Shown: positions 1-64,000 of the stretch, one piece after another | How the letters are laid out: every line of letters starts with the position of its first letter | Numbering within the stretch: the stretch's first letter is position 1 | Made by a program: the position numbers and the translations under genes | Assembly: GCA_903813345.2 (NCBI GenBank) | Contig: CAIIXF020000010.1 | Location: forward strand, 22,085,181-22,149,180 | Length of the DNA: 64,000 nucleotides | Reading direction: 5' to 3' | DNA from: Owenia fusiformis | Lineage: Eukaryota > Annelida > Polychaeta > Sabellida > Oweniidae | The notes under the pieces: model-generated | Seen by the model: only the letters and a program-made list of their open reading frames with translations | Told to the model about the DNA's origin: nothing | The model's database searches: none

Positions 1-730
1 AGTATGGCAATGTATCTTTAAGAAATGAAGCCGTATGGTAGAATTTCTTCAATGTGATGACTTTTATTCTATGAGCAGAAGGTTTAAGCAACATAAAAGT
101 GAAAACAGATTTAAAATTGGATCAGAACTAACAAAGTACTTAAGCTTTCTGGGCAGCTACCATGAACGTTATCATTGAACAATTAACTTTAAACATCTTA
201 CCTTAGAATTGAAATGTTTGGTAGCTTTGTCATTATTTGGTTTATAGAGGAGGTCTCGGTATTGAATTGGTCCTAATTGAATAAACGGTATGGTAACGTT
301 ATCCAATTATGCAAATTAGCTAATTTGCATAAATTATGATGTCATCAATCTATTTTTGGCTCAGAACTTCCAAGTATAGCAACAAATTTTTAGATCCGAG
401 GTTGGATGGTGTAGTTTCTGCATAGTTCGTCATTTATTCTATGAGTGGAAGAGGTATGAGCAACATCAAAAAATATTCAAAATTGAATGAGTATTAGTAA
501 AGTAATTCAGCTTTTGAGGCAGCTGCTATGAACATTACTATTTGACAATCATAAATAAAACACTGAAATAACAAAAATGAAACAAAACTGATTCAAGTTT
601 ATTGAGTGAAAAATGTATATTTTACATGTCACTGAAGTAGTTGTAGAAATGAAGTAGTATAGAAATGATATGGGTATTCATAATTTTGACTATCATTGAC
701 AGGGGTCAAAACAGTTTTTGATTTTGTAAC
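1..730. repeat. Left arm of a large inverted repeat (cut by window start)
   Basis: Read as reverse complement this matches 5070-5800: shared blocks include AGCAACATAAAAGTGAAAACAG, TAGCTTTGTCATTATTTGGT, and the stretch around GACAGGGGTCAAAA. Inside is the 26-bp perfect palindrome TTATGCAAATTAGCTAATTTGCATAA's core near 309-334. The arm probably continues left of base 1. It is a foldback-type element or two opposed copies of one repeat. Confidence 0.8.
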
Positions 731-831
731 ATGATTTATTGTTTGTGAGAAAGTTATGGATTAATCAGTTAGTGAATGGGTGAATCAGTATGGTGAAATC
801 TGTTATGTAATCTATAAATCATTGAAATGAT

Positions 832-1048
832 TTGCTTCATAGGCGTCAATCTATTTAAAAATGCGAAACATTGTGACTGGTGAAACATCAATATTTGTGC
901 TGCAATTCAAGCAGTGAACATCTACATGAATTTTTAAACTGATTTGCTTCATAGGCGTCAATCTATTTAAAAGGACGAAACATCATGACTGGTCATTAAT
1001 ATTTGTGCTGCGATTCAAGCAGTAATCATCTACGTGACCTGTTAATAC
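832..1048. repeat. Two-copy tandem repeat, about 110-bp unit
   Basis: GATTTGCTTCATAGGCGTCA begins each copy (about 830 and 942); both continue through ATCTATTTAAAA...GAAACAT...AATATTTGTGCTGC. Identity is about 85-90 percent, with a short deletion in the second copy. Confidence 0.85.
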
Positions 1049-1087
1049 AAATTGATGACGTTATATCACAAAATGTATGTCATTGCT

Positions 1088-1225
1088 GTTTTTTATGTCA
1101 TCACCAAAAGCGGTGACATATTGTTCTCCATTTGTCTCCATTTTTGAGACGGCGTTTGACATCTGGTGTCTGGCCTTTGGCATCTGTAACAAATGGCAGG
1201 TTGAGACATTTTGCATGTTTATGTC
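1088..1225. repeat. Dispersed repeat, copy shared with mucin intron 3
   Basis: The TTTATGTCATCACC...GGCATCTGTAACAAATGGCAGG...GACATTTTGCATGTT pattern recurs at 45084-45215 in the same orientation, with indels. Confidence 0.6.
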
Positions 1226-1529
1226 GTGTTTGAATTATTTACAAAATGTTATAAAAAATATCAAAATAATATGTTTTTAAAAGCCTCATTTAAAAAACAG
1301 CAAGAACATTCATTTTGATTTATTGCATTGAAGAGGATTTAAAGATCGACTTTTTGCATGCTGGTGACGTTGCGCCATTCTTACACCTAAAACCTAACTG
1401 ATTTTACCATACTATATGCTTTTTGAAGAAAGAAATCTTATTTGTTGAATTTTCTAGCAGAAATCGACTCCCTTCACTCATTTTGTCAGATTACTGGCAG
1501 TGACATTAAAGAGACAATTTTTATAATCT

Positions 1530-2492
1530 AGAGTGTCTCAAAGAATGAACCAAAGGTATATCAACAGCAAAGATTAACAATCAATATTTTCAGATATTTT
1601 TGCATGGTCATTTAGGAAAAGCAGGTAAGTTTTCTCTCTAATACTAATTTTTTAGTTCAGTCTTGCCTTTTTGATGCTTTAACCCTTTTTATACCATGTG
1701 TTTAATTTCACCTCCTTACATTTCGATAAAAGCCTGCATTCTTACTGCTACATTATTATCATATACAGATATATGACAATGTTTCTGGTGGAATGTTTTG
1801 AATTTCCTTTCACATGTTGATCTCAAATTGTTCTATGTCTCTTAGCTTGGGATAAACATAAACATGGTTCTTGAAGTCATTCCAGAGAAGATGTTTGGGG
1901 TGTCAAATCTGTTGAATAGGGAGGCCTTCACACTGGTTGGAGAGAAGAAACTGCTTTCATGGGAATTTTTGTGTGGCCCTTGCTGTACATGGAGGGGCTC
2001 AAACTGTCTGGAACCACAGAGTTCTCATTTGGATATCATTCAGTCTCTGTAACTCTGGCAGATGGAACTCCATTATCAATTAACTGCTAAATCATTTGAT
2101 GATAATTGAGCTGGTTCTCTGTGATTGTTCTGCCATCTTCAACCTTGGAACTACTTTCTCTGGGGCTATTTGAAGGAGCATTTTAAGCTAATCCCAAGCC
2201 GAAAGACCTAGTACAACATAAAGCCAACACCCAAAAAGAAATTCAAAATGTTCCACCTGAAACATTATCAATGGTGATGAACAATGTAGCACAAGGATAC
2301 AGGCTGTCATCGTGAAGTAATAAAAAGTAAAGGGTTAAATCATCAAAATGCAAGACTGAACTGAAAACTTTGTATTGGGGAGGAAACTTACATGCTTAAG
2401 CAACATGACCATGCAAAAATATCTGAAAATATTGATTGGTTAAACCGTGGTGTTAATATACTTTTGGGTACATTTTTGAGACACCTTGTATT
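1530..2492 (+). mobile_element. Decayed mariner-like DNA transposon with long terminal inverted repeats
   Basis: The left end (GTGTCTCAAAGAATGAACC from about 1532) and the right end (reverse complement GTGTCTCAAAAATGTACCC) match for about 160 bp, including AATCAATATTTTCAGATATTTTTGCATGGTCAT and TCAGTTCAGTCTTGC. TA dinucleotides flank both ends. Between them, at about 2110-2320, the plus strand keeps a broken transposase C terminus in shifting frames: WNYFLWGYLKEHFK, then KANTQKEIQNVPPETLSMVM and NNVAQGYRLSS. This is the IS630/Tc1/mariner pattern. It is a dead copy. Confidence 0.75.
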
Positions 2493-3075
2493 ATTTATCA
2501 TACCAAAGCTATTATAGTTCATAAATAGCATTGCATTTTTATATTAAGTGTTGATGAAGCGAGGACTTAAACCCAAGAGTTCCTACATCCATGTGACATT
2601 TATTTCCATATGACTAACAACACCTTAATTGTGTAACTTTGAACAAATTAACGTTTTATCACCATGTCATCTATGTGACATTGATATCCGCCTTAACATC
2701 ACCTCTATGGCATTCATTCATGTTATAGCCATCTAAATGTATGTATATGTAAAATCGATATTCCCATTACCCATGTCAAGGACCCACATGGCAGTGGTTG
2801 AATTTTTCTTTTGTTAATCTATTTCAGTGGTGATTTTCATGACAGGGATGCTTTTTATTCTTAATGTTTCCATCATCTTTGTCACATCTCCATGTTCACC
2901 TCACCAGTGTGATTTGACTCCCAAATATCATCTGTGTGACATTAATCTCCTTGTTAATATCATCTATAGGTGTGACATTGATTCAGCTCCTCTCAGCACA
3001 TCTTATTGTGATGACTTTTGGCCCAGCGTCCAGGCCTACATGTACATCTGAGACTTTTTGATAAAATCTGTTACA

Positions 3076-4052
3076 CAGGGCGTTTCAAAAAAACGCAACA
3101 GGTAGTTATCTCTTAAAATCACAAAACTAGTGATGACTACATCAATTTCATTCAATGTACCATAAAGCCACATCCCTCCTCTTCATTCACATGTGGTAAA
3201 GGTTGGGTGAGAAATTCTTCTATTTGCACAGTGGGTCAAAATTGGCTCTGAACCAAGTTTTAGATATTGCAAAAATCAGTGGAAGGGCTAAGTACCTATG
3301 GAAGTTCCCCTGACTTGAAATGCTGTGACTTTTTCTTTTGGAGCTATCTCAGGAGCATCTGTGCTCACAATTCCTTCACCAGATATTGCGAAACCTCGAG
3401 AAAGAATTGCCCATGGGCTGCTTTTCTCTGCTTTAACCCACAGATGACTCCAGGCTGAACAATGCATGACGTGGACAAATGAGCGCATCTTTATGTGCAA
3501 GGAAGTGGTGGCAATTTGGAGAGGTATAGGATGTATTCTTGCAAGAGTATGAGTATGAACACTTAACTGTTTATGCCACACCTGTCACACCTTCTTCCAA
3601 TCGCCCCTATGCCCCTTGTAGTGACTTTTGCAATGTTTGAAACTTGAGTCTGAACTGAATTTTGCCCTACTTTGCAAAATTAATGATTATTCGGCCAGCC
3701 ATGACTCCCTGTGAATGAATGATATTCCATTGGCAAAGAAGAGTAATTTGGCTTTTCGGTACATTGAATGAAAAGGATACAGTCAGCATAGGTTTTATGT
3801 TTTCTTCCAATATTCCATCGGGCTCCGTACACTTACTTTTGCGATGTTTATAACTTGGCCCCAAGCTAATTTTGGCCCACTTTGCAAATGGAATGATTAC
3901 TCGCCCAACCATGACCAAATATCAATGAATGATATATCATTGTAAAGAGGAGACACATGGCTTCATGGTGCATTGAATGAAATCAATGATGTTATCACTG
4001 GTTTTGTGCTTTTCCGAGATAACAATCTGTTGCGTTTTTTTGATACACACTG
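3076..4052 (+). mobile_element. Second decayed mariner-superfamily element with inverted repeats
   Basis: The ends are CAGGGCGTTTCAAAAAAACG (left) and, reverse-complemented, CAGTGTGTATCAAAAAAACG (right), both followed by CAACAG; pairing continues for about 200 bp. The right arm contains a tandem duplication (about 3615-3780 and 3835-3990). A transposase C-terminal fossil lies at 3300-3540: SSPDLKCCDFFFWSYLRSI, and in another frame AHLYVQGSGGNLER. It carries stops and frameshifts, so it is inactive. Confidence 0.75.
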
Positions 4053-5069
4053 TATTGATTAGATCTTCATTAGATTAGATCATTCCATATTAAAGCTTCT
4101 AAACTATAAAAAGTGTAAATTAAAAAAGTTTAGATTCAACGTCTGTCAATCATACTACGTGATTAACTCCTTTATTTTGCGCTTAAATCTCCTGTTGTTA
4201 CGGTTCTCAGTTTTGAATGGTATCCATAGTCTATGGGGATATACCTGAAATCCATCCATTTCAGACTCATATTTTTCATAGATTTTTGGTATTTCATATT
4301 TTGGAAATCTTTTAAAACAAGTTCAGATTACAAGTCCTATATCATAAATACTTTGGGACATAAGAGATAGATGTAGGAAACCTATATGTAGATGTAGGAA
4401 GGGTTAGTTAAAGTCCTACAAAAATCAATTCTTTCAAAAATATTTTAAAGGGCACTTTTTCGTCGTGACTATTTTGATCAATAGACTTTAATTTCAGGAT
4501 TACTGGTACTATTACTGAGCTCTTGTATGGATTTTGTCATCATTTTTCATTGCATATCGAAATTATATAAAAACTACTTTTCATTTTGCTTCTTTAAGTA
4601 CCTTCTATCTGCTTATAGTCCATTTTCAGAAAAGCTATATCATAAATCAATCTAAGGTTGAATCACCAAGGATTTTGAAGTTTGAAAAATTCCCCTAAAG
4701 TAGTTATCACATTAGCTGTATGGGCTCGCCATTTGCCACCGATTGACTTATTTTGGGCATTGATTTTTGGAAATGTTAACATATAAGTTCTAAAGTTGAC
4801 ACTTTATCTGTATTTTAAATATAAAATGATAGTTAAGATTTATTTTGTTTATGTCCAAATATCAACAAAATTTTGTTTTCAGCTTTTTCACATGCTAGAA
4901 ATCAAATGAAACCAGGAATACTCTTCCATATAGATTTTGTAAATATTGATAAGTATATTAGTCAGCATATGTCAAAATAGCATAATTAAAGCATTACTAT
5001 ATATTCATATAGATCATTGACAGTGTATGGTAAATTATAAAATTAGATTTTAAAATACAAGATCAAGAT

Positions 5070-5990
5070 CACATGATTTTGACCCCTGTGAATGATAGTC
5101 AAAATACATGTATCATTTCCACATACTTTCATGTACAGTTCAATGGAAAAATATGAACAAGTCATGTACATTTTTACTCAATAAAATTGAAACAACTATG
5201 TTTGTTTCTTTTTTTGTTATTGTAATATTTTTATAATTGTCAAACAATGACGTTCATAGTAGCTGCCCCAAAACCTGAAAAACTTTGCTATTCTGACCCA
5301 ATTTTGAATCTGTTGTCTCTTGAATGTTGCCTCTATCTCCCACTCATCAAATAAAGGTCAAAACTATGCACACATTCTGTCATTCGGCCTAAGTTCTAAT
5401 ATGTATGTTGCTAACTGGGATATTCTGAACAAAAATAGATTGATGACGTCACAATTTATGCAAATTAGCTAATTTGCATAATTGAATATTGTAATCGTAC
5501 AGGAAATTTTATAAGGTTTAATTTAATACCAATATCATATCTATAGACCAAATAATGACAAAGCTACAAACACTTTAAACGTCTATGGTAAGATGTCTGA
5601 ATAAAATTGTCAAATAATGACATTCATAGTAGCTGCCTCGAAAGTTTAATAACTTTGGCAATACTGATCCAATTTTGAATCTGTTTTCACTTTTATGTTG
5701 CTTATACATTATTGTTATAGTCTAAAAGACCAAACTTTGCCGAAATTCTGACATACGGCCTCAGTTCAAATAGATATGTTGCTATTCTCGAAATTTCTGA
5801 AACAAAAATTGATTGATGACGTCACAATTTATGCAAATTATCGAATTTGCATAATTGCATATCATTACTTTATGAAAAAATGAATTAGCTTTAATTTGAT
5901 ACCAATATCATCTCTATAGACCAAATAATGACAAAGTTACAAATGATTTAAGATTCCAAGGTAAGATGTCTATAGATGCGTAACCATGGT
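5070..5990. repeat. Right arm of the inverted repeat, internally duplicated
   Basis: Inverted partner of 1-730. It contains two tandem sub-units (about 5240-5560 and 5590-5950), each with a TCAAATAATGAC/TTCATAGTAGCTGCC start and a GATTGATGACGTCACAATTTATGCAAATTA block. The TATGCAAATTAGCTAATTTGCATA palindrome is at about 5457-5480, with a mutated copy near 5830. Confidence 0.8.
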
Positions 5991-8409
5991 AACGGAATGC
6001 TACAATACAGAGCAACCAATGAGAGTTTGCAAGGGCATCCGGCAAAAAATTGAGCCTCAAAGTGTTACCTTTCAAAAAAGAATGGATGCCATAAATTAAC
6101 AGAGACCGCCACGTTGGGTAAATTTTTTGAAACGATAGAGAGGCATGGGTTTCTAACTATAACAGGTGTCTGATAACAAAACAGAGTTTTCCAGATATCT
6201 TAACGTTTTCGAACATATGATATTTATAGGTCATTGTTCCAAGGCCATTCTGGTATGTTTCTAAAGGAAAGTATAAAATGATAATTTGATATCGTATTTA
6301 ATGATGTACAAAGTTTCACGGAAATTTCTGAAATTAAATGTTGTTGCGTCTGCTCGCAATAAATTTTTTGCTGATTCATCATCAGAATGAATTGGGGAAA
6401 CATCCCTTCTACTTGATGTCATTGTTGTTTGTTCTTCTCTTGAGTTTGTACTATATCTAGTATTAATTAAAATATAATCTGAATACAATTGTACAATTGC
6501 ATGATTGGTGTCCATTTGTCCGTCACATCTATTTTATGTATTATATTGATTAAAGGGCGTTTCAATATTTTATATAGCCTGGGTAACAGGCATGACATTA
6601 TTATTAGGTTGCACTATTTTAGGTGTATGCGCAGCTTAGATCAAGTACATATAGGTTTAGATGTCTTGATCTTGAATTTCCATATAACTTATTGAATTTT
6701 GCTATTGCTTAATTTATGAATTCGATTTATCTCCTTGAAGCACCTAATTATTGTTATTTACTTGTGTGGCACGCAGGATTGTATATTCTAATGACATGAA
6801 AAATCATCACTTACATTGTAAATCAAATTATTGATCATCAGAACATAGAGAAACATGCAAGAATAAGTAATTATGAAAGCTATTACGTGTACCTTTACCC
6901 GGAAAGAATTTGTATTTACACAATGAAAATCTCGCGTAAGGAATCAAAAAGTAAATATTAAATGCCATAATTGGTGCCATTAAACCAGTATGTTATTTCT
7001 TATTTATGAACATGGTCAGGCAAATGAATTAGATAAACCGTTATGGATAAAGTATGAGTACTGGGATTTAAGAAAAATAATAGCCGAGGGCCGTGATCCG
7101 AGGCTATTAGTTCTCCTAAGACCCAATCTAACTTAAACCCGACACCGAGTCTTATGAAAGGTAAATGGCCCATGATCCAATTTTAGGAAGATTTTATTTC
7201 TTTTGTATTGATTATGAGATGAGTGTATTGATAAGACGTGATTGGTTGTAATTGGTTAAGCTTCAGTGCACTGCATGTAACAGGCCAGGTACAGTTTGAA
7301 ACTTGGGCTGTATTTCTAGATTGCTTTAAAACTTTTTAATGAGTTTTCTCCAGGTAACACTAAAACGACAATAAGTCCGGCAGTGCATGATTACGACCTC
7401 GTGTGTTTTCAACTCATCCAAGCGCACTTACACTTACATAATTCTTTTGAAAGACATCACAGTTTATTGCAATCCTGTGGTGCTGACACACTGTTAGCGG
7501 ACAAGATTGATACATCATAATAAGCGGTGTAAATGCTCTTGGTTGAGCGTTGTTGTTGAAAACGTGTGACCATGTAATTTGCACCACATGGGCTTATTGT
7601 TCTTTTTGTGATACCTAGGGGGAAAACTTCAATATTATGCAATTGACTTGCACCGCGGGCAGTTCAAAAACGCAGCGTTGATTCATTTTGTGCTTACTAT
7701 TGAATGAGGGAATAGGGTGTAATTAGATCAGCTTTAGTGCACTGCCCGTGACAGTCAATCGTCTTTTGTGCAACACTTTTTGTATATCTTGCTAAGTGTC
7801 AGAATGCACCCTTCTTTGTTACAACTGTATATTCTTTAAAACAATATACAGTTTATTCTGCTGTGTTGCTACCCAAGTGGGGTTTCATATTACTAATATT
7901 CACCTGACGTGAAATGTGATTAATAATGTATGTAAGATATCTTAATAAATTATGATGGGGCATCCTTTGCTGCGAACGTGTATGTACGCTAAGTGCAGAA
8001 GGAGTAAAGGCCTTAAACGTTTTACCAATCACCGTAAGAAGAGGCTTCACGAAAAGCACAGCCAGTCACGAGAAAAACAAATCGACAATATCCCAAACGA
8101 TGTTCCCCCAATAGGAATCTATTTTATTTAGTTGCTTTACGTCTAAGTTTTTTATCATGATCAGAAGGGGACAGTAGTTTTGGCCGAAAAAATTAAGCTG
8201 TCTTTTTGAAAGTTCTGTTGCGTTTTGTTTAAAGTTTAACCTACTAATCTAAAATTTCAAAACAAAATAAACGATTATTTGAATGTGATAGCTCGATCAT
8301 ATTCTCGGAGAACTTTTTGACATTAAATGAAAAGACCTTCATGTTCATATGACACTATCTATTGCCAAGACATGTAAATGTCAAATATTAAGGTCTACCT
8401 AATCTGATA
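5991..8409. other. No gene recognised
   Basis: AT-rich sequence. Short frames on either strand have no recognisable domain. A partly inverted AATAGCC...GGCTATT hairpin lies at about 7081-7112. A loosely duplicated block (TTAAGCTTCAGTGCACTGC near 7257 and ATCAGCTTTAGTGCACTGC near 7727) suggests repeat remnants. Confidence 0.6.
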
Positions 8410-9090
8410 ATAGCCCTATTTACACTACACGCGGCATTCCAAGACGTCTTGGCTAAAACGTTTTAGAAAAGGTATGTTGAGTTTACACCGCCATTTTCAA
8501 GACGTCTTACGAAATATGATTGAGTTTACACCTGTCTATCTAAAAAGTCTTAGAGATATGTATGTATACATGTAAAATGAAAAAAGCAGTTTAGTACTGG
8601 TTGAAGAACGGTTCAGTCAATATCGCTCTTCCTTTCCCGCTTCTATACTTTGTGCTAAAGAATGCATCGGTTTCACAAAAATATGTCCTGAAGACAGCAT
8701 TGTTAAAAGCATGAAAGAGAGCAGGAAGATTTTGTGCATATTATATTAGGGTAATGATAGATCGCCAGGCAAATTATTTCTTCTCGATATTTTTGGGATG
8801 ATATTGGGAACAAGGGATAAGAGAAAAGAAAGGACCATCCGACACATGTAAACAGAGAGTTTCAAATTTTTCGTTCAGCGCAAAACCTAAAAACCCAAAA
8901 CCGATGGATTTACACCCGCTTATAAAACGTTTTAACGCTAAGACGTCTTGGCTATGACTAGGGTCCTTAAACGTTTTAGCTAAGCGCTCTTAGCCGAGAG
9001 CTCTTGAGAAAATCTGGATTTACATTACATTTGTAAAACGCTATTTAACGTTTTACCCAAGACGTCTTAGGGCTCTAGTAAATCCAACAA
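8410..9090. repeat. Element rich in AAGACGTCTT and AAAACGTTTT palindromes
   Basis: AAGACGTCTT occurs at 8441, 8499, 8940 and 9059. AAAACGTTTT occurs at 8455 and 8924, with shorter AAACGTTT copies near 8969 and 9046. GGATTTACAC or ATTTACAC boxes accompany both ends, and the outer halves are roughly inverted. It is probably a non-autonomous DNA element with sub-terminal palindromic motifs; the middle (8560-8880) has no recognised content. Confidence 0.6.
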
Positions 9091-10162
9091 TTGATCGTGT
9101 CATGTTATAAAAAGTGTAAAGCATGGGCTAAATACGTTTGATTAATATGTTTAGTTGAGCCTCAAGTTATCCTTTGTAAGTTTAAACAGGTTTCGGGTAT
9201 TCGGAAACTTTGGTAATGTAGTGTATTGTTATCAATCATTAACAAATTTGTCCGTTTGAGTTATATTACATTGATTACAGTATGTAATTGTAAATCACAC
9301 CTTTGCTTAGAAACCCTAAATTTACAAAATAGATCACAATGTTTATGTAAGGCGTTGTAGACCGACAGTCCTACATTAATTCTACAAGGTAGAAGGTTTA
9401 CTACAAATCCAATAAAATGTTTCAGCCTGTTCTAATGGTTTTCCAGTTTTGGTTGAGCATTTCTAATAACAATGTCCATTTGATGCATTACGTCAAAATA
9501 ATTAATTAATTAATAGGGTTAGCTGGATTTTCGTAGTCGTGTAATTTACTTTGTTCGACTTACCTTAATGAGCCATCAACTGATCAAGTATAGGCTTACA
9601 TCAAAACTGTTACATCCTTGTAGTATAAACAGGCCAGGCGTTTATGCATCACATCATGATATGACCCCATTAGCATTGTTTTTTCTAATTTTAAGGTATG
9701 CTATTTGAAACGAACATTTAATCTTAAATGTGTCACGTTAAATAGGATAAGTTATGTGGGAATTGTTAACCCCTTGATATTGCATGTACACCATGAAATT
9801 CATCAATTTTTTTTATCAAAGATCAAGAGATTCATTATACAGTGCAACGTTAATTGAGGTATACATAAAATACAAAGAAGCAACACCAAAGAAATCTCCC
9901 CTGGAGTGGAGTAAATACCACATCACGGTTTGTCGGGTGAGTATCCCCCAGCAAAGCATGACGTTTACTGAGAGAAACCACAGGTTCGATAACTTCAACT
10001 CGACTAAACGCTCCCATCCTTAGTCGAAGGCTGTTTGATTTCTTTCCAGTGGCATTAACCTGGGGTCAGCTTACATTAGGTGTGGATGGAGATCTTTGAA
10101 TCAAAATCAAACTATTGCCAAGGGGAAGGCATGTGAACATGAAAGATGCCATTAATACTCAC
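9091..10162. other. No gene recognised; small hairpin
   Basis: No coding sequence supported. A hairpin (CTCGACTAA with TTAGTCGAA, 12-base loop) lies at about 10000-10027. A minus-strand frame of about 55 codons crosses it but has no match that I recognise. Confidence 0.5.
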
Positions 10163-10406
10163 TTTGTATCGCCCAGTCAGTATCATTCATTTGTCCACCA
10201 TTGAATATTGTGCCCAAAACAGTAAGATAATACGAAAGATCACGAGAACATGTTGTTGGCAAGGATTTTAATGATGTTTGTCTTTCTTTCAATTTATTGA
10301 TTGTCCCTTGTTTGCTTTCTTTTTCCAACTTCGTAATAAGTGTTGACTGTATAATTCCAAAAGTTAGCAGCCAAATTAAAATCTTCAAATAAAAATTCGT
10401 TGCCAT
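10163..10406 (-). CDS. First coding exon of an NRF-like (nose resistant to fluoxetine) acyltransferase, partial
   Basis: On the minus strand ATG 10406-10404 opens with MATNFYLKILIWLLTFGIIQ, a convincing signal peptide. The frame continues through a Lys/Glu-rich spacer to TTCSRDLSYYL and then NDTDWAIQ. It stops at a strong donor CAAA/GTGAGT (GT at 10162-10161) in phase 1. The pattern C-x(2)-DL-x(2)-YL ... WAIQ resembles the start of the NRF-6 N-terminal domain, where WALQM is usually followed by a DAxGK motif. A TG at the start of the next exon would restore the Met. I could not find the next exon between 1 and 10160, so the rest lies outside the window, is diverged, or is lost. The body of these proteins is a multi-pass acyltransferase-3 domain. 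Called from pattern only. Confidence 0.4.
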
Positions 10407-11589
10407 ATTCACTAAAATACTTGATGTTAAAATATTTCCTCAAAATTCGACATTTTATTTAAGACTGCTTTTTATGAGATCGACATGTAGAGAATTGAAT
10501 ATTGGTTTAATTATAAACTAAAATGTATTTTATCTTGACATTAATTTTGATATATATTTGCTCATCTTATATAGTACGCGTACGTTTGTACACGTCCCAA
10601 ATAGTTTAGTATCAAAACACGATTTAAAAGTGTGATACTTGTACTGATACAAAACTTTGATAAAATGCTTTACTACCTTTTTAAAATAGCATTACTGATA
10701 ATTAAATTCATACTGTTATAGTTGGGTCGTGACGCTTTGTTTTTATACTATTATCGGTTTGAAATCATGTTATTCCCTTCTGTGTGGACATTAACTCTGA
10801 TCGAGTATTAAGCAATGAGGAAAATATTTTTATGTTGTTTAGGCCAACACTGATTAATTGGGTAACGATTTTATAATGAATTGATCAATTGAACAATAAT
10901 GTCTGGGTCATTTATTAGAAGGGACGACTACATATATTCCTCGTCTTGCATTAAAATCCCGAACGCCCTCACCCATTTAAAATGGTCCTATTGAATTACC
11001 AGATTACTTATTCATTCCATACTTTTAAACCAGTGTATTCCTTCAGTCATATGTAATTTACCTTCATGGATCAAGATGTTTTCATTCCAGTTAATCTAAT
11101 TTTATTTTTATATATGCTTAGGAATGCATTTGTTTATCTAAAGACTTCTCCACGAATGTTGGGGAAAACATCGGTGCCGAAGAGGACAACTACAGGATTT
11201 ATCATACAACTAATTGATACCTGATTATTTTTGATGTTTTTCATATTCTTGAATGTTGTGCGGTTGTGTATCAAAATATATGTGTCTTGTAGTTCTGTAT
11301 TCTGAAACATCTTAGGTTTGAATAAGAAATAGTTTGAACATTGACAGGAGACAAAAATCTTGATCCAAAAAATTCAGAAAAAACTTCTCGCGTTGGTGCA
11401 CTGTAAAAAACAGGGTTCTTCAGAGGGGGTTCGTATAATACTGTTTTATCTCTGTTATGTCATGCTTTACGTTGCAGAGAGGAAATGGTTTTTTGTTCTG
11501 TCTTCTCTTGATATCTGTAACCATGAGTTAATGTTTATCGCCATTTCCATTGTCAAAGCATGCAAAAAAAGATCATTACTATGGTATTT
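10407..11589. other. No gene recognised
   Basis: Upstream side of the minus-strand exon at 10163-10406, so its promoter or a 5' UTR exon would be expected here. No TATA box or splice site stands out. Confidence 0.5.
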
Positions 11590-12170
11590 TCTTTCTGATT
11601 TGTGCCTCGGAAAATTCGAAATGGCTGCCATCAGGAATTTGGGTTAATCTTGAAATCTTTCTGAAGTATAGCTTTATTATACTCAAATGAAAGGCAATTT
11701 AGAGTAGATTGCAAATATTGTATCGGTTTTGTAACTTGGGCCTCATAAAATTCAAAATGGCCGCCGCTTTATGTGGAATTCCGCAATAATTTTCTGATAT
11801 CTTCAAAATATGCCTATATTATTCCATTCTGATACTCATAGCATCTCTCTCTCTCTCTCTCTCTGTTGCATTTCTCCAGAAGGATAGAGACGGAGAGGGC
11901 GTGGCTTACCACGATGATATTATTCTCAAATTGAAGAAAAATTAGGGCAGATCAGAAAATTCAAATTGTCTTTATTATTTGTGCCTTTAAAACTCTTAAA
12001 TGGTCAACCAAATGTTTTTAAAATTGGTAGAATATGTTGATGTATCTCTAATGTTTCCAATATTCATATTTTTGTGACAAATGCAGATTCATATATGTTA
12101 TAGTGTTCGTTGGGATTTGCTACTCGTTGGAGTTGCTGTTTTCTAGTTTATAAGAATGATACTGAGATAC
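11590..12170. repeat. Interspersed repeat family A, copy 1 (3' part)
   Basis: Shares TATAGCTTTATTATACTCAAATGAAAGGCA, AAAATGGCCGCC and the end block TTCGTTGGGATTTGCTACTC with 23750-24180, and the central part with 18640-19050. The terminal TTCGTTGGGA is the inverse of TCCCAACGGAC, which opens the copies at 22410 and 23344. Confidence 0.75.
11844..11864. repeat. (TC)n microsatellite
   Basis: About ten uninterrupted TC units inside a family A repeat copy. Confidence 0.95.
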
Positions 12171-13989
12171 ACGGTAGCAACACGGTTTGAGTCCGCGATA
12201 CGATGACATGCTGGTAGTCATAATGAAAAGTTGTTTTTCACTGATTTAGATTTTCCAAAAATAAATAGAACGTTCAATAAATTCCAAGATTATTATGCTT
12301 ATATAAAAGGACGTTTTTGCACCAAAAAAAATTACCATGACATGACCGTACAATAAAACGTGTATCGGATATAATATTAGCTTCTCCTAAATAGGATTTC
12401 AGCAATATTGTGCAATTGCTGAGTATCAATCGTCAAAAAGAACGTCTACAGAAAACAGCAGGAAAGTAAAGGAACTACTATATTATTTCAAGGGATTAGG
12501 ATCTTACATGGATTCTTTACATCAGCAAATTCACGGCTAAGTACATATGTACATAATTCCGTTCATATCCCGTTTGTTAATGGATTTATTCCATGCTTTC
12601 CTTAGTAATGTTTGCTTGTGTATATTGATCACCTTGACCACTAGTAAATATTTGCCGTTGGTTTTGACCATTTCTTGACTATGACCCATTACCCTAGGGC
12701 ATTTTAATTTGCTTTGTACATGTTGTAGAGATACTATAGCAACGCATCATTTACAGCCATTCGTGGACACTAATCAGTAGAATCAATACCGTGACTGCGC
12801 ATGCGCACAAATGGGTAACATGAAAGCTGCGGCGAATGCAGTTGAGAATATTAAACGAACGTTGAAAGTTGCTAGGAAATATCTGTAAATAGAATTTTTA
12901 CCATAGAATAATATATTTGTACTGAATTATAATGAGAACAATGCCGTTTTAGAATTGGAAAATATTATTGTAGGACTGGGATAAATATTTCAATACGCGA
13001 ACTTTTGGCACTTTATAAAATACGCACGGATTCGCTGGACGAAATCCCGGGAGTAATCCCCTTCACAAAAAAGGAATAATAACAATAGATACAATTAAAA
13101 ACCAAGGTAAGTTGGTCTACGTATTTTCAAATACCAAATTAGATTTTTAATTTGAAATGTAAGTTACTTACGACCATCTATTACTAAGGTATTTTATTTG
13201 TCTTCTGAGGATGGGGAGGGGGGTTGAGTGCTTCATTTTTAATTCCTTAAAAACGATATCATATTGTTGAAAAATGGTAATAGATGATTTTATGAAGAAT
13301 GTAGCTTGTTTTTCCAATGTATCAATCCTTTAAAATATTATATTTATTTTATTTGTAGTATGAGATGTATTTTTGTGAATCATTTGATTAGTCATAATTG
13401 AAGCTGCACGCTTAGAGTACATACGACTCCATTATATTCTGTTTACATTAAATCATTTTTATGTAGTGCCATAATAATGTACGATCGGGTCATTTTATAC
13501 TACAATTATGAAGTAATATGTTAGTCTCCACTCGTGTTTTTATTAATAATGGTTTTAATTTTACATGGAATCCTTACGTGTATGCACACTCATTGACATT
13601 GATATAGAAATGTATATTTAAATAAATGAATAAACTAAAATAATTCATGACTTAAATCACAGGACGACTGCTAATATGTCACTTTGATAATCAAAATACA
13701 CTCCAGTATGCAAGTGAAAGCGATATTTTAAGGCACAACCAAAACGTCAATGATTCCGCCATACAGCTAGGAGGCCGACGGCACAAAAGCGGTGATTATT
13801 AAAAAAAAGTTAGTGGTCTTCCGCGGGACTATATTCTATGACGGCATTCTCAAGAAAAAATTCAGTGTATACATGAAAAGTTGAACGGCTCATGCGCATT
13901 CATATTCTTGCATATCTTTATGATATTTGGTGGGATGGTAGATTATATCTAGATCTATAGAATGAATTAAATTAAAACACACATTGAAA
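12171..13989. other. No gene recognised
   Basis: AT-rich, with many short frames and none convincing. A TGCGCATGCGCA palindrome lies near 12797. Confidence 0.5.
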
Positions 13990-14600
13990 AGAATTGGAGG
14001 TAGAAAAATCGCGCCGGCCGATAAACTTTTTTTGGACAAAAAAAATCTTATTTTTTCAACATTTTAGCAAAAACTGTAACGATCATACAGTTTTGGATAT
14101 TTTTTCCTCAAACTTTCTGAATATTGACTCCCTTATGTGGTTTAATTTATGTGAAAAAATTGGGAATTTATGATCATTTCAATGTAGTTTCCGTAAATCT
14201 CAAAGTTAGGTGAGTCACTTTTTAAAAATGGCCATTTTTGAGCTTATGGCGTCATCAAAGACGTTCTCGGATAACGTAAACAAGGTATATAATTTGCTTT
14301 TCTTTTACAAGTGCGTTCTCAATGAGTCTTAAATTTTCACAATTTGTAGTATTTATTCTTGGGTTTCAAATTATGCAATTTTGAGAAATAAATGTAATGA
14401 GGATATACCAAGATATTATCATTTAAATCAAGATTTGCAAATTGACTGCATTCCCTACGACGTGATTCGCTTTCATTTTTACGCCATTTTTGGTCGCGTA
14501 CCTCTTTGGCTTAAAACTGTAACAATTTGTCAATTTTTTATAGATCAATCTCAAATTTCACGTGTGGTATCTTCAATATTTTTTAAAATATTGTAGCGAT
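13990..14600. repeat. Diverged repeat with AAAACTGTAAC motif, locus 1
   Basis: AGCAAAAACTGTAACGAT near 14085 and TTAAAACTGTAACAAT near 14510 are each preceded by an ACGCCATTTTTGG-like stretch, about 425 bp apart. The same arrangement occurs at 25130-25700. It looks like an old tandem repeat family; no coding potential was seen. Confidence 0.45.
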
Positions 14601-15087
14601 TTTTTTCTAAAATAAAACGTTAATACAACTAATAAAACTTTATTCGAAAATGATGTTTAAAATTTGTGAAAAATATTGATTCCGTTTTGACGTCGGATTT
14701 GTCATTTAAAGTAAAACTTGGTGTCATCACTTTCAACATATGTTTCTCATTATAAAACTGAAGAATGTAGACTTAAATGTATTCACAGCTGAAGATTATA
14801 TTCTTATTTGGAAAAGTATTTACTTTTGTGATGTTTGATGCTGTATTTTTAGAACAATTGACCATGACATATTGACCTCTTAAACTATACGGAGTGAGAA
14901 ACCAATATTGTGCCGTTTTATACAAAACAAACAAAGCCCTGTCAAAGTACTTGTCTATTTTGCAATTTGAACAGTATTAATTTGAATAATTTTCTTAATC
15001 TAAAACAATTTAATTTAAGAAAAATGGTTTTAATTGTCATGAGAGCCGTTAGAATATAAATAATCAATGACAGGTTCATTGACTTAC

Positions 15088-15158
15088 CCTGTACGTACCC
15101 GGAAGTGGAAGGGCAACTAACGTGAGTGCAATTTTGTGGATTTTTGTTTGTTCCGGTT
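15088..15158 (-). CDS. Candidate small minus-strand exon, product unknown
   Basis: On the minus strand a pyrimidine-rich acceptor (TTTTCTTTTTTCTTTCGAG) precedes 15158, and a consensus donor G/GTAAGT follows 15088, bracketing 71 bases. One open reading gives TNKNPQNCTHVSCPSTSGYV, which resembles part of a cysteine-rich extracellular module but is too short to name. No neighbouring exon was recognised. It could equally be a 5' UTR exon or chance. Confidence 0.2.
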
Positions 15159-15654
15159 CTCGAAAGAAAAAAGAAAATATATTTTAGATTAGACCTAGAT
15201 TCAATAAACCTCATATATTTGATGTATATGCTACATCATTAAATATGTAGAAACTTAAGTTACATATCACAGACATATAGAAGTGTCTTGTTCATTTCAA
15301 TGTGACTACTAGGAGGCTGAAAGTGAAAGATTTAAAAATTTAGAGTTCCAAATCGGACGGAAGGTGTTTTTAGAATTATGCTGAGTTGAGAGGAATGGAT
15401 GACAAGTCAACGGACCTTTAGACTAAAGTACATGGGATGACAACATGTTGGAACATCAAGAGCAAGCATCACCAATTGTGTCAGACATACATGTAATTCT
15501 GTTAACCTTATCATCACATGCAGCGCTCACCATAAATAAATGGCACAGCTGGACTTGCTGAAGTTAGGATTTCCCATGTTATAAAAAGTAAGCTTGACAG
15601 ATGCAGGCCTGTAGACACTTTTTACCAATGGGAGTGGTTTTACCAAGGGGGAGC

Positions 15655-16450
15655 TTTTGTCAAGGGGGGAGACCCTATCTGTTGCAAGACTAACGCCTGG
15701 CATAACCGTCACCATGTTATTCGGTGTTTTTTAAGTAGCGCAAGGATCCTGCCATGACCGTGGTAATGTTATCGTGAAAGCCTGGTATAACCGCGACAAT
15801 GCTGTATTATATTAAAATGCCTGCCATGACCGTGGTAGTGTAATCGTGTAAGCCTGGCGCGACCGCAACCTTTATATGACATTAATGACCTTCATGTTTC
15901 GCCCATTGCTGTTGGTATTTTTTATGGATAAATCTTATTAATTGATCATTATAGAAAGTATATGCTTTCGAATCGAAGCTCCTTGAATGAGAGTAGAGAT
16001 ATAGTTTGTTCACAAATTATTTATGAGTAATAAGGGTTTTCGTTGTGAAATTAATACACATTTTTAGTAGTCTTTATTTACATATTTAAGGTAGTTAAAC
16101 ACGAAGAAAAATTGTCATTACAGTGTTCTCAAGCTACTTTAAATACAACCACGGTCATGAGAGGCCTTGGAACTATTGTCACGGTCATACGAGGCTTTAA
16201 CATTACCACGGTCATGACAGGCCTTGCAATATAATATAGCATTGTCACGGTTATGACAGGCCTTGCAAGCATTGTAACGGTCATATCAGGCTTTAACATT
16301 ACCACGGTCATGACAGGCCTTATAAGCATTGTCACGGTCATATTAGGCTTTAACATTACCACGGTCATGACAGGATCCTTGCGCTACTTAAAAAACACCG
16401 AATAACATGGTGACGGTTACACCAGGCGTTAGTCTTGCAATAGATAGCAT
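15655..16450. repeat. Long palindrome built on a TGACCGTGGTAATGTT minisatellite
   Basis: The left stretch from TTGCAAGACTAACGCCTGGC (15681) through AAGGATCCTGCCATGACCGT is an almost perfect reverse complement of 16355-16441. Outside this about 95-bp core the arms hold a minisatellite of alternating roughly 28-bp half-units, CCTGTCATGACCGTGGTAATG and CCTGATATGACCGTGACAATG: about 4 on the left and about 8 on the right. A non-palindromic loop lies between about 15880 and 16125. It could extrude as a cruciform. Confidence 0.85.
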
Positions 16451-16602
16451 GTGCAAGGGGGAGCTTTTTGACAGTTTTGGTTAAAATTTCATGCAAAAGG
16501 TGCTTGAACTGGTGAAAACTGCATAATTTTGAAAGAGGGGCCTTGCTACGGGCCTGATAAGGTACAGCATGAACATAGGCCCAGGTCAAAGTTTAGTATA
16601 AG

Positions 16603-16967
16603 TACCGGATTTTCTCGCATATAAGCCCTGGGCGTATAACTGAAAGAAGGGGCAATTTCGTCTGTTATTTTACCTCTTATTTCTCGCCCATGGGCGTATA
16701 AGTGTACTACTTTCGATTTTTGGCCCAGTGGGCGTAAAGGTGAGAAGAGCTGATGAATACAATGGAATGTTAAGTTGTTAATGAATGTTAATACAATGAA
16801 ACAAAGTACGACAGAACGATCTGCCAGTGACAAAATACTCTTGAATTTATTGAAAAAATCAATAAATAGTCATTTTTTATAGGCCCATGGGCGTATAAGC
16901 GTACTATATTCGATTTTTGGCCCATGGGCCTAAATTTAGGGGGGCGTATATGCGAGAAAATCCGGTA
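16603..16967. mobile_element. MITE with TACCGGATTTTCTCGCATATA terminal repeats
   Basis: The left end TACCGGATTTTCTCGCATAT and the right end (reverse complement) TACCGGATTTTCTCGCATAT are perfect for at least 20 bases and then continue as AAGCCC and ACGCCCC. Internal CCCATGGGCGTATAAG boxes repeat four times. There is no open reading frame, so it is a non-autonomous DNA transposon; related ends are common in animal genomes. Confidence 0.8.
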
Positions 16968-18326
16968 AGTCCAATATAATCTTCACAGGTGCCCCACTTC
17001 AGTCGAAATATTTAAAAATCTCGCAGTCTCAGGTACGAGTTCTCCTAACTGGTATCAAATTGTACATGTATTCCCAAATCTGTCCAAAATCTTCTTCAAA
17101 GTGGTTCTATGTAAGTTCATCTCTCTGGTTTATATATTATATAAAAGACTAGGGGATACTAGTCGAAAGTCTCAATCATGTCAATGGGATAAATATTCTC
17201 TGAAGTAATGAATAAACTTACTTAAACATTCTTCAAAGTGTTTTCAAACTTTTGCATATAATATTAGACTTACTAATACTTTAACCTGGGCCTATGAACA
17301 TGAGAGTGATGAAATTTGAGCAAACTGATATTTTCATTGTTTCAGAAAGATTTGGTCTAGCTTCTTGATATTTTTAAAAAGATAAAACATAAAAAGATAA
17401 ACATTTTCAACTCTGATTAAAAATTGTGTAGAAATAGACTATTAATCATCATTCTTGTCTCATAACTTCTTATTCTAGCTAATACATAGATTGAATCTTC
17501 TCTGCTGCTGTAACATAAATGTTCTCTCTTTTCCTTGCTTAAAATGATCATATATTTTATAATAGAATTTTTGGATTCCATTCCGAACTTTAAAATTATG
17601 TATTATTTAATATTTGTATAATAATTTTCAGTTTCAGGAATGAATTGGTACTGTGGCTGTTAGAAGACAATGGATTTCACAATAACTTTTTCTGCAGGCC
17701 TTCATAATATCAGGTAAATAATTTGTTTTAACCTTCATTAGCACATTCTATTTTACAACCTAAATGGTATTTTGGGGTAATGGAAATGATAATTGATTTT
17801 CTATGCAATATCACATCTTGGTGCATTATGGTCAACAACCTCCAGAATGAATACTTTGGCTCAATGGAAATGCCATTGAGCACACTGATAAGGTGACAGG
17901 ACCAAATCTTTCAAAAAACAATTGAAAAAGGCAATCACACCAAAACTGTTAATCATATTGAAGGTGCTGTGCATGTTTGTTTTGTTGTGATGGCCTTTTC
18001 CTGAATCATTTCCACTCGATAGATCTAAGCAGAAAGATTCAAACTGTAAAATTGCAGACTTCTGATACTTGACTACTCATTTTTCAGATTTTGTAAAAGC
18101 AACAACTGAATGGCCTATTGAAAGGATGTTTTGATGACAGCATACTTTGACTTCGGAGCAAGAGGGTCAAACAGTATCCTGTGGGATCAGCTGGACTTCT
18201 GTTGCTGTCTAGAAATTTCTTAACATTGACTATGAATACAACAGTCTTCCTACTCCCCTCCTGTGTCAGCTTCAACAGTCTAAACCAACCATATGACAGT
18301 AGTGTTGGGACAGTTAACTTAATTCC
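16968..18326. other. No gene recognised
   Basis: A minus-strand frame of about 95 codons (18084-18371) has no signal peptide, domain or splice context that I can support. The remainder is plain AT-rich sequence. Confidence 0.5.
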
Positions 18327-19080
18327 AACAAACAAGGTTTGGTAGGGATATATAGTGAGCCCCCAGTTCATCCATTGAACAACTCAGATACTAGTGGATG
18401 GATTTTTTTCACATTGGGTGGAAAGATGTGTATTGGTAATTGTTTTAAGCAAAACAAACAATTTTCGAGATGGCTACCACTTTAAAATGTCAGGATTTTT
18501 TGTGAAAATCTAAAATTTTAAGCAAAGTGGTGAATATTTCTGTTTGAAATTTTGGAAGTAAATTCACAAAATACATCTATTTCACCTATATTACGTGTTT
18601 TTCAGCCTGACCCCTAGGTATGTGTATGGGGTCGGGAATACTGGAATTTTTGTTTGTTTTGAGATCTTTTTCAGTACATGTATAGCTCTGTAATGCTAAA
18701 ATGAAAGATTAGTTCAAACAGATTTCAAGTTCAGTATTGTTTTTCCGATTTAGATTTAAGAACATTCAAAGGGGCTGTCTAAATTGGGATTTCACAATTT
18801 CCCGACCACTTCCAAAAATAAGGCTATATGGCTATATTACACTCAAATTGAAGGCATTGCAGAGTAGATCACAATAATGGTATTGTTTTTCTGATTTGAT
18901 CCTCAGAAAATTCAAAATGGCCACCTAATAGGGAATTTCACAATATTTCACCCATCTCTTCAAAGTATACTATTTTTATACTCAAATTGAAGGAATTTTA
19001 GAGTAGATCACAATTATTATATTGTTTTCTGATTCTTCCCTCAAACTGGCTGCCTAAAGTATGGACACATTATATAACAT
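18327..19080. repeat. Interspersed repeat family A, copy 2
   Basis: Begins GGTAGGGATATATAGTGAGCCC and matches 22425-24010 through ACTAGTGGATGGATTTTTTTC, GGAAAGATGTGTATTGGT, CTGACCCCTAGG and the repeated ATACTCAAATTGAAGG units. More diverged than the copies near 23 kb. Confidence 0.7.
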
Positions 19081-19561
19081 TAGATCTCAAATAAATGTAA
19101 TGTGTTGTCTTTATGATCTCTGAAATAAACAATCATATGTGTATAAGGTATTATTGGAAAGATTATTCAATTCCCAGTATTTTGAGCTTACTTTTAAGTA
19201 TATTGAACCATTATTAATGAAGAAATTCATTTTATAAGAACACAGGGATTTATCGTTTCAAGTCAAAACTACTGAAAATTTGGGCATGTCAGTAACTTTA
19301 ACAAGCTCAACTTTTCTCCTAGGTGGGTTAAAGGAACCTTTTTTTGCTAAAACATGCCTCATGAAATTTTAAAAAAATTATTTGACCTTGTACACTACCA
19401 TGGTGTTTTGTCACTCTATAAACAGGTCCTTTTTACTCGATTTTTGTATGATAAAAAATTATGTTTGGGTCTGTTTCAAAGGACCAGGTACAGTATGGCA
19501 AGTGATTTTGGACAGTCATATCTTAATCCATTAGTACTTTCTTGCCAAAGGGCAGTGGTTT

Positions 19562-21852
19562 TTAGCTCACATGGTGAGCTTTTGCAATCACTCACTTGTC
19601 CGTGCGTGCGTCCATCCGTCGGTCTGTCCATCAACAATAGTGGCACGTTTTTAAAACCTCTGTAGATAGGATTCTCGTTTTGAGTTATTTTTGTTCAACA
19701 TCAATACAGAAAACTCCCCTCCGACTCCTGGTTCTAAAGCTCACCCATTTTCAAGATGGCTGCCATTTTTGTCTCGTGAAATTCATTTTTGACCCATTTC
19801 CTAGCTTTACAAATAATGTCAGGTGTCCTGCATTGTTAATATCCATGTCAATGTGAAGAGTAGTTATATGAAATAATTTTGTTACAAAAAATCAGCAAAA
19901 AATTGTATCCGTTTTTTTTTATTTTCAGCCATTTTAGTTAACATGGATTTGTCCATCTGTCTGGCGAAATCCACTTTTGGACCATTTGCCTGAAAACCTC
20001 TGTCGATAAGATTCCCGTTTTAAGTTATTTATGTTCAACATAAATACAGAAAACTCCCCTATGACTCCTGGTTAAAAAGCTCGCCTATTTTCAAAATGGC
20101 CCCCATTTTTGTCTCGCGAAATTCACTTTCAACCCATTTCCTAGCTTTCAAAATAATTTCAGGTGTCCTGCATTGTAAAATCCATGTCAATGTAAAGAGT
20201 AGTTGTATGAAATAATTTTGTAACAAAAAATCGGCAAAAATTCATATCCGATTTTTTTTCAGCCATTTTAGTTAACATTTATTTGTCCATCTGTCTTTCA
20301 GTCAGTCCAAGATAGTGGCAAGTTTAAAAACCAATGTCTGTCAACACTTGGCTCTTTTTAAATCCTCTGTAGATAGGATTCCTGTTTTAGAATATTTTTG
20401 TTCAGCATCAATAAAGAAAAAACCCCTGTGACACACTACCCTACCTCGATCACGCATGCGCGAATTTTTGGGCTTTCAATCAGGTCGCTTTTGAGTATAT
20501 CGACTGCTTACTCAAAAGGTTAATACGTTTGGTGCTCGGAGTGAGTCAATATTGCTATTCGCTACACTTCAGTGGTGCAATAGTGAAGTCGATGTTCCAA
20601 GTTATATGATAGTTATAGAAAGAATGAAAATAATATCGTTTTAAATTTTAAAATATTTGATATGTCATAGTACACGGTACACAATTGCAAAAGTTGATCA
20701 ATACAGGGTACAAGGAATGTAAATTGTTCAATAGTACAGGGAGCGAGAAAGTAAGCTGATTATACAGACATACTATGTTCCGACATCATGTACATTTACG
20801 CTGCAAACAGTGAATGTAATGCTAAAAAGGTCGCCTGTTGATGCTTTGGGGTGTCATCAATTGTTATTTAATCCAAATAAAGTAAACATTATTTTGTAGA
20901 TTTAGACACAGGCTTTCAGGTCGTATGCATTTTAGTCATAAAATAAACAAGAACGCTAGATTATACGCGTTACTAGGGTATCAAATTGAAATAAAATAAC
21001 AAAATTAAATGTTAAGACGTTAATGATAATTATATAAATGACTATCCTCTATCAGTATTAATGGCTATCCGCTACTCAGAATAATTAAAATTGCCTGAAC
21101 TACATGTGAAGAATCGTTCTATATAACCCCTTGAATGGTATAATTCACTACCGTCCTCAAAAACCGATCATTTAGAATGTTTTGTTCAAATTCACAAAAA
21201 TACAGTTGAATAACATACTAGAAAACGTATCCACCTATAACACGATGACACGCAGTTGAAATAATAGTTAACTGTTTTTTTTTGTTACATATCAATGTAA
21301 CATTTTCGAAGGGAAACTTACATGCTCCCTGTACGTTGACAGATTTACTGAAACGTATCGTGTATTGTGTTGAGTTTTGCTTCACTGCGCCCACTATTAT
21401 CTATCTTTGCCTATAGGGTTTTTTTGCCAACAATATTCTACAAACTGCTTGATGAATCAATTCTATGTCTGGTAGAACACTAGAAATAAATGTAAAATGT
21501 ATTTTACGTTCAGAAATATGGAATTAAACCCACGTCCTCCATTTGCAACTTAGCTGTACCCTGTTTCCATTTTAAACGTGGTCACGTGGTAGGGTAGTGT
21601 GTGTGACTTCTGCTTCAAAAGCTCGCCTATTTTCAAAACGGCCACCATTTTTGTCTTGTGAAATTCACTTTTGGCCCATTTCCTAGCTTTACGAATAATT
21701 CCAGATGTCCTACATTGTAAAAACCATGTCTTTGTAAAGAGTAGTTGTATGAAATAATTTTGTTACAAAAAATCAGCAAAAACATCATATCCATTTTTTT
21801 ATTTTCTGTCATTTTAGCCATCATTCACTTTTGAGCAACACCATGTGAGCCC
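19562..21852. mobile_element. Repeat family B element with terminal inverted repeats, split by an insertion
   Basis: The left end AGCTCACATGGTG (19564) is inverted at the right end CACCATGTGAGC (21838-21850). Inside is a roughly 330-bp unit repeated three times (starting near 19650, 19985 and 20345), with CCTCTGTAGATAGGATTC, CAAGATGGCTGCCATTTTTGT and AAATAATTTTGTTACAAAAA. The third unit is interrupted at 20432 by another element and resumes at 21607. Confidence 0.75.
20432..21601. mobile_element. Non-autonomous DNA transposon, 1,170 bp, 14-bp TIR, 5-bp target duplication
   Basis: Both ends read CACACTACCCTACC inward, and the element is flanked by TGTGA on both sides (20427-20431 and 21602-21606). 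Removing it restores the host repeat unit (CCCCTGTGACTTCTGC compared with CCCCTATGACTCCTGG in a sister unit), so the boundaries are secure. No coding frame of note lies inside. A 5-bp duplication with CAC-starting ends is compatible with the Transib type, but the heptamer is not a clear match, so the superfamily is left open. Confidence 0.88.
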
Positions 21853-22666
21853 AGTACCCACGGTACTAATTTTTATTTAAAACAATGTGCTTTCTTTCAA
21901 GTGAAGTTCCAACAATTCCACTTGTGGAGGTGTTCCATTTAAAGAGGTGTTCCACTTTACAGGTTTTGAGAAAGTACTCATGGTGAAAGATATAATGACC
22001 TTCTAAAATCACTTGCCATACTTACCCTGGTCCTTTATGTTGGGTTATTAGGTATTAGACATGGATATATGATATTAGATAAAATAAGATTATACAAGTA
22101 ATATTAATAAAATATTATTAAATAAGAATTATGAAATAAATTGAATTGAATAAATGACAGAACTAAATTTGCTTGCCGATCCTGAATTAATGATTTATGC
22201 AACACAACATGATATCATTTTTAATTTCACATTGTATTAATGCTTTAAATGCTATATTCATAGAGTCAAGTAGTTGTGACATATTTCCTATTGTATTGCA
22301 ATTAAGTTGTATGTTGTAGGCCTATATCAGTATGCCCTACACCAAAAGAAATAAAGCAATGTAAATACGTATATGTTACTATACTTATTGTATCTTAATT
22401 ATCCCAACGGACGAAGTTCTGTAGGGATATAGTAAAGCCCTCCGTCCGTCCGTCTGTCCGTCAGTCACACTGGAGGCCAAGAGAACTTCTCCTGGTATTC
22501 ATGTTGGAACTTGAATTCGTCCGTCTGTCCGGAGGATAACTCGAATACTAGTCAACAGATTTTCTTCATATTTAATGGAAAGATGTATATTGGTGAATAG
22601 TTTTACGCAAATTTTTCTTCAAGATGGCCGCCAGTTTGAAAATGCCGGGAATTTTTCACAAAAATC
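21731..22666. repeat. Tandem segmental duplication, copy 1 (936 bp)
   Basis: From TTTGTAAAGAGTAGTTGTAT (21731) to AAAAATC (22666), followed immediately by copy 2. It carries the tail of element B, a GTGTTCCACTT-type MITE fragment (about 21908-21965), and the CCTCCGTCCGTCCGTCTGTCC head of family A. Confidence 0.95.
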
Positions 22667-23600
22667 TTTGTAAAGAGTAGTTGTATGAAATAATTTTGTT
22701 ACAAAAAATCAGCAAAAACATCATATCCATTTTTTTATTTTCTGTCATTTTAGCCATCATTCACTTTTGAGCAACACCATGTGAGCCCAGTACCCACGGT
22801 ACTAATTTTTATTTAAAACAATGTGCTTTCTTTCAAGTGAAGTTCCAACAATTCCACTTGTGGAGGTGTTCCATTTAAAGAGGTGTTCCACTTTATAGGT
22901 TTTGAGAAAGTACTCATGGTGAAAGATATAATGACCTTCTAAAATCACTTGCCATACTTACCCTGGTCCTTTATGTTGGGTTATTAGGTATTAGACATGG
23001 ATATGATATTAGATAAAATAAGATTATACAAGTAATATTAATAAAATATTATTAAATAAGAATTATGAAATAAATTGAATTGAATAAATGACAGAACTAA
23101 ATTTGCTTGCCGATCCTGAATTAATGATTTATGCAACACAACATGATATAATTTTTAATTTCACATTGTATTAATGCTTTAAATGCTATATTCATAGAGT
23201 CAAGTAGTTGTGACATATTTCCTATTGTATTGCAATTAAGATGTATGTTGTAGGCCTATATCAGTATGCCCTACACCAAAAGAAATAAAGCAATGTAAAT
23301 ACGTATATGTTACTATACTTATTGTATCTTAATTATCCCAACGGACGAAGTTCTGTAGGGATATAGTAAAGCCCTCCGTCCGTCCGTCTGTCCGTCAGTC
23401 ACACTGGAGGCCAAGAGAACTTATCCTGGTATTCATGTTGGAACTTGAATTCGTCCGTCTGTCCGGAGGATAACTCGAATACTAGTCAACAGATTTTCTT
23501 CATATTTAATGGAAAGATGTATATTGGTGAATAGTTTTACGCAAATTTTTCTTCAAGATGGCCGCCAGTTTGAAAATGCCGGGAATTTTTCACAAAAATC
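22667..23600. repeat. Tandem segmental duplication, copy 2
   Basis: Copy of 21731-22666 with only a handful of differences: ACAGG/ATAGG, a 2-bp deletion in ATATATGATATT, GATATC/GATATA, AAGTTG/AAGATG, and TTCTCC/TTATCC. The junction falls at a short AAAATCTT microhomology. About 99 percent identity points to a recent event. Confidence 0.95.
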
Positions 23601-24180
23601 TTACGTTTTTCATTTTAAACCAAAATAATAAATATTATTATTTGAAATTTTGGCAGTATATTAACATCTGTCTATTTCACATATATATCCCGAGTTTTTC
23701 ACCCTGACCCCCAGGGGCCGTAAATGGGGGTTGAGAAAACAGGAATTTGCGTTAATTTTGAGATGTATAGCTTTATTATACTCAAATGAAAGGCAATTTA
23801 GAGTAGATTGTAAATATCGTAGCGTTTTTCTGATTGGGGCCTAAAAAATCAAAATGGCCGCCTAATGCGTGATTTCGCAATTATTTTCTGATCTCTTAAA
23901 AGTATGGCTATATTATACTCAAATTGAAGGTATTTCAGAGTAGATCACAATTATGGCATTGTTTTTCTGATTTGCGTCTTTGAAAATTCAAAATGGCTGA
24001 CTAGAGCAGAAATTCGCCATTTCTTAGATTTACATGATGCTACAATGATTTAATATATTTATTGAAGGTAAGAGTAGATGGTAAATATTATTTTGTGACT
24101 GTACAGATTGATGATTTATATAGTGTTCGTTGGGATTTGCTACTCCGTGGAGTTGCCATTTTCTAGTTCCTTATTGAGTT
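23344..24180. repeat. Interspersed repeat family A, complete copy
   Basis: Starts TCCCAACGGACGAAGTTCTG and ends near TGTTCGTTGGGATTTGC (24124), a short inverted pair that probably marks the element ends. The interior has repeated AAATGGCCGCC and ATTATACTCAAATTGAAGG units. The first 250 bp are also part of the 936-bp duplication. Confidence 0.7.
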
Positions 24181-25129
24181 CAGTACAGAGTGATCATGAC
24201 AAATATATCACAAAAATGGACATACATCATGACATTAAATGTCATTTGAGCCATATAGTACTGTTCTTTTTCCTCCCAAACATTTACATAATGATCTAAT
24301 TTGGTGGGTGTTTGGTGTACAGCTGGAAAATATTTGAAATACGATTTTGTTTCTATTATATGACTTCGAATTTAATGAGAAACAATTAAGAAAAATATTA
24401 TGTAGTCTAGTATAAAAATTAATTTACAGCGCGCATAAGAAGCTAAGACGATTCTCTTGGATTTACATAAATCAGTCAAAATTGGAGCACAGTACGTGTT
24501 CGTGAGTTTAATGTCCATATAACATGTTTAGTACCATGGTACATGAAGTGTGAACTATTCCATATCATAAATGAGAATATTTTAACTGAAAGAGGAAAAA
24601 ATTACACTCTTGTCTATTCTAAAAATGCGGAATTTATACATATAATCATCATTCCGATTGGAATGACGCGCTAAAAAAGATTAACAGGCCAGCGGAAATT
24701 GTGCCGTAAAATATGGCGCTGTTTTAAATGCGCCCACATTGCAAAGAAATGTACCAAATCCATCCACTTCATCCAATATCAATGAATTTTCTCTTAGCTG
24801 TTATTTGGAACATGTGTAGTGTGATCGGATGAAAACATATTTTCTACACAAAATGGGCATCTTGAATTTGAATTTCGAACATTCGTCTTTAAGAAATGAA
24901 TACGATCCGTCTTTAGAATAGGTTAATTGTTCATAAATGTCCGTATCTTTAAACCCTAATACTATTTACAAAGTGTCTTATCGTAGATTGATTTTTCAAT
25001 TTCATAATATGATATTTGGCGTACACATTATTCAATACGCCTTTACGAGACTTATGTCATTTCGATCGTTTTATTTGGAATTTCAATGGGCGAATTTCAT
25101 GTTCAAGCTTGATGTCAACTGAAGTACAT
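24181..25129. other. No gene recognised
   Basis: AT-rich sequence; only short frames without domain signatures. Confidence 0.5.
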
Positions 25130-25700
25130 CCGTGAACTATTTAAGTCGTCAACTTGGATTTTGGGCTAAAATGACGCCATTTAAGAGTTTTCATTTTAGT
25201 AAAAACTGTAACAATTTTTCATGTTCAATTGAATCATTCTTGTTTTTTGTTTGCCTAAAATTCGATACATTGCTCACGCTGTGGTCGTCTTATATATATT
25301 TTGCATTAAATATTGATCCTTAAAATTAATTCCAGATTTCTATGAAGAAAATGCATGATTAAAGAAATAATTACGTCACATGTAATTTTTGTCTCAATAT
25401 TAGCCCCGTTTTAGCAGTTTTCGTATTTTTAAACTGAAAAATGAATACTTAATCGTTATCGGATCAGATAAATATTTCGTATACATGAAATTAAATACCT
25501 TCCGCGAATAATGGGTGATACATATTTTTATATAACAATATTTATTTGGTGTGCGAAATGCCTAAACTTTAGAGATAGAAACTACAGATAGATCCGTGAT
25601 TTGTGTCGTCAAACACGTTATTTGTGTAAAAAATGAGCCGTTTTAAGTTTGAGGTTTAGTAAAAACTGTAACGATCGTTGGATTTTGAGTGAATCTAAAT
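25130..25700. repeat. Diverged repeat with AAAACTGTAAC motif, locus 2
   Basis: AGTAAAAACTGTAACAAT near 25197 and AGTAAAAACTGTAACGAT near 25661, about 464 bp apart, are each preceded by a TTTTGGGCTAAAATGACGCC-like or AAAAATGAGCCGTTTT block. Same family as 13990-14600. Confidence 0.45.
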
Positions 25701-28344
25701 AATTTTTTCACGAGCATGATTTTCGATACATTATCCAACTTTTGTACGATCTAAAATGAATCATAAAAATAAATTATTCTATGAATTAATCAGACAAAGT
25801 CGAAGTTCAAAAAAGTTAAAAGTAGCCCTTTTTCCAACGCATTTTATACCCATTTCCCGTGGTCTTGGGCAGTTGAAAAATACACCATTAGATAGAGGAG
25901 GTACTTATCATTATAGGCATACTATTTTTATTTTATTAAAGTAACATCTTGATTGCTACACAACTCGTTAAAGACCATGCCCAATCGGGCGTAAACAAGT
26001 AGTTCGAAAATGCCGAAATTATTACTACGCACTTTTTTTTAAAAACCGGTAAACAACAATGGGTTTATAACGTCGGCCGACAGACTGCATAGAAACTCAA
26101 TATGCAAAATAACATCATTGAATTTTTTATTTAAAAGGTCAATCTGATCTTCTGCAACAGTTATTTTAATCAATAAAAACAAGTTGATTATTGATCGGTG
26201 AGATATTTTATATATTCACCATTTTTGAAGTACATTATTTTTTATAGACTTGATGTTATTATTGGATCCAAAATAAAGAAGTAAAGCGACATAAAAATGT
26301 TCTGAACACACACTTGCGTATAAAGTATGAAGTAGTATAAAACTGGCGAGAATACCCCACTAATTTTAGATATAGTATAACGAACGTCAATGAGTAATAC
26401 AAATAGAGCGCTTATGTTATTGTGTAAGTTATATAAATTAAATACATTATTAATTTGAATATACTGGCATTTTATATAAACTATGACTTTTATTAATAAA
26501 TTGCACTAATCTCACTTTTGTACTAGTATGATTAAAACAGGGTCATACGTTTAAATTGCATACCTTCAAGTCTTCAGTTTTCTGTTAATTACAATGATAT
26601 ATCGTAAAATATTTGTACAAGTATATATGGAATTTAAACATTTTAATTTACCCGAATTGCCTCGAGTGACTTCATGTATTAGATTGCAGATTATTCTAAA
26701 TGTCAAAGTAAAAGAAATCAAACGACATTGCGAGTCAGTAATGTCAATCAAGGGTGGGTGTAATTTCATAATTTTGATGCAACCAAGTATATCAGGATAC
26801 CCTTTGCATTCGTTCGACTTCACTTCTTAAAAGAGAGCTTCGTCTGTAGTTTAACTTTGCGCACAGGGTAATATGAGGAATGGTTGCTTTTTTGAAGCTG
26901 GCCTAACCTAAACATGTAAGTACAAGTGCCCAAGGGAGACCAAAAGTATTACAAATCACAGTGATGCAAAATATATATGAACGCAACCAGTAATATGGAA
27001 AACAAATCTATCATATCCCATTATGATCCAGCATTCAAAGTAAATATGTCTTACGCCCCCAACAAACATTTTGGTAACAATTATAACAGTCCAAACACAC
27101 TCACCAAATTTTGAAAATATAAGGCCCAATTTTTGATAATGTGGCCTAAAAAGGACCAAAAGGTCCATTTCAATCGAGGACCTACAATTTTTGGGGGTCC
27201 AAAAACTTTTAGGGCCTACTCAAGGGGGGATGCCCCCACGTCATTCCATTGATCCCGAAATCATTACCATACATTTTGAAAAACAAAAAGATTTGTAATC
27301 AAGTTATTTAACCATATACCAAAATAAGATCTCAGTTTCATGTATAGTTTTAGGTTACGTATAATGTTGCTTCTTATGACCTAGATGTCGAGTCGATAGT
27401 GTGGCCAATATTAATGACGTTGCTACACGACGTAGAGCTTTTGGGATTTCGAATTAATACAACGTTAATTGATTCACTAATTGCGGTTATTACATAATAT
27501 GCCTATTTAAATATAAATGATATAGAGATAATAATGACGGCTTCAAATCAATAATTGATATCACTGTGGTATACTTACCTTCTACTCAGACAAAAATATT
27601 GTTGATGTTTTTGTTCTATTTTACTTCTAATTTTCGTGTGTTGTGTGTTGTAATGTTGAATAAAGACCAATAATGCTGCTCTCAATTGGTACTCTGTTGG
27701 AAGTATTTTGATCACATTTCGGATGGATTGCTAGTATTCTAAGGGGATAAGTTTAGCCAACAGATTGTACCTTGGGTATTCATATAAATAAACCTGAAAT
27801 GAAACTTAAATTAACATGAAACACAGAGACATAAATCGGTTGTGTCTCTCTATATCATAATATACATTCAGAGAAATATTGCACACTACAAATTTATCCA
27901 AATTAATTTGATATGTATTAAAGAAGGAACAAATAACATTTCAATCATATCCTGCAGAGCAGAATCCCTAACATGAACATTTGATAATTAGCGCATCAAA
28001 TGATTAACGAATTCATGAATTAATTACACGATTTCCTGCTGTTATGCAAGGATACATCTCTGGTCAATTTGCAAAGAATAATCAATTTATAATTGAATAA
28101 TCATATAATCGTATATGGGATTATACATTTAAATTATTCATTTATAATTTATTTCACAAATCACAGACTTCCTTTATAACGCCATGGTTCATATTTCTGA
28201 TTCTTTTGGTCCGTATAAGGTCATTCTCATAGTCTCTAAACTTTCTCGTGTCATAGATGTCTCTTTGTGTCCAACACATACTTCCGTATAATGCATCATA
28301 TTAACCTTCTAAAAGTTTATTTTATGCGTCGAATTATTTTTCAG
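25701..28344. promoter_or_regulatory. Upstream region of the mucin gene; promoter not resolved
   Basis: No coding sequence supported, although overlapping frames of about 80 codons occur on both strands at 26566-26830. A TATA-like CCTTTATAAC at 28171-28180 precedes GCCATGG (28183-28189), which opens a short upstream frame of about 35 codons ending before exon 1. An AATAAAG at about 27659 could end an upstream transcript. A 5' UTR exon may lie here if the CAG before 28345 is a real acceptor. Confidence 0.35.
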
Positions 28345-29140
28345 ATGGCAAAGTTAACCTACAAATTTGGCGTAGTCATACTACTTTTAATGACTAATGT
28401 TCATCTTGCTCAACTACAAACAACAGACGCCACGACAGAATCAAACACAGATGCTACAACTGATGTTACAACAGCCACTGTAACTGACGTTACAACAGAC
28501 ACTTCTGGAACTGACGCCGCAACAACCGCGAGTGGAACTGACACCACAACGGACAGTAGTGGAACTGATGCCACAACCGCCGCAAGTGGAACTGACGCCA
28601 CAACAGCCGCGAGTGGAACTGATGCTACAACAGCCGCGAGTGGAACTGACGCCACAACTGCCGCGAGTGGAACTGACGCCACAACGGACAGTAGTGGAAC
28701 TGACGCCACAACCGCCGTGAGTGGAACTGACGCCACAACAGCCGCGAGTGGAACTGACGCGACAACAGCCATGGGTGGTACAACCGATGCTTCACAAACA
28801 ACTGATGACGCCACAACTGTGAGTTCAAATGAAACTAATGCTGGTACGACCATGAGTTCACAAACAACTGATGATGCTACGACTATGAGTTCAAATGCAA
28901 CTTCAGCCATGAGTGGTACGACCGATGCTTCACAAACAACTGATGACGCCACAACTATGAATTCAAATGAAACTGCTGCCGTAACAACTCAGGCTTCACA
29001 AACAACTGATGACGCCACAACTATGAGTTCAAATGAAACTGCTGCCGTAACAACTCAAGCTTCACAAACAACTGATGATGCTGCGACTACTAGTTCACAG
29101 ACAACTGAGGCTGTCACAGCAATGATGACCACGACATCTC
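28345..29140 (+). CDS. Exon 1: signal peptide and Thr/Ser-rich 9-residue repeats
   Basis: From ATG 28345 the frame starts [20 protein letters not shown], a clear signal peptide with probable cleavage near AQLQ-T. Then come about ten SGTDATTAA-type 9-residue (27-bp) repeats and a second block of [13 protein letters not shown]-type repeats. In-frame ATGs at 28291 and 28324 would put extra residues before the signal peptide and are less likely. The ATG follows directly after a TTATTTTTCAG sequence that looks like a 3' splice site, so an upstream 5' UTR exon is possible. The exon ends at the strong donor C/GTGAGT (29141) in phase 1. Without splicing the frame stops 6 bases later. It is a secreted mucin-type domain expected to be densely O-glycosylated. 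Confidence 0.8.
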
Positions 29141-32100
29141 GTGAGTAAAATCAATAATGATAATATAGACTAACATGATTGTAACATAATGTCAATCTCT
29201 TAGATGTATTTTTGTAACTCCAGGGTATGGTACAGTGAAACATATAGAGTTATATACATACATGTTTCTTTTATAGTTTTTCGATAGTATTGGGTGCTTC
29301 CACAATATTCATTTTATTGTGTCTATTTTTATCTGTTTAACTTTTGTGTGTTCTTTGTGTTGTCTTCTACAGTCTTACATTCCGAAGATACTGAGAACGT
29401 ATACGGCCTCTATCCTGAACCATTCATACAAAGTTTTCACCCTAGTTCCTTTCATCTTAGTCATACACTTACAATGCTTCATTCTTTATTATAATGCATC
29501 CATCCATGAAACTAGGTGTTATTTTCTATTTGTTAAATGTGGGTTTCAAGGAGAATTAAACACAGGAATGAGGTAACACATTTTTATGTAAAATTTAAAA
29601 TCTAGAAGAAAATGTGTTTACACCACTCCAAGTATGAGAATCTAAAACAGATCCTTGACGTTTTATCAATCAATTCCCTCTAATTAGGATCAGCAAAACT
29701 GATCACAAATTACATAATAGAAGAACGGGAAAAACAACGTTCAACACACTGAAGTTGATACATTTCTGGTCTAAATGCTCTTTAACTACGATCCCACATT
29801 GAGTCAACACTTTCATTTCATTTTCCATGTTTAACAGCTCATACTATGCATATGCAAGTATGCATCTCTACTCTGACATCTTTCCTTTCTTGGTGTGATT
29901 TCAGATGTCTTCTACCTTAACTCTTGCAATTTCAACTGTTGGATTAGAGGCTGTGTACGTTCCAAACCATTTCCAGTTGCTCTGAAAACTCGAAATAAAA
30001 TTCCCGATTATAAGGCAAGAAGAAAAAAGGAAACAATTCCGAATGTAGAAGCAATCAGCAAAGATATATATAATATTTTCCTAGGTTTACTGATGTCAGT
30101 ATTGTATATTGTGCATTTAAGAGTGAGCATACACTCAAATATACCTTACACCTTTCTTCAATTGAAAGTAGTATTGGCCCTGCTTTTTTTTGTTCCGTGC
30201 AGAGAAAGTTTGACCTCATCTCAGGCATCAGTACTTGACAGTACATATTATAATACCAAAGTAGCAAATGATACTACAGCGCCCTTACTTATTACAACCA
30301 ATATCAATAACAATAGTAAAGCAACACAAACTACAATGTTTGTACGCACCACTGAATCAACAACAGTAGGGATAACTGACCTTTCCACTGAAGCATCAAA
30401 TATTGACACTACTAGCCTTGCTACTCAAGAATCAACATTGGAGACAACTGTCCTTCCCACTGAACCATTAACAGTCGAAACAACTGTCATTACCACTGAA
30501 CCATTAACAATGGAGACTACTATCCTTACTACTGAACCAACGACAATCCCGACAATTGCTCTAAACACTGAACAATCAACAGTAGAGACTACTGTTATTA
30601 CCACTGAACTAACAACAGTGGAGACCTCTGTCCTTGCCAGCGAACCATCAACAGTGGAGAATACTGAACTAACCTCTGAACCATCGACAGAGGAGACAAC
30701 TGTTCTATCCACTGAACCATTGACAGAGGAGACTTCTGTTCTAACCACTGAACCAACAACAGTGGAGACTTCTGTCCTTGCCACCGAACCATCAACAGTG
30801 GAGAATACTGAACTAACCTCTGAACCATCGACAGAGGAGACAACTGTTCTATCCACTGAACCATTGACAGAGGAGACTTCTGTTCTAACCACTGAACCAA
30901 CAACAGTGGAGACTTCTGTCCTTGCCACCGAACCATCAACAGTGGAGAATACTGAACTAACCTCTGAACCATCGACAGAGGAGACAACTGTTCTATCCAC
31001 TGAACCATTGACAGAGGAGACTTCTGTTCTAACCACTGAACTAACAACAGTGGAGACTTCTGTCCTTGCCACCGAACCATCAACAGTGGAGAATACTGAA
31101 CTAACCTCTGAACCATCGACAGAGGAGACAACTGTTCTATCCACTGAACCATTGGCAGAGGAGACTTCTGTTCTTTCCACTGAACCAACAACAGTGGAGA
31201 CTCCTATCTTTACCACTGAACAATCAAAAGTGGAGACGTCTGTACTAACCACTGAACCATTGACAGTGGGGGCAACTGTCTTTACCACTGAACAATCAAC
31301 AGTCGGGACAACTTCTGTTACCGAACCATCAACGATGGCGACTTCTGCTCTTACCACTGAACCATCAACAGTGCAGACTACTGCTCTTGTCACTGAACCT
31401 TCAACAGTGGAGATAGCTGTCTATACCACTGGACCATCAACAGTGGAGACAAATGTCCTCACCACTGAACCAACAACAAAAGAGACAACAATCTTTACCA
31501 CTGAACCCTCGACAATGGAAACAACTGCTATAACCACTGAACCATCATTAGTGGAAACTACTGCCCTAGCCACTGAACCATCAACAGTTGAGACAAATAT
31601 TCTTACCACTGAAACAACAACAGAAGAGACTTCTGCCATTACCACTAAACCTTCAACAATGGAAACAACTGCTGTTACCACTGAAGCATCAACCCTCGAT
31701 ACCTTTGTCCTCATCACTAAACCATCAACAGTCGAGACAAATGCTCCTTCCACTGGCCAATTAACAGTACAGACAACTGTCCTTAACATTGAACCTACAG
31801 AAGAGACTACCACTGAAACATCCACAGTCCAGACAACTTCTCTAACCACTACATCAGCAACTGTGGAGACTACCGACCTTACAAGTGAACCATCAACAAT
31901 GGAGACTAATGATCTTACCACTGACATATCAACAGTGGAGACAACTTTCTTTACCACTGAACCATCAACAGTCAACATAACTCTCCTTACCACTGAAACA
32001 TCAACAGTGGAGACATTTGGCCTAACTACTGAACCATCAACAGTGGAGACAATTGTCCTTAGCAATAAACCATCAACAGTCGAGACAACTGATCTAACCA

Positions 32101-35100
32101 TTGAACCTTCAACATTGGAGACTATTGCTCTTACCACTAAACCATCAACAATGGAGGAAACTGTATTAACCACTAAACCATCAGCAGGTGAGACAACTGT
32201 CCTTACCACTAAACAACTAACAGTCGAGACAACTGTCCTTACCACTGAACCATCAGCAGACGAGACAACTTCTCTAGTCACTGAACCATCAACAGTTTGG
32301 ATTACTGATCTTACCAGTGAAGCATCGACAGTGGATACAATTATCATTACCTCTGAACAATCAACAGTAGAGACAACTATCCTTACCACTGAACCATCAA
32401 CAATGGAGACTACTGTCTTTGCCACTCATTCATCAACAGTCGAGACAATTGCTCTTACCACTGAACCTTCAACAGTGGAAACTACTCTCCTTACAACTGA
32501 ACAATCAACAGTTGAGTCAACTCTCCCTACCACTGAACCATCACCAGTGGAGACAATTTTTGTAAGTTCCACTGAACCAACAACTGCAGAGACAATTTTT
32601 CTCACAACTGAACCAACAATTGATATTACTGTTCTTACCACTGAACGATCACCAGTGGAGAAAACTTCTCTTAGCAATGAAATATTAACATTTGAGACTA
32701 CTGCCCATACTGTTGAACCATCAACAGTGGTGACAACTGTCCTTACCAGTAAACGATCAACAGTGGAGACCACTGCTTCTACCACTGAACCATCAACAGT
32801 AGAGACAACTGTTCGTACCACTGAACCATCTTCAGTGGAGACTACTGCTCCAACCACTGAACGATCTTCATTCAAGAGAGCTTCTCTAACCACTGAGCCA
32901 GCAATATTGGAGACTACTTTCCTTACTAGTGAACCATCCACATTTGAGACTACTTTCCTTACCACTAAACCATTGAGAGTTGAGACTTATGCTCTTACCA
33001 CTGAACCAGCAAAAGTAGAGACAACTGTCATAACCACTGAACAATCAACAGTGACTGCAACTGCCCTTACTACTGAATCACCAGAAGCCGGGACAACTTC
33101 CCTTGCCACTAAACCATGGACAGTAGAGTATACAGCTCTTTCAAATGAACCATCAACAGTTAACACTACTGTTCTTTCCACTGAACCACTAACAGTGGAG
33201 ACTTCTGCTCTTACCACTGAACCATCACCAGTGGGGACAACTGTCCTTGCCAATGAACCATCAACAGAGGAGACAACTGCTCTAATCACTGAACAATCAA
33301 CAGTGAAGTCTACTTTACTTACCAGTCAACCATCAACAGTGGAGACTATTGATCTTACAACTAAACGATCAATTGTCAAGACAACTGACCTTCCCAATGA
33401 ACCGTCAGCTTCAAGAACTACCGCTCTTACCACCGAACAATCAACAGTGGGGACAACTGCCATTACCACTGAGACATCAACAGTTGAGACAACTGGCATT
33501 AACCTTGAATCATCTACAGTCGAGACTACTGTCTTTACCACTGGACCATCTACAGTCGAGACTATTGCCTTTACCGCCGAACCATCATCAGTGGAGACTA
33601 CTGCTACTACCAATGAAACATCAATAGTGGAGACAACTGGCCTTACGACCGAACCATCTACATTCGGGACTAATGCTCTTACCACTGAACAATCAACAGT
33701 GGAAACGACTGCTCTCACCACTAAACGACCAACAGTGGTGACAGCTGTCCCTACCTCTGAACCATCAACAATAGAGTCAACTGCTATAACCACTGAACCA
33801 TCACCAGTAAAGACAGCTGTCCTTACCACTGAACTATCAACAGTTGAGACTAATGCTCTTAACACTGAACCATCAACAGTGGCGACAGCTGTCCTTACCA
33901 CTGAACTATCAACAGTTGAGACTACTGCTCTTAACACTGAACCATCAACAGTGGCGACAGCTGTCCTTACCACTGAACTATCAACAGTTGAGACTACTGC
34001 TCTTAACACTGAACCATCAACAGTGGAAACGACTGCTTTCACCACTGAACGATCAACAGTGGCGACAGCTGTCCTTACCACTAAACTATCAACAGTTGAG
34101 ACTACTGCTCTTAGCACTGAACCATCAACAGTGGAAACGACTGCTTTCACCACTGAACGAGCAACAGTGGCGACAGCTGTCCTTACCACTGAACTATCAA
34201 CAGTTGAGACTAATGCTCTTAACACTGAACGATCAACAGTGGTGACAGCTGTCCTTACCACTGAACTATCAACAGTTGAGACTACTGCTCTTACCACTGA
34301 ATCATCAACAGTTGAGACTACTGCTCTTACCACTGAATCATCAACAGTTGAGACTACTGCATTTAGCACTGAACCATCAACAGTGGAAACGACTGCTTTC
34401 ACCACTGAACGATCAACAGTTGTGACAGCTGTCCCTACCACTGAACCATCAACAGTAAAGTCAACTGCTATAACCACTGAACCATCAACAGTAGGGTCAA
34501 CTGCTGTAACCACTGAACTATCAACAGTTGAGACTAATGCTCTTAACACTGAACCATCAACATTGGCGACAGCCGTCCTTACCACTGAACTATCAACAAT
34601 TGAGGCTACTGCCCTTAGCACTGAACCATCAAAAGTGGGGAGAAATGCCCTTACCACTGAACAATCGTCACCTCATACACGTGTCAATGAGCCATCAACA
34701 GTGGGAACAACTGTCATAAACTATGAACAATCAACAGTGGGGACTACTGTCCTTACCACTGAACCAGCAACATTGGAGACAACTACCCTTACCAGTAAAC
34801 TAGCAACAGTGGAAACTACTGTCCTTACAACTGGACCATCGACAGTGGAGACTACTGTCCTTACAACTGAGCCAGCAACAGTTGGGATAACTGTTCTTAC
34901 CAATGAAAAATCATCAGTGGATGCGATTGTTAGTTCTACTGAACCAACAACCGTGGAGAGAATTTTTCTTACAACTGAACCAACAATGGGGATTACTGTC
35001 CTAAATACTGAATCATCGTCAGTGGAGACAACTTCTTTTACAAATGAACTATCAGAAGTTGAGACTAATGTCCTAACTATTGAGCCATCAACAGTCAAAC

Positions 35101-38100
35101 TTACTGCTTTTACCAATGAACCACCAACAGTAGAGACAAATATCCTAACCACTGGTCCATCAACAGCCGACACGGCTGCTCTTACCAGTGAACTATCAAC
35201 AGTGGAGAATACTGCTTCTACCACAGACCTACATACAGTAGATACAACTGTCCTTACCACTGAGCCATCTTCAGTAAAAACTACTGATCTTACCACTGAA
35301 TGTTTTTCAACCAAGACAACGACTCAACAACTAGCCACTGAGCCATCACCATTAGAGACTAATTTCCTTACCACTGAACAATCTACAGTGCAAACTACTG
35401 GTCTTACCAGTGGACCAGCAACAGTATGGACAACTGTTATAACCACTGAAGAATCAATAGTTGATACAACTTTCCTTACCACTGAATCATCAACAGTCGA
35501 GAATACAACTCTTTCCACTGAACCATTAACACTGGGGACTGCTGATCTTACCACTGAACAGTCAACTGTCGAGACAACTGACCCTCCCAATGAACCATCA
35601 ACTTTCAAGACTACCGCTCTCATTACTGAACAATCAACAGAAGAGACAACTGTCCTCTCTGCTGAATCATCTACAGTCAAGTCTTTTGTCCGTACTACTG
35701 AACCATCTGCAGTCGAGACTACTGATCCTACCACTGAACCATTAGAAGTCGAGATAGCTCTCCTTACCACTGAACCAACACCATTGGAGACTACTGATCT
35801 TACCATTGACTCATTTACAGTAGGCACTTTTGTCCCTACCGATGAACCATCAAGAGTCGAAAAAACTGCTCTAACCACTGAACAATCAACAGTGGAGACT
35901 AATGATTTAACCATCGGACCATCAACAGTGAAGCCTACTGCTCTTAGCACTGGACCATCAACAGTTGAGACAACTGCCCTTACCAGTGAGTCAGCAGAAG
36001 TCGAGACAACTGACATAAACACTGAACGATCTACTGTCGAGACTACTTCCCTTACCATTGAACCATCTACAGTCGAGACTACTGCTTTTAGCACTGTACC
36101 ATCAACAGTCGAGACAACTGTCATTACCACCGAACCATCAAGAGTTGAGACTTCTGCTCCTACCACTGAAACATCAACCGTGGAGACAACTGTCCTTACC
36201 ACTGAACAATCAACTGTCGAGTCAACTGCTATAACCACAGAACCATCAACAGTGGAGACTACCGCTCTTACCACTGAACCATCAACAGTGGAAACGACTG
36301 CTCTTGTCACTGAACGATCAACGATCGAGATAACTGACTTTAACACTGAAACCTCTACAGCCGAGACTACCCCTTTTACCACTGAACCATCAACAGTTGA
36401 GACAACAGTCCTTACGACTGAACCATCTACATTCGAGACTAGTGCTCTTACAACTGAACCATCTACAATCGAGACAACTGCTCTTAAAACGGAACCATCT
36501 ACAGTGGCGACTACTGCTATCACCACTGAACATTCAACAAAGGAGACAACTGTCCTTAACACTAATCAACACCTACCAACAGTCGACACAACTATCCTTA
36601 CCACTGAACCATCAACAATGGGGACTACGACCGAACCATCTACATTCGGGACTAATGCTCTTACCACTGAACAATCAACAGTGGAAACTAATGCTCTTAA
36701 CACTGAACCATCAACAGTGGCAACGACTGCTCTCACCACTAAACGACCAACAGTGGTGACAGCTGTCCCTACCACTGAACCATCAACAGTAGAGTCAATT
36801 GCTATAACCACTGAACCATCACCAGTGGAGACTTATGCTCTTAACACTGAACCATCAACATTGGCGACAGCCGTCCTCACCACTGAACTATCAACAATTG
36901 AGACTACTGCTCTTAGAACTGAACCATCAACAGTGGAAACGACTGCTCTCACCACTAAACGACCAACAGTGGTGACAGCTGTCCCTACCACTGAACCATC
37001 AACAGTAGAGTCAATTGCTATAACCACTGAACCATCAACAATGGCGACAGCTGTCCTTACTACTGAAGTATCAACAATTGAGACTACTGCTCTTAGCACT
37101 GAACCATCAACAGTGGGGAGAAATGTCCTTACCACTGAACAAATAACACTTGATACAAGTGTCTCTGCCACTGAGCCATCAACAGTGGAAATAACTGTCA
37201 TAAACTATGAACCATCAACAGTGAAGTCTACTTTCCTTACCACTGAACCATCAACAGGCGAAACAACTGCTCTTAAAAAAGTGGAGAATACTGTTCTTAC
37301 CACTGAACCATCAACAATTGAGACAACTATACTTACCTCTGGACCATCAACAGTCGGGACAACTTCTATTACCACTGAACCATCAACAATAGAAACTACT
37401 GTCCTTACCACTGAACCATCAACAGTAGAGACAACCGTCGATACCACTGTTTCATCAGTGGAGACTACTGCTCTAACCACTGACCCATCAACAGTGGAGA
37501 CTACTGCTCTTACCACTGAACAATCAACAGTGGATACTAATGTTCTGACCACTGGACCATTGGAAGTGGAGACAACTGTCCTTACCACTGAATCATCAAC
37601 AGTGGAGACAACTGTCTTCACCACTGAACCATCAACAGTCAAGATAATTCTCCTTACCACTGAACCATCAACAGCGGAGACACCTGTCCTAACTACTGAA
37701 CCATCAACAGTGGAGACAATTCTCCTTACCACTGACCCATCAACAGTGGAGACTACTGCTCTTACTACTGAACAATCAACAGTGGAGACTAATGCTCTTA
37801 CCAGTGAACCAATAACAGTGGAGACAATTCTCCTTACCACTGAACCGTCAGCAGTTGTTTCAAGAGTCCTCACCACTGAACCAACAACAATGGAGACTAC
37901 TGATAATACCACTGAAGCATCAACAGTGGAGACTAATAATCTAACAACAGAACAATCAACAGTAGAGACAACTGTTCCAACCAATGAACCATCAACAGTC
38001 AAGACAACTTTCCTTACCACTCTACCATCAACAGTTGACACAACTGTTTTTACCACTAAACCATCAGCAGGCGAGACCAGTGAACCATCGACAGTGGAGA

Positions 38101-41100
38101 CAATTATCATTACCTCTGAACAATCAACAGTAGAGACAACTTTCCTTACCACTGAACCATTAACAGTCAAGGCAATCGTCCTCACCACTAAACCAACAAC
38201 AATGAACACTACTGATCTTACCACTGAAACATCAACAGTGGAGACTGATAATCTTACTACTGAGCCATCAACAGTAGAGACAACTGTTCTAACCACTGAA
38301 CCATCAACAGTCAAGACAACTGTCCTTACCGCTGAACCATCAACAGTGGTGCCTTTTACTCTTACCACTGAACCAATAACAGACCCTATAACTACTCTAA
38401 ACACTGAACAATCAATAGTTGAGACTAGTATTCTTATCACTAAACACACAACAGTGGTAACTCCAGTTCTTACGTCTGAACCATCAACAATTGAGACTAA
38501 TGTTCTTTCCACTGAACCAACAACAGTGGAGTCTTCTGCATTTTCCACTAAACCATCAACAGGCGGGAAAATTGCTCTTACCACTGAAACATCAACAGTG
38601 GTCTTTCGACTAAATCATCAACAGTAGAGACGTCTGTACTTACCCCTGAACCAGCGACAGAGGAGACAATTGCCCTTACTACTGAACAATCAACAGTGGA
38701 GTCTACTGTCCTAACTACTGAACCATCAACAGTGGAGACAATTCTCCTTACCACTGACCCATCAACAGTGGAGACTACTGCTCTTACCACTGAACAATCA
38801 ACAGTGGAGACTAATGTTCTTACCAGTGAACCAATAACAGTGGAGACAATTCTCCTTACCACTGAACCGTCAGCAGTTGTTTCAAGAGTCCTCACCACTG
38901 AACCAACAACAATGGAGACTACTGATAATACCACTGAAGCATCAACAGTGGAGACAAATATTCTTACCACTGAACCAATAACAGTGGAGACAACTTTCCT
39001 TTCCACTGACCCATCTACAGTGGAGACCACTGCTTTTTCCACTAAACCATTAACAATTGAGCCAACTGTCCTTACCACTGAACCATCAAAAGTGGAGATT
39101 ACTGCTTTCACCAATGAACCATCAACAGCAGAGGCAGTTGTTCTTACCGCTGAAGCATCAGTAGTGGAGATTACTGCTCTTACCACTGAACCAACAACAG
39201 TCGAGTCAACTGTTCTAACAACTGGACAATCAACTGTCGAGTCAACTGTCCTTACCACTGAACCATCAACACTGGAAAGTAACTTTCTTACCCCTGAACC
39301 ATCACCAGTGGAGACTTCTGCTCATTCCACTGAACCATCACCAGTGGAGACAAATGTCCGTACAACTGAACAATCAACTGTCGAGTCAACTATCCTTACC
39401 ACTAACTCATCAACAGGCGAGACAACTGCTCTTACCACTGGACCATCAACAGTGGAGACTACAGTCCTTTCCACTGAAAGAACAAAAGGGGAGAATGCTG
39501 TTCTTTCCACTGAATCATCAACAGTGGTGATTACCGTCCTTACCACTGAGCCATCAACAGTTGAGACAACTGTCCTTACCACTGAACTATCAGTAGTTGA
39601 GACAACTACCCTTACCACTGAACCATTCACAGTTGATACAACTGTCCTTACCACTGATTTATCAACAGTGGGGACTACTGCCCTTACCACTGGACCATCC
39701 ATAGTCGAGACAACTGCCTTAACTACTGAACAATCAACAGTGAAGACTGCTGCTCTTACCACTGAACAATCGACAGTGGATACTAATGTTCTTACCACTG
39801 AGCATATAACAGCGGAGACAACTGTCCTTTCCACTGACCCATCTACAGAGAAGACTACTGCTCTTCCCACTAAACCATCAACGTTTGAGACTACTCCTCT
39901 TTCCACTCAACCATCAACAGTCGAGACAATTGCTCTTACCACTGAACCTTCAACAGTGGAAACTACTCTCCTTACCAATGAACCATCAACAGTTAAACCT
40001 ACTGTCCTTACCACTATCCCTTCCACGGTCGGGACAACTGTCATTACCACTGAATCATCAACAATCGAGAGAACTGCTCTTACCACTGCACCATCAATAG
40101 TCGAGACTACTGCTCTTGCCATTGAACTGTCTACAGTCGATACTATTGATCTAACCACTGAACCATCAACAGTTAAAAGTACTGTTCTTACCACCGACGC
40201 ATCAACAATAGAGATTGCTTCTCTTACCACTGAATCAATAACAGTGGAGACTGCTACCCTTATCGCTGAACCAATAACAGTGGAAACAACTGTCTCTACA
40301 ACTGAACCATCAACAGTCGAGACTACTATCCTTACCAGTAAATCACCGCCTCATGCTCTTACCACTGAACCATCAATATTGAAAAATACTGTCCTTCCCA
40401 CAGTCGAGATAACTTCTGAACCATCAACAGTCGAGACTATTGCTCCTACCACTGAACCACTAACAGTGGAGACTATTGCTCTCACTCCTGAACCATCAAC
40501 AGTGGAGACAGTTGACCTTTCCATTGACTCATCTACAGCGGAAACTACTGCTCTTCCCAGTGAACCATCAACAGTGGATAGTAGTATCTTTACCACTCAT
40601 CCATCAACAGTCGAGTCAATTGCTCTTACCACTGAACCTTCAACAGTGGACACTACTCTCCTTGCCACTGAACCATCCATAGTCGAGACAACTGCAATTC
40701 CTCCTAACCTGTCCACAGTCGGGACAACTCTCATTACCGCTGAATCATTACCAGTCGAGACAAATGCCCTTACCATTGGACTATCTACAGTCGAGAACAC
40801 TGATCTAATCATGGAACCATCAACAGTTGTAACTACTGCTCTAACCACTGAACCATCTTCCGTGGAAACTATTGTCCTTACCTCTGAACCATCAACAGAC
40901 GTGACTACTTCTCTTACAACTGGACCAATAACAGTGGAGACTGCTGCTCTTACCACTGGACTAATAACAGTGGAGACAACTGTTGTTGCAACTGAACTAT
41001 CAACAGGCGTGACTTCTTCTCTTACAACTGAACCAATAACACTGGATATCCCTCCTCTTACCACCGAACCATCAACAGTGAGGACTCATGTCCTTACCAC

Positions 41101-44100
41101 TGAACCATCAACCGTCAAGACAACTGTTCTAACCACTGAACCATTAAGAGTCGAGACAACTGTCCTGACCTTTGAATTATCTACAGCAGAGAACACTGAT
41201 CTAATCATGGAACCATCAACAGTTGAAACTACTGCTCTTACCACTGAACCATCTACAGCCGAACCTACTGTTCTTACCAGTAAACCATCAACAGACGTGA
41301 CTACTTCTCTTACAACTGAACCAATAACAGTGGAGACTGCTGCTCTAACCACTGAACCAATAACAGTGGAAACAACTGTTGTTGCAACTGAACCATCAAC
41401 AGACGTGACTACTTCTCTTACAACTGAATCAATAACAGTGGATCCTCCTCCTCCTCTTAACACCGAACCATCAACAATGGGCCGTTTCCTTACCACTGAA
41501 CCATCAACCGTCGAGACAACTGTTGTAACCACTGAACCATTAAGAGTCGAGACAACTGTCCTTACCTTTGAATTAACTACAGTCGAGAACACTGATCTAA
41601 TCATGGAACCATCAACAGTTGAAACTAATGCTCTAACCACTGGACCATCTACAGTGGAACCTACCGTTCTTACCAATGAACCATCAACAGACGTGACTAC
41701 TTTTCTTACTACTGAACCAATAACAGTGGAGACTGCTGCTCTTACCACTGAACCAATAACAGCGGAAACAACTTTTGTTGCAACTGAACCATCAACAGTG
41801 GATACTCCTACTCTTACCACCAAACCATCAACAGTGGGGACCATTGTCCTTACCACTGAACCATCAACAGTCGAGACAACTGTTCTAACCACTGAACCAT
41901 CGACACTCGAAACAACTGCCCTTACCACCGAACAATTAACATTGGAGACTAGTGTCCTTATCACTGAACCATCAACAGTGGATACTCCTACTCTTACCAC
42001 CAAACCATCAACAGTGGGGACTCTTGTCCTTACCACTGAACCATCAACAGTCGAGACAACTGTTCTAACCACTGAACCATCGACACTCGAAACAACTGCC
42101 CTTACCACCAAACAATTAGCATTGGAGACTAGTGCCCTTACCACTGAACCATCAACAGTGGAGACAATTGTTCGTAGTACTAAACCGGTAACAGTAGAGA
42201 TTACTGTTCCCACTGCTGAACGATCAACAGTTGAGACTGCTTTTACCACTGATCCTTCAACAGATGAGACAACTGTCGTCCCTACTGACCCAATAACAGT
42301 GGAGACAACTATACTTACCACTGACAGAGTTGAGACAGCTGCTTCGAATACTGTTAAATCAATACTTGAGAATGAAAATCTTTCAACATCTGGCTGGCTC
42401 AGTACAGATGCTACTGGACATTCCTTTGCTTCCACAGCTTTCAAAAATCGTACATGTGAGTTTTTATTTAGCTTTCAACGATTCAATTTGCAGAACTTTA
42501 TTTTCATTTAATACACATGTAAAACATTGTGTTGTGTTGCTTTCCACTGCTATATTTTTTGTTTTGTTGCATTTAGGCCAATATTCAAGTTTAGTCCAGT
42601 ATCCAAAAATAGTTTCCTATTGTATGCAATTTTAATTGTGCCAGTCAAGTTGCATTGATATTCACCTATATGTCAGTGTTACGACCCTGGAGTTAGTACT
42701 TGTAGAGGCATTATCTTGTGCTTGTAATTCTAAGCTTAATTTGTTCTATTGCAATCTTATCTAATCCTCTAAATTCTAGTGTGAAATAGTATAACCTGTT
42801 CTTTTGTACTCTTTTACTGAATTGTAATTATTTTCTTATTTGCAAAGCTTTCAATTCTACTGCATTATCTACGGATGTAACTACTGAGACAACAGCAGCC
42901 CAAACATCTATCACTAACACTGAATCAGCAACATTTCAGTCAAGTACCACTGATACTACAACAATACTATCCAATAGTAATATCACTGATGCCACAACAG
43001 TGCAGTCAAATAGCAATACAGCTGATTCCACAACAGTGCAGTCAAGCAGCAATACAACTAGTGCTACAACAATGCAGTCAAGTAGTTATACCACTGATGC
43101 CACAACAGTGCAGTCAAGTAGTTATACTACTGATGTTACAACAGTCCAGTCGAGCAGCAATACCACTGAGGCCACAACAGTGCAGTCAAATAACAATACA
43201 ACTGATGCCACAACAGTTCAGTCAAATAGTAACACCGCTGATTCCACAACAGCACAGTCAAATACCAATACCACTGATGTTACAACAGTACAGTCAAATA
43301 GCAATACTACTGATGCCACAACAGCACAGTCAAATAGGAATACCACTGATGACACAACAATGCAGTCAAATAACAATACAACTGATGCCACAACAGTTCA
43401 GTCAAATAACAATACAACTGATGCCACAACAGTTCAGTCAAATAGCAATACAACTGATGCCACAACAATGCAGTCAAATAACAATACAACTGATGCCACA
43501 ACAGTTCAGTCAAATAGTAACACCGCTGATTCCACAACAGCACAGTCAAGTACCGATACCACTGATGTTACAACAATACAGTCAAATAGCAATACTACTG
43601 ATGCCACAACAGCACAGTCAAATAGCAATACCACTGATGCTACAGCGGCACAATCAAATACCAATACTACTGATGCTTCAACAGCACAATCAAATACCAA
43701 TACTACTGATGCAACAACAGCACAATCAAATAGCAATACTACTGATGCAACAACAGTACAGTCAAATAGCAATACTACTGATGCAACAACAGCACAGTCA
43801 AATAGCAATACGACTGATGCAACAACAGTACAGTCAAATAGCAATACTACTGATGCAACAACAGCACAGTCAAATAGCAATACGACTGATGCAACAACAG
43901 TACAGTCGAATAGCAATTCCACTGATGCTACAACAGCACAGTCAAATACCAATACTACTGATGCAACAACAGCACTGTCAAGTAGCAATACTACTGATGC
44001 AACAACAGTGCAGTCAAATAGCAATATTACTGATGCTACAACTGCACAGTCAAATACCAATGCTACTGATGCAACAACAACACAGTCAAATAGCAATACA

Positions 44101-47100
44101 ACTGATGCCACAACAGCAAAGTCAAATAGCAATACTACTGATGCCACAACAGCACAATCAAATAGCAATACCACTGATGTTACAACAGCACATTCAAATA
44201 GCAATACCACTGATGCTACAACAGCACAGTCAAATAGCAATACTACTGATGTTACAACAGCACAGGCAAATAGCAATAGTACTGGTGCAACAACTGCACA
44301 GTCAAATAGCAACACTACTGATGTTACAACTGCACAGTCAAATAGCAATACTACTGATGCCACAACAGCACAGTCAAATAGCAATACTACTGATGTTACA
44401 ACAGCACAGTCAAATAGCAATATGACTGATGCAACAACAGCACAGTCAAATAGCAATACTACTGATGCCACAACAGCACAATCAAATAGCAATACCACTG
44501 ATGTTACAACAGCACAGTCAAATAACAATATGACTGATGTTATAACTACTGCTATTCTGTTTGAAAGCACAACCACTGAACCAGTCAAAGGTGAAAAAAT
44601 TGTTGTAACAGCTGCACAAATCTCTAGACATATATTCGTAATACCATAACAGTAATAACTGTTTCACCAGCAACACTGGAGTCAAATAGTTCTACTGTTT
44701 CACCAACAACACTGGCGTCAAATAATGTTTTTGATTAATTCATCAACAACAGTACTGTTTCACCAATAACACTGGCATCAAATAGTTCTACTGTTTCACC
44801 AACAACACTGGAGTCAAATAATGTTAGTGTTTCACTAATAACACTATACTAGTAGTCAAATAGTTTCACTCTTGTTAAATGTAATGTTAGTTCAATGATC
44901 ACTCTTCCTTAGTGTAACATTAGTTTGACAATCATTCTCTATGTCTTAATTATGTTGATGCATGATCACATGCAGAACAGTAAGTGCATGCTAACAGAAT
45001 TACTGTATTCCTCTGTTTTGTCCTTCCACATTCTCTTCTTTACTTTAGGTATTGTATGGACACAAATTTATGTAATTTCTGTGTATTTTTATGTCATCAC
45101 CAGAATTTATTGTCATAGTATCCAACTTTTTGTGGAGGCGATTGATGTTTTGCATTCAGCGTCTGTAACAGGCTTCTGTAACAAATGACAGGTGGTGACA
45201 TTTAGCATGTTAATACCTTGTTATTATTAAGATCATATTTTCATATTATATCATTTTTTAAATTTAACTTAAATTAAAATGTATACAGACAATTCAGACA
45301 TTTGCATGTTTTGGATAATCAGTATTACTATTGATTGGGAGAAATTAACTTATCCTGAATTTAATGTATTTGTAGAGGATTACTGCATCGGCCATGCATG
45401 TTTGAACAATGCAACATGCATTAGTGATGTCAGCTCATCCAGCAACTACACATGTGTGTGTATGTCTGGATACACAGATCCAATGTGCTCAACAGGTAAG
45501 AAAATCTTAAAAACACATAATATGACCAAAACATAATGTACCAAAAGGCATACTAAGAGAAGCAATGTCCATTTTAGATTTCCATACAGGAAAGTGCCAT
45601 CATATAGACATGTATTAAGAAAACCCACATTTTACATAAATCAAGAACTTTAATAAATTGTATGTTTTTGACTTAAAAATGGGATTGTATGAACTTGACA
45701 AAATCTGCCAGTTGTATATAATATATTATGATATAATGAACAGTTATATGTAATACCATTATATCATGAACATAAAATATCAATTTGATGATTCTAGTGC
45801 AAACTACAGAAGGTATGGAGGTGTCTGAATTAATACAAAAACTAACTTTAGTCATTAGAAAATAGAAATGTTATTCATCATTATGTAACACTGTGGACAT
45901 TTTAGAAACAGGCCGGAATAGGTATATCTCTCAATTCCATTTTAATACATTGTAATAGAATAGCCTAGTGAATGTATTTTGCAAAACATTGCATGAGTAA
46001 TATTATAATTCATTTAATGGTTTTAAGGATATTGCTTTCCAAGTCATATTGCTTATTTACATGAATATGCACATATTAGTAATCCCGCGCATCATTTTAA
46101 TCGCACTTTTTCAAAGTGTTATATTGTCATTTGCTGATTTGTCTGTCTGTGCAGGCAGGGAGATGCCTCAAACATATTGCTTAAAGAACTTCTCATATTT
46201 AAATGCACTTTAAATTTATTATTATCGTAGAACATAATCTATTTTCATTTTTGGCGATATGATTTTAATTTAATTTGCCACCATTTTTATTGCTTTTCTA
46301 GAGGAGTTTTTAATTAAATAAGAACATATTTGATAGAATTACTATCAGAGAGTGATTTTATTAAAAAAATGTAAGCAGATGTTTTCTGATATTAATGAAC
46401 AGACTTAATAATAATGACAATGTTATTTGCATAAAAGTTAGTGTATGCTGTTTATGTCATATAACTGAGCATTTACATTCCTGAACTCTCATACGTTGTA
46501 GAAATTGATGAGTGTGCCACTATGCAGCCATGTGCTAACAACGCAACATGTACAGATATGGTAAACGACTACTTCTGTAACTGCACAGCCCTCCCACAAT
46601 TCTATGGGAAAAACTGCTCCCTAGAAATAATTGGCGCTGATGAGTGTGCCCCCCAGCCCTGCCAGAATGGGGCCAGTTGTACAGATGGTAATTTTGCTTA
46701 CACCTGTGACTGTTTACCAGGATTCACTGGCATTAACTGTGAAACAAGTGAGTATATAAGAACATGTATGATGCTCTTGATAAACTGATTATAATGCATG
46801 GGGAATTTGTTAAATCTTGTTTATTTCTGTGGAAATTGTCATTCGCAAGAACTTGTATATGCATCATATATGCATCAATGTATCTGATTATCGAACTATG
46901 GGCAGAATCATTAAACATATTCTATATTGTCAGCTTGAATGCTAATAAGAGAACTATTAAATAGATTTTATTTTGTATATTATTTATTTATCTTATATAT
47001 TTTTAAATGTTTTAGATGTTGATGAATGCGCATCCAATCCATGCGTGCGTGGTAACTGCTCAGATGGAGTGAATATGTTCTCATGTATGTGCCCATCTGG

Positions 47101-50100
47101 ATATACTGGACCAACCTGTGACATCAGTAAGGGATTTACTACTATACTCAAATTTACCTAGACCATACATACTCATTCCTCACCATATACTTTAAATTCA
47201 ACCCCATATACTTTAAATTCAACCCCATATACTTTAAATTCAACCCCATATACTTTAAATTCAACCCCAACATTTTCTGGCTTGAGATATGGTACATTAA
47301 ACAATATTGTCTAATACTATGATTCAATGGAGATACAAATGGATATTTATATGGAACAGATTAATTGTTTAGCCAATTAGAATGTCGGGCTTCTCAGATA
47401 CCAACAACGTGATGGTTACAGAAAATAAAAACTAAGTTAAATTAAATCTATTTAATGTATAATGTTGCCTGATTTTAAATGTATTTATTCAGACATTATG
47501 ATTTTATTATTGAGACACTATTGTTATATTATTGTATGTTATGTAATGTGATTGCAGACATTGATGACTGTGCTAGCAACCCCTGTATGAATGGGGCCAC
47601 ATGTATGGACATGGTAGATGCCTTTATGTGCATGTGTGCACCAGGCTACACTGGAATGAACTGCTCAACAAGTAAGACATACTGTTTTTGAGTTCCTTTT
47701 CCTTAACTTTTTTTGTATAATTTAATAAGTAGCCCATCATTTATTTCTTAACTGTGATTTTAATAGGACACATGACAAGCTATTGCAATCATTCATTTGA
47801 ATGACACATACTGCACATATTGATGAGTGATATTTCATAATTACACATATTGATGAGTGATATTTCATAATTACACAAAACACATATTGATGAGTGATAT
47901 TTCATAATTACACATATGGATGAGTGATATTTCATAATTACACAAAACACATAATGATGAATGATATTTCATAATTACACATATGGATGAGTGATATTTC
48001 ATAATTACACATATTGATGAGTGATATTTCATAACTACAAAAAACACATAATGAAGTGATTTTACATAATTACACACATTGATGAGTGATATTTCATGAT
48101 TACACATATTGATAAGTGATATTTCATAATTACACATATTGATGAGTATTATTTCATAATTACAGATATTGATGAGTGTGCAAGTGTAACCTGCCAGAAT
48201 GGAGGTAACTGCACAGATGGCATTAACATGTTCACATGTAACTGCCCTACACATGTCTCTGGAACAACTTGTGAAATATGTAAGTATCCATTTTCTGAGT
48301 TATTATGCCCAAGTCTCAATAAATTGTTAATACGTATATACAATATTAATGAGTTTATCAATGCAATATTGATTATATTGATAGAATGATTACATCAGTC
48401 ATAATTGTACACATTAAAGAACTGATGTGTTTACAACTAAAGCAAGTGTATATGTACCTGTTTATGCACTGGAATACATGCACACATGTATATACAGGTT
48501 AAGAAACATACAATTAAGTAATTGTATTGAAATGATGCACAGAAATTACTTTCAAATTCAACAGAATAAAATAAGATTTCATTTCATAGTAGAACGTGAT
48601 ATAGAGATAATGTATAATTATGTTATTAAGGAATAAATTGAAGATGAATTGAAAAAATAAATTATATTAAAAGATTAAAAACAATATATAATATAATATG
48701 CATTTCTTTTAGTGGAACCTTTCTACACTGTATGGGGAGCTTATTCTAACTGTAGTCTCGAGTGTGGAACAGGGTCAGTACGAACCCGATCACGCAACTG
48801 TACCAACATTCAGGGAACTATACTCGATTCTGGAAATTGTAAGGGAGTAGGACTTGGTGAACCAACAAGCACCCAGGCATGTAGTGTCCCAGAATGCATC
48901 TGTAAGTACCTCTCTCATTTCCTCCACTGTATTCCATAAAATATATTTTTAAGTACAGTGCTTGAAACTAAAAATAAAATATGTATTGATTATTTATTAC
49001 CTGTCATCTTGAAATAAAATCATTGATGAATTATGTTTATAAATAAAGAATATTTTTATCTTGTATTATTTATTAATGTTACAATGAAAACAGATTGTAC
49101 AGATTTTGGTGGCTCGCAATGGCTTTATCTACAACATTTTTAAACGCAAATATTATTAAATATTTAATCAATAAGATGAAATATGTATGAATAAGTGTTA
49201 ATTTCTACCATGGATATATTTTAGCTGCTTATAATCCTTGCACGGATCCAACCTCCGCCTACCCCTGTGGAATGCATAACTGCAGTGTCATTGACAATTC
49301 TGGCAACTACCAGTGCATCTGCCAACCTGGCTACACCAATGAAGCTAATGCCAAAGTCTGTGTTGGTAAGTAACTTCATCTGCTCTTATATAGGTTCATA
49401 AAATCCCTTCACATATCCAAGCATAAAATGGTTTAATACTTGATAAATCATAATAATTTGTTGTCGCATCTTATGACATCATAAGTTCTTTACCACATTG
49501 TCAACTTCTGTTTTTGTAAAATGTAAATGTTAAACTATAAAATAACTGAGATCTCTTTTTTTTACAGATGAAAATGAATGTAGTTGGGGTTTGAATGATT
49601 GCTTGATGCCCGGAGGCAATGGCTTCATGACAGGAGTCAGCGGTTGTGTCAATTCTGCGGGAAGCTATGAGTGTACATGTGCTCCAGGCTACACGTCAAA
49701 CGGACAAAGGTAAGTCCAAATATAATTTACAATTTTAGAGTAAAAGTGCCACAGTTTGAAAATTGGGATAATAATTCTTTGCTAGTGCGATTTACCAGTT
49801 TGTATACACTGTAACATTAAAAAAAATTAGAACATTTGTTTCTTGTCACTATAGGAGCTGTGTAGATGTTGATGAGTGTTCATTACCATCAATGAATGAC
49901 TGTGATACATCTGGAAGAGCTACATGTATGAATATGCCTGGATCATACTCTTGTGCATGTAGTGCAGGCTTCACTGGAGCGGGAACAACTGGAACATGTA
50001 TAGGTACATAAGCTATAATGTCAATTTCTTTTGTAGCAACCTGTTCTATTTTGTGTCATTTCACAGATTTTCAACAAACGTTCTCAACAAATTGTAGAAG

Positions 50101-53100
50101 AATACTGATATATGACATACTCAAATGTCTGATGGCTATCATATTTCCATATGAGCAACAGTCAATGGTAGCAAAACAATTAGAAACTCTTGACTGACCA
50201 AAATGTGATGTGCTGCATGCATTGTGCTTTCTCCACTTCAATTAAATCGTCATTTACATGCATATGCATTTTTCAGAGGATCGTCTAAAGGACTTCAGTG
50301 GTCATAGTAGACTGTCTTACACAGATGCCAGCACCCCCCTCATCTCTGACCTGTTCTGCCCCATGTATGGTTTCGCTGTTGGTAATGCAATCTACCCCTG
50401 TCTTTATGTAAGTAACTCTTAAACATTTGTGTGTTGATCAGAGATACTTGAATTAATTTACAAATGCATGACTAAACTATATTTCAAAATATATAGCAAA
50501 ACATGTGAAGTTAATTACTCACTTAAATAATTGAATTTTGATTAATAATACATGTATGACACATAATCCTAAATTATCACTTACAATTTTATTGTTTCAG
50601 TTCACACAACATGGTGTCATTGCTTTCACTACAAGCACAGCATCATCTGACCCACGTCGTGAGTTCAGAAGTGCTTCCAGTGTCCCATTGAGCAGTTACC
50701 TGTTCCCAACAGGGTACAGTGAGGAAGCCCTTGTAGCCCCTTACTGGACTAAAACCATCCTTCTTGATGCTAATGTGAGTGTTTGAAATTCATTCAAATC
50801 CATTTATTTTCTACAATATTATTCCAAAATCAGAAAATCAATTCTATAGCTGACAGATGTAAAATGAATTGAATAAACCATCAAGATATGTTTAATGAAA
50901 ATCTAGTTGCTATTGTAACAATAAAATATGAATACATTTTAAATGAAACTCACTCAAGTGTTTAATTTGCATATACAGAATGGCAGAGGTGTCTACCACC
51001 ATGTTATGAACAGTACTGAGTTGACTATGATGGCAACCATGAACAGCAATGCCTTGGCTAGTACATCACTAAGTGGTTTCATGCCCAATTTTGGACTTGT
51101 TATCACATGGAACAAACTTCAATACAGTTCCCAGGAGCCTAACCAGGTAAGGCTGGCCAAGAATCCTGGATATTTCAGTGATAGTGTTTCAGTAGTGTGA
51201 TTTTTTGCTTTAACATTTTGATCCAGCTCAAGATGACAATATTATTTATTCAACTACCTTTTCAATTTTTATTTCTTCCCAGGATGGACCATATTGAAAT
51301 AATTTCATGATTTAAAGATTTAAGAATAAATACTGTACATAGCAAAAATGTTAATCAGTTAGGTTATTTATTTTGCTTTATCCATATTTTTATTATTATT
51401 ACATTTTAGACTGTTACTTTCCAAACTTCAATTACCACAGATGGCATAAACACAATTTCCAAAACAGTATACGCTGACCGTGGAATGAACTGGAACCTTG
51501 TTCTCAACAAGGCAACTACACCCAACGCTCTTATCCGAGTTGGATACACAAGGGTGGATGCTCAGGGTAACCATTTTGGTAATGAATGGGAGTTCTCATA
51601 TGCCGGAGTAGAGAATAAGACCATGATTGAACAAATTGATGCCCAAGATCTGAGTGGAGTTAGTAGTATGTCCACGCAAGGAAATGGCCAAAGTGTATCT
51701 TTTCTGTCAATGAATGATCCAACCACATTCATAAACCCTGCACTTTCCTGCAATCAATGGTTGATGGATGACGGCATGTTCTTTGGACAATGTAAGTATA
51801 CCTCAGACCAACAGGGACTGCTAGGATAAATATTTTGAAAGGGATACACTACAACCAATAGTAATCACATTTAAGAAATATAAAATTAATTTGTTGTCTT
51901 TTTCTATTTGTTTGTATGTAACTTTCTTCATTCAGGAAAAAGATTATTAACAAATAATGAAATGTGAAATCACAAATACTTAAATTCCTCAACAGAAACT
52001 CATCCATGATATTGATTAAAACTTCTTAATTCAGTTTATCTTAAGAAATTAGGAAAAAAATTCAAACTAAGGATCATTATTAAATGTCCATTGTATCATA
52101 TTTCTGACATTAGAGACACAATAGACCTCTGTATTGTTAGACAAACAAAAACTTAACAATGTCTATTCACATTTCTTCCAACAAACAGCCTTTGCCGCAG
52201 TGTGCCCAGATGCTTATTCTCAAATCACATCCTCCTGGAGGCTATTCAAGACAGGTATGATGGGTAGCCGTGAAGTTGAATGCTATCGTCAACAATTCCC
52301 TATGGAGATGGACAACAATCAGGTTATTACACCAAGCTGTTGTTACTATAGCAACAACACTGTAACCAATGGTGATTTATCAATGGTGAGAGTTTCCAGT
52401 GTCAATAAAATGAACCTCCTACAAAGGTATGCAAATGGTACAATGGAGGCCATGGCAGATATGACGGCATATGAACAGTGCTGCATGCAGTCTGATCTAC
52501 ATTGCTTGGCTTTTCTGGAACATCGACCTATGTCCAACTCTGACAACTTCGAGGCACCTGGAGTTGGTAAGCTTTAATTCTTGTTCGAATATTATGTAAA
52601 GTCTTGTGGTCAGAAAGAACTATTGCAAAAAGAAATATTGCAGACTCAATAATCTACACTTATTGAATAATCAGTACTTAAATTAAGTTCATATTTTATT
52701 AGATAGTACCATACATGTGTAGCCCCACTCGGCCCACCTAAATTGTATCTATAAATCTTTCTTCTTGCCTACCTTAACAAAACTATTTTTACCCATAGCT
52801 GGTACCTCTGGTGACCCTCACGTAACTACACTAGATGGCGCCACGTATACATTCAATGGATTTGGTGAATACACATTACTGAAGTCTGCTACTGACTATT
52901 TCACACTCCAAGCCAGAACTATGCATGCCGTGACAACGCGAAATATCTCTTTGGCAACAGTGTTTAGCTCAATAGTTGGCCAACAGATTAACCCAGGATC
53001 AACCAACAGTGACACTGTGGAGCTAAGGATGAATGCCAATGGAGATGGGATAGGTAAATTAAAGTCACTGACAGTTTGATCACATGTTGAAATATACAAA

Positions 53101-56100
53101 TGAAAATTGATCCTTCAAATGATATTGTCTCATTGGATTAAACCAATCTTCAATCCCTCTTAGTAAGTAATCTATATGTATCTCAAATTCCAGATGTATA
53201 CGTCAATCAGGTTCTAGATTCCTCATCTGATTACACTGGAGATGGCACCACCTTCCACAAGGTTGTTGTTAAGGACACACCTGGGGTCACTGGCTCTATG
53301 TCGATGATCTTCAACACTAATGTGGAGGTCCGTGTAGCTGCTGCTCTTAACATGACAACTGTAACAGTCGCAGCTCCTGCATCATGGAAGGGAAATTTTG
53401 CAGGTATTATAAATCTTAAGATTTTCTTAACTTCTTTGATGTGTAATTGAAATTCTTGTATAATCATATTTTGAAATTCAAAGAAATTGACTGTATTATC
53501 TGTTTGTGCATTTTTATTTGACTAATGGTAATAACAAAACAAGAATTTAAAGAAAAGAAATTAAAGATCATTGAAATGTATAGGCTCGATTTAAAAAGAT
53601 GTACAAGCAAAATGGCAATAGCAATTTTATATAAACTTTGTATTCCTATTTAAAGTTAAGCCAAGAGTTTTTTGTGTTTCACATATTACATGTAAGTGAT
53701 TTTTAACCTCCATCAAATCAACTTTTTAAAAAGTAATGTAAATAACAGAGTGATTACCAAACAATTATCATTTATAGGTTTGATGGGCAACTTCAATGAT
53801 GACATGAATGATGACATCGCCTACCCCAATAGTACATCAATCTCAGTCAACTCCACTGAGGAGGATATCTTCTATGTTGCCAAGGAATGGGCTATTGATC
53901 CAGCAGACTCTCTCTTCCAATATGAGAATAATGATACTGCAGAGACCTATGGAAATGCTTCATATGTGCCACTGTGAGTACTTTTGAATTTTGTGTATAT
54001 ATAATATGAAATATGCGTCTATAATGTTTTCTAGTAGAGCACTCTGTCTATGAATTCATTTGTTTGTCCATGAATGATGTAATTAATGTGAAAATCAAGT
54101 TTATTTAAGAAAATGGTAATATTATACTGTGACATATTTTTGATACATAAAATAACTCAGGGCTTGGTGTATGTTTTATGTCATCTTATCTGTTTGTGTT
54201 TATTTTGGATCCATCATGAGATTATATAAAATAATACTATGCACAGCTTATGCACAGCCAAACACCACCAGATTTATTGTAATTCTGTGCTACAATAATT
54301 GTAATTTGAATTGAATGCAGTCATTGAGTTGAGCTATTTTTCTCTCCAGGTTTTACAACATCGACACCATGTTCACTGATAATGCTACAAAGAATGCTGC
54401 AATTGCTACTTGTGGTGGAATGGAAAACCTAAACCGTGAATGTATGTTTGATATTGCTCTGACTGGTAACCAGGATGTAGGTTCAGCTACTGCAGCGGCT
54501 GGAGCAGCTCTTACATCTGAGAAGGCAACTCTTGGTATGTGAACCGCTTTCAAATTATGTCAGACATGACTAATTTTATGACATGACTATTTATAGTGTA
54601 CAATGCCAATATGTAAATAAAAAAGCATGTTCCATGAAAGAATGGGATTTCAAGAGAAGGGTATGCAACTCTGTGTAATAAACATGAGAACTCCAAAATG
54701 AACAGTGCCATGCACTTTTTTGATAATATTTCAAAGAGTTTTAGAAAAATGTATGTTTTAGTATTCTCTTGAAGAAGAATCAATTTTGAATATGATCAAA
54801 GCTTAAACATGTTTAATCTCATTAAAAGTAATCATATCAAATTATCTTAAGAAAAAGAGGTGTCAAAATGTTCTCTTTGAATGTTGCATTGTGGGTAATT
54901 ATTTAAGAACACATTCTAATAAAAATATAATTTGTGGGGGAATGTTCACCTTCATTATTGCCATAATTATGATGAATATCCATTTTATATTAAATTATCA
55001 ATATGTATTCAGATAATCATGTTTTTATTTTTGAGTTATTTCTTAAATCATTCATGAAAAGTACAAATTAAGATTTTTCTTGGAATGTGTACAGGAAACA
55101 TTTTTCTCTAATTTTGAAAACCCAAGGCAATACTTATGAATGAACTATGGGAAGTTGCATACCCAATAAAGATACAATGGAAATTGAAATGAAATATATA
55201 ATTGACTATGCTTTGCTATTCTAAAGGTAACTTCCCACCAGTGATCCAGGATGCTAACACCACTGTACTAAATGTTGTTGGTGGAGCAGACCTCGACCCA
55301 ACCCTGACTATTGTTGCAGTGGACCCTAATGCTGGTGACACTGTCACATACTCGCTTGGAGCTGGAGCACCAATGGGTGAGTGCATACTGTACATGATTT
55401 GTCTGGTTAATTAGTTTTACTATACTAAATGCAGCTGAATGAAAAAGCCAAATTATGCCAAAAAAGCCCATTTTTTAGGCCCTACAAAATTTCCGGATCC
55501 GCCACTGATTTTGTCCAAGATTCTTAACCATAGATGTTGAGTACATACATTTCAAATTTTACTTCGAGGCATTCAATTTTAGGATTAATTTCAAAACTGA
55601 GAACCATTAGGTTACTCAATTCAGCAGATACTTTTTTTTATAAAATATAATCACATATTTCTTGATCCACAAAGTCATTTGCATTATAAATATTGTTTCA
55701 AGGTGTGAGCATAAACTCTGCCTCTGGGGTCCTCACCTGGACATCTGTACCCTCCAACTTGACCACAAATGATTCAGTGACAATCATTGCTACTGATGGC
55801 ACGGCAACATCCTCCGTCACACCACCTATCAACCTCTGTCTTTGCCAGGTATGGTATATTAAGTATAACATTGAAATACTGCAATTTCTGTGATATATTT
55901 TTATAAAAACATGATTTAGATATGGTATTTTAACATCATATGCCCTTTGAATATACAAAAGCATTAACAAAGCTTTGGTTAAGTTTAGTACTTCATTAAA
56001 TATAGATGCCTGTGAAATCATATGTTCAAGCCCCTTACTATATACATGTACTGTACTGTACTGTAATGTACTGTATTAACTCTATTTATTGCCTTTCACT

Positions 56101-59100
56101 TCAGAATGGTGGCACATGTGTGTATGCAACTGGCACTACTGGACTCACTATGGCTACATGTACATGCCCAAGTGGGTTGGAAGGAGACTACTGTGAAACA
56201 GATATCGATGGTTGTTCAGATAACCCATGTTTCACAAATGTTGCATGTTTGGATGTTGCTGCCCCAGGCACTGGATTTACATGTGGACCTTGTCCAATCG
56301 GATTGGTTGGGGATGGATCAATCTGTACTGGTAAGGAATAAGGAGATTCACATTGACCATTTTCATGTTATGTTTTGAGCAGTTTTTTTCTAGTAGACTT
56401 AGATATAACAAATTGTAGAGAAGAATATCCGAAAACATCACTTTATTTTTTAAAATAGAGTATTCATTTGCATACTTATTGAACATCCCTCACATGTAAC
56501 TGCATTTTTGATTTAAAGAAATGATTATGTTTTTGTTCCCCAACAGATGAGAATGAGTGTTTGGCAGCAGTATCCCCATGTTCTCAGACATGTGTCAACT
56601 TGGCTGGCAGCTTCCAGTGTCAATGTGACGACGGTTACATCCTCAGTCCTGATCTCACTACATGTCTTGATAATGACGAGTGTCGCCAGGGAACAGATAA
56701 TTGTTCCCCAAATGCCGCTTGTGCCAACACAGTGGGCTCATTTACATGCACATGCAACCCAGGATACTCTGGAACTGGAGATGTATGCGCTGATGTTGAT
56801 GAGTGTCTGGTGAGCAATGTATGTGGAAACAACGCCATATGCACAAACAGTATAGGGAGCTATATGTGCACATGCCAGCTTGGTTACTCCATGGATCCAA
56901 TCAGTGGTCTCTGTGTTGAGATTGATGAATGTCAAGGTGATCATGCTTGCTCTCAAGTCTGTGTTGATGGCGTCGCTATTTACACATGTGCTTGTAATAC
57001 TGGATTCACTCTTGACCCAACTGATGCTATTACATGTATTCCTGATAACGTTTGTGATAGCTCTCAGAATGCCACATGTTTGGACACTGGGGACATTGCA
57101 TCCAGCTGTGCTGTTGTAAATGGAGAGGTGACGTGCATCTGCCCCCCAAAGTATGTCCTGAATGGAAACAACCAGTGTGTGGGTAAGATATTTTTGTTTA
57201 GTATATGATTTTTGAGGTACATGTATGTGTGCAGTTCAATTTAAATAGTTAACCATAGTTCAAGGCGGGATGGTTTGTCACTTCCTGAATTCATATGATA
57301 CAGAGTAAAATTAGTAAACATTGTACTTCATGAAAAGTGTAGAATAAATAAAGCAACTACAATATTTACATTACTTTCCAGACATTAATGAGTGTTCAAC
57401 AGCCAGTGGAAACCAATGTAACCTAGTTACCAGTACCTGTAACAACACAATAGGCAACTACCAGTGTGACTGCAAGCCTGGCTTCCAACTGGGTATAGAT
57501 GGCAGGAGCTGTATTGATATTGATGAGTGTGCTACCAATACTGATAACTGTGACAACAGTAATGGAGTATGTACAAACCTTGAGGGAAGCTTCAGTTGTG
57601 GATGTACGAGTGGATATACTCTCAATGCTAATGGCACCACATGTGATGGTATGTTCATTTTCACATATATGATAATTTACTTGCTTTCTCATTCTTTGGC
57701 CAATTTATCTGATTTGCATAAATAGATATATTCTTACTTACAGGTTAGACATATATCATCAACAATATGAAACAGTAAAAAATTAAATATGCTTTCACTC
57801 TAAAGTAGCCAACATCTTAATAAGTCATATGGTTTTGTTTGTTGGACACTAAATTTAATACATTTTCATCATTTGCAGATGTTGATGAGTGTGCTAGCCC
57901 TATCACCAATGACTGTGACGCCAACTATGGTAATTGTACCAACAGTCCAGGCACATATCAATGTACTTGTAATACAGGATTCACTGGCAATGGAATCGTT
58001 TGTGCAGGTAAGCAGTTTGGGCAAGAGTGCTTCATTGAATAATCAGTCTGAGCAAGATTTGAATCATTTTCAATATGCTAATTATCCCATCAAACGAAGG
58101 ATTGTGTAAAAATGGCAGCCATGGCTGTTCGATGGGAATTGCTATGCTTTGTCACTGCTGTTATCTAGTTATACTATATATGGCTTTAACTTTGCTTAAT
58201 AAGGGTTTGACAAGTAATATTTTATGTAAATTCTCAATATTGCTATAGTTTCTTTGTTAAAACAATGAAACACAAATACAGAATTGATAATGCATAAATA
58301 GCCCATTGACTACTAAAACATATTTGGGCATAGCTTTCCTGTAAAGTAAGATGAAATAAATATCTCTTTTCATTTCCATACAAGAGAGGTGTATGAAAAC
58401 ATAATTTCATGTTTTATTTTCTATTGTAGATGAGAATGAGTGTTCTCTACCCAACCAAGGAGGTTGTGTCCAGGGTTGTGCCAATAGTATTGGCAGCTTC
58501 ACCTGTTTCTGTGGCAACGGTTACACCCTGAACGCTGATGGTATGACTTGTGACGATAGTAACGAGTGTCTCAGAGAAGCTGATCATGGTTGCTATAGCA
58601 ATGCCTATTGTACCAATTCTATTGGTTCATACACTTGCTCATGTCCTGCTGGATTCACCTTGGACACTGACTTTAGGACATGCATAGGTAAAAAAAAAAT
58701 TCTATATGTGTACTGAGGTTCACATAACACAAGTTACATAAGTTGAAAGTTTGTTTTTTGTTGAACCAATCAATACTGGGCATTGCATCAAGAAGAATGA
58801 ATAGTCTCACCATTACAAGGCCATGCTCAAATGCTTGTAAAAAATCAAAGGAAATTTTCAAATATACCTAGCCTATGTTGCATGTACCAAAGTATAAGGT
58901 TAATACACCTTCTGAATGTTCCTTACATGTGTTTTTCAGCTATCAACCAATGTGCATCCAACAATGGCTGTTCCCACACTTGTGCCTACCTTAATAACAC
59001 AGACACTTGCCAGTGCCCCAAGGGACTTGAACTGGACAACACAGGCCTCAATTGCACAGGTATGTAGTACTTAATGTTGTGCATCTTATGTTATGTTGGA

Positions 59101-62100
59101 TATGTAATTCATAGAACCGTATATGTATCATGAAATTGATATGTTTAATGGTGCATCTTCTGGAGGTCATTTCCAAAATAATGTAAACAATGAATTTCAT
59201 GAATCATAAATTCACTTTCCAGAAATTGCCTTTTCTGGTAACCATACACCTGAGAACATGTATAAAATTATTTATTGTGACATATTTATGTTACAGATAT
59301 TGATGAGTGTGCAAGTAACGCAACCAATCCCTGTTCTGCAAGCGACAATGTCATGTGCGTCAATACGTATGGATCCGTCAGCTGTGCCTGCAGCAACTCC
59401 ACCTATTATCGACAAGTGGAAGCAAGGAAATGTATTGGTAAGTCTCATTTATATTAAGCCATCTTTTCTTCTTAAAGTTGATAGTTTATTAAACCCATGT
59501 GCTATACTAAATAAATACTATATAGTGTCCTACGTAAAGCCATTCTCTGCATCAGATGTTTCCTTTTATAAATCTATAAATTAATACCAAAGTTAGTCAT
59601 TGACTGCATATTGTAATGGAGTTGTGACTTCATATTTCTATGCAGTTGTGAATACATATTTAAATACAGTTGTGACTATACATCTAAATGGATTTGTGAC
59701 AACATATTTGAATGCAGTTTAACTACATACATGTACTTAGATGCTTTTATCATACATGTGAAATACGACATAATAATCCTCTCTCTTACTATGTGCAGAT
59801 ATTGATGAGTGTGGTGAAGGAACTGCTTCATGCCCCTCTAACTCACTATGTGTCAATGAGATGAATGGATATAGCTGCAACTGTGTCGCTGGATACACCA
59901 TGACCAACGGTGTCTGTGTCGGTAAGAACATTAGATTGTTTCTGGGAGTCAGTAAATTAAATTGGCCAATGTGACTTAAACTTCAATGGTAGTACCAGTT
60001 TGGGTAGATGATACTAGCAATGTCAACAATGCATGAATTATTACAGTGGTGTTACATGCATCCACTGTGTCACATGTACCTGTATACAGTAAAACCTGTC
60101 TAACACCTTTGGTACCTCTAAAAAGTGTTCCACTTGGGAGGTGTTCCACTTATAGAGGTTCATTTAACATAAAGTAATTGGTCTTGAGACTCTGAAAAGT
60201 GTTCCACTAACAGAGGTGTTCCATTTCTGGGGGTGTTCCACTTAAAAGGTCATACATGTATGTTTACATGGTCCTACATGTTACATACTTTTGCAGATGA
60301 TGATGAGTGTACAGCAAATACAGACAACTGCCATCCTACACTGGCTGAATGCACCAACACAGCTGGAGGTTACACCTGCGCTTGCATGACTGGCTACATG
60401 GGAGATGGTGTGACATGTATGGATATCAATGAATGTATTACCAACGATGGCGGTTGTGATGTCGCTAGAGGACGAGGAACATGTGTCAATTTTGATGGTG
60501 GCCACAACTGTACTTGTATTTCGGGATATGTAATTGATAATGTGGGACGTCTCTGTGAAGGTAAGGATATCATGATGTTTATCATTGTTTTTGTTATCCT
60601 GTTGAAATCTCTTATGGCTATATATTAAATTGGTGCTTTCATAATGTAAACATTCTTGAATTAATCATTGAACCAGATGTTGCACTATGTACACGTACCA
60701 CATGACGATTTGACACTAATGATTTTTAATCAACATACAGCTAGCTACAAGAATTTTCTTTCAATACTTGCAGACATCAACGAATGTAACCCAGCAAACC
60801 CAATGAATGACTGCGTTCAGGATTGTGTCAACATAAATGGCGGTTACAGCTGTTCATGCCAAGTTGGTTTCCGATTGGCTGCCGACCAGAAGAACTGCAC
60901 CGTTGAAGCAGAATGTCCTGCCAACAACACATGTAGCGACCTCTGTGCAATGGTGGCTGGCGTGGAGACCTGTCTTTGCCAGAACTCCTTCTACAAGTTG
61001 GACACTGACAACAAGACGTGTATTGATGTGAATGAATGCACCACAAATAACCCCTGCACTGGAAACAACACCCAATGTAACAACACCGTTGGAGGATACA
61101 TCTGCGGATGTGTGAATCAATACTATTTGGCTTCTGATGGTCTCAGATGTGAAGATCGTAATGGCAACTGGGGGCCATGGGGAGGATGGGGCAACTGCAC
61201 AGCAACTTGTGGAGGAGGATCATACAACCGTACACGTCAATGTAACAGCCCTAGCCAGGAAGGTTCAGGTTTACCATGCCCAGGAGCTGACACTGAAACT
61301 GCCATGTGTAATACAGAGTATTGCCCTAAATCAGAAGTTGAATCAAGCTATGGTGTGATTCTCACTATAAATGGTCTGACACCAACTCAGATTACGGCCA
61401 TCCAGTCTGATATCATCACTGCTATCGTAGGTGGAATCAACAATTGGTGCAGTACCTCGGCAAACTTTGGTCAATGTTGCCCCAACTCTGGCACAAGGAA
61501 CTCTTCAAGTGTACTAGCTTTCACCTCTTCTAACTTTGTACAGGTTGGAGAAGGTTATCCTCGATACAACTCCATGAATAAGTCACAAGTTCTCATTGTT
61601 GCTAAGTCCGATCTGAACAATGCTCTGTGCGCTGATGGAAGTATATCTACGAGGAAGAGAAGAGGTGGGTTATATTCATTAATTTTATAAGTTTTGAGTA
61701 ATAAATATGTTATATTGTTAGTACCTCAGTGTAAATACTCGCATCTGATTGGTCAATTGGCGGTCAACATTTTTGCCTGTACCCCACCTGTGCATCATGG
61801 GATATCATATTATTGACTGCGTATGTTACTGTACTACACTTGTGAATTATGGGGAATATTACGTCATAATGTTTACAGAAAAAACATGGACATTTTGTAA
61901 CGTTGATGAAAGTGATATTTTGACTTTGCTAGACGACAATTATAGCAAAAATACAAATAGAAACGTAAAATTAACATTAATTTACCAGTGAGTACGCAGT
62001 GATGTACCGAAAACAGAGAGTTTAGTTTATAAAAAATATTGCTGGCGTGGTTCGGAGAAAAGATTGTGAAATGAAGCCATGATTGATGACTGTTGTCTAT

Positions 62101-63457
62101 ATGTGTATTATTAGGTTTTTCGGGCTAACAAAACAATTGTAGACCTCTCCATTCGGTCAACCGTCAAAATCATATACCTCGACTGTAAACCTTGAAACTA
62201 CTGTTGACCTCGACCTTCGGTCTCTGTCAACAGTAGTTTCTCGGTTTACAGTCTCGGTATACAATTTTGCCGGTTGACCTCTGGAGAGGTCAACAATTGT
62301 ATACTGTATACACCATTTGATTTCTCTCTGTAGCCTAGTGTTAAAAATCCCTTATTGTGCCCTCAAGATAAACTTTCATTCGGGACTCTCATTGTGAGAA
62401 TCCAAGAAGTTCCAAATTGTTAATAGTGTGCAAGATAGCCACAGTTTCATTTTGCACATCTGTGATATTCAGCTACATCTGTTCTATTTCAGCTGTGACT
62501 CTGAACAATGCTACAGAGTTTGCCCTCCCTGCCACTGTTCTTGAGACGATTGTGACAGACAGCACTGTACAAAACAGCATTGTATCAACAATCGCCATCA
62601 CATATCCCTCCGCCAATATTACCATAATAACCATAGTGGCTAGTGCTGATCCTGATGACATCACAACAACAGTAAGATATTCTATTCTTCATAATATAAT
62701 TGATTTAACATAAAAGCTGTATGACTTTTCCTATTGCATTATAGAGGATTATATGCAATTATGATTTCCTTTGAAAGTTTCACTATGTAAAAGAATATGA
62801 ATACGTCTTATCTGTAACCTGTATTCAATCATTCACTGATTTAGTATGTAAAGGTTCTCCAAGAAAAATGTCACGATTTTAATATACAAATGTTTTACTG
62901 TATGTCATACATTTTCACATAGATTTATGCACTTAAATCCTCTACTTCTAGGTTGCCACGACAACTGTAGGTGCTGCTTGTCTTGCTACTGGGACATGTG
63001 CTGCAGCTGCATTGGAAGGATGGGTCATAGCTGTCGCAGTGGTTGGAGCACTGCTTGGAGTCATTCTCATTGTTGTCATAGTGATTGTTGTTGTCAAGAA
63101 GTAAGTCAGATCACAAATCTTGTTTATGATTTATTTATTCTTTGAGCGCTTTCATACATAAATAAATCAGAAGTAAAGTAACCTAGCAAAATATCATCAG
63201 AGTACAGTTTTTTTTATTAGAGCTTTAACAAATAGATGCTATTGTGTTATGCCTGATTCAAATGGAGTTACATCACATAAGATGGAGCTATATATTTTAA
63301 ATCAATTGCAATAAGTCGCAAGTTATGCGTTATATGTGAATTAATGTTTGGCACCAACATATTTATCATATGAGTGTTAGCCCATGTGCTTATGATGAGT
63401 CTTGTTTATCTATGCAGGCCTGGAAAAGTTTCCTCTTCAACTGAATCTGTAGCTTAG
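28345..63457 (+). CDS. Giant MUC4-like transmembrane mucin (36-exon model)
   Basis: Predicted type I membrane mucin of about 7,400 residues. Exon ends were placed by hand on GT-AG sites: 28345-29140, 29905-42455, 42848-44590, 45376-45495, 46502-46747, 47016-47126, 47558-47671, 48166-48279, 48713-48901, 49225-49365, 49568-49709, 49855-50003, 50277-50407, 50601-50774, 50979-51146, 51410-51791, 52189-52566, 52799-53053, 53194-53403, 53778-53973, 54350-54534, 55227-55376, 55703-55848, 56105-56330, 56547-57182, 57382-57648, 57879-58007, 58430-58687, 58940-59059, 59297-59437, 59799-59921, 60297-60560, 60774-61664, 62493-62671, 62952-63100, 63418-63457. Most junctions are phase 1, as expected for shuffled extracellular modules, and phases match throughout. 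The NIDO-AMOP-VWD-EGF-TM order is that of MUC4-type proteins. The total is one base short of a whole number of codons, explained by a single indel near 38607. The 5' end and the exon 1 to exon 2 junction are the least certain parts; exon 1 could belong to a separate short mucin. Confidence 0.85.
29373..29494 (+). CDS. Possible alternative terminal exon after exon 1
   Basis: A strong acceptor (TTGTGTTGTCTTCTACAG) ends at 29372. Joined to exon 1 in phase 1 it stays open for about 40 codons and ends at TAA 29492-29494, giving a short secreted mucin with a His/Ser/Phe-containing C terminus ([20 protein letters not shown]). I see no homology. It may be an alternative 3' exon or a decoy; transcript data would decide. 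Confidence 0.25.
29905..42455 (+). CDS. Exon 2: giant mucin repeat exon (about 330 x 12-residue repeats), one frameshift
   Basis: This exon is 12.5 kb and consists almost wholly of 36-bp units encoding variants of [12 protein letters not shown] (from about 30370 to 42330, roughly 330 units). Thr, Ser and Pro give O-glycosylation sites, and about two Glu per unit make it acidic. Acceptor: TTTCCTTTCTTGGTGTGATTTCAG before 29905. Donor: ACAT/GTGAGT at 42456. Both junctions are phase 1. The frame changes once: the first frame hits TAG at 38625, and the repeat continues in the frame displaced by one base from about 38606. Human MUC4 also carries its repeat domain in one giant exon 2. The first 110 residues (29905-30235) are not repeat-like and include a hydrophobic stretch near 30165-30200. 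A very strong alternative acceptor ending at 30202 would join in another phase. The opposite strand is open for long stretches only because the 36-bp period avoids stops. Confidence 0.8.
30601..31176 (+). repeat. Higher-order repeat, four copies of 144 bp inside exon 2
   Basis: Four almost identical 144-bp blocks (4 x 36 bp) lie in tandem. The marker sequence GAGAATACTGAACTAACC starts at 30657, 30801, 30945 and 31089. Each block encodes four diverged 12-residue units containing [20 protein letters not shown]. The near-identity against the diverged surroundings shows recent unequal crossing-over or gene conversion. Confidence 0.9.
33646..37140 (+). repeat. Segmental duplications of mucin repeats within exon 2
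   Basis: A run beginning [20 protein letters not shown] and continuing through [12 protein letters not shown] at 33646-33900 recurs at about 36630-36880 and partly again at 36930-37100. Between 33830 and 34300 a 72-bp double unit ([20 protein letters not shown]) is tandemly repeated several times. These blocks are far more alike than neighbouring units, so exon length probably varies between individuals. Confidence 0.75.
37686..37940 (+). repeat. Duplicated 250-bp block, copy 1
   Basis: The block from GTCCTAACTACTGAACCATC (37686) to about 37940 is repeated at 38708-38960 with only a few base differences. Both encode the unusual unit [19 protein letters not shown]. The offset of 1022 bp is not a multiple of three; it spans the frameshift at 38607, so the two copies are read in different absolute frames but the same repeat frame. 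Confidence 0.85.
38598..38630 (+). other. Single-base frameshift in the mucin repeat exon
   Basis: The expected repeat path ...ACA GTG (GAG ACA ACT) GTC TTT ACC ACT AAA TCA TCA... appears here as ...ACA GTG GTC TTT CG ACT AAA TCA TCA.... Nine bases are missing in frame, and ACC is replaced by CG, a net loss of one more base. The upstream frame ends at TAG 38625-38627. The downstream frame reads the repeat intact from 38609 to the exon end. No plausible intron fits, since the only GT...AG pair spanning the point would be about 26 bp. It is either an assembly or consensus error in a repeat or a genuine loss-of-function allele. Confidence 0.85.
38708..38960 (+). repeat. Duplicated 250-bp block, copy 2
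   Basis: Near-identical partner of 37686-37940, lying just downstream of the frameshift. It shows that the sequence after the shift is still recent mucin coding repeat rather than decaying DNA. Confidence 0.85.
41797..42135 (+). repeat. 180-bp tandem duplication in exon 2
   Basis: GTGGATACTCCTACTCTTACC occurs at 41797 and 41977, exactly 180 bp (5 x 36) apart, and the five following units match almost perfectly. A similar duplicated block containing [20 protein letters not shown] occurs three times between 40885 and 41790. Confidence 0.8.
42848..44590 (+). CDS. Exon 3: second mucin repeat type (about 43 x [12 protein letters not shown])
   Basis: After a unique N-terminal stretch, the exon is a tandem array of 36-bp units encoding [12 protein letters not shown] (about 42990-44540). 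The unit length equals that of exon 2 but the composition differs: Glu and Pro are nearly absent, Gln and Asn are frequent, and most copies contain an N-T-T sequon, so this array should be both N- and O-glycosylated. The acceptor is TTATTTGCAAAG before 42848. The proposed donor AAAG/GTGAAA at 44591 is phase 1, which fits the following EGF exon. Unspliced, the frame ends at 44649. Another reading frame is also open because of the repeat period; it is not a gene. Confidence 0.8.
44650..44880 (+). pseudogene. Decayed mucin repeats in intron 3
   Basis: Five or six 36-bp units (ACTGTTTCACCAACAACACTGGAGTCAAATAGTTCT type) encode [12 protein letters not shown]-like peptides. This 12-residue pattern is related to the exon 3 unit. 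They are out of frame with exon 3 and contain TAA and TAG stops, so they appear to be a former 3' extension of the coding array that is now intronic and eroding. Confidence 0.65.
45084..45215. repeat. Dispersed repeat, second copy in mucin intron 3
   Basis: Diverged copy of 1088-1225: TTTATGTCATCACCAG...TCTGTAACAAATGACAGGTGG...GACATTTAGCATGTT. It shows the mucin locus and its flank share interspersed repeats. Confidence 0.6.
45376..48279 (+). CDS. Exons 4-8: six EGF-like domains
   Basis: The exons are 45376-45495 (one EGF), 46502-46747 (two), 47016-47126, 47558-47671 and 48166-48279 (one each), all symmetrical phase 1. Domains show the six-cysteine EGF spacing. Several start with calcium-binding EGF signatures such as EIDEC, DVDEC and DIDDC and contain CxNGxxC and GYTGxxC motifs. 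Residues are roughly 5031-5265 of the model. Such arrays form extended adhesive stalks outside the cell. Confidence 0.9.
47183..47270. repeat. 21-bp tandem repeat in mucin intron 6
   Basis: Four to five near-perfect copies of CCCCATATACTTTAAATTCAA. Confidence 0.95.
47795..48165. repeat. Minisatellite derived from the exon 8 splice junction
   Basis: About ten imperfect units of ATTGATGAGTGATATTTCATAATTACACAT (29-38 bp) run directly into exon 8, whose junction reads CATAATTACAG/ATATTGATGAGTG. The units match the last intron bases and the first 11-13 exon bases, but every copy has TACAC where the true acceptor has TACAG. Confidence 0.92.
48713..48901 (+). CDS. Exon 9: thrombospondin type 1 domain
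   Basis: One phase-1 exon encodes about 63 residues with the TSP1 hallmarks: [19 protein letters not shown] followed by RNC, then cysteines near the end in TQACSVPEC. The WxxxSxCSxxCGxGxxxRxR core is intact. TSP1 repeats bind glycosaminoglycans and matrix proteins, and the W residues may be C-mannosylated. It separates the first and second EGF blocks. Confidence 0.93.
49225..50003 (+). CDS. Exons 10-12: three EGF-like domains
   Basis: The exons are 49225-49365, 49568-49709 and 49855-50003. The first lacks the calcium-binding signature, the second starts with DENEC, and the third with DVDEC. The 49709/49855 junction is phase 2 (AG/G giving Arg), the one departure from phase 1 in the EGF exons. 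Exon 12 ends CIG just before the NIDO domain. Confidence 0.9.
50277..51740 (+). CDS. Exons 13-16: NIDO domain
   Basis: NIDO domains are extracellular modules shared by nidogen, alpha-tectorin and MUC4. Visible hallmarks are [20 protein letters not shown], followed across the splice by FTQHGVIAF, then [15 protein letters not shown], a GRGVYHHV strand, and WNKLQY later. The exons are 50277-50407, 50601-50774, 50979-51146 and 51410-51791; internal junctions are phase 0, so the domain is not a symmetrical cassette. Residues are roughly 5473-5740. Confidence 0.88.
51741..52566 (+). CDS. Exons 16 (end)-17: AMOP domain
   Basis: The AMOP domain (adhesion-associated domain in MUC4 and other proteins) begins near [15 protein letters not shown] at the end of exon 16 and fills exon 17 (52189-52566). 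Exon 17 has the expected cysteine pairs: CP near the start, SCCYY, then [15 protein letters not shown]. It directly precedes the VWD domain, as in MUC4. Confidence 0.85.
52799..54534 (+). CDS. Exons 18-21: von Willebrand factor D domain with GDPH motif
   Basis: The exons are 52799-53053, 53194-53403, 53778-53973 and 54350-54534. The start [18 protein letters not shown] is the classic VWD opening, and [13 protein letters not shown] is the typical later motif (G.xGNxNxDxxDD, calcium-binding loop). GDPH lies at 52810-52821; in MUC4 and other mucins this sequence can be cleaved autocatalytically between D and P. As in MUC4-type VWDs, the domain is cysteine-poor compared with gel-forming mucins. 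Residues are roughly 5884-6165. Confidence 0.92.
53974..55226. other. Longer introns of the mucin gene (general note)
   Basis: Introns over about 300 bp not described elsewhere (29141-29904, 42456-42847, 45496-46501, 48280-48712, 48902-49224, 51792-52188, 53404-53777, 53974-54349, 54535-55226, 55377-55702, 58008-58429, 63101-63417) hold only AT-rich sequence. A GGATCCGCCACTGAT-type fragment near 55495 may be a transposon edge. No exon-like frames were missed on domain inspection. Confidence 0.5.
55227..55848 (+). CDS. Exons 22-23: cadherin/Ig-like segment
   Basis: The two exons (55227-55376, 55703-55848) encode a stretch beginning [19 protein letters not shown], with [15 protein letters not shown], then [16 protein letters not shown] and [11 protein letters not shown]. 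This is the pattern of cadherin-like or putative-Ig domains (DxxGDxxxYSL, I(N/D)xxxGxLxW) seen after the VWD in MUC4-like invertebrate proteins. It runs straight into the next EGF, whose first cysteines (LCLCQ) are at the end of exon 23. Confidence 0.75.
56105..57182 (+). CDS. Exons 24-25: seven EGF-like domains
   Basis: Exon 24 (56105-56330) completes one EGF (NGGTC, GDYC) and holds a second. Exon 25 (56547-57182, 636 bp) encodes about five EGF domains without an intron, with DENEC, DNDEC, DVDEC and EIDEC calcium-binding starts. The last unit starts DNVC and is less typical. Fusion of several EGFs in one exon contrasts with the one-domain exons upstream and may reflect intron loss or tandem duplication. 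Confidence 0.92.
57382..60560 (+). CDS. Exons 26-32: ten EGF-like domains
   Basis: The exons are 57382-57648 (two EGFs), 57879-58007 (one), 58430-58687 (two), 58940-59059 (one), 59297-59437 (one), 59799-59921 (one) and 60297-60560 (two), all phase 1. Most begin with DINEC, DIDEC, DVDEC, DENEC or DDDEC and keep the aromatic residue and Asn of calcium-binding EGFs. The exon at 58940 ([14 protein letters not shown]) is a fibrillin/LDLR-like EGF without the acidic start. Exon 58430-58687 has no internal start codon near its beginning and is easy to miss; its splice sites CTATTGTAG and G/GTAAAA are acceptable. Confidence 0.92.
58079..58175. repeat. Short family A-like mini element in mucin intron 27
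   Basis: AATTATCCCATCAAACGAAGG at the left and GTTCGATGGGAATTGCTATG at the right form a short inverted pair resembling the ends of family A. The internal AAAATGGCAGCCATGG also fits that family. Confidence 0.55.
59605..59725. repeat. About 30-bp tandem repeat in mucin intron 30
   Basis: Four diverged copies of ACATATTTAAATGCAGTTGTGACT, intronic. Confidence 0.75.
60085..60255. mobile_element. GTGTTCCACTT-type MITE fragment in mucin intron 31
   Basis: Begins TATACAGTAAAACCTGTCTAA and contains four GTGTTCCACT boxes (GAGGTGTTCCACTTATAGAGG type). The same boxes occur at 21908-21965 and in its duplicate near 22844-22901. CAGTAAAACC-type ends flanked by TA suggest a Tc1/pogo-like origin. Confidence 0.6.
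60774..61664 (+). CDS. Exon 33: three EGFs, second TSP1, juxtamembrane domain and RKRR site
   Basis: This 891-bp exon encodes EGF domains starting DINEC, EAEC and DVNEC. Next is a complete TSP1 domain ([20 protein letters not shown], then RTRQCNSP and CNTEYCP). A domain of about 110 residues follows with four cysteines (NNWC, QCCPN, NALC) that I cannot assign. The exon finishes with SISTRKRR at 61640-61663, a furin-type basic site placed exactly at the exon edge. The donor is G/GTGGGT at 61665, phase 1. This juxtamembrane domain may take the place of the SEA domain found in many membrane mucins, but no SEA autocleavage motif is visible. Confidence 0.88.
62132..62301. repeat. 170-bp hairpin element in mucin intron 33
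   Basis: Nested complementary blocks run from the outside in: ACAATTGTAGACCTCTCC with GGAGAGGTCAACAATTGT, GGTCAACCG with CGGTTGACC, CGACTGTAAACC with GGTTTACAGTC, and GAAACTACTGTTGA with TCAACAGTAGTTTC. The loop is only about 20 bases. It is a small foldback MITE; its transcript would form a long hairpin. Confidence 0.88.
62493..63457 (+). CDS. Exons 34-36: membrane-proximal segment, transmembrane helix, short tail, stop
   Basis: Exon 34 (62493-62671) encodes [20 protein letters not shown] and an alternating hydrophobic/polar strand region, probably the second half of the domain begun in exon 33. Exon 35 (62952-63100) has the transmembrane helix [20 protein letters not shown] followed by VIVVVKK from 63021. 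Exon 36 (63418-63457) adds [12 protein letters not shown] and ends at TAG 63455-63457. The cytoplasmic tail is only about 15 residues with a basic stop-transfer and a Ser-rich end that could be phosphorylated. Junction phases are 1, 0 and 2 and all agree. Confidence 0.9.
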
Positions 63458-63860
63458 AGTAAATACTTGCACATAATTTAAATACCTGCACTCAATGTAA
63501 ATACTTGCAAATCAAAGTTGCTAGCTCAAATGTTGTAGTTTCTGACAATACTTCATAAATGAGAGAAATTATCCAATACAGTTTAAAACAGAGACCAGTA
63601 CAGAAGATTTGAGAATTAAAGTGCTTTGCTTTATTCCATTAAACATGTACATGTAGTTTGAAATTGATCACATCATGTAAATTGTGTATCAAATCCATCC
63701 CTACTGTAGGAGAAAACACCATAGACAGAAATTACCAACAGTTTACATAAAACATTATTCATACCAGTGGTGGTGGGATGAGGTATGTACATTCACAAAA
63801 TAAGAATTCTCAAATCTCTTTTGCTGTCTCTTGTTCTAGCTCCAGTGTTTTAAGACAAAT

Positions 63861-63878
63861 AATAAACAAATAAATAAA
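63861..63878 (+). promoter_or_regulatory. Possible polyadenylation signals of the mucin gene
   Basis: AATAAA at 63861-63866 and overlapping AAATAAATAAAT just after lie about 400 bp past the stop codon. They are the first good canonical signals seen downstream. An ATTAAA near 63615 is a weaker alternative. Confidence 0.4.
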
Positions 63879-64000
63879 TTGATACACAAACTCAGAGCTA
63901 GACATCGAGCTAAGATAGCACTTATACTATGGAACTAGTAACACAACATATAAAGCACCACTGGTTCTTGTAGCACCGCACAATGTGCAGCACTGGAACT

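Follow-up and report, generated by a model that had tools for sequence, protein, structure and literature searches.

Does the long plus-strand locus in this part of the Owenia fusiformis genome encode one giant membrane mucin of the MUC4 kind, as an original prediction made from the sequence had claimed, or do its Thr-rich repeats and its extracellular modules belong to separate genes? Most work on MUC4 concerns its role as a mucin of vertebrate epithelia and in cancer. The window analysed here is a stretch of 64,000 nucleotides (C10:22085181-22149180, plus strand) from an assembly of 498 Mb in 525 contigs, and the locus occupies positions 28345-63457 of it. On contig C1 of this assembly, a series of Hox-type homeodomains contains one gene whose homeodomain is followed by KLTGP, a motif characteristic of spiralian Lox5; a search for COX1 found no match. 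We propose that the locus is probably a single gene for a membrane-tethered mucin of MUC4 type with type I topology. The predicted MUC4-type identity of this gene is well supported, because repeat exons, a NIDO domain, an AMOP-like domain, a cysteine-free VWD with a GDPH motif, a C8-3_MUC4 domain and EGF modules occur in this order and are followed by a transmembrane helix.

The model of the locus, whose boundaries were partly picked by hand, comprises 36 exons with 21,914 coding nucleotides (~7,300 codons) and ends at a stop codon at 63457 (Table 1). Three Thr-rich repeat exons are followed by six EGF modules, a TSP1, three further EGF modules, NIDO and a divergent AMOP, and then by the cysteine-free GDPH-containing VWD, C8-3, an Ig-like domain, 20 EGF modules, a second TSP1, a juxtamembrane region, the transmembrane helix and a short tail. 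A dynamic program based on splice sites and codons linked exon 3 to all later exons as far as the stop. The acceptors at 30205 and 62493 were chosen by hand, the latter in place of one at 62427 that was set aside in the final model, and a doubtful 15-nucleotide exon (45798-45812) was dropped. Tiny exons at 44976-45194 and a split of 50601-50774, which came from a laxer run of the gene finder, were also discarded. When a 10-nucleotide gap within the repeats is bridged for counting, 27 of the 35 introns are in phase 1. Run unaided from exon 1, the gene finder made a detour round this gap by way of invented small exons and returned 33 exons and 6,218 codons. The gene finder gave the core a score of 999.8; the reverse strand of the core reached 176, and three upstream intergenic stretches supplied with the identical first exon reached 47-50. 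This control flatters the core, because the codon table was trained inside it. No open reading frame of at least 150 amino acids was found in the upstream 28 kb of the window, and no tRNA and no Rfam family was found in the window as a whole. A near-identical direct duplication with a spacing of ~935 nucleotides (two 300-nucleotide blocks at 100% and 99%) lies at 21729-23300, in a stretch without long open frames.

Table 1. Features of the MUC4-like locus, in window positions.
Feature	Position	Strand	Description and basis
Exon 1	28345..29140	+	265 codons; signal-peptide-like start followed by Thr-rich repeats of 27/33 bp; phase-1 donor
Giant repeat exon	30205..42455	+	12.25 kb, ~4,080 codons; 12-residue unit (36 bp); phase-1 donor
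Frame break	38601..38602	+	Lacks 10 nt of the 36-bp unit; position accurate to ~1 base
Exon 3	42848..44590	+	580 codons of a second 36-bp repeat, rich in Thr/Ser/Asn, with 43 N-glycosylation sequons
EGF modules 1-6 (5 exons)	45376..48279	+	Gene model and Pfam
N-terminal TSP1	48713..48901	+	TSP1_ADAMTS, 23.4 bits (cut-off 23.8)
EGF modules 7-9	49225..50003	+	Gene model and Pfam
NIDO exons	50277..51791	+	PF06119, 3e-13
Divergent AMOP-like domain	52189..52566	+	Paralog profile; below Pfam detection
VWD	52799..53973	+	Pfam, 2.4e-13; 220 aa, 0 Cys; GDPH at 52810
C8-3_MUC4	54350..54534	+	PF23263, 4.7e-9, over cut-off
Ig/cadherin-like domain (He_PIG)	55227..55848	+	Pfam, 3e-8
EGF modules 10-29, mostly calcium-binding type	56105..61163 (end approximate)	+	Count by eye and Pfam
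C-terminal TSP1	61164..61325 (approximate)	+	TSP_1, 2.4e-10
Juxtamembrane region (2 exons)	61331..62671	+	No Pfam family; RKRR at 61652
Transmembrane helix	63021..63095	+	Mean hydropathy 3.35
Cytoplasmic tail (short, split over two exon pieces) with stop codon	63096..63457	+	Gene model

The domain content of the core was largely as predicted. Pfam placed NIDO, VWD, C8-3_MUC4, He_PIG, the C-terminal TSP_1 and several EGF families over cut-off and in order, which bears out the proposed NIDO, VWD, EGF arrays and Ig-like segment and also gives a name to the C8-3 domain, left unnamed at that stage; the transmembrane helix was likewise recovered by hydropathy. The figure of about 29 EGF modules is a count made by eye, and of the two TSP1 domains claimed, the C-terminal one is clear and the N-terminal one falls marginally below its cut-off. 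The VWD has FCGBP (1.4e-19) and gel-forming mucins as its closest solved relatives by sequence. The AMOP found no Pfam match in the window, even at E values up to 10. A profile built from seven paralogous AMOPs, in contrast, detected it in the expected place with 24.4 bits, compared with 6.5 bits for the best of 1,000 shuffles. Four of the paralogous AMOPs themselves straddle the Pfam cut-off of 25 (17.6, 18.2, 27.7 and 25.3 bits), which argues that AMOP is divergent in the Owenia fusiformis genome. In exon-by-exon genome searches with NIDO and AMOP, the window's own domains were absent from the listed matches. Two AMOP exons over the Pfam cut-off, at C8:16780838 and C12:30554250, lie outside the C8-3_MUC4 matches, the latter ~18 kb upstream of one on the same strand; these exons possibly belong to isthmin-like or neighbouring genes.

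The giant Thr-rich repeats stood up well to closer analysis. Repeat coding is spread over the 12.25-kb giant exon and two further repeat exons, with a frame break inside the giant exon, and the start at 28345 resembles a signal peptide on the criterion of hydropathy (3.18). Within the giant exon, 320 units of 36 bp were retained (gapless, with at least 20 of 36 matches), with a mean identity of 81% to the unit. The frame that they encode is 32% Thr and contains no stop in 2,794 codons before the break (30203-38585) or in 1,285 codons after it (38600-42455); the other two forward frames contain 111 and 301 stops before the break and 115 and 57 after it. Few stops occur in one reverse frame as well (13 before, 5 after), a consequence of their scarcity in the 36-bp unit itself. 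Single-step codon differences among the units (n=1,342) comprised 552 synonymous and 790 non-synonymous changes and no stop, against an expectation of 412, 888 and ~42, respectively, if an identical mutation spectrum is assumed. When the columns of the units were shuffled, a mean of 9.5 stops resulted, with a minimum of 1 over 500 shuffles. The lack of stops relative to both the expectation and the shuffles therefore indicates that the forward frame is real and constrained.

This frame is interrupted at 38601/38602, the sole frame switch detected along the giant exon and one that the original prediction did not mention. Since the codons that follow still lack stops, the likeliest causes are a mistake in the assembly, a polymorphism or an event of recent date. 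An intron bypassing the break was rejected by reasoning: 36-bp units flank the break on both sides, so that such an intron would itself consist of repeat. The junction between exon 1 and the giant exon is a further difficulty. The donor of exon 1 is in phase 1, and the strongest acceptor of the giant exon, at 30203 (score 4.0), requires another phase; the in-frame phase-1 acceptor at 30205 is weak (score -0.2), and further phase-1 acceptors lie upstream and downstream. Reading through the end of exon 1 meets a stop at 29146-29148. Thus, the predicted chain of 36 exons extends to its stop codon, but the frame break and the weak acceptor at 30205 tell against its full phase consistency.

The same genome offers a comparison, as C8-3_MUC4 was found over cut-off at 11 loci, the window included. 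At all ten others, ~10 kb or more of upstream sequence was read, and at six of them a Thr-rich frame on the same strand lies just upstream of NIDO, with lengths of at least 6,681 codons and of 4,811, 1,364, 1,127, 755 and 410 codons. Together with the Pfam order that includes C8-3_MUC4, this arrangement of repeat frame and then core agrees with the MUC4-like core that had been proposed to follow the giant repeats. GDPH-containing VWD and AMOP domains were present in all seven of the ten loci that were read for them (Pfam was run on four of these seven AMOPs). The longest frame (C1:24943500-24969000) is Thr/Ala/Asp-rich, precedes a NIDO-AMOP-VWD core and exceeds the window's giant exon in size; the repeat size of the window is therefore not unique. 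The six Thr-rich frames end ~0.6-1.6 kb from the NIDO match, which leaves little room for the EGF/TSP1 block of the window, where 5.7 kb with EGF/TSP1 exons separates the repeats from NIDO. The recurring layout of repeat frame and core resembles that of MUC4, whose exon 2 carries the repeats according to the part of the source concerned (PMC4902942).

The splice phases at these loci point in the same direction. A donor of the Thr-rich frame was predicted at five of the six loci, always in phase 1, the C1 one being weak (-0.1); the paralogous gene models, which are rough and contain tiny spurious exons because the codon table of the gene finder was trained on the window, were used for these donor phases alone. 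A phase-1 acceptor was found at the start of the Thr-rich frame in all five loci examined, with an acceptor of another phase beside it in two, and four of the five Thr-rich loci examined have, further upstream, a start that resembles a signal peptide and is followed by a phase-1 donor, a raw count without a shuffled control. Elsewhere the upstream sequences differ. At C11:14357501-14377500, another MUC4-type core is preceded by an open frame of 5,393 codons that is not Thr-rich; EGF-like units, a 498-bp repeat and a 42-bp repeat were observed within it. No frame of at least 200 codons occurs within ~10 kb upstream at C7:16.58M, C1:27.14M or C2:35.28M: the longest upstream frame at C2:35.28M has 144 codons, and C7:16.58M has a short Thr-rich stretch in a 106-codon frame and nothing more. 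No Thr-rich frame was found at C10:5.76M, a NIDO locus outside the C8-3 list. Among 15 control loci (3 arbitrary and 12 Hox), three frames of at least 200 codons were found, with 15-20% Thr+Ser.

The recurrence of this layout at the paralogs is the best support for joining repeats and core in one gene, a reading that is also favoured by the prevalence of phase-1 introns, the stop-free giant frame and the phase-1 exits of the paralogous repeat frames. Counting against it are the four of ten paralogs without a Thr-rich frame within ~10 kb, the longer EGF/TSP1 interval of the window and, ahead of the first EGF exon, an in-frame Met (45279) that is accompanied by a borderline hydrophobic stretch (2.61) and where a separate start is possible. 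The 10-nucleotide break, the weak acceptor for exon 1 and the AMOP below Pfam detection also weigh against the main reading. Because of the break, the weak acceptor through which alone exon 1 reaches the giant exon, the stop met on reading on from exon 1, the Met at 45279 and the only moderate splice sites of exon 3 (scores 0.5 and 1.4), the locus might instead contain two or three genes: all or part of 28345-44590 would encode a secreted repeat mucin, and the EGF, TSP1 and NIDO-AMOP-VWD modules would belong to a membrane protein of their own. We consider such a division improbable, as phase-1 exits link the giant exon to exon 3 and exon 3 to the EGF exons, and a repeat frame precedes the core at six of the ten paralogous loci.

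The frame break also admits the unlikely explanation that the allele is decaying or non-functional, with the 10-nucleotide loss truncating the protein within the repeats. It is the only such switch in the giant exon, and two paralogous frames, one of 4,811 and the other of at least 6,681 codons, show no break, so that this assembly is able to carry long repeat frames intact. However, there is no stop in the 1,285 codons past the break, and 33 further core exons are stop-free; any functional loss would therefore be recent. In addition, assembly errors and length polymorphism are common in repeat arrays. A different doubt concerns the kind of protein, as NIDO-VWD modules are common to nidogens and Mesh/SUSD2-like proteins, the 29 EGFs and two TSP1s far exceed what MUC4 contains, and the AMOP is divergent. 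That the locus encodes a matrix or stalk protein sharing these modules, and not a MUC4-type mucin, is nonetheless highly unlikely, given that C8-3_MUC4 and the cysteine-free GDPH-containing VWD indicate the MUC4 kind and that Thr-rich repeats precede the core.

If the locus is a single MUC4-type gene, one transcript would span it entirely, and a signal peptide would lead into ~4,900 residues of Thr-rich repeats, which may be densely O-glycosylated and form a barrier projecting from the cell. Through the NIDO-AMOP-VWD-C8-3 block, this mucin part would be joined to a long EGF stalk anchored by a single transmembrane helix. By analogy with MUC4, a cut at GDPH in the VWD might split the protein into a membrane subunit and an outer mucin subunit attached to it, and the RKRR site may provide an additional furin-type cut.

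To our knowledge, vertebrate MUC4 carries no TSP1. As far as the portions of the literature concerned describe it, vertebrate MUC4 shares with the window gene repeats that begin in exon 2, NIDO, AMOP, a cysteine-free VWD cut at GDPH, EGFs, a transmembrane helix and a tail (PMC4902942, PMC8660890, PMC1552070). Its exon 2 encodes tandem repeats (PMC4902942), its putative GDPH cleavage yields a mucin subunit and a membrane subunit (PMC8660890), and its cysteine-free VWD, present in human and chicken, was termed unusual (PMC1552070). The differences are considerable: MUC4 was described with three EGFs (PMC8660890), whereas the window has 29, together with two TSP1s, repeats in three exons, an Ig-like domain and an undescribed juxtamembrane region. 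MUC4-like genes of cnidarians have already been published (PMC9080433, PMC4890752). The mucin4-like skeletal matrix proteins of Acropora combine TSP1 with NIDO, AMOP, VWD and EGF, a combination stated in the relevant part of that report to be unique to corals (PMC4890752). The TSP1 addition of the predicted window protein thus has a coral precedent; in Acropora, repeated TSP1s were described at the N-terminus, whereas the window has one before the core (the one just below cut-off) and one near the membrane, and a giant repeat exon goes unmentioned in the sections of the Acropora report concerned (PMC4890752). According to the relevant part of their description, the mucin4-like proteins of Actinia tenebrosa share NIDO-AMOP-VWD, low-complexity PTS regions of variable length, a signal peptide and a transmembrane helix with the window gene, and their additional domains are CUB, ZP, FN3 or SEA instead of EGF/TSP1 arrays (PMC9080433). 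No spiralian MUC4-like gene was among the matches listed in the open-licence literature.

If our model holds, the TSP1-bearing MUC4-type architecture, once deemed restricted to corals, is present in a bilaterian too. The eleven C8-3_MUC4 loci, six of which besides the window have Thr-rich upstream frames, suggest that the tethered-mucin design is widespread in animals and expandable, and the splice phases around the repeat exon provide a concrete test of common origin. A more far-reaching proposal would be that a signal-peptide exon, a phase 1-1 repeat exon and NIDO-AMOP-VWD-C8-3 constitute an ancestral animal design, which a spiralian has retained in seven or more tethered mucins, including several giant ones; the window member would also bear a SEA/Notch-HD-like juxtamembrane domain with a furin site and be cut at both GDPH and RKRR. 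Taken as a whole, we regard this proposal as decidedly doubtful.

With respect to the juxtamembrane domain, no Pfam match to SEA was found in the window protein, and the structure prediction for the first juxtamembrane exon was of low confidence (pLDDT 37.8), speaking neither for nor against a SEA-like fold. By eye, the order of strands and helices in this region is reminiscent of a SEA or Notch-HD fold. When the genome was searched with TSP1 and the juxtamembrane region as the query, and 135 of 702 candidates were scored, all listed matches outside the window begin in the TSP1 part, and a few of them extend to residue 100-136 at ~30% identity.
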